Assembly (NCBI RefSeq): GCF_964204645.1
Contig: NC_134035.1
Span: forward strand, 12,009,951-12,073,950
Length of the DNA: 64,000 bases
Direction of reading: 5' to 3'
Origin: Tubulanus polymorphus
Lineage: Eukaryota; Nemertea; Palaeonemertea; Tubulaniformes; Tubulanidae
Shown: positions 1 through 64,000 of the stretch, in pieces
How positions within the stretch are numbered: the stretch's first letter is position 1
How the letters are laid out: every line of letters starts with the position of its first letter
Notes under the pieces: model-generated
What the model saw: only the letters and a program-made list of their open reading frames with translations
What the model was told of the DNA's origin: nothing
Databases searched by the model: none
Position numbers and translations under genes: made by a program

Positions 1-3000
1 ATAACAAATGACTGATGAAAAATCTGTTAAAGTATCACAGAAAGAAACTCATTGATATTAACCTGTTTCAGTGTTGGTCGTATGATCCGTATTCGGACCA
101 GTTATCTGCGAACCGGCTTTACCCGTAGTCCACGACCATTTGTGATTATCCATCACGTTCGCGTAACCGCAAATAGAGCTCAATTCAAAATCACAAAATC
201 TGTGACTAAACAGAACGTCGGCTGAAAACAATAAATAAAGGAGATCGTAAAATGCGAAATAAACCCGCGATGAAATGTAAAATGTGAACCTCCCCGCTAG
301 CAGAGATATCGCTAATCGTTTTGCCTTGAATTGAACTCAATTTCTGAAATGGCTAAAAACAAACTTACAGAAACATTCTCCTTCGGTAAATACAATATCG
401 TCCAAAGCTATGTCACCTTTAGCCCCGCCGCCCATACGAGCAACAAACTGCATCTGAATATTCAATAACAAATGTTATTCAGTGACATACATTCAATTGA
501 TAGATAAGCATGGCCACATTCCCAACATTCCCCCAGTTTTCCATGTTATAAGACAAAATTCCCCGAGTGAAACTTCTGCAGGTGAATGATGTTTCTTGGT
601 TAGAAATAATAAAATGTATTTATTTTTCATGAATCACGTATTGATCAAGAATTATGTGGTCGAAAGCATATGCAAATTCCCAGATTCCCAGAGTCAGTGG
701 CCACCCTGCAGCAGACACATCAAGACGAGAAAAAAAACTTACTCTGTAATAGTTCTGAATCGAAATCGTAACTTGAGCCTTCTTCCACTTGTCCTCTTGA
801 TCGCCGGATTGTTGGAAGACAAGTTTAGTCGCGGCGCCGACTTTCGTATAAACCTGCAACGAGCCGATATCGGAACCGCTCATGTGATACCAAAACTCCA
901 GACAGTAATCTCCGACGCTGTCTTTCGGCGGTTTGAACTCTTGACTTTGAAGAATCGCTTTGTGTCCCTTCGAACCGGACGACGAATCGATGAAAATGTA
1001 GAATCCACCTGAAGATGAAGTGCGAAGAAGATTTGAGGTTTTCCTTTCAAAACTTTGCGCCTCACATAACGTATGAAATTATCAATAAACAAACCTGCCT
1101 CACTAGGGGGGGGGGGGCGGATACGATGTGAGGGTTTTACCAATTTTTCTAGTGAAAATGAGTTTCGAAGCGGGCAGTTTTATATCGACAGAAAAATAAG
1201 TAGTTTTGACAAAATTGCGCCTTTGCTTTACAGAAAGTGCCATTTTCAGATATCTTTTTTTGCCTGAAGTGCCTTAAAATTAAAATGACCAAATTTTGAG
1301 GGTCTTTTCTTTGCATTGTTGGCTTAAAATAATAGTAAAATACTCATTTAATGGCAACAGTTATCACGTGTATACTAACCCCCAGTAGTGTGATCGCCAG
1401 ACGGACCCGTTCCCGACGTTCCCGTTCCTCCTTTTTGACGTATCCAATTCGTGTTATCGTTGTGTAAATCTTGCCAGCCGCATTTATCGGTTTCGAAATC
1501 GCACGATATTCCAAAAACTGCAGCTGAAAAAAATTAGACCCGATTTTTCATTATTAGTGTATTAACTTTGAAAGCGCTAGACCGGTTTCATTCAAAAGTT
1601 TGGATCAAAAATCTTAGGTATTCTGAATTCAAAATGAACTAATTCAACTCTAAAATAAGGCTACCGGTAACTGGGGAGTCGGGTATTTCATTATCTCACG
1701 ATTAAGATCTTTATACCAATCGGGATAGTAAAAATTGAAGAGTTGGTGGAAGAGATGGAACCAAGAGTTTGATACTTACGTAAAGTCGGCAAAACTGTCG
1801 TGGAGATTGGTTGGGTCGGTTTCGGAGTCGTTACTGGATACAACGTTGCATACATCGGTCTCACTAGAACAAATACATAATAACGGATATATCAGCAAAA
1901 GAAAAAACACAACGGGAAATGTGAAATGGGATAAACGTTGTCATATGTACCTGCGCATTGAGACACCGATAGTTCGGTATCATCTATAGCTACGATAGAA
2001 TCAGTGTTATCTCCGAATATTCCTTCAATAACCAGCTGTATGGAATAGACACGAATATCATCAGTCGTTAAACATAGCTTTTAGAAGGAGAATGTCTTAT
2101 ATCAGAGGACACTTCTAGGTATAACATTCTGCGCTTAAGGCATAGGAAGAGAGACCAGGTTGAAATCTACAACCACCAGTATTTATTTGAAGACATGAAA
2201 CCCCAGTCTGGATACTGTAGAATCCACTTGTCGCGGATCTCCCAGGACAAATAAGGTACATGAATCCCAGGCAGACAGAGAAGGGATGGGTCATTATCAC
2301 CATGAATTAGAATAAGAAAACATGTAATACATATTTCAGATCGTACATTTTTGTATGTGTGAGAGTGCACGGAAGTGTGAATGAACCTTTTTCCTTTCTT
2401 TTTCTAATGTAACTTTTTTTTTTGGGCCGGTATATCCTACAAGCTATGCTTTTTTATATCTTCCCCTCTGATTATTTGAACCGGTCGACGGTGGGATAAA
2501 CGGAGTGTACCGTATCTGAAAAGCTCGACGATTCTACTTACTCTAACCGGTGAACTTAAAGCGCCGATCGGAACCGTCGCCTCTCTCCACTGGTCAGCCT
2601 CGTATGAAGATAACGTCCACAACAATGTCTCAGATACTCCGGCCACGTTCGCCAGTACGCGCAACGTCGCGTACGAGCTCGACTCCTTCTTTCCACCGAG
2701 GTAGTAGAAAAATTTGAAACATCGATGTCCGGAAACCGGGAAGACGACTTCGCTATGGATACGCATAGATTGTTGAGGTTTACCGGTCTTCTGATCCATG
2801 TACATATAGAAACCTAACGACGAGAATAACTTTCAAAATGACGATGATGGTTATTAGACAACTGCTGAAACTTTGTCAATGGCTGATTTAGGAGGCAAGG
2901 CAAGGCCCAGGCTCCCCCCAAATATTTTGCCAAGATAACATTTCCTCAATCTTACACAAAATGCATCAAATCATCTATGGTCATTTGATTAAGAATCACT

Positions 3001-6000
3001 CTAGATGCTCATTTTTTCTAATTTTTCGGGGGAGGACACCAAAACCTCCCCTTGGCTATTCATGTGACATGTACATGAACATGTATATAAAACTAGGCCT
3101 TGGAAGTTCTCGCCCCTATTCTAAATTCCTGGATGTATTCGTACACCAGTTTGTGCCGTAAATCTAACTTAATAATTTCAAACTTTCTACTTTAATCTTA
3201 AGGTTGGGATGCGTCAATTAGTTTTTTCTTCAATTCCTACCGCTATCTTTCTGACTGGTATGATCAAGGGCAGGTCCGGAACCGGCTTTTCCCGACTGGC
3301 GAATCCAGCGGTTTACGCTGTCGCTATCCGGAGACCAGCCACATTCATCTTTCTCAAAATCACACATTGCTGAAAGCAAAGAGACAATTTTTCTCATCTA
3401 TAGAAGTATAGTACATGGGTAGGGTGCTTGATATCTTAGAATCATCAATTCACTGCTAAGAATATCAAATCCAAAATCAAGATTTAGAGTAAATGTTCTT
3501 AAATATCTTACCATTATCTGCGCAGAGTCCATCAGCGAGTTCTACATCATCTATTGCTATATCACCTAAATGTTGTTTACCGGTTACGCCTTCAAATACG
3601 ATCTACAAATCAAACATACAGAACATATAACATAACGGATGAAGAGAATCGAAAATTCTGGTTAAAATTTTTCTCGTCAAATATGGTTCCTCACTGGTCG
3701 AGACTGATATTAATCTCAGTATTTCAGTATTTCTCAGTATTTAACAAGCAAAACCTACAGTTGATGATTCAACAATTCATTCTGACAGTTTCAAAGTTGT
3801 GACTAAACTTCATCGTCAAAGAAATGAAAATGTTTTTATTCAATAATGAAGTTAAGTCAAAACTTTGAAACTGTCGGAATAAATTTTTGAATCATCAGCT
3901 GTGGGTTTTACTCATCGAACTGGACCCAGGGGCCGGTTGCATAGTCATGGCTTAGACTTAAGACCAGTCGAAGACCAACTTAGTTCTATAGCCAATCTAA
4001 CAACTTAAGGCTAGTCTTTAGATCTTAAGTCCAGGGGCCAGTTGCATAGTCATGGCTTAGACTTAAGACCAGTCGAAGACCAACTTAGTTCTATAGCCAA
4101 TCTAACAACTTAAGGCTAGTCTTTAGATCTTAAGTCCAGGGGCCAGTTGCATAGTCATGGCTTAGACTTAAGACCAGTCGAAGACCAACTTAGTTCTATA
4201 GCCAATCTAACAACTTAAGGCTAGTCTTTAGATCTTAAGTCCAGGGGCCAGTTGCATAGTCATGGCTTAGACTTAAGACCAGTCGAAGACCAACTTAGTT
4301 CTATAGCCAATCTAACAACTTAAGGCTAGTCTTTAGATCTTAAGTCCAGGGGCCAGTTGCATAGTCATGGCTTAGACTTAAGACCAGTCGAAGACCAACT
4401 TAGTTCTATAGCCAATCTAACAACTTAAGGCTAGTCTTTAGATCTTAAGTCCAGGGGCCAGTTGCATAGTCATGGCTTAGACTTAAGACCAGTCTAAGAC
4501 CAACTTAGTTCTATAGCTAATCTAACAACTTAAGACCAGTCTTAAGATTTAAGACCACTTTTGGACTTAAGTCATAACTGTGCAACTGGCCCCAGATTTT
4601 AGACCACTTTTGGACTTAAGTCACGACTGTGAAAACCGGACCCAGATCGTCGAAGACTCACTTGAAATTTGGACGATTTGAACATTTGTTTTTTCACCGA
4701 CACGCGTCCTGAGAACCACTGGTTGTCCTGATCTCCGCTTAAACTCCACAGCAATTGCGCGGTCTTCGGTTTATCGGCTTCTCGCGCATAAACTTTCATC
4801 GTCTCGATATCCTTACCGCTCATAAAATACCAATACGAGAAACAGTAATCTTTACCGGCCGCGTAACTCGGCGATACGAATCGAGCCTTGTCTCCGGACT
4901 TTTGACTCGTCATTTCCGTGAACATGTAATACCCTAAATGGATAACGAAATATTCGGACATTGAAGAAACACCTGCAACAGGGTGGCGCCACTTTCCAAC
5001 AATTTCTAATTCCCTGAGTTTGCCCTGATATTTCCATATAATAGCATAAAATTCCCTGAGTGAATCAGAGAAATTGCGAGGTTTAAAATGTTATAATCTC
5101 TAATTATCTTTTATGAATTGCGTATTGATAAAGAAACGCTAGTCAATAGCATATACAAATTCCCAGAGTTTTTCCGGATTTGTCCCACAATTTCAACATT
5201 CTCTTTGTTCCGCGCAGAAAGTTGCACACTGATGACTTTTCCTGTGGTGAATCTAGCAACTTATGACTAGTGTTGAGATTAAATACCCCTTTCGGACTAG
5301 TTACGGCTGTCCGGACCAAATGATTATATCTAACATTTACCTGCAGAGGTTTGTAGTGTATGATCAACGTCCGGTCCAGTGAACCAGGTTTTAGTCGGTC
5401 CCTGTTGTCGTGTCCAGTTAAACTGACCGGTCGAATCGTGAGTCCAACCGCACTGATCGCTTTCAAAGTCACATTTTCGCGCTGCGCCGACGATTTCGCC
5501 AGGTGGCACTATCGTAGCTGAAATGACGGAATGAAAAAAAAGATTGGTGCCAAAGTAAGAATCTAAAATCAACGAGTTTGCAATATGGAACCACTACTAG
5601 AAAACAATTAAACTCTAATCACACAGTTGATGAAAAATATCTTGCTTATTTTCAAACAGTTTCGAGATTTTGCATAAATTGCTATCATCAGTATGATCGG
5701 AAAATTCTCGAAACTGTTAGAAAATAAAAGAGATATTTTTTTTTCCATCAATCGTGGAATTTATCTACAGAGGAAAACATCATAAAACTATTATCTAACA
5801 TGATACGAGCGATATTAGAATGAATCAGGTACATACGTTCTGGACAACTGCCAGCCGTCAGAGACACATCATCGACTGCGATATCTCCGTATGATCCTAG
5901 TTTCGTGGCTTTCAAAACGACCTAAAACAGTTAAACAACACGATCGATAATCTGAGAAACTCTTCTCGAGAATTATCGAGTGAGTATCGAATTTCCATTC

Positions 6001-9000
6001 GAGTTATCTTCACCCAAAAGAAACAAGAAAATCCTACAATCGATGAGATATTTTTTTTTTTTTTTCAGAAACTTTCCCAAAATATAAAAAATATTTCGCG
6101 CGGTAACCCAGTGCGACTAGCGACACGACAGAATCCTCCCTTGCCACAGGCATTGCCGGTACCCCATTCTTAAAGTTATTATGATTTTGTTGATCTTCTA
6201 CCTGCAGTTTATCGGCGGGTTCAGGAATGTTGACTAAGCCTTCGATCCACTTGTTGCCTTGATCACCCGATCGTTGCCACAACTGCTTTCGTTTGTTGTC
6301 ATTAGTCCTTTGCATGACCCTCAACGACCCGATGCGACTTCCGTACATGTGATACCAGAATCGAAAGCATCTTTTCTGCCCTTTTCCTACTCGAAATTGA
6401 GGAGACAGCAAAGTTGCCCCGCCGTAGAGCGGCCCGGTCGAAGATTCTAGATAGATGTACTTTCCCTCTGTTTAGGAAAGAAAAACGATGTTAACATTTA
6501 ACGCTGAATTCATGTATAGAAAGTCATGGCTTACACTTAAGATCAGTCTAAGACCAAGTTAGTTCTTTAGCCAATCTAACAACTTAAGACCAGTCTTGAG
6601 ATTTAAGTCCACTTTTGGACTCAAGTCGCGACTGTGCAACTGGCCCCAGGGTCTAGTTGCACAGTTATAACTATAGGTCCAAAAATGTTCTTAAATTATA
6701 CATGGTAAGTGTGTTGGATTCGCTACAAGATGGAATTGTCGGGGAATCCTGAAAAAAACTCTCTAAATCTCTAAGAATTCTCTAAATAAAAAAACCAAAA
6801 TTTGGATATGCTGTATTTGGAATTATCAGGGAATCAAGAAAATTTCATTAAAAGAAATCTTGATTCGCATCAGAAAATCAAGAAAAACGACAGACTTAGT
6901 ATATCTTACTTCCGGTAGTGTGGTCTCTCCCAGGACCAGTGCTTCCTGTAGCTGTCGATCCTGTATTCAATATCCATTTCATTTCAGTGGCTCCGTTAGT
7001 CCACTTACAAATGGTTCCATCATCAAAATTGCAGTCTAACTGGCTCTCAGCAATTACATCTATCAAAAAAATATTCAGTGTTTAGAGATTAATAGAGCTT
7101 CAATGCAAATACCTAATATACTTCAATCTAAAAATGCAAGTTTGACATTTGTTTTATCTTTCAACCCTCCGTTGAGAAGACCAGCAACCGGTCGCTTGAA
7201 CCACTGCGCCTCTCTATTTATTGATTATTTTAAGAAATCTTAAGAATCATATCGAATAAAGTACATGCGTTCATACGTTACTAGGTATGTGCGCACCTAA
7301 CTAGTCTTATCAGTAGCTTATCAGTTGAGTTCAAGAAAATATTTCTAAAACAATATTTTCACCGGGGCGACCAGAGAAGATAAGCAGTACTTGACCAGTC
7401 TATGCGTGTTATCAGAGGGTTCTACAGATTTAAATTCAACAGAAACGATATTTATCTCATATTCACAGATCAAAGGAATGAATGATCAATCAATCTTTGA
7501 GCCTTTAAAATAATACTTGTAACACCACCAGACCCGTAGCCATCCATGTCTGCGTCAATTTACGAGAAAGTGGAACTTCTTATAAGAAGTCACCAATGTC
7601 TGGTGCTAGGAGTACTCGCGCAGAAAGTGTTTAGAAATTTGAAAATGAGATGCAAAAAGAAGCAATTTCACAACTTCAGCTGTATTTGTGGTGAAAATTT
7701 TGCTACTTTTTCCCACAATTCGGCCTCAAATCAACTAAATTTGGAAGCATGTGCATATTTTGAACAAAAACGAATGAAAAAGTGTCTTTTGAAAAATCTT
7801 ATGAAATCCATGCTCAAAATTTCTTTTAGCCACCATCTGTACGGAACTTTGTCGATGAGTGGGGAGGGGGGTTGTTCTAACACCCCTGAACCCCCTAAAT
7901 ACGGGCCTGACCAATTTTCCAACCAAATTATGTAGTTGTAGATCATTAACAAATACAAGTGTCCTATAATGATTTCACATTAATCATCAGCAAAATATTT
8001 GAAACCATATTTACAGTTTCAGATTTAATAATTTATCCCCACCGAAAGAATATTCGGCCATTAAATCTTATTCATTAATTATTTGTTTTAAAGTATCAAC
8101 TCAATTGTGATTTATATTACCGGTAAGTAACAAGCAAAGACACCCTTCAACGTAGTTGAAAATCTTTTTTATCTATGTATATATTTATACATATGTACAT
8201 GTATGAATATAAATTTGTGGAAAAATCATTCAGAATAGAAATAATGAAAAATGTTTTGTTTCTAAAAAGTTCCGAGGGGCTTTTAGTTAGGCTTAGCGAG
8301 GAGTAATAAAGCCATTATGATTGTAAAAATTATTCAAGGCATCTTCATATCAAATACTGACTATTGAATTCTAGACACCACTAGGGTATTGGGTATTGTA
8401 TTGTATTCTGCTGGTATTGTAAAATGGCATTATTCAATTGGTAGCGATGTGCCATTCGAAAGCCAGTCCTCACAACAGGCTTACCATACCAGGTTTAACC
8501 AACAGGCAACAAGCCTGATGAACAGTGGAGTGACACCACACTTGACTGGTCAATGATCGCGGCCACTCGACTGACTCATCACACAACAATACGACATTCT
8601 CGACACTTTTGAGAGCTCAGTCTACCGACGAACAGTGCCAGGCAGGCAGTCGTCTGCTGGCAGTGGTCAGCATGCTGAACTTACTCGTTCAACTTTCAAG
8701 AAGCTTCAGTATTGCGGCGTCTGTCATCCTCAACTAATGAAACAAACGTTGCGCAAGCGTTTGCCACGTGGGGAATTCTTATCTATCGTCTGTCCTTCTT
8801 ATTAACTTTTGAATCGCCCACGATTCATTACTTTTTACCGGGACATACAGCAAATTGAGGAAGGCTGATAAACTTTCTAAACACTGGTGGCGCTACTGTA
8901 CGGTACTGATAGTATATAGCGCGTGCGGGCTCTGTAAAATCCCGACGCATTGTAATTTTCCAGAATCCGACCATTTCCCATCGGACATCCGACCCTGGAC

Positions 9001-9876
9001 AAAATTTACCGGTTCGTTACTGTCTGACATTTGCCTCTATTTCCAAAGGAACATTTTCCGCTTTTACCGAACCTTGCGATACCAGTGCCGCTCAGACTCA
9101 GGCCGCCGGCGCGCATGGCATCAAGCGGCCTAGAGGGAATCAAACAGGGCGCCATTCTCAGCCATTTATGAACCCTTTCAAGACACACCCCGTGTCCAGC
9201 TAAATAGATAAGCGCAAGGTCCACATAGTCGATCGCTGTCTTTATCAATACGTCCACGATCCAAAAGTACACACTTACACTTATCGCTTGTCAGAGACCA
9301 GGAGTTGGACTTTACTCAGTAACTGAGGGGCGTTTCGATAGTTAGATATCATATTCTAGTCAATAAATTCAAATCACAAATCTATCAACAGGTCCAAAAA
9401 AAATAACGAAGGTCCAAGAAAGATTTCCAATTTACAGCAGAAACTGACAGGAGTTTGACACAAGATTTTGCCATATGATCCAATCATTGCCAGAAGTAAT
9501 TTTGTGACGAAGTCTATCGTTTAAAACAATTGAATGCAATTAGTATATTAGCATTAAAATGAAAAGATCTACCTACACATACATGTATACAGTAACGTAA
9601 TGCAATTATTGCAAAACGAACAAATTTTAAATGTACTTAACTTGACGCAAATGAATATAAAAATGTTATCAAAATGTTAACATTTTCTCTCACTGTTGAT
9701 GGAAAGAACTAGGACTTTCATTTTCGATTTCTCTTTCAATAACTACATGATGATAATTGCGATAGAAACTGCGAGAAATTGCGGAAGATAATCTTTACAT
9801 AATTTTATACTGTGCTCTTACCTGACGAGGCCAAGTGCACCGCAAGTAGAATCAACACCTTAACGGACATGCCCAT
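1..9876 (-). CDS. Multi-MAM-domain secreted or receptor-type protein (3' part beyond window)
   Basis: Fifteen exons, all on the minus strand with consensus GT-AG sites and matching phases: 9876-9822, 7059-6910, 6467-6202, 5919-5837, 5517-5341, 4933-4662, 3602-3512, 3369-3241, 2813-2542, 2035-1951, 1863-1780, 1523-1380, 1008-743, 453-369 and 221-63, then off the window (about 772 residues so far). Exon 1 starts at MGMSVKVLILLAVHLASSG, a clear signal peptide. MAM domains lie at about residues 19-185, 185-365, 365-527 and 555-720, with a fifth starting at 720. Each shows the MAM landmarks CDF/CNF...CGW or CKW, D-H-T before the second exon, a G-F/Y-Y start, SGDQ..W, and an A-I/L/V-DD-V/I motif. 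MAM domains mediate adhesion and oligomerisation on extracellular proteins. Whether this protein ends in a transmembrane segment, enzyme domain or lectin lies outside the window, so no gene symbol is given. Confidence 0.9.
63..221 (-). CDS. MAM domain 5, first exon (rest outside window)
   Basis: The acceptor is TTTTCAG at 222-224 and the donor GTTAAT at 57-62. The exon encodes a linker, then FCDFELSSICGYANV, W-S-W and GPNTDHTTN. The nearer AG at 200-202 would break the frame from the preceding exon, so the upstream AG is chosen. The donor is weaker than the others. Confidence 0.75.
369..1523 (-). CDS. MAM domain 4 (three exons)
   Basis: Exons 1523-1380, 1008-743 and 453-369. Landmarks are CDFETDKCGWQDL, GPSGDHTTG, GFYIFIDSS, EFWYHMSGSDIGSL, SGDQEDKW and GDIALDDIVF. 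Phases are identical to the other MAM triplets (1, then 0, then 1). A run of G bases (about 1107-1117) lies in the intron between the first two exons. Confidence 0.88.
1780..1863 (-). CDS. Pro/Thr-rich linker exon between MAM domains 3 and 4
   Basis: An 84-nt exon (acceptor TTCTAG, donor GTAAGT) entered and left in phase 1, so it can be skipped without breaking frame. It encodes a short segment with LYPVTTPKPTQPISTTVLP, typical of an O-glycosylated spacer in extracellular proteins. The junction codons on both sides fit (GTG into it, CCT out of it). It is the only linker exon among the MAM repeats seen here. Confidence 0.75.
1951..3369 (-). CDS. MAM domain 3 (three exons)
   Basis: Exons 3369-3241, 2813-2542 and 2035-1951. 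Landmarks are CDFEKDECGW, GFYMYMDQK, FKFFYYLGG and VAIDDTEL followed by SVSQCAG. In the middle exon the usual SGDQ..W is replaced by a variant (SSYEADQW). The domain ends in phase 1 and feeds the Pro/Thr linker exon. Confidence 0.87.
3512..5517 (-). CDS. MAM domain 2 (three exons)
   Basis: Exons 5517-5341, 4933-4662 and 3602-3512. The first begins with a short Pro/Gly linker, then CDFESDQCGW and DHT. The second carries YYMFTEM, FSYWYFMSGKDI and SGDQDNQW. The third gives GDIAIDDVEL. The intron between the second and third exons is occupied by a 105-bp tandem array whose degraded end reaches within about 15 bp of the GTGAGT donor at 4661. Confidence 0.88.
3926..4647. repeat. Tandem array of six 105-bp units of a GGGGCCAGTTGCA-type MITE
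   Basis: Unit starts at 3926, 4031, 4136, 4241, 4346 and 4451, exactly 105 bp apart and almost identical. The last unit runs into a different end (GGACTTAAGTC...GTGCAACTGGCCCC), which is the inverted complement of the unit start GGGGCCAGTTGCA...GACTTAAG. It is followed by a second degenerate copy of that end up to 4647. The whole lies in a MAM-gene intron and looks like recent unequal amplification of a short inverted-repeat element. Confidence 0.9.
5837..7059 (-). CDS. MAM domain 1 (three exons)
   Basis: Exons 7059-6910, 6467-6202 and 5919-5837. The first carries CNFDDGTICKW and ends at DHTTG. The second starts GKYIYLESS and carries FWYHMYGSRIGSL and SGDQGNKW. The third gives GDIAVDDVSL and SCPE. 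The middle intron (6468-6909) holds one decayed copy of the GGGGCCAGTTGCA element at 6521-6648. Confidence 0.88.
6521..6648. mobile_element. Solo copy of the GGGGCCAGTTGCA MITE family
   Basis: It shares AGTCATGGCTTA, a central CAATCTAACAACTTAAG and the terminal GTGCAACTGGCCCC with the 3926-4597 array, but occurs once and lacks part of the left terminus. Intronic. Non-autonomous; no protein is encoded. Confidence 0.7.
7060..9821. other. Intron 1 of the MAM gene; no coding exon recognised
   Basis: About 2.8 kb. Open frames at 7546-7935 (plus) and 7731-7958 (minus) overlap each other, lack recognisable motifs and are not bounded by splice sites that fit the MAM gene. The GC-richer stretch around 8870-9280 also yields only unrecognised open frames. 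A CpG-type promoter or an unannotated exon there cannot be excluded. Confidence 0.5.
9822..9876 (-). CDS. MAM protein exon 1: start codon and signal peptide
   Basis: The start codon is the reverse complement of bases 9874-9876. The exon encodes a short basic N-terminus followed by the hydrophobic run VLILLAVHLA and small residues suited to signal-peptidase cleavage. It ends after one base of a codon (phase 1) at a GTAAGA donor. That base joins exon 2 as Asp-Val-Ile-Ala. A second in-frame ATG two codons later (Met3) is an alternative start that would keep the signal peptide. Confidence 0.85.
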
Positions 9877-12473
9877 CGTTCAGATCTGCAGTTTGTGCGT
9901 TTGTATGAGAACCATTTATTTGAAGTTCTTCGATGTTGTCCCAGTATCACAAGAAACAAGCTGTAAGGTCGCCACAGAGTTGGACGTCTGAGCAAGAAGT
10001 AGCTGACCAGTTGTGCCTAGAGCGAGGTGGGCGTTTTGTTGTTTACCTGCCTGGGCTCGTGTGGACAACTGAACGTTTTCGAAATTCAGGTGTATAAGAT
10101 AACCACTGATAAGACACAAGACGATACTCGGTACCGCCTGGTACAATCGCAATCAGGCTGATAAGACCTCTTTAGAATTTAGAGTTAGACGATAATGAAT
10201 TTAAGCTTATGTAAAATCTATTTCTAGCTCATATTAGTGTGAATTCAGTTATTGAATTTATTGATATTACACCTTGACCTCAGCGGGCAGATGGATGCTT
10301 ATATATCACACTTTTGGACCGTTGTACAGACGGATTCTCCGGATGTATCGATAAACAAATGTATTTACTTCTCACTGTGAGATTGATCGTCGTACTTCGT
10401 TGGGTCAAAAATGTAAATTATAAAGCTGGAGGACCGCGGGAACTATGGTCGTACTTCGTTGGGTCGTAGTATAAACGGCTCTCTTATATTTTTAGCCAGC
10501 GAAAAACCACAATTCTTGTACGCCATTCTTAAATAACCCCAGATCAGACACGACGATAAAAAGTCTCGTTAAAGGAACGAAGAAAAACATGGATAGTTCC
10601 TCTTTCCAAAAAGTATCAAAAGCGTGTCATGTTTTGCGATTTGGCTGCGCGGGTCACCATCGCTACCGCGATACCTCTGTTTAACATTGTTCTCAAGTAT
10701 GTATTTCTCTCGAGTCCTAGAGCAGCTCGTTATACCTAATTTCATGAACAGTCAATGCATTTTTTTCAAGTACCTGATTTTCACATGTATAAAACACACA
10801 CGGTGTATTTCTTGTTGTTGCACATATTATTGGCTACTGTTTAGTTAATTTTGAAAGAAATCACGTAGAAGGAAGTCATTTAGCCGATGGAACAAGATGC
10901 CTTTCTGTTATCCAGCAAAGTCAAAGGTACTATAACTTCCAAATCTCTTTAATATAGATAAGATGAAATATCGTGTTTTTTTTAAATGTTTTTGTGCACT
11001 AGTGCAAGGTATAGATGTAATACGAAATCAAATGTTTGCATCTAGGATTAGATACGGTTTCACGCGTAGAAGCTTTTTGCCAGTACTTGAATAAATAGAA
11101 ATAGGCAAATATTATACAACTCAAGTGCGGTAATTTACAAAAATCTCATCTGAGTGGGATAGATGTTTTTATTTATCGTTTGAAAAATTAAGATCAAGGC
11201 AATCTGCATGATGATTTTCTGTTAGCGGTATCACAAATATTAGACGTAGCCTATCTATGTAGAGCTGTGGGCGAGGACTCAGTGAAGAGTATTTTTAATC
11301 TGATCTCAATTGAGAGAGTAAATACAAGGGGGTATGTGAAGAGACCTTTAACCTATATGCAAATATGACAGCAAAATTTAACCCTTTGCGACGAAAAAAC
11401 TACACAAATGACTTGGCGTATGATAAACTGAGCGATGAAGAAAATGCATAGACTCACAACGATAGTTACAAAACTTCACGAAAATTATCAATGTCTGTTT
11501 CTTGAAGAAGATTGGATTTAGATAAATCTGGAAACTGTCATATTAACTTTAGAATATCATCATTGTTTGATCATTCATTACCAAAGACATGATTGTGGCC
11601 TAAAGTAGAATGAATAAATGGTTGTTATGAAATGGTTGGTATTTCAAGAGGTAAAAAGGAGTAGGAAATTGTAAATTTAAATAGAAGTAAAGATAACCAC
11701 TCGAAGTAAAATCAGATATTGGAAATACCGGATTTTGGGGTCAGCTCATAGCATTTACCATGTAACTAGGCAATTCAATTATGATAATCAGGGGAAGAAC
11801 ATGCATGTAATAGAATAGATAGTGTTGTGCAATCCTGAGACACTAATGGTAAAATTACACAGAATTGAATGATAACAGCCGCTCTTTTTACCTATCAAAA
11901 CACCTTGGTTTCATATCAACAGATAGGTCCCATGAAGAATCGCGCTTATAATATTTTCGTCCGCCGAACTTTGCTCGGCGACTCTAAAAATCGATTTCAT
12001 TGATAGGAAAAATTCGCATTTTATTTTCCGGATGAATTCGTTTTCGTATGAATTCAGTTCGAAACTCATTCGTAACTACTTCGTTCGGTGAATTTACTCT
12101 CGTTTATTGATCGCGGTTAATTACTGATCAAATGTTCGACCAGTTATCGGTATGGAATTTCTGCGAGTGCATTGCGTGGGGTTTTCTGATCCAGTTGTAA
12201 AGTGTTAAAACCATTACGCACTACGAAAGTCGCACGGGTAACACGCCCAACATAGTAATACACCTCTTAACATATAATTGCATATAAGATATTTGTTCGT
12301 CTAGAGTTCGAGGGTGAGTAGTACGAAGTGAATTTCAGGGAGACATACAAACAGTTCTCTGTCTAAGGAGCTATCGCACAGAACTCAGAGCTAGCGAGGA
12401 ATCCGGCCGGCAGATTTTTTTGGGAAACCGATTTTCTATATAAGCGCGTTATATCATACTGACCAGAAAAAAA
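9877..12473. other. Intergenic region between divergent MAM and PDZ genes
   Basis: About 2.6 kb separating two start codons that point away from each other, so it should contain both promoters and 5' UTRs. I see a short repeated block (GTCGTACTTCGTTGGGTC at about 10391 and 10449) and AT-rich sequence, but no clear TATA box, and no tRNA or coding exon. Confidence 0.5.
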
Positions 12474-15400
12474 ATGCCAATTCAAACGCCTTTAAGCGCG
12501 GAAGTAACGACGAAAACGATTCGCGAAGGAAACAAAAGATCGATAATTACCGAAACTAAAACCACAGGAATTGACGAGACTGGAGAGAAAATCATCGAAG
12601 TGGTGACGGAAACGAGGACGGAAGAAATCGAGCCAGACGACCCGGAATACGAGCACGAAACGGCCGGTCAATCATCGTCATCAGATAATGAGAACGATGA
12701 AGTGAAGGAGGAACGAGCGCACACTGCGGAATCGGTGCCGTCCACCATCGTGGATGACTCGAAGGTAGGGAGCACCACCCCTCCGATATATCGAGATTTG
12801 AAACCTGACGCTAGTTAAAACTTCAGTTCACAGGTTTGAAGCAATTAAAGTTCTGATTGATTAACGGGTTTCGGACGAAGTCTTCGTTTTGGCCCGCTTC
12901 ACATTGTGGTGTTTTGCACTGGTCATTATAGAAAACAAGAACTAGAGCTAGATAATCGTTGGTACAGTACCATTGCAATTGTTTAAATCATCATTAAAAA
13001 ACAAATTTGAAAGATTCTAGATTTAAAATGTTCTAAACAGGTTTGTTAAACACAATTTATATTGTCTTGCGCACATGATAAAACAGAGCTGATATGATAC
13101 TATTAGAGCTTACAGAATAGTAAACAAATATCATTTAATCGTCAAAAAGTGTTCTCTAAAAACCATAGATTGAATTGCGCACAAGCTCAGTTGAGCCGGG
13201 AGATTTGAGATGAAGGTAGCTTCAGTAAATTAATGTAATAAAATCTGGTAGGCTAGTTGGTGACCACGGCAGGGCACTCATTGGGCACCGCCACGGCCGG
13301 CCAAAATTTAGGGCCCAATCAAATGCTTGTTTAGAATTTTTTGCATATGCTGTCTTACCCAGAGGAGGAGTTTTATTTATTCGAAAATTGTGGAATGCTG
13401 CAAAGCGTTTCGAATTAATAAAACCATGCTCTGCGGGCCTTCAATGAGGTTCTTGGCCCATTCTCTGGTAGGAAAAATAATGACGTGTATCGACCCGCCC
13501 CAGTAAACTCATTTGCTTGGTGCTGCCATCTCTGCCCCATTTACTCAATATAGACCCACAGGGCCTGATTTATCTATTTCACCGTACAGTGCTGCCACCT
13601 CTGTGCCCTTCTTACTCAACGTCGAACCTCAATGTTTGATCACATGATCTGTCATTCGGCTCCCATTTTGTCTTGAACCAGGAAGTGGTAGGCGTTAAGT
13701 CGCAACAGAAACGAGCAAAACCCATTAAACACAGCGTCAATTTGTCTAATTACAGGCGAAGAAAATGAGCGAAGTAGAATTACCGGCTGATGCGCCCAGA
13801 CCGAGACAGTGTACACTCCGAAAATGGCCGGATTTCAACGGCTACGGATTTAATTTACACGCCGAAAAACAGAAAGTCGGTCAGTTTATCGGTAAAGTCG
13901 ACGACGAATCGCCGGCTTTCTACGCCGGTTTGAGACAAGGCGACCGAATCGTCGAAGTGAATAACACGAACGTCTGCAATGAAACACATTCTCAGGTCGT
14001 TGACCGCGTGCGTAAATGCGGCGATCAAGTATCAATGTTGGTAGTCGACGTGGAAACGGATAAATATTACGACGTGCGAGGCTTGACCGTCAGTAGTACG
14101 TGGCCAAATGTGGAATATCACGAAACGCCGATTCCAAGACCAGGTAAGAGATTGATGATAGGTCCTATGCACGATGATGAGTTTGATTCCATTATATTTA
14201 GTTTATTTACAGCTAGGGGGAGCTGTGTGTAAGACCCGCAGCGACTGTAGTTTCAAAGGTGTCCCTGATGGTTCCTAACCATAACCCTAGTCCCTCGTAA
14301 TGCTAGGCCGCATAGTGAGAAGGTCACCTAAACTGCAGTTAGACTCAAGACCCTTCACCCCCTTCCCTCATGAAACTCTACTGCTACAAGTTCCTAGATT
14401 TGATTTTACTAAGATGGTCTTGGACTGGTCCCAAAACTAAGCCTTGTCCCTGCAACAGAAGCCAGACCTAGTAGGTGCACAGTCATGAGGTTATTGGTTC
14501 GAAAGATGGCCATTTTAATCTAAAGATTGGTCTTTAAGTTGTTAGATTAGTTGTAGAACCAAGTTTGGCCCAGGAGCCTAAGCTCATCTATCCTCACCAT
14601 CCTGGTCTATGAAGCCTTTTTTCTGCATATATAATTTGCAATGTTCTTCTCTTCTTGAAGCAGAACTGTTGTCTCTCTTTTCATATGGCTTCACAAAGGA
14701 GAGGAAGGCTTCATATATCCAGTTTCATATGGCTGCGGTATAAGATGTCGAGTTCTATGATGCAATTTTTTTTATTTCACTGGTTTCCGATATTGGGTTC
14801 ATATAAACTGAAGGTCTGCGCAGGAATATGCAATGTGTTTCCTCCACTCAATATATGCCATCAAATATTGTTCAGCTGTAGAACTGAGCCAACATCAGCT
14901 CTAGAGAGCTGCGCATGTGGCATCTCAAACCTCACAAGCACGTCAAGTCAATACCACTTGGCTACAAGTTGTTGCTGGGTCAATTCCAAGGTTTGACAAA
15001 ATCAATCTGCGCCATGAGCTTGAAATTATAAGTTTAAGGGTCCGTGATTTGGGTAGGCCAATTTTTACTCTAACTCACGGTTTATCTCAATTATTTGGAA
15101 GTTTCGAACACAGTTTACTCATTTGTGACTTAAATCCAAAACTAGTCTTAAGTTGTTAGATTGCCTGTAGAATCAAGACTGGTCATAAACTACTGGTTCT
15201 AAATCTTAGATTTAAGCAGTTAGGTCTGTTTGATTTAGGATAGGCCGACTACTGAATCGGCCTATCCTTGTCGAAACGAGTCCCCGAGAAGTATTCTTTA
15301 CACTAGTTGAAAGTCCAGGTATTGTTTAGTTACTAGTGTTTGTTCATGTATATATTAGTCACAGATCCGTATACTATATATATACACCACCCTCGTGTAA

Positions 15401-18400
15401 AAATGCCAGTGAGTTTATACGACACTATTGAGTTATTAGTCGATATTTGACCCGCCCCTCGTGTCGCGCGCATATTCTATTCTCCGCGGTGAAAGTATTT
15501 TCTAATGCATTGTATGCATATCTAAAATGTAGGAATGTTGACTGTGGAATGTTGACAGGGTACACACAACACAGTCTATAGACGCTCGAAATGCGTTGTG
15601 ACTAAATCGTGATATCGATTGCGCATATTGAAAACTAAAGTCCTGTTCATAGTCACTAAGTGTCGTAGTATAAGTATATTGTATAATGATTAGTTCCCGG
15701 AATCTACCTACGCTGTTGTGTATGAATGCGCTCTGTTATATTTTTATTGCTGCTGGCATTATAATGAATAATTTAAAGAAATATCTCCGACATCGCGAGG
15801 CGCTCTCTCATTCATATAGTAGTATTCAATAAAGTATGCAGTTATTATCTACGATAACAAGTGAATATGTTTACAAATTTCTAGCGTCGTTCTGTTTATT
15901 CGTTTTAGGCCCCACTCCTCCAAATATTGAGTCTTCAATGGCTAAATGTTCTCTTGCAAATAGTGCCGCCCCTAGCTATGAGAGCATAGCCCGTAGAATT
16001 AGCTGGAATGGATCAGATGTACCCCGAGCTGATGGAAGAATGACCTTTTCTTTACCATCTTATGTCTTCAATAATTACAACATGTATGATTTTTAACATA
16101 CCTCGTCTAAGTTCGACAAGATGGGACCTGAAACAATTCGGCCTTGTCCCGGGGCTATGAAGTTGAAGTCATTGATTGGAAAAATATGAGGAAATCAGAA
16201 AATGATTTAGTTTCTGTCCACGTTTGATGGGTGAATAGTCCTGAGTTAGGTGAGATTTACTTTATATCATCGGTCCAGATGCGACGGTTGTGAAAGTCGG
16301 ACCTGAAAAAACCCACGCAGACCATAAAGAAAGCTCCGAGAGTAGTTTGACATATATTGACTCAATTGCTTTCAACTTTTCTAAACGGCTTTTCTTTCTT
16401 ATTGTGGGTTTTTCTTCAATTCAAATATAGACAGTCAATAGTAACCATGGACAGACCTCTTTTACTGTTGGTTTATTATAGAGTTTTTTCAGAGTTATAT
16501 GAGTTTCAGAAAGTTTGTTTTTTTTTTCAATGTGTGCCCTTGTGACTGCTAGCCATGCCAGTCGCCATGAGTCGCTTATCCTTTATTTTCTGTTCCCAGT
16601 CGCAATTGACTTGCATAGCTCTTTCAACTGACAGAGACTGACTATCGTATCACATTGGACCTCTGCCTGCTTGGAGCCAGTTGCAAGAAGTCGCGAGTTG
16701 GCCTCCATCCGCCTTTAAATTACCAAGTTGGCCACACCTACCTGGAAGTCACGGAATAGTCGGAATTTTTTTGTGAAAAAGTTAAAATTCAGGGATATTT
16801 GTTGAGATTGCTAGCTCGCGCGTAAAATCAAACAGTTTCCATCTATGTTTTACGTATTTGACTGTGTTAATTGACTGGATTCTTTACAGGTCAAGTTAGG
16901 GAAAACAACGCGCATGTCAGGGAATAGTCGCCCTGATAACGTACATTCTATATTTATTTTGTTACAATGCTGAGTTGATTTCTTTAGGCCAAGATATTGA
17001 CGCTGATAATATAGTAGCTGATAATATAGTAGCTGCAGCGGTAGCTGTCGAAGTAAAAGCGGACATCTCATCCGAGCCGGAAGAACAAATTGAAACCGTA
17101 GTCGTAGCAACTGAATCGGAGGTTATTGAAGCCGAGCCGATTGTTGATGATGAGCCGGAATGTATAGTCATCGCCGTTAATGAGGATAAAACGGTAACGA
17201 CTGTCACCGAGTCGCAGCATCACGTCGCCGACGACAAAGACGACAACGACGACCAGGAAACGACTACGGTTACTACGGTTATAACCACGACAACGGTCGT
17301 CGAGGAAGTGAAACACGCGGAAGTGGAAGTGGACGGTAGAGGAATTTAAGACTTATCAGTAGAATTATCATCGATTAACCCTTTAACATCTGTTTTTAAC
17401 AGGAACACCTGCACAGGAGAGGAACCCGGTTTCAGAGACTTCAGTTTCTATTTGTTCCTACTGTGGTAAGGTCACGATAAAAAACAAACAGGTTCAAAAC
17501 ATTGGCTGTTAAATATCGGATCTGATAACAGAGGAACTAATTGATTTTACTCAAGTCTATGAAGCCAGTTCCTCGCGAGAAAGCACTTCGTAATTGGTAA
17601 CACAATGATTGATTTGTAATTCTCTCTCAGGTTTCAGGTGGTCATTACAGCGTTATTGTAGTGTACATGCATGTTTCTAACTAATAACTACATGATTTAC
17701 ATTGCGGTTTAAGGTTTTAGAATAACAGAATTAATTAATATCATACAAGGAACCGATTCCATAATCCTGGTTGTAGATAGTAGTCTTGGTGACTATCATC
17801 GAGAGAAACCCACAATATCAATTTAAACAACTGCTATTCCACCTTGAAGGTATCAAATAAACTCTAGAGATGGGTTGTCGGATTAAGAAAAAAAATAGCA
17901 GTTGTTGTACTTGATATTGGTTTCAATGATATCCATATAGTTCTGGGTTTAAGAGTTCTTCGCATATGAACTAAACTTACAATTATGGAACTTACTTTCT
18001 AAAATCTCTAATCCAAAGTTTATGTAGTTGATGATGTACCTGATCATCATGATAAATGCATTTATTAGTTACCAAATAACATTCTATCATCGACAATAAA
18101 GATCTGCTTATAGTTTTAGAGTCGAATTCTACTTTTTTGACCCTCGTACTTTCTAACCCGGGTCCTGTTATCGATCGGGGGTCCTGTAACCGCCAGGCGG
18201 GGGAGGGGTGACGAGATTGTCCCCAGTGATGCTCGCGTTGTGCTGTATCAGGACACAGTGTTATTGTATATTTAACAGAAGCAGTAGTAGTTGATGACGA
18301 TGATGAATCACCCGTCAAACCTGAATATGATGATGGCGAGGATAATGTCGATAATGACAATACTGGTATATGAAATATTAATAACCGTATCAGTCTCCCC

Positions 18401-21400
18401 TCTCCCCTCCCTCAGATACTACTGTTACCTGTTTAATTATTATTATATAACATTAATTAAGCACGCTACACCACGTCTTGCACACGGGTGATTGGAAACA
18501 GTCACGCAACGTTCATCATCGTTGAATGCCTTTTATTGCAGAAAACATGGTTCATATTATATTTTGAGTTTTGTTTTTGATCTTAAAATAGGGATTGTCC
18601 CCATTATTAATTTATTTGGCTGGTAAATTTTGTTTGATTTTTCGATTGAGTGTCCCTTACAGACCCACCACACCTGCCGGGAGCGAAACAGGGGGTTGTT
18701 TTTACAGCAATAGCGAAGCCAGCAGGGGCTGCAGTCACTCAAATGTTGGTTAACCAGGGAATAGATGACGTAGTGACAATTAAACATTGTTACTATCCAC
18801 CGGATATAACCAACTTTTGAGCAACTGACCCCAGATTCTTACTTAACGCATCGTAACGAGTACTAGAGGCCTTCGTAAAGTAATATCACCAATTTGAAGC
18901 CTCCTCTGTCATAAAAGCAAGTTCAAGTCTGAGAAGTGGCTCAGTTTTTAACTCGCTCCCATCTGCACTTTATTAATGGTCCGATAATTTCATTCTTACA
19001 TCAGAATTAAGGACTGAGTGGCGATAAGTTTCGCTTGAGCAAAAGTCTGTAGCTATTTGTCACATTTGTGGAATTTATTTGAACAATGTGTTTAATTTGT
19101 AAGACTACCGAAGTAGCGAACAGCAAACTGTTACAACCTCGATTCAAGTGGTTTTTGTTGTCGTATTCTGATTTATGCCGATCATTGATTTTACGAATCA
19201 CTTCTCAACAAATATAGAATGAACGAATAGTAAATAAACTGTGATTTAATTCCCTCTAATGGTGGTTAGTAGTTTATATAGCACAGTAGAAGTAGTAGTT
19301 TTATGGCGTCCACAATTCTATAATTAGCTTTGATTAATGTCAGATATAAACTAATTTGGGTGGAGACTCACTAATCACTAATGATCCCTGATTTATTAAC
19401 TAAAGCCTTTATAGCAGTGACTGCTAAAAGAGTAAAACCGATTCCTTGTTCACTTATTTGAAGGTCATTGAGAACGAATGTTTAAAACAAGTAGTATCAG
19501 ACCAAAAACATTGATACTTGTACATTTGTTATTGGACGTACAACATTTAGACTGGGCCTTAGTCGGTACCAGTTAGAAAAACCTTCTACAAGGGCAGATC
19601 CAGAGGCAAATTATGAAGCATTTGTCGCATCCGAAAGGGGCACTTTGATATGCCATAAGGCACTATTAGGTGTACCATACTGAGGGGCTAATTTTGAAGA
19701 ACTTGTCACATCTAAGGGCAATTGAAATGTACTAGTTATCTTCGTCGACAAAATATAATGGGCCAAATTTTTATGGACTCTTACAAGTCTCATAAGTGCC
19801 CCTGGATCCACCTCTATTCTATCCTTGATTCTCGTCCAATATTCACGAGATACTAGCTGTCCCAAAGCTACCGAATAAGGCGCAGAGTTTACGACTCATT
19901 TAGACCAGTCTCCCAGCTCCATTCAATGCTGTATTTTTTAACGTCTGTTTTCAGGAAGCGACGAGTTGTTGAACGGCGAGGCTGATATTGTTAGTGAATC
20001 AACGGAGGTTGTGGAATCAGTGGCGCCACCTGAACGCGAACCTACACCCCCTCCACCGGCTTATGAACACGTCAACAATGAAGTCACTGAATCTGTTGTA
20101 GTCGCGACCACTGTTACTAAAAAGGTAATTGAAGACATTCACTCAGAACACGATTGATAAAACACTATATCCGTGTTGACGGGGCGATGTAGAGAGAATC
20201 CCACAATTATAACGAAAAAGTCCGAAAATGTTACTTCGAGATAGTAGTTTATTTCAACGTTTCGACTATTTCATTATTCCTGAAGATGACTATTAGGATA
20301 TAGTTGAAACGTTGAATTAACTGCGCTAGCTCAAGGAATACAGTATTCCTGAAGATGACTATTAGGATATAGTCGAAACGTTGAAATAAACTACACTAGC
20401 TCAAGGAATACAGTATTCCTGAAGATGACTATTAGTAAATAGTCGAAACGTTGAAATAAACTACACTAGCTCAAGGGATACAGTATTCCTGAAGATGACT
20501 ATTAGGATATAGTCGAAACGTTGAATGAACTGCACTAGCTCAAGGAATACAGTATTCCTGAAGATGACTATTAGTAAATAGTCGAAACGTTGAATAAACT
20601 ACACTAGCTCAAGGAATACAGTATTCCTGAAGATGACTATTAGGATATAGTCGAAACGTTGAAATAAACTACACTAGCTGAAGGAATACAGTATTCCTGA
20701 AGATGACTATTAGGATATAGTCGAAACGTTGAAATAAACTACACTAGCTCAAGGGATACAGTATTCCTGAAGATGACTATTAGGATATAGTCGAAACGTT
20801 GAATGAACTGCACTAGCTCAAGGAATACAGTATTCCTGAAGATGACTATTAGTAAATAGTCGAAACGTTGAAATAAACTACACTAGCTCAAGGAATACAG
20901 TATTCCTGAAGATGACTATTAGTAAATAGTCGAAACGTTGAAATAAACTACACTAGCTCAAGGGATACAGTATTCCTGAAGATGACTATTAGGATATAGT
21001 CGAAACGTTGAAATAAACTACTATCTCAAAGTTACATTTTCGGACTTTTTCGTTATAATTGTGGGATTCTTTCTACATTCACTCAGAACATCAGTTAATT
21101 AACGTTAAGACAGGTCTACTGCTGTGTGGGTTTATTAGAATCATGAGCTTTCACTACTGGGTGCATATTAGGTTTGTCACGTGAACAAGGGCTGGTATTT
21201 CTAATTCAATCTAGTTCTCCTCCTAGTGGTATTCACATTTACTGGTTAACATGGTCCTCTACCAACTCATCCAGTGACGAGTTAGATATTTGTAGAACTG
21301 GTGAAAGTGAAAAAACTTATTCTGTTGTTGGTAAAGACACAATATTCAATTCATTATTATACGAATCCTTCATACAAAAGATTGTAAGCTGGTTTTATTG

Positions 21401-22932
21401 GCTGAGTATTACACTATTAAAGTTAATCATAATCTTGGTTAATCCTTTTAAACGATAAGTGCGGCTCGTTTTGTTGTCAGGTTATTGACAACCATCAGTT
21501 CAACAATAATCGCTAAATAAGACTTATGTCTGAATTAGTTGTTTACATTCCCTGTCGACTAAGTTTCAGTTCAGCCATCATTGCCACTATGAAATATCTC
21601 ATAGTTCCGGTTCCGCTATCATTGCCACTATGAGATATCTCATAGTTCCGGTTCAGCCATCATTGCAACTATGAAATATCTCATAGTTCCGGTTCCGCTA
21701 TCATTGCCACTATGAGATATCTCATAGTTCCGGTTCAGCCATCATTGCCACTATGAAATATCTCATAGTTCGGGTTCCGCTATCATTGCCACTATGAGAT
21801 ATCTCATAGTTTCAGTTCAGCCATCATTGCCACTATGAAATATCTCATAGTTCCGGTTCCGCTATCATTGCCACTATGAGATATCTCATAGTTCCGGTTC
21901 AGCCATCATTGCAACTATGAAATATCTCATAGTTCCGGTTCCGCTATCATTGCCACTATGAGATATCTCATAGTTCCGGTTCAGCCATCATTGCCACTAT
22001 GAAATATCTCATAGTTCGGGTTCCGCTATCATTGCCACTATGAGATATCTCATAGTTTCAGTTCAGCCATCATTGCCAGTATGAGATATCTCATAGTTTC
22101 AGTTCAGCCATCATTGCCACTATGAAATGTCTCATAGTTCCGGTTCCGCTATCATTGCCACTATGAGATATCTCATAGTTTCAGTTCAGCCATCATTGCC
22201 ACTATGAGATATCTCATATTTTCAGTTCTGCCATCATTGCTACTATGAGATATCTCATAGTTTCAGTTCAGCCATCATTGCCACTATGAGATATCTCATA
22301 GTTTCAGTTCTGCCATCATTGCTACTATGAGATATCTCATAGTTTCAGTTCTGCCATCATTGCTACTATGAGATATCTCACCTTAGAGACATCTCATAGT
22401 TCCGGTTCTGCTATCATTGCAAGAGATATGCTTTCAAAGTTCATTGCCAAATTCATTAAGTTATCTTGTAGCTGATCATTCTTAATCACCTTTTGATATT
22501 TGCACTCTAGTGACCTGAATGGTACAGTTTCTGATTGGCTGGCAATGAAAACAAACTCCGCTTCATTCTCAATGCTCATCGGTCAATTTTGGCTGACTTT
22601 TTGATAGCTGTATAGCCGTACTTGTCGATGATTAATTTCAATGATTCGGTAATTTGCAGGACGAGGAAGAGCCACGAGTGCCGACTCCCGAACCAGAAAC
22701 CAAACAACCGGAATCGACCGTCATCGTTCAAACTACGACCACGACCGTCGTCGAGTCAACGCCGCCATCTATTGTCAATAACGAAAACCAAGCGAAAACC
22801 AACGGCAACGTGGACATGTTGAGCATGAGCGCCAAGGAATATCAGGAATATTTGAGGGCGCACCGCAAAGGCGACGCTCGGCACCGAGCGGCGAATTTCA
22901 AAGAGAAAAAAGATATGTTCGATCATTTGTAA
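12474..22932 (+). CDS. NHERF-like single-PDZ scaffold with ERM-binding-type C-terminus
   Basis: Exons 12474-12764, 13756-14143, 16988-17335, 19955-20124 and 22660-22932 join in phase to 489 residues. Residues about 113-196 form a PDZ domain with the carboxylate-binding loop GYGF, GQFIGKVDDESPA and GDRIVEVN, closest in style to NHERF/EBP50 PDZ domains (also LHAEK and ETHSQVV). The other exons are acidic and Thr/Val-rich. The C-terminus NFKEKKDMFDHL resembles the NHERF ezrin-binding helix (KK-x-L-F-x-x-L), and its last residues could also be a PDZ ligand. Such proteins link membrane transporters to cortical actin through ERM proteins. Vertebrate NHERF1/2 have two PDZ domains; only one is seen here. 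Stopping at the first in-frame stop after exon 1 (12818) or starting at Met 13765 would give alternative products. Confidence 0.8.
13756..14143 (+). CDS. PDZ-domain exon of the NHERF-like gene
   Basis: Acceptor TTACAG at 13750-13755; donor CCAG|GTAAGA at 14144. It contains a complete PDZ fold: RQCTLRKW (first strand), GYGFNLH (binding loop), the strand GQFIGKV, the helix region SPAFYAGL, GDRIVEVN, helix 2 ETHSQVVDRVRKC and the final strand SMLVVDV. The His in helix 2 (ETHSQVV) marks a class I ligand preference in the NHERF family. The exon leaves phase 1, matching every downstream alternative found. Confidence 0.88.
14144..15908. other. PDZ gene intron; decayed repeats, no exon recognised
   Basis: It holds decayed fragments of the AGTCTTAAGTTGTTAGATT element family (about 14500-14580 and 15120-15230). 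Open frames at 14655-14996 and 14917-15159 overlap in different frames and show no family motifs. Confidence 0.5.
15909..16096 (+). CDS. Candidate alternative last exon of the PDZ gene ending in -NMYDF
   Basis: The acceptor is CGTTTTAG|GC, and two bases complete the Gly codon left by the PDZ exon. It runs in frame for 62 codons (PTPPNIESSMAKC at the start) to a TAA at 16094-16096. The terminal residues Met-Tyr-Asp-Phe are a hydrophobic PDZ-ligand-like tail. Use of this exon would give a short isoform (about 289 residues) without the ERM-binding tail. No canonical AATAAA is visible just downstream, which lowers confidence. Confidence 0.5.
16988..17335 (+). CDS. PDZ gene exon 3: acidic, Thr/Val-repeat exon
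   Basis: Acceptor TCTTTAG, donor GGACG|GTAGAG; phase 1 in and 1 out, 348 nt. It encodes internal near-repeats (ADNIVADNIVA; TTTVTTVITTTTVVEEV) and many Glu/Asp. The long minus-strand open frames across this exon are shadows of its repetitive codons. If the donor is missed, translation ends four codons later, at 17349. Confidence 0.72.
17403..17465 (+). CDS. Candidate 63-nt cassette exon of the PDZ gene
   Basis: Acceptor TTTTTAACAG, donor TGTG|GTAAGG; phase 1 in and 1 out with no stop, so it can be included between exons 3 and 4. It adds 21 residues beginning TPAQERNPVSETS and ending with two Cys (C-S-Y-C). Supported only by splice-site and frame consistency. Confidence 0.45.
18279..18365 (+). 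CDS. Candidate 87-nt acidic cassette exon of the PDZ gene
   Basis: Acceptor TATATTTAACAG, donor ACTG|GTATAT; phase 1 in and 1 out, no stop. It encodes 29 residues, strongly acidic (VVVDDDDESPVKPEYDDGED), matching the composition of the neighbouring exons. Inferred from sequence only. Confidence 0.5.
19955..20124 (+). CDS. PDZ gene exon 4
   Basis: Acceptor TGTTTTCAG, donor AAAAAG|GTAATT. It enters in phase 1 and leaves in phase 0. It encodes a Pro-rich stretch (PPEREPTPPPPAYEHV, containing a PPxY-type PPAY motif that could bind WW domains) and another ESVVVATTVTKK module. Reading through the donor gives ten more codons to a stop at 20155-20157, just where a foldback element is inserted. Confidence 0.72.
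20151..21074. mobile_element. Foldback element with internal 11-copy tandem amplification
   Basis: The outer arms are inverted repeats (left about 20190-20275: AATCCCACAATTATAACG...TTTCAACGTTTCGAC; right about 20990-21070, its complement). Between them lie 11 direct repeats of 69-70 bp starting at 20276, 20345, 20415, 20485, 20554, 20623, 20693, 20763, 20832, 20902 and 20972. The element is flanked by a 16-bp direct repeat ACATTCACTCAGAACA (20135-20150 and 21075-21090), which I read as a target-site duplication. The left end carries an extra unpaired stretch with ATATCCGTGTTGACG; the right end lacks its partner. It sits in the last intron of the PDZ gene. Confidence 0.85.
21172..21458 (+). 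CDS. Candidate alternative last exon with C-terminal membrane anchor
   Basis: The open frame is entered through an AG at 21170-21171, giving two bases (GT) that complete a phase-1 Gly codon. The exon therefore fits any of the phase-1 donors upstream. It encodes about 95 residues: a Ser-rich region, DELDICRTGESEK, then a hydrophobic helix (WFYWLSITLLKLIIILV) followed by NPFKR and the stop. That is the layout of a tail-anchored protein. The polypyrimidine tract is poor and I do not recognise the sequence, so this may be an unrelated or chance frame. Confidence 0.35.
21568..22420. repeat. Palindromic 41-bp satellite with higher-order period of 246 bp
   Basis: About twenty copies of a 40-41 bp unit, each containing the near-perfect palindrome CTATGAGATATCTCATAG and CATCATTGCCA. 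Two alternating variants (GTTCAGCC and GTTCCGCT starts) form dimers. Diagnostic variants recur 246 bp apart (GCAACTATG at 21665 and 21911; TTCGGG at about 21769 and 22015), so six-unit blocks were duplicated. Located in the last intron of the PDZ gene. Confidence 0.88.
22660..22932 (+). CDS. PDZ gene last exon, ERM-binding-type C-terminus
   Basis: Acceptor AATTTGCAG, stop TAA at 22930-22932, phase 0 in. It encodes Pro/Glu- and Thr/Val-rich sequence (VIVQTTTTTVVES), then a basic amphipathic region (SAKEYQEYLRAHRKGDARHR) and the terminal KKDMFDHL. An AATAAA at 23080-23085 lies about 150 bp past the stop and is the likely poly(A) signal. Confidence 0.8.
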   Translation, partial: DEEEPRVPTPEPETKQPESTVIVQTTTTTVVESTPPSIVNNENQAKTNGNVDMLSMSAKEYQEYLRAHRKGDARHRAANFKEKKDMFDHL

Positions 22933-23079
22933 AACGCACATCGCAGCGCCCTCTTGAGGCGCAGTAATGAATTACGATCGAGCGATGTATCGCGCCGGTC
23001 CCAGTTCCACGGATCGTTTTTCAAATAAGTCGTTTTGGGAGTGGGGGATGAGTAAATAACTGAAATTCAACCAATTTCG

Positions 23080-23085
23080 AATAAA
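23080..23085 (+). terminator. Probable poly(A) signal of the PDZ gene
   Basis: AATAAA about 150 bp downstream of the stop at 22932. TG-rich sequence follows only some 85 bp further on (about 23170-23220). Confidence 0.5.
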
Positions 23086-23397
23086 ATAGAACTGAATACA
23101 TCGAGAACTGTGGAACTGGAACCTGTTATTTTCTATCAGTCATTGATTATTATTATTACCGGTATTGAGGGCTGTTGTATATTTTTATAAACTGTGGAGT
23201 CATGTGTACTGTGTCTACTGCAGCTGCATCGCTGTCAAATCAAAATATCGATATCAAATGAATGAAGCCAGATCCGCAGTTCGTAGTCGTATTGAAATTT
23301 GACTGAATTTGATTTCTTAGAAACATGATTTCTTCAATAGTTATTTAATGATACGGTCGAACGAAACTCAATGTGTGGTTTAAGAACTGGCTTCTTT

Positions 23398-23526
23398 GGC
23401 TGGTTCCATATAGGCATGCCTTAGACTTAAGACCAGTCTAAGACCATCTTAGTTCTTAAACGCAAATGTAACAACTTAAGATCAGTCTTAAGATTCACTA
23501 CAAGTCTCAACTATGGAACTGGCCCC
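23398..23526. mobile_element. GGGGCCAGTTGCA-family MITE copy
   Basis: It begins CTGGTTCCATA...GCCTTAGACTTAAGACCAGTCTAAGACC, has CAACTTAAGATCAGTCTTAAG in the middle and ends TATGGAACTGGCCCC, so its ends are inverted relative to each other. Diverged from the 3.9-4.6 kb array but plainly related. Confidence 0.65.
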
Positions 23527-25492
23527 TGATGCAAAAATCCAACCCGAAAATTAATAATTCTTCTTATCAAAATTTCGTCATCAAAATTGAACTACTTACA
23601 AAACAGTTACTGTTATATTTGAAACCATTATACGTTAAACATTATATTTTATGTACAGATTGTCAAAATTATCATATATAACATATATACTTATACTTAT
23701 ATATGTCTTTATCAGTATATCTATAAATCATGCGATAAACAGCAAAATGTCGGCAACTTCAAACATTCCTAACACACCCTCTCCCTCTCTCTCTTTTTTC
23801 AAGTATTACTTCTGTTTTTATTGAGAGGAGCATTGGTTTGAATTTCGATATGACGCGCGTCCCATTAGCGAGAAATTTCTCAACTCCGTCCAAAACAACT
23901 GTCACTTTCATTTATAAAAAAAAATCCTGTGCCAAGGATCCATTTACGCAGTTTACTTATGGGAATCTTTCTGTTATGAAATAAGAAAATTTGATATTGA
24001 TACTTCCACTCCGACCACCCCCTAAAACCTGTTGTGGAGAACACTGCACTATGACAAGCATTACAGGGGTATAGAATATATATATATCTTTAATGTGGTT
24101 TTGTAATTAACAAGTTCAATTTAGCAGTTGTGTGCGTGAATGTATTCCATTTCCTGCTCCTGTACACTTGTTAATATCGGGTAATTTTCCAGATTTTTTA
24201 TCTATGGGGCGTTTTGTATAAGTACATAAGAACCACAAGTGCTAGCGATGGCTGTCATAGGCAGTCGTACCCCATTACGGCGATATCCGGGCTCTTGAGA
24301 ATATTTCAAGAAAAAATGTTCAGGTACCAAATTACGATACGTCATTGACGATATTCTAAACGACTTGCTAGTTAAATTGATTGAGCGCGCAAACTGGGGC
24401 TTGTCTGGTTTCATGGAGGTTTTGGACTGATAGAAATAGAACCATTGAAACTGAATACATTCCAGACACCTAAAACACTCTGATGAACTAAATAAATTAG
24501 TAAAATCATGTGTATATATATATAAAATTGTATTATTTGAAATATTGTGTCGAAATGGTACAAACACTGATTCCAACAACAACAAAAGAGTGTTTGTTAT
24601 ATTGTTAATCATTGTTTAACCGATTATGCGTATGTTTGTATATGAACTACTGTTCTTTTTATTTCAATAACTGTTCAATTTATTGCGATATTGATTGTTG
24701 GAATAACACTGGGTAAAGGGCTGTTACTTATCATTGTGGACGTATGTTGATTTTTTGTTTTGAGATTTTTGTTACGCCGGATTCAGTTCTACAGTTGTGA
24801 GTTTCTGCATTGAAATTAGTTTGTTTTCGGAGCCAAATTTCAACTGGCAACTGTGGAAGTGAGTTGTGTATATTTTCCATGATGTCGTCGTACAATCAGT
24901 TTATACGATATATGTAGATAAACTTCAGCACGGGTTTCGCTATATCGCAGTTTCAGGGTCCGATCTAAGCACTTGTCCGATTGCCTGGGACAAGTATATT
25001 CTCATCAGCGCAAGTAGGTTATCATTATCACTTGTCCACCGAGCTAGTGCAATTTTATGTCACAAAGCTATTTTTCCCACTCTATACAACGGATGATAGT
25101 GCCACCAATTGGACTGCCTGTGTAGGGCAAGTAGCTTTTTGAGGGGGCAATCAAAATTTCAGATATGCTTGCCCCGGGGCAAGTGGCTTTCATTCCTTAG
25201 ATCACACCCTGAGTTTGTAGATATTGGACTCTGGATTTCGACATGTATACCGTTTAATGAAAACGTGCTTCAGCTCTTGTTACTAATGAAATATTTGTTA
25301 TGAACTCGAGGTTTATTGAAGTAGTTTATTGATTCAGATTCGATGCAATTAGTCGTGATTGGATTCAGAATGATTGAGCAGTGATTTAGAATATGATTTT
25401 TTTCTTTGATCGATTGAAGTATTTTTTATGTGTCACTCAATTCAATTATTCATGTAATATACGAGGTCTATCCATTATGCTGATAATCTCTT

Positions 25493-25740
25493 GTTGGCTG
25501 TGGCCTCTAGATTTCTACTGGTGATTCACCAAGAATCTGTTGTGATGATTGTGGCCTCTAAATTCTAATATATAGGAGATTCACCATAAATCTGTCTCGA
25601 TGGCTGTGGCCTCTAGATTCCCTCGGGAGATTTACCGAGAATCTGTTGTGTTTGTTGTGGCCTCTGGATTCCCACAGGAGATTCACCAAGAATCCATTGC
25701 AATGGCTGTGGTCTCAAGGTTACCAACAGGAGGTCCACTA
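25493..25740. repeat. Degenerate tandem repeat, about 52-57 bp unit, five copies
   Basis: GTGGCCTCTAGATTCC-like starts recur at about 25498, 25549, 25605, 25658 and 25708, each followed by GGAGATTCACCAAGAATCTG. Copies are diverged, suggesting an old array. Confidence 0.7.
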
Positions 25741-28352
25741 ACTATTGCGACGCCTGTACTCTAGGCTGTCACACTAAGTTCACCTAAAAATCTACTGTTA
25801 AGCAAAGTTGCGGGTCTCGGTGCTACCAAAATGTCAGAGAAAAATCAGTGAAAATATCTGGTTTCACGTTGCGATCGTCACTCATTCTGAATTCAATTTT
25901 AGATCGTGGACGTGTTAACATGTACATATACATGTACAATACGTATCGATAGCAATGGCAGTTTATTATTCCGTATTTTGTCATCGCAATACATGTACAT
26001 TGTACTGAAACGAAACAGCTGTCACCTATTTCTGTCTGGCTGTTCCGTAATTAACACGTTTACTTCACTAAAGTCAATGCAAGCGCTCTACTTGAATATT
26101 TCATTAGAATTCACAACAGACTGACGTCGTATTGTTTGTTATCCAGGACCGACGACAGAAACGCTTTAGCTGAGTGGTTTTACTTTTTTTTTCTGACGGC
26201 GGAAAGAACGCGAAACGATGGAACAATGTAACGATTCGCGCGATGAAAATATGAGTTTTTGTGATAGCGTATTCAATATAGTAGAAAATTCGACCTCAAC
26301 CAATTACTTAAACTTTGTATTGGTTTTGATTGTGGTACTATAGATTTTCTTGGAGGAATTTCTGAAAAAGTGTGCAAAAAGCGTCTCCAAAACTGTGGTA
26401 CCATTTTCAACCTGGCATTGATATCTCTGTACTCGGAAAAAAGATTCACCTTTGAACCGTTGAGCTGGTAGTGATTTTATTCACTGCTGGCTCTAATCCC
26501 ATTGATAGTAATTGACCATTAATTAAACTGGTTTTATTTGTTTGCAATGATAACGATTACATATGTTGACATTATATTCGTATTATGACCGTTCGACCTG
26601 AGTGAAATCAAACGTGAATACTTGTTAAATTGTGTTGAGATAGCAGAGACAAACAGTTTTAAAATTAGATGTTATTTCGTGAGTTAACCCTGCCAACATG
26701 ATTTAATTAGATTATCGTTAAAAGTCACCCATCAACTTCTGACGATGTATATTTTGATTCATAGATATCAAAAACTCAATTCGTAGTTAAAAAACTTTTA
26801 TGAGTTGTATTTATATTGGGAATATTGTTTTTGCTGTCCTCATCTTCCATCCATCCATTCCGGGCTGATGTACATAAATATGGTTGAATTAATTTCATTC
26901 ATTATTTCCGTCCCCCATTGGGTAAATAATGTGTACAAATCATTGTTAATGGTCTTTGTCAGTGATGACGAGCAATTTGAGAATATCCAAGGGATGCTTA
27001 ACCGCTTATGGCTGAAATAGCCCGTTAAAGTTGTACGCATCAAAGTTAATAATTAGAATTTTGGCTTCATTATTATTTTATCGCGTTCTATATACACAAG
27101 AATTATGAATATATATTTGATTAATTAATAAACAGTAATCCTGCCAGTTTTGTACGTACCAGGTTGTATTAAGAAACATTCCCCGTTTTGCGATACCCTG
27201 TTTATTGAAAGTCTGAACAGCAATATATACGAGTATAATGATTATATTAATGCTAATACTGTCTAATATTTGATAATAAAGTATATAGCTCCTATTTTCA
27301 AGATATAAATCTTTTGTTTTCACTTCATGTTCGAGTATTTGGATTCCAGGTTCTGTAATTTATCCTTCACGTTACTACATTATACTTCACGTTATAGGTT
27401 TTATCCTTCACATGATGAAGACTTGAGCGTCTGTTTGGCGGGAATGGCTGCACATACACTAGTGCCCAGGCTTTAGCACTAGCCCTGTCGTAGATCTCTA
27501 CAAGTGAAGTAATCATCGGAGGACTACTGGGGGTCAGAATAGAATCTTATAGCCAGTATGGTGATCAGTAAGGATTGGGTGTCCCAGGATAGAGCATTGT
27601 AGCCCTAGACTCCTTACAACCAGCGCCGAGTGATCCGGTGATTTAGTTCTCGGGACAGAGTTCTAGGTAGTAGACATTCTGTGGCTCAACTTCCCCCACA
27701 ATATGCTGTTGGTGGAGTGAGTTATCGTCAAGAGGGTTGTCTCTTACAACTATGCCAAATTCTTCAGCCCTCATTCAACAATGGGTGTGATCTGGAATGC
27801 GAAGGTACTTCTATCTGTTCCAAGTTTAGGGAGAGATATTTACATTTACTGATTGTCATATTCGATGATAGTAGTTCATATTCACTTGACACATATTTCC
27901 ATATCTCTGTACATACATATATATATATAGAGAGAGAGAGAGTGAGAGCAAATAAATATCCCATTATCAGCAGAAACATAAAAACAAAATGATCTACAAT
28001 AAAACAGTAGTTTTTATTTATTCATACCTAATAAATACAGAATTGCTACAGCTTACACTCTGTTTACCTCAGGCCCCAGAAAAAATATTACAATCTCACT
28101 CCAATTCATTATGATAACAACCAATCGTCTCTCCAGATGCCCCCGAAATTCGTGTGTACCTTTGAAAGAATTTATTGGTCCTTCGAGATCAGTGACATAC
28201 GAGCAATTATCTCAAGATAAGTTTGTCCACTGTCCTTATTAGACAAAGTCCATCAGTTCAATGTTTTAAGAAGAATTTAAAACATAATTTTTCAAGAACA
28301 TTTATTCAATTAATCTTAGTCACCTGTCTAGCTTAATATTCATTCTTCAACA

Positions 28353-28457
28353 TCCAGTTCCACAGTTGCGAGTTAAGATTTGACTCTGGAGTTCAAACAT
28401 TGAAAATGAACTGATTCTAACTCTGAGTTAACTCTAACTCATTACTGTGGAACTGGA
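28353..28457. mobile_element. Short inverted-repeat element, TCCAGTTCCACAGT ends
   Basis: The terminal 14-bp inverted repeats TCCAGTTCCACAGT and ACTGTGGAACTGGA are perfect. The interior contains GAGTTAACTCTAACTC-like inverted stretches. About 105 bp, non-coding. A relative lies at 46896-47006. Confidence 0.75.
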
Positions 28458-28606
28458 TCCAAGTATTTTAAATTACTATTTAATCAGCTCAATATGTTTA
28501 AATGTTAATTATTATAATTGTAAAGCGCGCCGATCACAATCTGTAGGAGTGCACTGTATAAGGAAAATAGATTATCATTATTACCCGGTAACGTTATATT
28601 ACTGTA

Positions 28607-31600
28607 TCACGTTGGGCGACATTCTAAATCTAAAACTAAATGATCAACATGTGGAGCGTATGATTTCACATGCTCTATGTGTAAAACGTTTGTGTTCCAT
28701 TCGGTTTTATGTAGCGATTCTAACATATGTTTAATCACAGATGCTGTTCGTAACGCCCACTGAGTCCATATTCGAGAAACCTCTGATTTCTTATCGTCGG
28801 ATTTAGATATTTTTTGTTCGGTATCTAATTCAGAATCGTGGTTAGAAGGTTTAGACGCGACGTTCTGATGAACGTGAAGAATTCCTCCGGATTTTCTTTT
28901 TAACAAGCGACAAGCGACCGGCCAACCATCTTCCGAACTCGGTATCAATCCTAGATTAACGCGATCGGCTATATCGATCAAATCGATCTGTAAAATTCAT
29001 CAGAAAACGATCAGAACCATTTGGAAATGGAGAATTCAATTTTCGGTATGTCCACTTTCCATCCATTTACACAAATCCCATGAGTTTTCCCTGATTTTTC
29101 CATGTTATAACACAAAATTCTCTGAGTCAATCAGAGATATTCCTAGGTTTAAAATGTTACGATTCATTCATTTTTCATTAGATGTATTGATCAAGAACAC
29201 ATAGTCAATAGCATCATCCAAATAATAAATAGTTTTCTAGGTTTTTGGCAAAATTAGTGAAATTCCTAGAATTCCCCCCTGACCTTTCTGATTGCCCGAG
29301 TTTTGCAGGTCAATGGCCACCCTGATTTTCAGGGGGAAGAGCTTACCGTTCGGTTGTCGCCTTCGTGAATCTGACAACGATTCGCGACTTTATTCAAAGT
29401 CAGATTTCTCTTCAGGGCAGCGACAGCATCGGGATTCCATTCACAAGCGTGAACGAAACTAGCACCGGCGTGAACTAGATAGGGCAACGTGAAATAACCA
29501 ATACCTGCAAAATAAAAGTTAAATGATGTTCAAATGCTATTCGACGTTGTATCAATATCTACTTCGCTGACAGTTTGCTCTAAAATACAATCATATCATT
29601 CATTCCTGTCCTCCTTTCACTTTCCATTTCATTTGTCTAATTATCAAAATTCTTTTTTATTGTTCCTCTGTGGGGTGTATAGTTTTCTCATTGGGTACAC
29701 CGCCGATAATCACGATAGGTAGAACACAATATCCGTGTTGACGCGATGAGGAGAGTATTCCACAATGATAATAAAAAGTCCGAAAATGAAACTTTGAGAT
29801 AGTAGTTTATTTCAACGTTTCGACTATATCCTAATAGTCATCTTCAGGAATAAGAATTCATTATTCCTGAAGATGACTATTAGGATATAGTCGAAACGTT
29901 GAAATAAACTACTATCTCGAAGTTTCATTTTCGGACTTTTTATTATCATTGTGGGATACTCTCCTCACCGCCGATAATGGCTTTCCATAATCCCTGTCAT
30001 CAAAAATACATCAAGAGGACTCTTTATGTATTTTTGCTGTCATGTATGTATGTAATAGGGCCTATAAATTATCTATGGATATAACGAAAACTTGTATGTC
30101 ACTTGTATATCACTTATTAGTACCAAATTAAATAATGGCTTTTCTCCGCATAATTCCCTTCTTTCTAAGTATATTACTTCATGCCTTGCCAAACACTAAT
30201 TATTTACTCACTCACCAATTTACTCAATTAACCTGTCCTCCTCTGTATATATACCCCTGTTTTAAGTCTATTTCTCACACCTGACGATGATCTCTAGGGT
30301 GAGATCGAAACGTCGTGTCTTTTAAATATTTTAGATTTAATAAATAAATTCTGGTTTTTAAATTCTTTTAATCTGTAAATAGTGGGATTTTATCTTATTA
30401 TCCGTTCACCACGTTAGAGTGTGGTCATCGTTCTATCGAAAACTTGTATGATTTTCGAATAAATGACAAAATTCATTCTTATCATTATTATTATTATCAT
30501 ATACACAGATTCAAAGATTTGATCCTTTCAAAATTGAAATCACTTAGACGTCAGTGTTTCAGTCATTCTAATGGGACAGTAGTAAGAAGCTACACAAATC
30601 ACATTTCTTTATGTAATATTTGTATTCAGTAATAGAAATAAAGTGGACAATTTTCTCGGCTTAGATCTATGGTTGTTTTGTTAGGTTTATTGAGGAGAGA
30701 ATCCCACAATGATAATAAAATGTCCGAAAAAGAAACTTCGAGATAGTAGTTTATTTCAACGTTTCGACTATATCCTAATAGTCATCTTCAGGAATAATGA
30801 GATACTACTGAAGATGACTATTAGGATATAGTCGAAACATTGAAATAAACTACTATCTCGAAGTTTCTTTTTCGGACTTTTTATTATCATTGTGGGATTC
30901 TCTCCTCATCGCGTCAACACGGATATAGTGTTCTACCAATCGTGGTTAGGTTTATTGTATTACTGTCGGGACAACTACTAGTTTATTGTTAATGCCGACA
31001 ACAACTACCGGTAACTGTTACAACTTCGCTATAAATCAATGGAAATATTTTTACCGGCGTAAAGATCGACGACAGTTTCTCCGGAACACGGGAAAGACGA
31101 GACTCTTAGTTTCTCAGTGATATTCCCTGAACTAAACATACACTTTGTCACATCATAACAGTACCTGAATCAAGAGAAAACAAAGCATTTTCAGCTCGAA
31201 TCATCGGGTTTCAATTCAATGAGTTTTTACGTTGATAGAAATTTTTTAGAGATCATGACGTCAGATATGACGATTCATCGATGATCACAAACTTTTATTT
31301 TTATTTTTATTTTTATTTTTAATTTTCACAAATTTTTATCCCAAATAGGACGATTTTCATAATTTCATACTTGACGAACTATCGGTTAGGCTAAAAGAAT
31401 TTGATACCTCGTTTCCGATTACTGGTGAGCTTAAAACTTGACCCACCTATCTACCCTGTACACCGATTTCTTTAAAATCATGATCAAACTTACAATAACA
31501 GACCCGGCAGTGATAGAAATGGACTGATTACAAATCTTATTGCAGTTAACAAAATGACCCGGCCGATTAGGGAGAAACAAGGCATCATTTTCATTCTAGC

Positions 31601-34600
31601 TTATAACAAACAGATTTTCAAGTTTATTGTAACAACATTGAACCATTGTACTTCAAAATGAAACAAATTACGATTATTCACGAAATCATCAATTTTCAAA
31701 CAAGAGCTGGAAGTGTATGTTTCGGAAAGGTGAATCGAGGTTATGAAGTTCAATTTTTTTTTTTAAACAAAATAAATCTTATCTATGAAGTGATTCTGCC
31801 GGCAGTGAGTCAACACCGCACGTCTCAGTAGTTCCGTGTAAACAACTTAGATTAATTCTGTCTAGTCAAACAAGTTCTATTCACACATTCTATGAAGGTT
31901 CCAGTATTTTCGCTATATCTTTCATAGATTGATCAAATGATTTAAAAAAAAAGAAATAAAAGGCTATACTTAATACGATTGTCTGTGTGTTGGACCCAGC
32001 TATCTTCACCGTAAACTAGTTTAACTTGTGGCGTTCTGAACCCGTCGGTGCTTACTACTGATTTCAATGCGATTTTAGTTACGTTCAACACTTTACAAAT
32101 TGTCTTCCACAATTCATCACCTGTAGTAATAGAAATATCAATACACATTTCAAATATTATTTCAGACTTCCACCATTCCACTTAGGACGCTGATAGATCT
32201 ATTTTTCGGGATTTTCAGGACATCATTTGCCTGGTGGTCTGAAATATTTATATCCGGAAACTTCAAGTTTATTCGATAGTGAACAAGATTTTCTTGGATT
32301 TCACACAACCACTCGTAGGCTACAAAATTCATGCATCAAAAACAATCTAAGAAGCGTTCACGTGTATTCCGTCCAAAAACTTCGTCACAGACATTTAAGC
32401 CGGCCCGCTAGCAAAACGGAAACACCCAATTTCCGTGACTGTAGCGATCTGGACAGCTGGATACTTTCGGAGCCACCCTATGAAATAAATTCAATTAAAA
32501 CTTATTCATCTAGAAATATATTGCGGGTTGAGGTCTATGACAATTATTTTGATTCGTAAAGTGCACCAAACCAAAACATAGTACGCTTCACGCTTGTCAT
32601 TTAATCATATTTAAACCTAGCCCTTCGGTCTGAAGACAAAAATTATCAAAAGTTACTTTCACTTTCACTCTCAAAAAGTGTGTCCTAACTCAGTAAAATA
32701 TCGGCAAGAATTCTTGAGCGTCAAACATTCCATATTATATTCAATATCGTATTTAAAGAATTCAGATTCAATGTTCTGAAAAAGAGTGCAAAACGAAGGC
32801 AAACCCTGGCTAGCGAGAATGGGCCGCAGGAGGTGATGGATATTTAAAATTATGCAAGTGACCCGGCAACCATGTGGTTATTGGGTCAGTTACTGGTCGT
32901 CAGAGAGGTAGCTCCCGTAGAGCCGCGCCGGAGTATATGTAGGTCAAAGCTACCAGGTGCGTCAGTTACTGGTCGTCAGAGAGGTAGCTCCCGTAGAGCC
33001 GCGCCGGAGTATATGTAGGTCAAAGCTACCAGGTAGTGAAAAGCATTCGTCAATACGCCGTATATACGACGTAATCAGTCAACGAGTGAGAACTTCATCC
33101 GTCCCGATTCAGAGTCTATCATTGCAACAGCAACATGGAATTCAAAGTTTTCGCCGTCGTTTTAGTGATGTTCATTTGCGTCGTAAATGCGCAATTATTC
33201 AACGACGACAAAAACCCGCTATCGAAATTCAACCAGATGAAAGACGATGTCGAAGACGCGATCGACGACACAAAATGGCACGTGAAATCGATGATCAATC
33301 ACATCACAGGCGACGACTCCCAATCGAAACTCAGTCACGACCTCGAAACAACGGGACGAAAGATATCGAGATGGATGAAGCGTCATCAAATCGTGTTAGG
33401 AGCGTCTGGAGGCACAGTTCTGGTACTGATAGTCCTCGCGTTGATTTGTAGAGCCGCTTGTGGTCGCCGGCGACGCCCGATTCCAATCGATCGCCAGATT
33501 TTGATTCGAGCTTAGAGAGAAATCTCAAACGGTACGGAATGAAGGAGGCGTCGAATGGAATCCATTAGCTATCTATCATGGACTTTATTCTATATAATAC
33601 ATGAACGCTTTATATTTTTTTTATATTTAACTTGGACGAAACTTCCGTGTTTCTAAATCTAGGTGCTTTCACAGATAATTTCTATCACATTCATAAATGT
33701 TCGGATTAATCGATGAATAATGAGCCTCGTTTTAAATCAGAAATGTAAAACGTTTTAAATCAGAAATGTAAAACTTTGATTCTTTCTGTAATTGGATGTC
33801 AATAATTGAAAAAATCAATAGTTTAAAATTTGCACTTTTATCTTAAACTCCATGCTTGTAATAGATATACAAATTTGTATAGCAAAAGTAACTAATATTT
33901 TTTTAAAGTGTGCCCTGTTATCAAAATGAACATTTTTAACGTCAAGCAGCTTACTTACTATAACTGAAAATAAATTCTTTGTTATAAGATATTGAATGTT
34001 GATTTCAATATTTCGGTTTAGCCATCCATTCCTGATGCGTACACAACCTTGGGGGAATTTTGAATTATTCATGTTTGTGTAAACAATAGTGCAGACAGGA
34101 TTTTATTCGACAAGTTTGTTTTTCCCAGGATAGGATTAGCTCCCTGGGTTGTTACGAAGCTGATGAGAGGGGATAGGTTTTAATGGGGTACCGACTACTT
34201 GGACATTATAAGAATAGAATTCAATTGTTACTTGCCGAACTCTTTCCAGATACTTTCTTGTAGATATTTCTCATCGATCAAAGCCAAATTACCGCGAACT
34301 TCCCAATTACGCGGTACATCTCGTTTCAGCTTTTCCACATCAATTTCATTACTTTTTTCGATATTTTTACCATTTGACATAATTGTAGTCACTGATGAAA
34401 TCAATTCAAGAAGGGCGGTTTCTAATTGTTTTAGCGTGTTCTTATTTCTTGATTGTTTAGAAACCGGTAATTCAACGTTGACTATTTCGTAATGCTTTCC
34501 TTCGATACTGATACCGGTTTGCTTGAGTAATGAAGTGTCGCCATCTGTCCTCATCGGCGGAATACACGGAACTGCTACCGTGTCGACGCAGTCATTAAAT

Positions 34601-34885
34601 TTGCCAATCGTTCGTTTCTCGTCAAACAATCCATTTTCGGTTAAGGAAATCCTGAATAAAATGCACATAATCGAATCCAAATTAGCAAAATAAAAAGAGT
34701 GTCAACGAAAGAAACAACACAAGGCCAATCTGTCTCTGACCATCCATCCACCTCCAGATCTGTTGTGACGTAAAAAGAACAAACAAACTCCCTCGGCCTC
34801 AAACGAGGAACTTGTTAGGCAAAGAATCTTACCGAATACTTTGTGCGAGCTGTTTTGTAGTGATAACAGCTGGACCGGTTTCCAT
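28607..34885 (-). CDS. TYW2: TYW2 (TRMT12), tRNA(Phe) wybutosine aminocarboxypropyltransferase
   Basis: Exons 34885-34833, 34651-34254 (or 34232), 32120-31970, 31164-31055, 29504-29347 and 28987-28607; with the 34254 end the product is 416 residues. TYW2 moves the 3-amino-3-carboxypropyl group of S-adenosylmethionine onto the tricyclic base at G37 of tRNA(Phe), the second step of wybutosine synthesis. Seen directly: HTDNRIKYCYDVTKCMFS, GNITEKLRV, the SAM-site motif DLYAGIGYFTLPYL, ACEWNPDA, ADRVNLGLIPSSEDGWP, GGILHVHQNV and the family C-terminus VKSYAPHVDHLVLDLEC. The first exons carry METGPAVITTKQLAQ and VPRNWEVRGNLALIDE. All junctions fit except exon 2 to 3, where the better-looking end at 34232 is out of phase. 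A one-exon gene nests in that intron. Confidence 0.9.
29711..29965 (+). mobile_element. Foldback element with 13-bp target-site duplication
   Basis: About 110-bp inverted arms meet at a tip around 29851-29868 (GGAATAAGAATTCATTATTCC). The left end has the additional ACACAATATCCGTGTTGACGCGATG. It is flanked by the direct repeat CACCGCCGATAAT at 29698-29710 and 29966-29978. Same family as 20151-21074 but with a single internal unit. Located in a TYW2 intron. Confidence 0.85.
30276..30345 (+). repeat. Fragment with CTGACGATGATCTC...GAGATCGAAACG motif
   Basis: It contains CTGACGA, a 6-bp stem (GATCTC/GAGATC) and GAAACGTCG, then TTTAATAAATAAATT. The layout is the same as the repeated core of the foldback family but the stem sequence differs. 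No ends or target duplication identified; probably the 3' end of a related element. Confidence 0.4.
30693..30944 (-). mobile_element. Foldback element, opposite orientation, 13-bp target-site duplication
   Basis: Same family as 29711-29965, but the extra terminal segment (GCGTCAACACGGATATAGTG) is on the right, so it inserted in the other orientation. Flanked by GTTAGGTTTATTG at 30680-30692 and 30945-30957. It lies about 0.7 kb from its relative in the same TYW2 intron. Confidence 0.85.
32219..32559 (+). CDS. Unassigned exon-like open frame
   Basis: It is preceded by a good acceptor (GGGATTTTCAG at 32208-32218) and reads 112 codons to a stop. Residues such as ETSSLFDSEQDFLGFHTTT and ASKTETPNFRDCSDLDSW look like a disordered regulatory protein with short motifs rather than random sequence. 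No partner exon was found. It lies antisense inside a TYW2 intron. It may be the last exon of another gene, a retrocopy fragment or chance. Confidence 0.3.
32885..33034 (+). repeat. 76-bp tandem duplication upstream of the small membrane-protein gene
   Basis: Two copies start at 32885 and 32961 and are identical except at the junction. Each contains GTCAGAGAGGTAGCTCCCG, GAGCCGCGCCGGAGTATATG and AAGCTACCAGGT. It lies 100-250 bp before the ATG at 33135, so it probably covers the promoter or 5' UTR. Confidence 0.8.
33135..33515 (+). CDS. Small single-pass membrane protein, intronless, nested in TYW2 intron
   Basis: 126 residues from ATG 33135 (context CAACATGG) to TAG 33513-33515. Residues 1-19 (MEFKVFAVVLVMFICVVNA) form a signal peptide. 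Residues 20-84 are a charged ectodomain with acidic amphipathic helices, and 85-108 a transmembrane segment (GASGGTVLVLIVLALICRA). A short basic tail (GRRRRPIPIDRQ) is predicted to face the cytosol, so a type I orientation is expected. I do not recognise a family. It is transcribed opposite to its host gene TYW2. The long frame at 32957-33451 overlapping it in another phase is Arg-rich and looks like a shadow. Real coding is supported by the complete topology and codon bias, not by homology. Confidence 0.65.
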   Translation: MEFKVFAVVLVMFICVVNAQLFNDDKNPLSKFNQMKDDVEDAIDDTKWHVKSMINHITGDDSQSKLSHDLETTGRKISRWMKRHQIVLGASGGTVLVLIVLALICRAACGRRRRPIPIDRQILIRA

Positions 34886-35399
34886 TTTACCACTGTTTCT
34901 GATGTTCTAAGTACTACATCTATTCTTATACGAGGGGAAACATTTAAAAAATCTGAAAATCAAAACACTATGGGCAACGACCTTCAGTTCGCGGTGAAAG
35001 AAATGGATATGAGTGCTACGAAAGAGACTATAGGGTGCCGACTGTAGCGTCTAAAACTGTAACTTTAACAGTGCTTATTCCGAAACGGCGAAAGTTGGTT
35101 AATTAAAAGGGTTATCGGTTTTGATGTAGATATTATGTCAAAAAGCTCTCTTGAGGCTTAATTCAACGAAAATTGAGTAGATTTGTACTTTTAGATTTGA
35201 GATTTTGAGTTAACGCTTAATACCCTAACCGAGTGCGGATTGCCATTTTTGTAATTACGAATGAACATAGGCCTATTTTCATGCTTTTTCTACCATTTCT
35301 ATTCTATATCTGTGTTCGTGATTCTTTTCTGTGAGATATACTTGAAATTTTGAAATTATCATCAGTGGGTTTGTGGCGGTAAATAGTTCAGACACGCGC

Positions 35400-38300
35400 T
35401 CTCTCTTTGTCGGCCATTTTATTTTATACAGCGCATTAGCGAACGACAGGTCAGTGTTTTATTCGTCATTTTCTCTCATTTTAACTCTCTATCTACTGAT
35501 TTTACATGTTTAAACATCGTATAACATTTCATAGTATCATTTAAACCTCTTTATGTCTAAAATTGCATTCCTTTTCAATGTTATTTCTCGATTTTAAATT
35601 GGAGGTTTCTCTATTCAATTTTTGACTGACTCGGCGACACGGCCGGTTCCCGTTCCGCTCGACTCAGCCAGTTGAGGTGGCCCGCTCTTAGTTGTGTAAG
35701 ACTGTTACAGTTAGTTTTGCTTATTGGAACTATTAGTAATAAAGTAGGGTCTTGTGACTCAAAAAACTGCAGTCTTTTTATCCTCCTTGAAGTTAAGACT
35801 GACAACATTAACAAAAAAAGGGCAATAAATCAGGGTTACCATTAGGCAGTTTTAATCTGTGGTAACTGCAGTTATTCCTAGAACACATAAGAATTTTTGA
35901 AAAGAATGATTTTTGGTTAATATTGATAATGAATGCAGTTTTATTTGTTTGTTTCAGATTCAAATAACTCAATAATGTCTCGTTACGGAAGCAGCAGTGG
36001 TGGAGGCGGTGGCGGAGGAGGAGGCGGCGGTGATAGGGACCGCGGCCGGGACCGTCGAGACGCCGGTAACCTAGCGTGTAAAGTATACGTCGGTGATTTA
36101 CCGCGAGACGCGTCGGAGAAAGATGTCGAACACGCGTTCAGTTATTACGGTACGTTGAGGAGCGTGTGGGTCGCCAGGAATCCACCCGGTTTCGCGTTCG
36201 TAGAATTCGAGGATAGCAGAGACGCCGAGGACGCAGTAAGAGGGTTAGACGGACGGTGAGTTAAACAATGGACGATTGATTGACTGGAGTCCTTTCGACT
36301 CTTTAACTCCTAAAAAAACTCTTTAATGCAAAATGTTTTTAATGTTGCTTAAAACTTCTGTTGCAAAACTCCTTCATTTTTGAGAAATAGTCAATTAAAA
36401 ATCGTTTATCTAATTTGTAAGATTGCGCCCAATAGTTGGAACCAGGAATTTTTACATCCACTTTTAAACGGCTACAATATAACATAACATAGACGTTTGC
36501 TTACAAAACCACAGAATGCCGATATCGGAGTAATCAGATTCTCCAAGGTCTGATTACCGAGAAAAACCATATTGATTAAGATAGAGTGGAGATGAAAGAG
36601 ATGCAGACACTTCCTCGAAATTTGAAATTTTCTCCTTTAAAACTCCTGGAATGACTGATCTATAGAGATCGTATTAAAATTCATATATTCTGAATTATTT
36701 GCAGAACGTTGAACAGCAGTTTCAGCGACAGTCGGATTCGCGTTGAACATTCGACCGGTAAAGTGCGTCCGAAACCGTGGATGAGACGCGGAGCTCCGCG
36801 ATCGAGACGAGCGTTCAACCCGGACGACCGGTGCTACGAGTGCGGCGAACGAGGACACTACGCCTACGATTGTCGACAGTAAGATCACTTTAAATTAATC
36901 AATCGATTTCTTATTAATTCCGTGTTGATAATAATAGTTATAACGAGTTGCTTCTTTGCTAATTTATTCAGAACGTGTTGAGATTTGAGATTCTCTGATC
37001 GTTTCATGAAGATTTTTACTTCGATTTTCTGATTTGAATGTTATTATATTATTATTTACACAAGAATTGCACCTCAGTTGATAAGAGAGAGAGAGACAGA
37101 TATGAAAACAGTTATTTAGAAAGCTTCGTAATAACAACTAAAGCCGTTCTAACAATTTTCGATTAATGAAACGTTTTTAAAACTTAAGCTTTTTAGTTTA
37201 TTCGTACGTCTTATCAATAAAATGAACCACCAAGTTCACATTATCATTCCTTGAAATGGGGGGGGAAGTATCTCGATATTCCCTAAATGTGACCAATTCG
37301 AGAAATGTCACTTATGTATGAAACATTTTTTCCAGTTCTCTTACAATCCTAAATCTTGTAAATGTCGAATTATGATTAATGACTGATTTCATTAGTTGCG
37401 TTTGTTTTGGAGACTCAGTCATTTGATTGTATCAGGATTTTACTGAGTACCGGTAATCCAGCTCAGCCGATCTTCAGTCAAAACAGCGATATTGTTTTAC
37501 TGTTTGATTCGGTCAAGTCATCGTAGTTGAAAAATACTTCAGAACTTTGTGTGACAACCTAGCAATTATCAATTGAGTCTCCCAAACGAATACAACTACA
37601 TTATGGAAATATTTAAATGCATTTCTGAACTTCTGGCAAAATTTCATATAAAATAGTAAAATGTTAAAACCTTGATCCTAATTAAATATTGAAGGGTTGT
37701 TAATTATGGAAAAAAAGAAGATTTTTGGTGGTTTTAGAAAAACTGATTTAAAATCTGTTATTTATTTATACATGCTTTGCAGAGTTTATCTACAAAGAAT
37801 GATTGAAGTGATATAAGAATTCAGTCTTCTCTCCTCATCCCATACATACAGTCTCGTCGCTGTACGATCGTTAGATACGATAATCGCCAACATTTCCACG
37901 CGCGGCCGGCCGCGTTGTTGCGTCGTCGTCGTGGAAACGTTGACTCGCGATCTCTGCACACATTGTTGAACCGACGATGCGCTGCAGGACAAAACGTAGT
38001 TACTCTTCACAAACGTCGGTCGTCTCAACGCACAACAACACACCGTATCGCCATCCAATTATTGATTACGACCCTAGCAACCGATTATACACCACGTCAA
38101 GCGTCATCGTCGTCGTTACCTAGCAACCCCGGTAGTGATAACGATCAACGTTGCGCCTAGCAACCGAGTTTATACGAGTTGTAGTAATAAAGCGTGCGTG
38201 TGTGTGACCTTGTGTACATCTCTTCATGTGTTACAACTGTGCAACTTCAACAATACAATCTCATCTTATCTGCAAAAATTGAGTAAGTGAATTTAAAAAA

Positions 38301-41300
38301 AATGAATTCCGATTTGGACGGTGTGTTTTAAAAACTTCTAGGGTAACGGTAAATGATACAGTGTTTGTAGTTTGATTTCTTGGGTCGCAATTAAAGGTTT
38401 AATATTCACAGCCTTGCACAATGGCATTGATCAATGTTTTTGTTCTGTGTATTATTATTGACCCCTCTGGGCCCGAGCTCGAGATGTAGCCATGGCTCCA
38501 GAAATTGCATTCTCCCTCGGCCGGGGTTCGAGACGCCGGTCACGGCGCAAAACTGCGTCTGATTTACCTAAGTGTGCAGGTACATGCGCAGTTCGGATGA
38601 TGTCATTATTAACCAATCAGAAATGGAATTCTGGGCAATTATGCAACGAGCAGTTTGATTGGCGCCACCTGTGCATATATCTGCGCTCGAGGGAAAATCA
38701 GGTAGGGGTGTGTGCCGTGTCTGTGTCTCGCGATATCATCAGTATTGGAATCCCTGTCGAGGGCGGGTGCGATAATTGCAGTGTGAAGTCGACAATTGAT
38801 GATTGAAAATTGTATTTCTGAAGAATTTCTTTTTCCTCTTTGAAACAGTAGCGGCAGCAAGTGTTTACAGTTAGCACACAGATTAGAGTTCGAATCAAAC
38901 TAAACCTCTATTTATTTGATTTTCTCAATGTTTTATATAGGTGTCGAAAAAACCTGTGATCCGTCAAATAAACAAAAAAAAATGTGGCAAATATTTCGAT
39001 TGCATGATTTCGATGTTTCGAATCGATATTTCATCGTTATATTTCGTCGGATATTTTTCAGCTCGGGACGATCGAGACGATCTAGGTCGCGTGAAGGAGG
39101 AAGCAGGAGAAGTGGCGGAAGAAGGAGCTATTCACGAAGCCGTAGCAGAAGTTATAGCAGGTATGAATATTGTCGACTAACGGGGAACGGGTCAACAGTA
39201 GTGCAAAAATGGTCTAAAGTCTTAGAACTCATCGGATTGGCTGTAGAACAAACTGGGTTTTACATATTAGAAAAATTGAGAAATTGAGGAATTCTGGTTT
39301 TAATTTTGCCAGCAGGGGATTCTGTTCTGACTCCTTTTGAAAAATCAGGAAATTCTATCGTTATTTTGGTATCTTGTTGTTCTTGCTTTGTTATGGCTGG
39401 CATAAACGCAAATAGATTAAGAGAAACGGCCTCCACTGAGAAATCTTATGAAATAAGATTGAATTAAGGTGGTGAATATTTGTGAAGGATCGGGGAATTG
39501 AGTACCACTGAAAGATGGTCTCAAATCTAAGATGTGTAACTTTGTGCCCTGAGATGAAGGTATTGCAAAAATTGCCTTAATTGAAATCATATATTTTGTT
39601 CTTAAATTTACAGATCACCGAAAAGATCGAAGAGAAGCAGATCAGGAAGGTAAATATTGATTATTTCTCATGAACGAGGCGTAAATGTCTTTTTTGGCGA
39701 GTTTGAGTTGAGTTGTATTTCTTGATTTCTCTTCATTTCAGTCCCGCGAACGGAACTAAAGATTAGGTACTACATTTAGATAACGATGATAGTATCAGTG
39801 CTTCGTGCTTCATGTATTTATTTCATACTCGTTTGCTTTCGATATAGACTTGAGTTAAAACCATTTTAGTGTTTGGTGTTCATTCCCACGCAGCCCCTAG
39901 AAATAGGGATTATACTTCTGCACCATTGAACTCCTAAAATAGTATTGCATGTGTCCCACTTGCATTTAGTTCTTGTTCTTTAGTCATTTTGAAACTATAT
40001 CGACCAACCACCAAATTTTTTTTCACCAGTGTTGAGGTTTCATCTAGACTGTGAAAACGGTCTCTAACGTTAACAACTGAGTTGCTGTAAAACAAGTTTA
40101 GTTTTTCTCTTATTGCCCCAAATCCTAATTTCGTATGTTTGGCAATATACAGAAAGTGATGTGCCCCTTCATTAACCGAATACACAGCTTTAGATTGTAT
40201 TGTTTGATCGTCAAATAATTCAGAACTGTGTAACTGCGTCCAATTAGACGGGTTTCGATTGAATATATACCGGGTTACAAACTCTACTGGTTGTTTCTAT
40301 CAGGTTTACAAGTTATCCTATTTCGGTAGGGTGTACCCTCGTCGAAACAAATGCGCGGCCAGACTAATCGAAACCTGCCTTAGTATTGTGAATTCCTGTT
40401 TTATATTCCAGTAGTACTTAAGTATTTAATTTCTGTTCTCCTCGTGTTCGAGATCATTCGTGAAGTGGAAGACAGTGTTGAAGCGTTTATGCAGTCAAAC
40501 TCAAAGTCGTCATCACATTCCTTAAGTCCTAATTTTTATGGACGCTCAATTTGTACTTCTAATTCGATTTACCAAGACAACAATGTAATAAGATACTTGA
40601 AACTAGGACGACTTCGGCGTGTTAACGCTTTCGTGAATGGTCCCGGTAGATCGTTGGGTAATCATTTTATCCTTTAATCAATTTTCTCGACGATCTTCTA
40701 TTTTTCAGCCAACATAGCCATCACAGCCATCACAATCACAGCCCAGCTCACAACGGAAACCATCAGAACTAAAAGAGGGTCGGGAGAGCTTCGAGAACTG
40801 TCGTAGACAACTGCATTCCTTCTCCCGGATAATCATCATTGACTCTCTTCATCCGTGTGTGTTCTCTTTCCATTTTATTTTACTACTGAAATATCCCCCC
40901 TCCCTCCCCCCCAAGTTATCCCATCATGAATAAAAAAAGTAATCGTGTACATTTTTATACCCGGTAAAAAGAGTTGCTATCGAAAAGGTTTGTTAACGAA
41001 AATAATGCCGTTTTCGATCAAAATGTATTCCAGACCTCTTGTGGATAGTAAATGATTTTGAACAGTTCGTAAAACAAGCTGAAACAATAAGAAACTGAAT
41101 TTCATTTTATCTTGTATTATCGAATGTTTGTTTGTGTATATTATTAGTAGAATTCATCATTGTTTAATTGTGTAAAAGACATGTACATTAACTACGACTA
41201 CTGAAACTGCATTTCATCCTGCTTCAACGGCGAGTCAAACCCGGTTAGTCTTTAGTTTTTTTGATCATCCACTCTTTCATTCCTTCTGATTATAGCTGTT

Positions 41301-41770
41301 TAGTTTTGCAGGGTCCCTACGACTCCTTGATTCCTCAAACAAACTCACTCAAAACGAAAATGCTTTTCGTTGTGCTTGAAACTCCTTATAAAGTTTGAAA
41401 CCTTCAATTTTGAGATACCTGCCATTTAGAAATCAACCCAATTATGCACTTCCTTATTTTAGAAACTAAGTTAAGTTAGTGTAAATGATTGAAAATTGTT
41501 TTTAAACCACCCGTCCGAAAATTACCAGTGAACCAAGATGAACAGTACCGATTTAATAGGAGTCTACAGTAAATGAAAATTCCTTATTAATCAAGAATGA
41601 CTGATGTGTAGGGACTCTGATTTTGGTTTAATGATAGTTACGATCTATTTTATCATATCAAACGCCGGGTTTCTCGTTGTCGTCGTTGATTTTAAACTTC
41701 ATCGTTGTCATTCGCACTCGCTCGCTGTATGTCTTATTATTTGTACCATTATTTTGAGTGTCCAATAAAA
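35400..41770 (+). CDS. SR splicing factor of the SRSF3/SRSF7 type (whole locus)
   Basis: Coding exons 35975-36255, 36705-36878, 39062-39160, 39614-39649 and then either 39742-39766 or 40709-40772, giving 204 or 217 residues. A non-coding first exon probably ends near 35449 (GACAG|GTCAGT). Domains: a Gly-rich N-terminus, an RRM with RNP2 KVYVGDL and RNP1 GFAFVEF, a CCHC zinc knuckle [14 protein letters not shown], then Arg/Ser repeats. The RRM plus knuckle arrangement is that of SRSF7 (9G8) and Drosophila Rbp1/x16 relatives. These nuclear proteins bind exonic enhancers, recruit U1 and U2AF, and help mRNA export. The gene is divergent from TYW2, with about 0.5 kb between starts. AATAAA at 41764-41769 is a likely poly(A) signal for the long 3' UTR. 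Confidence 0.88.
35975..36255 (+). CDS. SR factor exon with start codon, Gly run and RRM
   Basis: The acceptor GTTTGTTTCAG precedes a short 5' UTR and ATG at 35975. An 11-Gly run precedes an Arg/Asp-rich [10 protein letters not shown] stretch, then the RRM ([43 protein letters not shown]). It leaves in phase 2 at GTGAGT; exon 36705-36878 completes the RRM (RIRVEHS) and holds the zinc knuckle. Confidence 0.9.
36285..36669. mobile_element. Decayed copy of the GGGTCCCTACGACTCC element family
   Basis: It begins GGAGTCCTTTCGACTC and ends CTCCTGGAATGACTGATC. The interior matches AACTCCTTCATTTTTGAGAAATAG and AAACTTCTG segments shared with 41310-41617 and 59752-60145. Intronic in the SR gene. Confidence 0.55.
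36705..36878 (+). CDS. SR factor exon with RRM end and CCHC knuckle
   Basis: Acceptor TATTTGCAG, donor CGACA|GTAAGA, phase 2 in and out. It encodes the last RRM strand, a basic linker ([16 protein letters not shown]) and the knuckle C-x2-C-x4-H-x4-C, which gives SRSF7 its RNA preference. The minus-strand frame at 36637-36888 is a shadow. Confidence 0.9.
37852..38210 (+). CDS. Candidate truncating alternative terminal exon of the SR gene
   Basis: It has a strong acceptor (TCTTCTCTCCTCATCC...ACATACAG) and a GC-richer body. Entered from the phase-2 donor at 36878 it reads 38 codons and stops at 37967-37969. AATAAA at 38186-38191 is followed directly by GTGCGTGTGTGTG, a textbook cleavage context. 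Use of this exon would remove the RS tail. SR genes commonly autoregulate through truncating exons in this same intron. Transcript evidence is not available here. Confidence 0.55.
38465..38790. mobile_element. Diverged foldback/SINE-like element in SR intron
   Basis: It shares GATGATGTCATTATTAACCAATCAG and CAACGAGCAGTTTGATTGG with the element at 48300-48660. Both carry inverted flanks related to GGTTCGAACCCCTGCC. The plus-strand frame 38492-38806 is not a gene. Confidence 0.55.
39062..39160 (+). CDS. SR factor RS-domain exon 1
   Basis: Acceptor TATTTTTCAG, donor AGCAG|GTATGA, 99 nt, phase 2 in and out. It encodes alternating Arg/Ser with [16 protein letters not shown] and [12 protein letters not shown], the phosphorylated protein-interaction tail. 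The long frames at 38916-39287 and 38941-39180 run through it in intronic context. Confidence 0.85.
39614..39766 (+). CDS. SR factor small RS exon and stop exon, isoform A
   Basis: The 36-nt exon 39614-39649 ([11 protein letters not shown]) is joined to 39742-39766, which ends PANGTKD and TAG. Directly after the stop, TTAG|GTACTA could serve as a donor, so this exon may be spliced on to 40709 as untranslated sequence. Confidence 0.7.
40709..40772 (+). CDS. SR factor alternative His-rich last exon, isoform B
   Basis: Acceptor TATTTTTCAG. Entered in phase 2 from 39649 it encodes [16 protein letters not shown] and ends HQN then TAA. It would replace the isoform A tail by a 20-residue His/Ser-rich tail. 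If joined instead after 39766 it is 3' UTR. Confidence 0.55.
41310..41617. mobile_element. GGGTCCCTACGACTCC element copy in SR 3' region
   Basis: Ends GGGTCCCTACGACTCCTTGATTCC and CAAGAATGACTGATGTGTAGGGAC are inverted relative to each other. Interior AAACTCCTTATAAAG and GTACCGATTTAATAGGAGTCTACAG match the 59752-60145 copy. Confidence 0.65.
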
Positions 41771-42742
41771 ACGGATTTTATAAAATATTCAAACTGCGCT
41801 ATTTAAGTGATTTCATCTGATGTTTGGGTATGATATTCATTGTAGCAAGTGCTGAAAAGTGCTCACTTTTAATAAAGCCCTGCTACATTTACAGCCATAA
41901 TGTTGCAGCAGTGGAAGACTGACCCCGACCAATGGAATTCTGATGTACCCTGATGATTAACCCCAGTAGAGACTACTTGTTTCCATGGCCCCTCCATTCT
42001 GGATCCACACTCGCATCATTATTCTTGTTGAAGGTCCATTCACTGAATTGGCCACCTATAGTCTCGCACAACAAGTTTATACTCTAGACTGGTTTGAATC
42101 CGATTCTGCAGTGCTCTAGGATAAATTTGGTTCAACAGTCCGTTAGGATAAATTTTTTTCAACGGTCCATCGATTGAAACTGACTCCAAGCAGTTGATGC
42201 TGAACTAGAAGATATATGGTAATCATGTGGCGTCAATAGATCGAATCCGGTCATTAATACTGATTTAGAGTAGAGCTGAATGGTCGATGATGAGACTGTA
42301 CTGGCGACACAATCATTCATGAGTCTGGGAAACTTGAGACTTGATTGCGTCATCGACTCAGATTCTGATAAGAGATGCAGGGATCGCGCAGAACGGAATA
42401 AGATTGGTTGGATGGGGGAGTCTATATGATTAGGCCCACAGGTATTTAAGAACTATGTTCGATTCCCTTTTCCTTCGAAATAATTTAACATTCGATATTT
42501 GTTCTCATTCGGGATCGGGTTGATTGTTGTTGGGAAATTTCCAATTATATGCCATGACGCCATCTATTGGAATTTCGCTGAACTGACCAGATTGCTCTCA
42601 CTGACTACTGCTCTTAGTCAATGTGTTGAGATAACACTCGCCACCTAATGGAAATAATCGATATTGCAGAGTCAGTTCAGCATAATTCCAATAGATGGCG
42701 ATCAAAGCATACCGGTAGGCCAAATCGATGGTATCGTATTAA

Positions 42743-43024
42743 CCCTTTCCGTGCTGACTAATTAATACCCTATAGTGCTGGAGATAATTTGAAAATTCTG
42801 AAAAATTCCACCCTAGTGTGTTGAATAACGGGAATAGCACTATAGTGCGTCTACACCGCGGCGCGGTGTATCGTTAGTTACTAATATTTCACTATGTTTG
42901 ACAGGTGTTGCCACCTTTCAAGAGAGATAATTAGTAATTACTAATTAAATCAATACACCGCAGTGCGGTGTACTAGCAAAATCCATCACTGATTCGTACA
43001 CCGCACTGCGGTGTAGACGCACTG
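42743..43024 (-). mobile_element. piggyBac-type MITE, right end lost
   Basis: It starts TTAA|CCCTTTCCGTGC and matches, in reverse orientation, the intact copy at 61302-61580, including the palindromes TACACCGCACTGCGGTGTA. It stops matching just inside the other terminus (GCACTGA), so the end and its TTAA are missing. Confidence 0.75.
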
Positions 43025-45059
43025 ATGTCTCAAGCATTAAGAGGGCTCTAGCAGCTATCCTCAGTTTCCTCTACTCCTCATCTTCGACTCCAAATCCAGA
43101 CTGATTCTCTGATGCATGTGGGATATTAAAATTACGAAGTCCGACCAGACACTCAAAAACAAACAATCGTTTCTGTATTAAACATACATGTATTTTACTT
43201 TTATTTCTGAACCAGTATTCCTAAGACCGAAATGTAACACAGTACAAGCTTATGTAGATACATATAAGAATAAAGAAAGCACAAAGCTAAAATGTGAGTA
43301 AATATTTTCTCACACAATTATTGAATGATACACATAAATCAGTATTGTACTTAGAAACTTATTAGTACTGCCGGCAAAAATTGAAGAAACCTTTTCAACA
43401 ACAGAAAACAAAGTAAGAACCTTTATAATCCATAAAAGAATTCTATATTTCGTCTCATAGTCATAGAGTGGTTAGATCTAACCTCGGCAAGACCGGTTCC
43501 ATGGTTTAAACCAGAAAACTGTGGAACTGAAGCCTTCTCTTCTGTTCAATTATGGGGCTATAGATGTCAAGAGCGAAAAGGATATAAGAATAGACAAGAG
43601 AGAGCTCCGAGATGAATCCAATCTGTACAGGAATTCTCTTATCTTCTGTCATTAAGGGCAATTTACCCTTAGACAAAGGGAAAAGGAGGTAAGACTCGAC
43701 TTACACAGGTCCGAGTCTTAAAGAACATCACAAAACATTCATGTGTAATGCTCCAAGAAATCTTACTCATAATATGATTATGATCATTTTCTTAATACAT
43801 ACATGATCATGTAGTAGATACTTTTAATACACATTGCTTAAAACATTCAACTTATTTCATTTTCTCAATATAATGATACTTCGTAATCTTATTCCTAATA
43901 TATTGCATTGCGTTATATGTTTAAGCATTTAAGCATTATATGTTTAAGACGTAAAACATTTCACCAAGAATATAAGAGCTGCGTAATAGTCCATTTTGAT
44001 TACACTTTAAGAATTTTAGCTGTTACTTTTTGTCATTGGATTTTTATGACGCACAGTAGAGACCAGTCAACAACACTCTCAATATGTAGCCACATTATTC
44101 TAGTGTGTATATACAACCTTTTTCGTTGTTTAACATCATCAGCATTTTCACATTAATAGGGTCCCTACAGTCATTCCTGGGTACAAGGAGTTTTAAAGGA
44201 ACAACATTTCAAAGAAGCGTCTGCGTCACTTTCATTTCCCAATTACTGTAGACTTCCCTTAAATTGGTTGTGTTTATCTCAGTAAACCATTAATTCAGTG
44301 GTTTCATAAGGTGTTTAGGAATGAAGGAGTCGTAGGGACCCTGTCTATATACTGAGACCTTTTTGTTGTTCAACTTTATTGGTATTCTCACACTTTTAAA
44401 CGATGACGATAATCTATCGAAGAATAAGGCAATAAGATTATATTGTTTTTCTAAGAAATTGTCGGAGTTATATTCAAACCAGAAAGACGGGGGGAATTAG
44501 TTGCAAGCGGAACTCGCAAAGTTCTGGTCTAAATATGAACTCGCTCTAGTTGACTACTGTATAACATGAGTCAACATTGCTTCATTATTAAAATCATCAT
44601 TCATAATTCATCTTTATATTATCATACTTTAGATCTTTCTCATGATACAAGAAGGGAAAAAATACTCTATACTTTTAGGCCGGTTTCGATTGGTATCTAT
44701 TATACACTTCTCGCATAACACATCGGGACCGTACAAATTCGGCGACCAGTTTCACAAAAAGGTCTAACTCTTTTTAAATCGATTTAATTCTTTCATTAGT
44801 TCAGTCGATCTAGAATCGATTTAGGAGTGAAACATTTTTGTGATTCTGATCCCTGCCTGAAACTAGCTCACCACCTGTTGGCGAGAATTTACACATGATT
44901 TCAAGTAGAATTTAAGAAACGTCGATTTCAAAATTTAACCGCTTTGATTTGAGCTAGTCTCTCTGGTTCTGCGTGAAAAAGCTGCTAAGCGTACAATTTA
45001 GTGATTGAGATGTGGTCTTCACTCTTCTCATTCTTTCTCAATCGTTCAGATTTGCTGCA
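43025..45059. other. Interval downstream of the Tudor gene; probable 3' UTR and repeats
   Basis: Nothing coding recognised. It includes a short inverted-repeat element at 44159-44341. Part of it is probably 3' UTR of the minus-strand Tudor gene. The open frame 43908-44156 has no motifs. Confidence 0.45.
44159..44341. mobile_element. 183-bp MITE with GGGTCCCTAC inverted ends
   Basis: Terminal repeats GGGTCCCTACAGTCATTCCTGG and its near-complement GAATGAAGGAGTCGTAGGGACCC. Compact, no coding. Terminal sequence matches longer relatives at 41310 and 59752. Confidence 0.8.
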
Positions 45060-47285
45060 TTAAATGATTGATATCGGCAAAATATGTTCCTGAAATAGAT
45101 ATAAATTAATAATTCTACGGAGAAGATAAATCAAAGAAATTGACAAAGTAACTGTATGTTCATGTACATTAATTTGCAAATAAAGCCCCTGATCTGAACC
45201 TAGCTCCTAAACAACCCTCAGATCGTAAACTTAGCATCTACCCTACCCCCTAAACGCTGCATAATCCTTAACATTATCTCTACTCCTTCCCCTAATATCA
45301 AACATAATCTTTACTTCTAACAACTTGAGACCAGTCCTATGATTCTTAGTGGATTGGTCTTAGAATATCATCGTCATCTAAGATCACAATTTTTCATCTT
45401 TTGCCAGGACTGTGAAACTGGGCTGGAGTTCCAGTGGTGCTTGTCAATACGAAGCAGTGATATATAAATACTTACGAGATGATCTCTGCTCTCACCACGT
45501 TCATAGCGCACCGAGACATCGGTATTCTCTTCAATCAAACTACAACCCTCACCATCTACAAAACATAACAACCAACATCAACATCATTGTACATGTATCA
45601 ATAATGAGCGCACTCATCTAAACCTACAGCAGAACGGAGGGATATTTGTCTCCAAGTACAGTGAGTGGAATTTTCATCAGGAATTTGATTAAAAAGATTT
45701 AAGGTAAATTTTGTCACTTGAATACAGAGGCTAGTTTCACGCGCGTAGATTAAATACTAGTCTTAGCTCAGATTTACAGCCAATTGAACAACTTAACAAA
45801 TTCATGAATCCGAGTATAACTCTTGTACTTGCGGTTCTGCTAACATTGCTACTACGTTATACTTACTTGTGACGTAAAATGGCACTGCTGCCGGAGGTTG
45901 AATCCAGAATTGATCAGGAACCTCGTAGATTACGGACTGATCGATGATATCTTCATTACCATAATCGACGAAGAACACCAGAGATTTATCACCGATATGT
46001 TCCATGATATAAACTCTGAATAATACGACACACAGGTAAACATTAATATCGAATACAACTGGCTTACCTTGAGTGAGTATGCAGAATGGAACCACCCTTT
46101 TACATAGTATGCAACCTGGAACCACCCTTTTAGAGAGTATGCAGAATGGAACCACCCTTACCTCTTTCTGATGAACCACTGTTTGAGAGGGCACTGATGA
46201 AATGTAGAGAGAATCCCACAATGATAAGGAAAAAGTCCGAAAATGTAACTTTGAGTTTATTCAACGTTTCGACTATATCCCAATCATAATCTTCAGGAAT
46301 AATGAAGATAGTTACATTTTCGGACTCTTCCCTTATCATTGTGGGATTCTCTCTACATCGCGTCAACACGGATATAGTGATCTATCAATCGTGAACACTG
46401 ATGGAATGTCTTATGTATAGAGTTTGTAATTCATTTTCAATTAATTTTGTTCAGCACAAAGTCCAGAAGATATATGTAAAGTGTGCACACTCAGTTTTCG
46501 AGTGTGATAAAACATGTAATTCCTGGTTTGTGTGCTTTATTTTCAATCAAAAATACCTCGGTTGAAGTCCTGAGCGAATGAGAAGTGGGAAGCGTGCGAT
46601 CAGTTACATTATCAGGTTTGTTAATATAACTAGTCACATATTTGTTATTCAGATATTTGAACAGTTAATTCTGTATTTTCTACTCACCGATAAAAACAGC
46701 CCATATATTCAGCCATTCCTCTGAATGTTTGTAAATTCACCGGTTTACGATGAGGCAACTCATTCAATGATTTCACTAAAACTTCCAACTGACGAAGTTC
46801 CGGTTCCTGGAAATTAACGTCAATCCAATATTTACCACGACCGTATTCCAAATAAAAAATATTGACTGCACAGGTTGAAATTAACCCAAACATCAGGACC
46901 CAGTTTCACAGTTGTTAGTTAGAGTTAACTCTTGAGTTAAAATCCGTTCCTTTTCAATGAGTTAACTCTGAGTGAAATCTTAACTCATAACTGTGGAACT
47001 GGGTCCCGTTTGAATAAAGCGGTTCAGAGTATGAACACTCGCAACCTTTGAGGGGTTAAGCGAGGTTGATTTTATTGAAAAAACTTACGAACATCATCAT
47101 ATGAGCGAACATGAACTTCCTGTTAACAATGTGAGTAATCCTGATGTCTAATATCAGCGGTAGAGATGTTTTCAAGTACGAACCGATACCGATGAATTGT
47201 AACATCTCGTCGTGAATGCGTCTGTTCATACCGAGCGGTTTACTGCACATTCCGCTCGATAGAAACTCATCTTCATCTACATCTA

Positions 47286-47351
<66 letters not shown>

Positions 47352-50300
47352 CATCATGTTTATTCGTTCATCTCTTCATTTCCTTACAGACTCGTAATGC
47401 TTAACATTTAACAGAATAACCATTACACATACAAATAATAATCAGGGATATTTTTGAGTGGGGGACTTACTTGTGACCGTGAATGGATCAGGGATTTCAG
47501 ATTTTTAAGCAAATGAGAAGGCCCCGTCGTCGTGCTGCGACGGCTACCCCCCTAGATGGCGTACATATCAATAGGGCGATTACAACCTAGTTTAAAATAT
47601 CACAAGTTATTGAATACGAAGGACCCGAAATTTATAAATATTAATTACATTGATGAATATTTTAATATATATTTATCTAAATGTTGAAATGTTCTGTAAA
47701 TGATATTTGTTTTTTTCATAATTGTACCCATTTGCATGTATTTCTATATCCTTAAACAATTTTCAGGATGAATTAATTTATCTTAAATCAAAAATTCAGT
47801 TCATTTTTTTATTACGGAAAGAAAACCGGTACTGATGCACACTAGTGACACCTGGCGGATCCTCGCTTGCCACGTGACAGATGAACGTAGAGTCGAGATG
47901 AAAGGACGCTCGAAACTCACCTAACAGTTCGAAAGATAATTCACAACCTTCGAAATCCCTATTACTGCAAGCGCGTTCCATAACCAACTGAATAGATTTC
48001 TGCACTGGAAATGAAACGTAAGCTTCCGTCCTGAAAATGAAAAAATCAAAAAAAACTTTTTATACTTCCAGCGCGATACTAGTTACCCGAATCGGGCTAA
48101 ACTTTCTTACCTCATATCTTGATGATACCGATTTCTCATCTGAACGTGGGCGCCCCCTATACCTAAACGGTTAAAATAATCCTTTAATTCTCCCTAAATG
48201 AAAAAAAAAAACAAAAATAAGTGAGTTCGACTGTCATACACATTTTATCGATACACTTTTAAGTGATTGTCAAAGACTTGAAGCTAAAATGGTGAATATC
48301 TGAAGGGGGCGGTTTCAGGTTGCGATTTAATACCATCCGGCAGGGATTCAAACCTGATGGCATCGAGATTGCCACGGTATGAAACCCTGCCACACTAGAC
48401 CGAGTGTGCAGCTTAGATGATGTCATTATCAGCCAATCAGATATCCCGTTTTATTTGAGCCCGGGTTTTTCCGTTTATAGTTCATCCTTGAAATTTACCT
48501 CAGCGATTATACAACGAGCAATCTGATTGGTGCCGCAAGTGTTCGTATGGCAAAGCTGGGCATGTACCTTTGCACCCGGTCTAGTGTGGCAGGGGTTCGT
48601 GCCGTAGCTGAGTGTAGCGATGCCATCAGGTTCGAACCCCTGCCGAGGGAGGATGTTTAATACCTGTAAATAAAGACTTACCCAGTAAGTTCCGTACGGG
48701 AAATCACGAACCACCAGAATTCGTCCGGTATTTACTTGAGAAGTGAACGATTTACTCGACATCGATAAACTACTCATAGCATCATCTACCACTAGAACAT
48801 CATCATCGTCTTCGAGATCGGGCATCGCGTCATCATCGTCTTCGAGAGGGGGCATCGCATCTTCGGCTTCTAGATCGGGCATTTTATCATTGTTTTCTAA
48901 CTCGGGCGTGTCTCCGTAATCGGCTACTACATGACGACTCTTATCATACCCGCCCGCTGTATTCCTGTAATCACCATACGCCCTGATCGGTGTACTGTTG
49001 TTGTTGTTTAAAAGTTTCGTTGCTACAAAAAATATCAGTTCTGGTTTAGTAGCTCAGAGTGACGATATGGAAGATGTGCGTACGTGGGTTGGGCCGGCCG
49101 TTGAACAATGTAACAATATGAATAAGAATTCCTGACCTGACCTGAGTCAGTTACAGGACATAAGTCTAGTACCTAGCCGTTGTTCCCCAAACGTTGTTGT
49201 GGGAAAACCTTAGTCAGTAACCTGTCTGCGGTTTAGTTTCACGATCGGATATTTTCACAAACCACATGCCCTGTATATATTGGTATAAGCCCATCCGATT
49301 ATAAAAAGCTTACCACCAACGATTAGGTAACTAACTAGGAAAACCTGTAACATCTGTATTCAGACTAACTGGACAGTGGTTCGGTTTCTCACTAACAGCA
49401 TAAGCCTTAGTCAGTAACCTGTCTGTGGTTTAGTTTCGCGATTGGATATTTTCACAAACCACATGCCCTGTATATATTGGTATAAGCCCATCCGATTATG
49501 AACCACCAACGATTAGGTTACTAACTACATAAGCCTTGGCTTACCACCAAAGATTCATTACCTAAATATGACCTATATACCCCTTAAACTCAGGGAGTAG
49601 TTAAATATCAATATGATAACATCATTGAAAACATATTCAACAAACCTTTAATAATGTGAGGACTGGACATATTGAAAAGTTCTGTGTAACTCTTAGTGTT
49701 AGTGTGTGTATATATGTTTCATACAGTATGGGAGCCACACTGTACTATTTTAACATTCAACTGGCTGACCTAGATTTAGGATCATCTATTTTCGATGGTG
49801 TCATATTTTTGCCAATAATGTGTCAGATAGTCTGTAAATCTAATTTTTGGAAAACTAAAAATACGGATAATAATACCATACCGGTGATCGATTCCAGTCA
49901 AAGAAAAGACTATAGATTTAATAAACCATGAATTCTTTTAATATCTTCATACAGACTTTTTACAGATCAGAGAATCCAAAATTCCCTGATTTTCTATGAC
50001 CATTGATCAAAATTTCCCTGATTGAATAAGATTTCCTCAGTAAGGGCTGTTTCTTCTTCCACTCATCACCAGCTAGTCTGAATACCAGTCCTTGGTCGGG
50101 GTTGTTTGTAGAACGACGGCTAGGTACTAGACTAATCACCAGCAAGAACGACAAGATACCAAAAATTCAAATACCCAGACTTTTCCTCGTCAATAACCTG
50201 TGGTTCACAATCAGATATTTTCAGATCCAATCAGATATAAGGCACATCTAGATGATCATCTGTTGGTATGAGCCCATCCGATTATAAAAGCCACCAACGA

Positions 50301-53050
50301 TTAGGTAACTAACTTAGTCTGAATACCAGTTGTTGTTACGGGTTGTTTGAGGAACAACGGCTAGGTACTAGGCTAGTAACTAACTAAACTTTTCCATGAT
50401 TCTCGAGAAGTAGAATTCCGCTATTCTCCATCAGCGAAAAAAAAAACAAATGCGAAATTCCCTGAAAATCAAAACTAGACGCGATAGAAAATACAACCTA
50501 CGTTTATATGGTTTTTTCTTCCTTGTATCTTGTAGTTTTGATTGCGAGGGAGATGATGCGGTCGAAGAGCTCTTCGACGACAGTGGAGACGTTGTTTTCT
50601 TACCGCGACGGTTCTCTTCCGGTATAATCAGTTTATATTTCTCACCGTACTCTCTTAGACATTTCCTCGCGTCGTTTTCTGTCCAATACCGAATGAAGAC
50701 ATAACTGAAAACAAATTTCTTCGTGATCGTTTGCAAATTTTTCAAGCAAACATCCATCCATTTTCCTCCTATTTTCACATCAATATGATCCCTGATGGCC
50801 ACTCTCCGTATCGTACTTACCGTGAAGAATTGCCTATTTCTGCCACCTTACCCACTTTTGAAAATATTGCCATAATCTCCTAAAAAAAAAGTAGCAAATA
50901 TAAGTAGAACACTTTGAATCTCAAACTGTATTTTGTCAAATGCAGTACAGACTCTTCGATACGGTAACAAAAGCTCAGCACTTCAGTAATTTAAGCAACT
51001 TAATAATGTTAGCGAAAATTGTTCTTAGTAGAAAAGTTTTATCATCGAATCCGATAGATTTGATTACTGGTAGGCCTAGATGACTCATATCACAGTAGGC
51101 CCTAAGACGACGACAATTTTCAGAAACAACAGATTTATTTGTTCTTATGATTGTGGCTTTTACATCGACACCAAATATTTAAGACTGCTTTTTGTTGTCT
51201 CTCAACTTCATACGACGGTTCTTACAGTCAGTGAATCGAAACTCCCCAATTATGCCCTGACCATTGGCTAAAAATTCCCGTATCAGATTACAAGATATCT
51301 TCAGTGTGGACTGAGATTCCTTGTGTCACTTGTCACCAGCAAAAACATCAACACACCAAAATTACAAATTCCCTGATTTTCAAGAAAAGTCAGAACTGCC
51401 TAATTTTCCCATAATCCCCTGATTTTTTCCTGATCTGTAAGACCCCTGCCTTTTGGCAGTACTCTATCTATTGTTGCATAGATACCTGTTCATTGTTTGG
51501 ACCTTTGTCTTTACTGTATCCAATGGCATACATGCCTTTACAATTAGTGGGAATTCTTTCTGAAAAGCGACAAAATCGGTTAGTTAACTTGAAAACCGAT
51601 GGACTCCAAAAGCTGTAGAAAGGAAATAACCAAATAATATATACTATACTAGGAATCAAATTTCCATATTTCCACATTTTCATATTTTTCATAAGCTTTT
51701 TAAAGAAATGAATATTCCCTGACTTTTCCCATCTTCACCCGTCAGGGGATTCGAACCCACTACGCTAAAGCTGTTCCCCGAACCCCTTGACCTCACGAGT
51801 CGTTGGAGTTGTTACTAGCCGACCAGAATCCGGTCGTACCAATCACAGCGCTCGTAACAAACGACAGTAGACTTCTGTTGGTTTTCCCGTTAAATGGACC
51901 AATCAGCGACCGTTTTACCGAACAAGGGAGTATTTCACAAATCGATATATGACGTCATGCGCAACAGCGCCAGTAATGAAATCACGCTTCGTGAGGCCAG
52001 GTGGCTGGTGGAAGCGAGTTTGGGAGTGATACCCGACCCCTGGCAAGCGAGGATGGACCGTTTTAACTGATATCATTACTCATACTAAAGTAGATATTAC
52101 CATTGGCATACTTGTCTGGAATCAATTCTCCTTGTTCTTGTTGCGGTGAACGAGGAGTTTTCTTGGCATACTTGTCTGGAATCAATTCTCCTTGTTCTTG
52201 TTGCGGTGAACGAGGAGTTTTCCCTTCAGCTTTCTTCGCAGCCGGTGACATGTACGTATTGTCAGCTCCGATACCGAAGAATCGATGTTGCAGCAACGTT
52301 TCGTCATATTCGACCCTGTTGTTTTTAGAAGAAATAAACGTTTTTCAAACAAACTGAATTCTAACTGAATTTCTGACCGATAGTTTTTAGCGTCGTAATT
52401 AAGTAGATATCGATCTGAAGCCGTTGAAGATCATTCACTAAATCTTTCTATTTTTCAAAATGAACTCCAAAACACCAGACATCAGATACACACTTTCAAA
52501 AACTGATCGTCCGCACTTGATGATACGTGTTCGGGACTTCACCTATTTAGTTGGAAATATGCTAATAAAATGTAGAATGTCTGGTGTTTGTTGTGCGTTT
52601 TCAACAAAAACAGGCCTCAGGTGAAATCCTAAACGCATGTAAAGTGTGGACGATCAGTTTTTGAAAGTGTGCTGAAGATTGATACCAGCATAGCCTTTGC
52701 AAATGAATACTATATTAACTGATAATTCGAAACCATCGACCAAATATCTACAGTATTTGAGTTTATTTTATTGTTTACCTCACACAATCCGGGATAGCTC
52801 GCATGAAAGCCAGTAAACTAGCGTAACCGAGTTGTTTCCATTGTAAAGCTGATTGAACTAAATTTCTAAAATCTTTTGCGAACTGATTCTCGAGGACTCC
52901 ACCGATTTTTGACAATAGAACGCCTCTGACCGCCGTTTTCAATTGATCGCCGATCGGTTGAGGTCTGCGAGGCCCGTTCTTCCGAGGCCCGTTCTTCGTC
53001 GTCGTCGTCACGCCTTTTCTGTTTTTTTGGTAACGCGTATTTTGAGACAT
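45060..53050 (-). CDS. LOTUS-RRM-RRM-Tudor protein, probable germ-granule factor
   Basis: Thirteen exons close in phase to 631 residues: 53050-52779, 52315-52101, 51559-51486, 50879-50821, 50704-50604, 49022-48682, 48193-48111, 48030-47852, 47282-47089, 46806-46688, 46015-45867, 45555-45476 and 45089-45060. Domains: a LOTUS/OST-HTH domain at about 35-112 (LLSKIGGVL, WKQLGYASLLAFMRAIPD, as in TDRD5/TDRD7); RRM 1 at about 165-235 (MYAIGYS, EIMAIFSKVGKVAEI, RYVFIRYW, ENDARKCL); an acidic MPDLED-repeat linker; RRM 2 at about 345-430 (RILVVRDFP, ELKDYFNRLG, EAYVSFP); and an extended Tudor domain at about 450-610 (VYIMEHIGDKSLVFFVDYGN). Tudor domains read dimethyl-arginine on Piwi or Vasa, and LOTUS domains bind Vasa or G-rich RNA, so a role in nuage and piRNA or germline mRNA control is inferred. 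The start is the first ATG, in MSQNTRYQKN. Confidence 0.85.
45867..47282 (-). CDS. Extended Tudor domain exons
   Basis: Exons 47282-47089, 46806-46688 and 46015-45867 carry the extended Tudor domain: ILDIRITHIVNRKFMFAHM, LEVLVKSLNELP, then FYRVYIMEHIGDKSLVFFVD and YGNEDIIDQSVIYEVP. The aromatic-cage region (Phe-Tyr-Arg, FFVDYGN) is present, so methyl-arginine binding is plausible. The acceptor of 47282 is reached directly from a (TAA)n microsatellite. A foldback element (46206-46395) and a MITE (46896-47006) lie in the introns. Confidence 0.85.
46069..46160. repeat. Three direct repeats of about 30 bp next to a Tudor exon
   Basis: AGTATGCA(G/A)(A/C)(A/C)TGGAACCACCCTT recurs three times just upstream, in transcription order, of exon 46015-45867. 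The minus-strand frame 45802-46221 reads through these repeats and is an intron-retaining artefact. Confidence 0.75.
46206..46395 (-). mobile_element. Short foldback element with 14-bp target-site duplication
   Basis: Inverted arms AATCCCACAATGATAAGG...GTAACTTTGAG and their complement. The extra end GCGTCAACACGGATATAGTG is on the right. It is flanked by CACTGATGAAATGT (46192-46205) and CACTGATGGAATGT (46396-46409), one mismatch. The smallest copy of the family; part of the inner arm is deleted. Confidence 0.8.
46896..47006. mobile_element. Short inverted-repeat element in a Tudor intron
   Basis: Ends GGACCCAGTTTCACAGTTGT and AACTGTGGAACTGGGTCC are inverted relative to each other, with inner GAGTTAACTC stretches. 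A relative of 28353-28457. Confidence 0.75.
47285..47351 (+). repeat. (TAA)n microsatellite abutting a splice acceptor
   Basis: About 22 uninterrupted trinucleotides immediately upstream, in transcription order, of the exon ending at 47282. The acceptor region on the minus strand is therefore a run of TTA ending TTTAG. Confidence 0.9.
48300..48660. mobile_element. Foldback SINE-like element with B-box-like GGTTCGAACC ends
   Basis: The left half contains GGCAGGGATTCAAACCTGATGGCATCGAG...CCCTGCCACACTAGACCGAG and the right half the complementary ACCGGTCTAGTGTGGCAGGG...ATGCCATCAGGTTCGAACCC. The GGTTCGAACC core resembles a Pol III B box, suggesting tRNA-derived SINE ancestry. A related core lies at 53877-53905. 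Intronic in the Tudor gene. Confidence 0.7.
48682..49022 (-). CDS. Tudor protein exon 6, Asn-rich and acidic MPDLED repeats
   Basis: Acceptor TTTTTTGTAG, donor CTGG|GTAAGT. It encodes an Asn run, a Tyr/Gly/Arg stretch, then three MPDLE/MPPLE modules separated by Asp runs, a Ser-rich spacer and the first strand of RRM 2 (GRILVVRDFPYGTYW). It fits the phase-1 donor at 50603 in exon 5. A longer form of exon 5 ending at 50498 would not join in frame. Confidence 0.8.
49182..50320. repeat. Repeated 120-150 bp blocks in Tudor intron
   Basis: The block with AGTCAGTAACCTGTCTG, CACATGCCCTGTATATATTGG, AAGCCCATCCGATTAT and ACCACCAACGATTAGGTAAC occurs near 49210-49335 and 49404-49525, with a partial copy at about 50190-50312. 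CTAGCCGTTGTTCC/GGAACAACGGCTAG pieces flank them in both orientations. Confidence 0.65.
51725..51830 (-). repeat. tRNA-derived SINE-like fragment
   Basis: The minus strand reads AGTGGGTTCGAATCCCCTGA, a B-box and T-arm look-alike, but no matching acceptor stem or clean A box is found, so it is not a functional tRNA. Related GGTTCGAA cores occur at 48630, 53880 and 54250. Confidence 0.45.
52101..52315 (-). CDS. Tudor protein exon 2 with 60-bp in-frame tandem duplication
   Basis: Acceptor AACAACAG, donor CAATG|GTAATA. After the LOTUS remnant (VEYDETLLQHRFFGIG) it carries two copies of a 20-residue unit containing TPRSPQQEQGELIPDKYA, encoded by two 60-bp copies offset from about 52104 to 52164. 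They are identical at nucleotide level across almost the whole unit, so the duplication is recent or maintained. Confidence 0.85.
52779..53050 (-). CDS. Tudor protein exon 1, LOTUS domain
   Basis: It starts at the ATG read from 53050-53048. An upstream in-frame GTG is ignored. A basic Lys/Arg/Thr-rich tail of about 30 residues precedes the LOTUS winged helix. The donor GAG|GTAAAC leaves phase 2. The overlapping plus-strand frame is a shadow. Confidence 0.85.
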
Positions 53051-56000
53051 TTCGTTAAAATTCACGTAGATAATGATTTAAAACTGGTAAACTCCGATTT
53101 AAAATCTACAAAAATCAATTTAAATATCATTTTGAACATGTGATTATCGGGTATCCTACTTAATGCAGTATAGCACTCCATAATGCTGGGGCAGTGAACT
53201 ATATTCAAAAGCTCTACAGGACTTGGACTAGGGGCTGAGAGGAGCTTGCCCCTGGCCAATCAATGTAACCAACCAGCTCATAGTCATACGTACACAACAT
53301 TGTAACTAAATTTAACTTTAAACTGACACTGAATTTGACAGATCAGTCCATTAATGAGTGCAGCCGCTTAGTAAATCTACTGACACTTACAAAATATCAT
53401 CATACTTCTTAATCTTAAGTTAAAATACTTACAGTTTACAAAAAGATTAAAATAAGAAGGTAAGGGTTTTAAGAGATTTCCCGAATTTCTTACAAAAGCG
53501 CCACCTAGTGGGAGATTAAATATGAACGCTAAATCGAGGATATGGTCTATATTTATGGTACATCATGGTTCTCCTGAGCTGATAGAGACCGGTAACGGTT
53601 GGTTAAACCAGTGACTTTTTTAATTCAAGGGAAGGTGCAAATTCCCTGTGATTAGTTTCAGGAGCACTTGGTTTATGTTTGCTGAGATATCATGTCAAAG
53701 TCCGTAAAGCAGAAACAAATAAAGTCAGATACGTCACTGTTACGTCATGGAATCCTCAACCTCTGAGAGATCTGAAATATTCCGGACCTACGGAAGTCAG
53801 CAACTAGACTGGTTACCGGTCTCTATCTTCGAATGGGACAGGCAACCAGTCTATATATACCGTGGCAATCTCGATGCCATCAGGTTCGAATCCCTCCCTG
53901 GGGGAAGATGGGCAGAAATCCTCTACCTTTCAACTTCTAGTGAAGAGCTCGTGGTGATTTCAGCGTCTAAATCCAACAAACGATACATCAACCAGATTCA
54001 TCAAATGAACTTATTCTGAGCTTAGCAGAGCAAAATTTGCAGGTCAGGGGCGACTGGCAGGGTCGGGCTATGGGTGATTTACTGGTAGGGTCGGACTATG
54101 GGGTGATTAACTGGAAGGTCGGGATCATGGGTGATTTACTGCTGAATAGAGGATGTACAGGGGTGTCCCGGGTTTGAAACCTAGTAATTACTGACACTGA
54201 TTCAGAGTGGTCCTGATGCTGAATAGAGGATGTACAGGGTTGTTCCGGGTTCGAACCCAGTAATTACTGATACTGATTCAGAGTGGTCCAGATGCTGAAT
54301 AGAGAATGTACAGGGGTGTCCCGGGTTTGAAACCCAGTAATTACTGACACTGATTCAGAGTGGTCCAGATGCTGAATCAAGGATGTACCGCGGATTAGCG
54401 GATTTTTCATACACTAATATAAATTGTCTCTGGCAACCAAGAGTCTACTGCCAGAGTCAGTTCGTGTTAGTTTATGCAAATCCAAGCATAGTGAATCTTG
54501 AGAATTGGCAGAACATAGCATCACAACCACTGATTGGTGAACTAATTAAGTTCAGAGTAGCTAATTAACTAAACAAACAAAGAGTTTCTAACAATTATAT
54601 TTACTCTCATACAACAATTATACGAAATGCCAGGTGTGCTCGAGGAATTATAACTTAAGTTCCTCAAACACGTGGACTGTATTTCAAAAACAGTCCAACC
54701 ATGGACGTATAAACTATAAACTAGAGTTTATAAGTCCATGGTCCAAGCATAGACTCTAAAAGAGAAATGTCTATAGCACACAACCATGGACTCTAAACTG
54801 TGAGAGTGTGCATGGCTCCCCGCACAAAAACCAGAGATAAACCTGGCCGAATACCCTGGAAAGCGTAAGATTTAATGAATCGTTTACCTGGCCGGCCGCC
54901 TATCTACCTTAGACCTTATATTACCAAGACCTTCATGATCTTAGACCTTCATGATCAAGCTAACCATAACAGACGCGGCAGATAGAAATTAGCTGATTAC
55001 AAATTTCATTGATTTTGAGTTTTCTCGATGTTATTTACGACGTCTTTTCCTTACGTAAAAATTACGTCAATTTCTAGACGTCCTCTAGAATAGGGACCGT
55101 ATTTCATTACAGAAGCTTTAGCCGTTTCAACCTTATCGCATGCCTGTACCTCGTGATGACAAAAAAGAAACGATTTATAGTTTCATTAGCAATCAGCCAC
55201 AATTATTGAACTCATCCAAATTTGAAGACGATTTGACAAAATAACTGGATTCTATCCATGGACGAATAAATGACGACACGCAAAAGGTGAATGCCAATAG
55301 CCCGCTGGGGCTAAACTCCCAAGTGAGCTAAAAAATCCCACACTCCTTTGGTTGAATCAAAATCATGTTAAAAAAAAACAATTTGCATTTTGTTTAATTT
55401 CGATTATCATTCATCAATCATTATTTATAAATATGATGAAATGAATAAGTCAGTTTTCACGCTAGTGATGTCCTTACTCCTCAACCCTCCTTTGCGATCA
55501 GGGGCATACTTTAATACGGAAGCTATCGCTGCCCTAGCTTCGACTACGGTTGCATGTCTGTATCGCTTTTGTTGTTCTCCGGCAACTAGTACTTGCTGTT
55601 TTGGTCTTGAGCAAAGAAGAAATAAGTTTTTGTTCAACTTCTTGTAACCTTTTAGATACTGATTCTCTCTATAAATCTTGGCCATAAACACCAATAACTG
55701 TGTGTACGTATTTTTCTGGGCTTGATTTTCTTCTTTTTCACCACCCCCAAACATCTGTAGCCATCATCGAAAAGACGTAATCTCATCGACAAACCGATCG
55801 ATCATGATTAATGAAGTCCGATTGAATTGTAGTGTTTGGCGATGTATGAGAAGGAGGACAATTATCTAATCTACATGTACTTGTAAAGTTAATTTTGTTC
55901 TCATTTCTGATACCTTGTTCGTTAGTTCCTTTAAAGCTCAACGACCAGATTTTTTGTGTTTCTTCATTATATCCATATAGTGCCTGTAAATGGGATCCGA

Positions 56001-57373
56001 TCGTTTGAATTTATGTTTACTACCAAGTAGATGCTTATCAACACGTGGTGGGTTAACCACTAAATGTAAATTTTTTTGTTGATCGCACCATTCATATTTT
56101 GGTTTAATGTCAACTGATAGTTCTCAGTCGTTTGCTAACGATATTTGAAACGTGGTCTACTGTATGCATCATGGGATCAAATGAGAGCTATCAAACTGCG
56201 GTGTACTGGTCGTGGCACAATGGGTGAGAGCGTCACGATACTTGGGTGAAGGTGTCAACCTCACTTTTCGAGTAATAGAGTCAGATTCAAGAAATCATAA
56301 ACATTTCAAATCACAGCTACTTGCACCAGTTCAAAGTTGAAAAAACAGTTACGTCTCTAATCAGTTATGTTACTTATTTATTATCTATTAATAATGCTTT
56401 TTACTTTGAAACAATCAACATTGTACAAGAAATATTATTTTACATATATGAAAATAACCCGACAAAAAATTTACTCTGAAGTCTGTCAATTTACAATGGC
56501 TTAGCCAAATAAATGCTGGAAAAATTTATTTTCGTCGGTAACAGCCACGAACATAATCATAACACCTTTTTTCAAGTTTATCGGAAAATAAACATACTTC
56601 TGCATTCAAAAAGATATCTCATATGGCTCTTCATGGGCATTGTTCTTTCTGGACTACAAATCGTAACCCACAGTTTATCAGCGCATTTTGGGCATATATC
56701 TCCGTGTTGTTTTATTAACCTTTCACATATGCACGTATCACAAATCCCTCGGTAACATCAATGTCGATAAACAAGGTAACACAAGTCGTCATCAGAAGAA
56801 ATAACGGAATATTTAGAAAATATTTAAAATATCGAAACCGCATTTATGATTTGCCTTTACCACCGATTATCCATTGGGCATCTCGACAAAAGGGGCACGA
56901 GCGTTTGTGCACGCCATGCGGTTTTGCAAGAGTTGCAAAGTCGTTTGTTGCAACATGAATCTGATGACGATGTTAAATTTTCGCCTTTCTTCTCGCACAA
57001 AAGGTCACACATTCTCCAATCATTTCTGATTCGCTGCTAAACGGATTTGATCTCGGTTTTTTATCAAACATATAGCACTGAAACCTCGCCAATATCTGAT
57101 ATCGAATTCCTAGAACAAATTACTACAGATCGGGTGCAGTGTGGACACAAAGTACACGACATCTTGGGGCAGCGGTGCCGAACACTTTTGGGAGCGAATT
57201 AATACAGATCCAGAGCGGCCTCTGTGCCCCGGCCCGCCCGCTGTCCCCTTCGATACTAAACAGTCTAATGAAGGAAGCGGTAACCAGTCTTGTTGGCCTA
57301 CGGACTGTTCTCGTGAAACGTTTGATATGGTGCGGTAATAAACTGATCATGTGACCCACCCCGATTAGACAAG
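53051..57373. other. 4.3-kb repeat-rich intergenic interval
   Basis: It separates divergent Tudor and SNX genes and must contain both promoters. It holds SINE-like fragments (53870-53910), a 76-bp tandem repeat (about 54140-54385) and several open frames without recognised motifs (55390-55754 on both strands, 56513-56755, 57123-57359). Parts of 54880-55010 resemble 31420-31560, indicating a dispersed repeat. Confidence 0.5.
54140..54385 (+). repeat. Tandem repeat, about 76-bp unit, three copies
   Basis: The unit holds GATGCTGAATAGAGGATGTACAGG, GTCCCGGGTTTGAAACC and AGTAATTACTGACACTG; copies start near 54140, 54215 and 54291, with a partial fourth. Each copy contains a GGGTTCGAACCC-like B-box core. 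Confidence 0.75.
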
Positions 57374-60300
57374 ATGGTCGACGTGCAGGTAGTGGTTGTT
57401 TTCTTTTAGTAGTTTTTCGTTTTTCGGTTTTATCTGTTTAGACATTGTTTTTTTTTCAATTGAAACTCATTAATTCTAATTCAACTATGGTTATCTCTCG
57501 ACCTGTCGCTATCTACCTATCGATTGTTTTTGATAAGAAGAACTGTCACTGTCAGTGTCAGTCCCGTCCGTCCAGTCCAGTCCAGTCTTGGTACTGACAA
57601 TAATGACAGTTGTGTTGGTTTTGTGACAGTCGTCAGTGACAGCACACAGGGCCTGACACAAAGATTTTGTTTACCCCACCATCCTTATCCTAGGTCCTAA
57701 TTAAAAAAAAACATATTTAGTCCATGTTTTAACCCGACCAGCCCTATGAACCGAGACGAACCGAGATGAAATGAAATATAGCATATTTATTTATTCCTTA
57801 TTTATTCCCCATTTAGAAAATACAGTTCTTTTTTAACTTTAAAAAAACTTTTAGCCTTTTTTAAAAAAGGATGTTCACCACTTTTTTTTTAATTTGGCCT
57901 TAGGGCCTATATAGTTAACTCTATTTTTTGTACTATTTTTTTCTTACAGGCTCAGTGTTTTTATGACTTTGAAGGCAATGCGCCGGACGGTGAACTCACT
58001 ATTTACAGCGGAGAAATTCTCACCATCGTCAATCAGGTAATTTGAGTGAATTTCATCGACCAGGTTTTAGTGTCGGGCGCGGTGACCCCCTAAATCGATT
58101 TGAGACCGAAGCCTTTTTCTGAAACTGGACCGGAAAACTACCACATTCACGATCCGGACCTTTCAATAATCTCGCTTACCCCGGTATGTTTTTTTTTTTC
58201 AGAATATTGGTGATGGTTGGTGGGAAGCCCGGAATGCCTCCGGGCAAACTGGATTAGTTCCTGAGGCATATCTTCAGGTAAGAAAAACGCAAAATTACAT
58301 CTCTAAGCGGGCGATGAATTAGTTTTTTAGGTTGATAAGTATGTTCCGGGAAAAGATATTACCTGGATTATGCGCTTTAAATTCATCGAGAATCAAATGA
58401 AATTGACAGGTTTAAGACGTTGTTTTTTTAAGGTACTCTCAGCGCCGGAGCCGGCAATGGCCCCACCTTCCGCTCCTCTCACCGCAGTTACTAACCATCA
58501 GGAATCTTACAACACGCAGTATCAGCAGCAGCAGCAGCAGCCAGTAGCTGCATCCCAAGAACCGTATGATGATTGGGATGATGACTGGGATGATGATGAA
58601 AGTACTATTCCCGATGTAAGTTTGATATTCTACTCGTCAATTGTTCCTCAATTATTAAGAAATTCTACCCAACAAATTTAAGATACAGTTCCTTATTATT
58701 ATTACAAGCTGAACAGTGTCTGGGTTCAGTTGCACTGGCATGACTTAGGCCTACATAAAGATCAATCTTAACCCATCTTCGATCTATAGCCTGTCTAACA
58801 ACCTCAAACCAGTCATGAGATTTAAGATCATTTTTGGACTTAAGTCACGATTATGCAACCAGGTTCTGGTGATTTCGATGATCGAATCTGAATGTAATTT
58901 TGAATTATTTCGCCGCAGTCCAATGAATTCGATTCAAACAATAGAAACCGTTTCAACGTAAGAATTCGTGTCGTAGTTTTTTTTTCTGCTTCTACTAAGT
59001 TTTTCGAATTTTGTGCAGTGTATTTTAGAATCTGCTTCGTAGTAACGATTGCGTCATTTTTTTTTCGATACTGTTTTCAGTGTTTGCGTGTTGCTCTAAT
59101 CACTGCTTCTCAATTCTGTTGATTCGCGTAGAGACTGGCACTGTTTACTTCACACCATTACCTATTCAAAGTTACACCCGTAGTGAGATGTAAATCTAAT
59201 GAGTAAAAATTCAGTAGTCCTTCGATCCCTGTATCCAGTTCCTCAGCTCTTGAAGTTAGTTTCATTAGTGAATGATTTATTTCAAGATTTGATTCCTAAC
59301 CAAAAATTGATGACTTAGTGTTAAAGTGTTTACTCCAACAGGAGTTGTTAAGTGTTTACCCTTAGAAATAATCATCAGAAAAGATTAGTAGAAAAGATTA
59401 TCATTTGCTTCTTTTTGAAATCGAATGTACATCTTTTTAGTGATGGATTTCTGTTGATTTCGGTTTCAGGATTCGTCCAGCCACACGGGGCACCCAGCCG
59501 GAGATCGTCAGAGTAAATTTGGTGGAACCGTCAGAAAAGGAATCAGCAGCAGGTAAGAAGACTAAGAGATTGTTTGTTTCTTGCTTTTGACAAGTGACTA
59601 TGAATCTACTAAGAACCTCTTTAGTAGAATAGAAATCTGTTTCGTAGTGAAAATTGTATGAATCAGTGTCATTCATTAAGTATGTGGTATGTACTATACA
59701 AAATTTTGCTGATTTTAAACCCGTTCCTATACATGATGTAACGAGTATAACGGAGTCCCCACGACTCCTTCAGTACTTCTAAACAGAAAATGCTAAAAGG
59801 TGCTTGAAACTCCTTTAATTTGAGCTAAATGCCTGAAATTCCTTCAATTTGAGAAATAGGCTATTAGATCTAGACAACTAGTTTAGGTATAGTCATACAG
59901 TAAACTATGCCTTAATTGGGACCCGGATTTTTTGCCCTATTAGACAGTTATTGAGTTAGAAAACGCATTTAGGTAGTGTTAAGGTAAAAGTATGCTTACA
60001 AAACCACCGAAAGAGAAAAACAGTACCGATTTAGGATGAGTCTACTGTATTTGGGATATATGAAAGTTATGCAGACGCTTCCTGGAAATTTGTCTCCTTT
60101 AACACTCCTGATATCCTGGAATGATTGATCTGTTGGGATTGTGTATGAGGTGAAGTGGTCCTGAAGTGTTACCCTCTCCCCACGGATGCCATATATCCAC
60201 ATACAGTAGATTCCTCGTAACTTCCAAAATTGTTCCAATTCAATATTCTTAACTCGATAAGCACAAATCTTAAAAACTATTGCAACAGAATCTGAATTAG

Positions 60301-63231
60301 ATTCCATTGTCTATAACTTGAATCATCGCCTCATATAGGCCTAAGTCTGTACGATCACTGATCCGGATTGATTCAAGTTACGAGGAGTCTACTGTACTTC
60401 ATGAATGGTCGTTCATCCTATCAATGATTAGACTGAGAGAGATTTTAATGTTTCAGCGTTGCCGTAGCACCGGTGCCTAGTACTGGTGCTCTTTCATCGT
60501 CATGGTGGTATGTCATCAGTGATATATAAAGAATACTATTCAATATTCTCTTATTGCATGTGCGGATCGATGTTCATTTTAATCAAGTGAAACATTTCTA
60601 GCTTTTTTCGCGCTTGTTTTTATAGTTCAGGGGTCTGTTTTATGATAATCTGGCATTATCGTGAACCCCAGAGAGGTCAGTTCTATAGACTGGTCTTAAC
60701 TTCAACTCGAGGCTCGAAAATTAGCCCCCAGGTTATTGGTAATACCAATCTATTAAACCCGCGTTTTGACTTATTTCATAGACCGGGTATCAATGGTGTA
60801 AATCCTCGACGTGGGTGACAACCATCAATTAGAAACCATGGCTATAACTCATAAATTTCAGAATGTTCCCGGGGATTATTTCATCCACACATCTATGAAA
60901 CTCAACACTGGGTTTAAGTGGATACCGGTCTATAAAATTGACCCTAGGGTTTTTTCGGCGAGCTCGTGACTTCAAAGATTGTAGCAGTACTTTTCTGTTG
61001 AATTGCATCTCGGCTTCAATCTCTAACTTTGCGCAGTACCGTGGTATATGTTAACTTCGAGCCCGGAGCAGGATATTTGCTCTCATCAGGACAAGTGTTT
61101 TTCCTGTTACTCGTGAATTGCAGGATGTGGTGGTTTTAAAAAAATCAAGGTCTTTGTTGCTCTAACGTGTTCTGATCGACAGTAAATATTGAAACCACCA
61201 GATTTCAACTATATACGACATATATAGGAAATAGGACAATATATTTAACAGGAAAACTGCTGGTTTATTCGATATAGTGGTATGGATGAACCCTGAATTA
61301 ACCCTTTCAGTGCATCTACACCGCAGTGCGGTGTATAAATCAGTGATAGATTTTGCTAGTACACCGCACTGCGGTGTATTGATGTAATTAGTAATTAGTA
61401 ATTATCTCTCTTGAAAAATGGCAGCACCTGTCAAACATAGTGAAATACTAGTAACTAACGATACACCGCGCCGCGGTGTAGACGCACTGTAGTGGTATTC
61501 CCGTTGTTCAACACACTAGGGTGGAATTTTAGAAGCACTCTCCAGCACTATAGGGTATTAATTAGTCAGCACTGAAAGGGTTAAGTTGGTCTGTCGGTCA
61601 GACACATGGAATTAAGTCTCAGTGTGATGACGTTTTTTTTCAATATGGAAGACGTGAGATAAGCACTTGTGCACTGGGTTGCATGAAAATCAGATACACT
61701 TTGGGTTCGGGATACGCATTGTGGCTGAATGACTGTAGATAGAGTAGCTCAAAAATGACATCAACGTGACTATAGTGAACTGATATAAATCTCATTGAAG
61801 AATTAAAGAATAGTTTCTCTGATGATGAGGTTTACAAGTAACCCCGAAACTGTTAGAAAATAAACTTTTCTACATATCTACTGTGGGTTTTTATTCACTG
61901 ACATTAACTTAATAGACTCCATTTCACTTAGTTCTGGCTTGTGTCCAATGCCAGCGATGAAATCCTTCATCGATTCCCAAATTTGCTTTATAATTTTAAA
62001 ACAATTCCCAATTCAAATAGTAGAACAGAATCTACTGGTAAAGACTCATTCACAGCACCAGAGATTTGTTGAATTCATATAAGTTATATATTTTTTTCAT
62101 ACGCTTTTCAGGTTTTCTACGTTTGCTAAAAGTGGTGGTGAGGCGTATTTGTTGGGAGAAGCCACTGGAACACCGAACGATTTACAAAAAGTTACAGTGG
62201 TTGTAAGTGAGGATAATCCAGGGTCCAGCTTCATGAAAAAGTTAAACTCGAATTTTTGGTGTAGTTGCTATTGGTTACTTCATGTTTTCAGTGAGGACAA
62301 CAATTCAAACTTAATAAAAGTGATTTCAGCCTAAAGTTTTTCATGACATCGGAACCAGATCAAATAATTTCAAAATTTCATCTGAAAGAATTGATTGTAT
62401 ACCGATCAAACCGGTTGTACATGGAAATATTGAGAAATTGATGTATGTAGTCTCTGTTTTGTAGGACACTCAATACGGCCCGGTGTGGAGACCTAATGAT
62501 AACCCTTACACGTGCATTATAGCTTCACCGAAAAAAGAAAGTAAATTTCATGGCATGAAAAGTTTTATTGCGTATCAGTTAACTCCTTCGGTAAGTGTTA
62601 CATCTTTATAGTGTTGAAGCAAGTAAGGAATCTGTGTTGATAAAATGTGTAGTGAAGCACTGAACACAAAAATGTGAAAGTGTTTGAAAGTTTTCAGTTT
62701 TTGAAAGTGTGCTGATAAGATATCTAATGTCTGGTGTTTGTTGTTCATTATCAATTAAAATGTCTCAGGTGAAGCTCTGAACTCATGTTAAGTGTGGATG
62801 ATCAGAAATTGGAAGAATGATGATAAATCTAATGTTATTATTATCATTATTGTCTTTATTTCCTGTAAATTATAACAAGATGTCTGAGGGGTTTAGGGGT
62901 ACAGGCAGACTGGACCATGGGTTCTTGCTTCATACTGTCACCTGCATATGATTGAAACCTCTATTTTGTCAATTGTTTATTGTAGTTTAGTAATATCCAA
63001 GTGAGTCGACGTTACAAACATTTCGACTGGTTGTATAAAGTGATGATCGAGAAGTTTCCGTGCGTTTCGATTCCTCCGTTGCCCGATAAACAAGTGTCGG
63101 GCCGTTACGAGGAGGATTTCATTTCGGAGCGCATGAAGTTTTTACAGTATTGGATTAATCGTATGTCTCGTCATCCAGTCGTTTCTCAATGCGATGTCCT
63201 TATGCATTTTCTCTCGTGCACCGATGAAAAG
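57374..63231 (+). CDS. Sorting nexin of the SNX9/18/33 family, N-terminal part
   Basis: Exons 57374-57388, 57950-58036, 58203-58277, 58433-58615, 58919-58957, 59470-59552, (optional 60457-60507), 62112-62202, 62465-62590 and 62986-63231 join in phase; the gene continues past the window. Domains: an SH3 at residues 5-59 ([39 protein letters not shown]), then a Gln-rich and acidic Trp linker ([13 protein letters not shown], as in SNX9, where this region binds AP-2 and clathrin). Next come the family signature [16 protein letters not shown] and a PX domain ([29 protein letters not shown]). SNX9 couples dynamin, N-WASP and phosphoinositide-rich membrane during endocytic scission. The BAR domain should follow downstream. 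Confidence 0.92.
58722..58865. mobile_element. GGGGCCAGTTGCA-family MITE copy in SNX intron
   Basis: TTCAGTTGCACTGGCATGACTTAGGCC at the left and TTTTTGGACTTAAGTCACGATTATGCAACC at the right are inverted relative to each other and match the 3.9-4.6 kb family. Confidence 0.65.
59752..60145. mobile_element. Long member of the GGGTCCCTACGACTCC family
   Basis: It begins GGAGTCCCCACGACTCCTTCAG and ends ACTCCTGATATCCTGGAATGATTG. It shares CTTGAAACTCCTT and CAGTACCGATTTAGGATGAGTCTAC with 41310-41617. Intronic. Confidence 0.6.
60457..60507 (+). CDS. SNX cassette exon, 51 nt
   Basis: Acceptor TTAATGTTTCAG, donor GGTG|GTATGT; phase 2 in and out. Skipping it joins AG to G and restores the conserved Arg of [10 protein letters not shown]. 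Including it inserts 17 residues ([16 protein letters not shown]) and replaces that Arg by Trp. Hence it is likely an optional exon. Confidence 0.6.
61302..61580 (+). mobile_element. Intact piggyBac-type MITE, TTAA target duplication
   Basis: 279 bp. The ends CCCTTTCAGTGC and GCACTGAAAGGG form a perfect 12-bp inverted repeat flanked on both sides by TTAA (61298-61301 and 61581-61584), the piggyBac target. The interior has nested palindromes (TACACCGCACTGCGGTGTA). A damaged copy is at 42743-43024. No transposase is encoded in the window. Confidence 0.9.
62465..63231 (+). CDS. SNX PX-domain exons
   Basis: Exons 62465-62590 and 62986-63231 are both in phase 0. The PX phosphoinositide pocket is visible: RRYKHF (Arg-Arg-Tyr), the PPLPDKQ loop and the downstream [11 protein letters not shown] basic/aromatic region. 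The donor after DEK at 63232 (GTTTGT) is weak; reading on gives a stop three codons later. Confidence 0.88.
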
Positions 63232-63244
63232 GTTTGTAGTTAAA

Positions 63245-63545
63245 CCATCTAAAGTTTCCTACCTAGTAAACCTTGTAAAGATCCCACCTAGTCCTAGTAA
63301 ACCCTGTAAAGTTCCTACTTAGTCCTAGTAAACCCTGTAAAGATCCTACCTAGTCCTAGTAAACCCTGTAAAGTTCCTACTTAGTCCTAGTAAACCCTGT
63401 TAAGATCCCACCTAGTCCTAGTTAACCCTGTTAAGTTCCTACTTAGTCCTAGTAAACCCTGTAAAGTTCCAACCTAGTAAACCCTGTAAAGTTTCCTACC
63501 TAGTAAACCCTCTAAAGTTTCTAGCTGGTAAACCCTGAAAAGTTT
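63245..63545 (+). repeat. Tandem repeat of about 35 bp in SNX intron
   Basis: About eight to nine copies of a unit containing CCTAGTAAACCCTGTAAAG and TTCCTACTTAG/TCCCACCTAG. It begins within about 15 bp of the donor of exon 62986-63231. Confidence 0.8.
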
Positions 63546-64000
63546 CCTATTCTTTTCATCCTGGGGTGGATCTAGGGGGTCGTGTTGTAGATCCAAACCC
63601 CTTCCTTCCCATCGAGATTGCCCTTTTCGTCAAGACCAAGTTGATTAAAACCTGCAAATTTGACACTCATCCTCTCGAAATTTGTGTCTTTAAGGAACTA
63701 TTTCTTAAGAGACATGTTAAAACCAAAGGAGGGACTCTTAGCGAGTTGCCTTTGACTCGGCTGCTTCTCTTCCAGACCCCTTACAAGTTTCCTATACCCA
63801 CACCAGTAGTCTTCCAGCCTTCACCGACACGACAATTATATGTCCATCATAGATTTTTTAACATGATGTATGCATTTCTTACACTAAAAAGCATAAGTTT
63901 ATGGAAAATTCATGTTCATTTAAGTACTGGTAATGATTTGATATTTCTCTCTAGTAATATAAAATCACAGCTGTATGTAGATGCATTGAATATCAGTATC

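Follow-up and report, generated by a model that had tools for sequence, protein, structure and literature searches.

Foldback repeats of Tubulanus polymorphus as probable products of two-sided target-primed reverse transcription by a Penelope-like element

In twin priming of LINE-1, both target strands prime on the RNA, which gives rise to an inverted segment and a target site duplication (TSD). For Penelope-like elements (PLEs), the closest biochemical description comes from the element Poseidon of Anolis carolinensis (PAc), whose protein cuts and extends both target strands in vitro with a preference for ATT (PMC11167929). Its reverse transcription starts internally, in an AC-rich stem-loop region of the RNA that has two adjacent start sites; the tail of the element is the stretch between them, both strands use both sites alike in vitro, and the hammerhead cleaves with the help of the protein (PMC11167929). 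Rotifer Penelope elements feature inverted pseudo-LTRs (pLTRs), a 31-bp tail and TSDs of 8 to 10 bp, and self-priming on an antisense template has been proposed for them (PMC3846280).

Here, we describe a family of foldback repeats that shares its ends with a PLE. In the window, i.e., the whole stretch of 64,000 nucleotides that was analyzed, all four predicted copies are real inverted repeats, and each is flanked by its own direct repeat, as the original prediction had it. The duplications had been put at 13 to 16 bp; they are indeed long and variable, but their range in the window is 12 to 16 bp (16, 13, 13 and 12 bp in copies 1 to 4), and that of copy 4 is imperfect, with one mismatch. The arms of copies 1 to 3 measure 91 to 111 nt and are 93 to 97% complementary, and those of copy 4 are 91% complementary over 56 nt. 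In agreement with the predicted asymmetry, all four copies carry an extra segment of 37 to 38 nt containing ATATCCGTGTTGACG at a single end, while the opposite end terminates at ...GGGATTCTCTC or a near variant. The features are as follows, the extra segment being listed as the PLE tail, as explained below.

Copy 1, element at 20151-21074, TSD ACATTCACTCAGAACA (16 bp)
20135..20150, no strand, left target duplication ACATTCACTCAGAACA
20151..20188, minus strand (3' to 5' on the plus strand), PLE tail, its start taken from comparison with the PLE end
20189..20278, minus strand, tail arm
20275..21021, plus strand, hammerhead-like motif in a 70-bp tandem array, within the no-tail arm
20971..21074, plus strand, no-tail arm, terminus ...GGGATTCTTTCT
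21075..21090, no strand, right target duplication
Copy 2, element at 29711-29965, TSD CACCGCCGATAAT (13 bp)
29698..29710, no strand, left target duplication CACCGCCGATAAT
29711..29747, minus strand, PLE tail
29748..29853, minus strand, tail arm, hammerhead-like motif at 29817-29847
29861..29965, plus strand, no-tail arm, hammerhead-like motif at 29867-29897
29966..29978, no strand, right target duplication
Copy 3, element at 30693-30944, TSD GTTAGGTTTATTG (13 bp)
30680..30692, no strand, left target duplication GTTAGGTTTATTG
30693..30796, minus strand, no-tail arm, hammerhead-like motif at 30761-30791
30803..30907, plus strand, tail arm, hammerhead-like motif at 30808-30838
30908..30944, plus strand, PLE tail with ACACGGATATAGTGT stem-loop core
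30945..30957, no strand, right target duplication
Copy 4, element at about 46205-46396, TSD ACTGATGRAATG (12 or 14 bp, one mismatch)
46193..46204, no strand, left target duplication ACTGATGAAATG
46205..46309, minus strand, no-tail arm, arm end approximate, hammerhead-like motif at 46266-46296
46310..46356, plus strand, short tail arm
46357..46396, plus strand, PLE tail, whose final bases may belong to the TSD
46397..46408, no strand, right target duplication ACTGATGGAATG, one mismatch

Copy 1 differs from one plain hairpin in that a 10.7-unit array of a 70-bp unit (20275-21021) lies within one of its arms. Given that the units of this array have a 17-nt filler in common and show higher-order periods of 209 and 278 bp, the array was probably expanded after insertion. 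Copy 1 is also located at the end of an open frame (19942-20157, ending in ...VTKKVIEDIHSEHD), such that the target duplication lies within the frame and the stop codon is supplied by the PLE tail (CGATTGA); should this frame be a coding one, the foldback would have taken the place of the protein's end. Elsewhere in the window, 42802-43025 and 61307-61530 form an inverted pair of 224 nt, 94% complementary and 18 kb apart, which contains the palindrome-like ACACCGCAGTGCGGTGTA and is probably another repeat family; one arm of the genomic copy L040 has an insertion of similar sequence. The window further holds two tandem arrays (3821-4645, 105-bp unit; 21562-22380, 41-bp unit) and an open frame with a PDZ domain at 13750-14232 (Pfam, 2e-12).

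The autonomous partner was found by reading tail-bearing copies without a nearby second arm. In one of them, L041, the interior codes in the reverse orientation for a GIY-YIG endonuclease and a Penelope-type reverse transcriptase (RT). A genome search for the tail 15-mer followed by anything but the arm had led to five places and to no autonomous element by that test, and two loci were rejected as partners: L067 (around L039) lacks a PLE ORF, and in L068 (around L064) the coding sequence is reduced to a degraded fragment. Compared with the genome, the RT piece gave more than 150 matches, dozens of which are 95 to 97% identical and have long open frames. Some of these matches lie in tandem, 2857 bp apart—a period also seen in L071—and the pLTR is repeated in L069. 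In L071, on C5, the open frame spans 833 aa, or 800 aa if counted from its first ATG, and domain searches of the 800-aa frame matched RVT_1 (5.7e-10) and GIY-YIG (1.5e-5). As the end of this PLE is 95.6 to 96.7% identical to copy 3 of the window across arm and extra segment, the latter is the PLE tail, which makes up the last 37 to 38 nt of the canonical copy L071 and adjoins its TSD. The element thus has the features of endonuclease-positive PLEs: a single ORF with RT and GIY-YIG, tandem units with pLTRs, an optional tail of 30 to 40 bp (here 37 to 38 nt) and a short variable TSD. An autonomous, possibly Penelope-like partner with the same termini had been anticipated, and this abundant PLE fills that place, albeit with reversed polarity, the “extra” segment being the 3' tail, where reverse transcription would start.

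Counting from the PLE tail end (position 0), the foldbacks and the PLE have the same termini, namely 0 and about -38. Full-length PLE insertions obey the same end rule as the foldbacks, with the tail at either end: L070 and L141/L142 begin 5' with an inverted pLTR that bears the tail and have their 3' end near -38, while L135/L136 shows the reverse arrangement (TSDs of 14, 13 and 12 bp for L070, L141/L142 and L135/L136). Single-sided PLE copies also use either end, L071 with the tail and L139/L140 without it.

To the 268-Mb source genome the foldback family contributes hundreds of copies. The first genome search returned 1201 candidate places, and the 40 copies scored were mostly 92 to 95% identical to copy 3; patterns combining tail and arm gave 117 and 528 strand matches (PLE ends included), compared with 0 for the reversed control. 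The copies sampled are a part of the total, taken mainly from the first contigs. Most foldbacks are 243 to 265 bp long and have neither an ORF nor coding capacity for RT or endonuclease; they are non-autonomous products. On contig G000:C6, outside the window, tail-bearing copies between 19.16 and 20.63 Mb lie almost all on the minus strand, whereas both strands are used elsewhere in the genome; this run may be a segmental or tandem amplification.

Nearly all of the best 30 copies have perfect TSDs of 10 to 15 bp, all different, and the TSD length ranges from 9 to 17 with a mean of 13.0 among the 72 foldbacks with a clear TSD. The genome-wide comparison of TSD lengths that had been proposed as a check therefore yields variable rather than fixed duplications; together with the single tail and the PLE termini, this departs from the fixed TSD, symmetric ends and DNA transposase that had been named as contrary evidence. 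To count tails independently of the tail itself, we used 59 loops from a pattern without reference to it, 41 of which had both ends classifiable. Exactly one tail was present in 40 of these 41 foldbacks and two tails in none, the single no-tail case (L090) being without a clear TSD; independent end choice on each strand would give this result with p about 2e-11 at best. In the mapped foldbacks, one arm starts at 0-3 and the other at -34 to -41, and both extend upstream until they meet. Just outside the TSD, reading outward, NTT occurs in 30 of 72 cases on the right (p=2e-11) and in 22 of 72 on the left (p=5e-6), with 7.8 expected, and ATT in 11 and 9 cases, respectively, with 2.5 expected. This similar bias on both sides suggests that both strands are cut before a similar sequence, about 13 nt apart.

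At their inner ends, too, the arms stop sharply. Relative to the PLE end, most stops lie at -139 to -145; of 110 arms, 107 do not extend beyond -145, the stops peaking at -143 and -145, and three run past, in a sample that requires the junction to be near the hammerhead-like motif, which sharpens the -145 cluster, older copies having scattered junctions. The two arms are joined through 0 to 26 nt of filler or an overlap of 1 to 2 nt, and L062 contains a short palindrome resembling a local snap-back. A TATA box, TATATATA, has its first base at -174, and the A of TCATT follows 31 nt downstream, at -143. This is the spacing expected for a Pol II start, from which a transcript start is predicted, and on the simplest reading of the sequence the stops would be explained by cDNA run-off at the 5' end of the PLE transcript. 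The transcript of a tandem PLE would then begin with the hammerhead-like motif, followed by the arm, the tail and the ORF. With both start sites inside its first 145 nt, foldbacks of mostly 243 to 265 bp would result.

The hammerhead-like motif consists of the constant parts CUGANGAU and CGAAACGUY together with stem II. Across four families, its stems I and II covary: 93% of the cells are paired, 8 of 11 stem pairs have changed on both sides, and the observed covariation score was reached by no shuffle. No hammerhead family was matched in Rfam searches of the window and of a PLE end with E limits of 1 and 10; the hairpins drew matches to miRNA families that stayed below the gathering scores and are probably due to the perfect hairpins. 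A strict motif pattern ending CATCGAAACGT had 3 matches only. Cleavage by this putative ribozyme is predicted at -102, with which the cDNA ends do not coincide, and hammerhead cleavage was rejected as their origin because they lie about 41 to 43 nt upstream of the predicted site. In the Anolis PLE, the start codon is found at the start of stem II of the hammerhead (PMC11167929), which is compatible with CTGANGATG here.

We used a related motif to mark other PLE families of the genome. Among the first 100 matches listed were 11 head-to-head pairs and 0 tail-to-tail pairs; 8 of the 11 fetched have clear TSDs of 11 to 17 bp across the element, and all 8 carry one tail, whose core resembles ACACGGATATTGTGT or ACACGGATTATAGTGT and folds into a small stem-loop. 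One PLE family at 69% RT identity shows the same order of motif, arm, tail and ORF. Judged by its motif, the stretch at 30281-30325 between copies 2 and 3 (CTGACGATGATCTCTAGGGTGAGATCGAAACGTCGTGTC, with the same layout of stems I and II) is a relic of another PLE family, and it served as the fourth family in the covariation count. Hammerhead-like motifs at 61819-61870 (CTGATGATGAGGTTT...CCCCGAAACTGTTAGAAAATAAAC, 5-bp stem I) and 5645-5691 (CTGATGATAGC...CTCGAAACTGTTTG) are possibly relics of further PLE families.

How could such inverted repeats arise? The original prediction saw in them a self-folding RNA that is retroposed. In the present context, this would be a hairpin RNA from the foldback loci, itself retroposed in a SINE-like manner by the PLE enzyme. 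The termini common to the foldbacks and the PLE are in line with this, and so are the rare variants shared by both arms of one element (10 versus 0.5 expected on re-pairing), which indicate that both arms derive from one RNA or one source locus. However, RNA copies would share their loops, whereas 70 of 73 loops (31 of 31 in a smaller sample) are distinct, so that foldbacks form anew and no master hairpin is copied; arm lengths also differ between copies, and either arm may be much longer. We therefore regard retroposition of a hairpin as very unlikely. A somewhat better case, although still an improbable one, can be made for a single cDNA or antisense RNA that folds back at its 3' end and serves as its own template, one arm then being a copy that stops 38 nt short. 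The head-to-head layout, the shared rare variants, the palindrome in L062 and the published self-priming proposal for rotifer Penelope elements (PMC3846280) would all agree with this. Yet the no-tail arm, which would be the copy, exceeds the tail arm by 78 nt (L046) or about 258 nt (L061). L070 and L141 have the whole ORF on their no-tail side and about 200 nt on their tail side. The tail arm is the longer one in L032, L034 and L044. With arms unequal in either direction, neither is in general a copy of the other, which for those copies speaks against folding back and for two separate cDNAs. Moreover, such copying offers no reason for the constant stop at -38—a known kind of start site in PLEs—and many loops contain filler from neither arm. 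Unequal arms, the constant -38 end and the sharp stop thus favor two-sided target-primed reverse transcription over self-priming. In the simplest account, two cDNAs are joined during insertion, and this creates the inverted repeat.

As in retrozymes, the hammerhead could also give rise to small circular RNAs whose reverse transcription would leave repeats with a hammerhead-like motif in each arm and, in copy 1, a 70-bp array of it. The covariation of stems I and II fits this reading, as does the structure of animal retrozymes, which are tandem repeats of the non-LTR type and have TSDs of more than 4 bp (PMC7229834). But the cDNAs end at -143/-145 and not at the predicted cleavage site at -102, the copies are arranged head-to-head and, copy 1 apart, not as direct multimers, and the same filler in the units of the array suggests expansion after insertion. 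With termini not set by hammerhead cleavage, we rejected this reading as highly improbable. Mobilization of a foldback or MITE by a DNA transposase, to which long inverted repeats and target duplications would equally point, has a negligible probability, being refuted by TSDs that vary from 9 to 17 and by termini that belong to a reverse-transcriptase element; the ends are also asymmetric by 37 to 38 nt and the loops individual. An ordinary LINE or SINE was rejected as well, since there is no poly(A) or simple-repeat 3' end, the ends being the PLE tail and the pLTR end, and the partner a PLE.

In short, the foldbacks share their termini and sequence with the pLTR end of the PLE and have TSDs of 9 to 17 bp, individual loops and sharp stops. 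We consider it likely that they are short PLE insertions made by two-sided target-primed reverse transcription, in which the ends of the two cDNAs are joined. Probably acting as a dimer, the PLE protein would cut both target strands about 13 nt apart before an ATT-like sequence, and each 3'-OH would prime reverse transcription within the 5' portion of the PLE mRNA: for one strand, synthesis would start on the far side (0), for the other on the near side (-38) of an AC-rich stem-loop. Both cDNAs would run off the 5' end of the transcript (about -143/-145) and be joined with short filler or microhomology, and filling of the staggered gap would create the TSD. Where the RNA reaches farther upstream and is copied on one side, a full-length PLE with an inverted pLTR would result. 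Of the original interpretation, target-primed reverse transcription in preference to cut-and-paste transposition is upheld by the variable TSD and the constant asymmetric ends, and the self-folding RNA that retroposes is not. As both strands of the Anolis element use both start sites alike in vitro (PMC11167929), one start site per strand needs an extra assumption, e.g., a dimer holding one RNA. It is tempting to go further, and we lean slightly toward the idea that PLE integration is intrinsically two-sided, an RT dimer sitting on one RNA stem-loop, its subunits starting on each side and on opposite strands, and the cDNAs being joined end to end.

This scheme differs from LINE-1 twin priming, where the second site is internal and variable, in that its second site has a constant position, the opposite tail end, and a single stretch serves as template for both strands. 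With Anolis PAc, the PLE described here would have in common the cutting and extension of two strands, the preference for ATT and two starts bounding the tail (PMC11167929); where PAc has a hammerhead in the pLTR region, the present element shows a hammerhead-like motif. The PAc data, in contrast, were obtained in vitro with purified protein, and the paper has no foldback insertions or one-start-per-strand pairing; the PAc start sites lie 111 to 118 bp inside the ORF (PMC11167929), and here they would lie just upstream of the first ATG. The endonuclease-positive Penelope of Adineta vaga likewise combines RT and GIY-YIG in one ORF and has direct and inverted pLTRs, an optional 31-bp tail at one inverted pLTR and short TSDs (PMC3846280). 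Different from that rotifer are the hundreds of minimal inverted copies without ORF, the one-tail rule over many of them, a TSD centered on 13, and an arm that ends at the predicted transcript start. Animal retrozymes resemble the foldbacks as small non-coding repeats with hammerhead motifs in PLE-rich animal genomes, but they are direct tandem repeats of about 150 to 450 bp that arise via circular RNA, whereas the foldbacks are inverted and end at the predicted transcript start (PMC7229834). In the open-access papers searched, we found no report of such foldbacks or of a one-tail rule.

By our analysis, the foldbacks would be what the Anolis in vitro reaction should leave behind, if each strand used one site and the cDNAs were joined. 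They link in vitro two-start, two-strand PLE activity to real insertions and make a specific mechanism testable. The genome provides a large natural data set for this purpose: each insertion has one tail and its own junction, the target preference is similar for the two strands, and the cDNA stops sharply. These data bear on how PLEs integrate and why they have inverted pLTRs and an optional tail, for which self-priming on an antisense template is the published proposal that we found. They also define a class of inverted repeats that annotation could mistake for MITEs. Should integration of PLEs be two-sided by nature, this would account for two features of the animal elements, the tail and the inverted pLTRs, and the foldbacks would amount to a genome-encoded 5' RACE of PLE transcripts.
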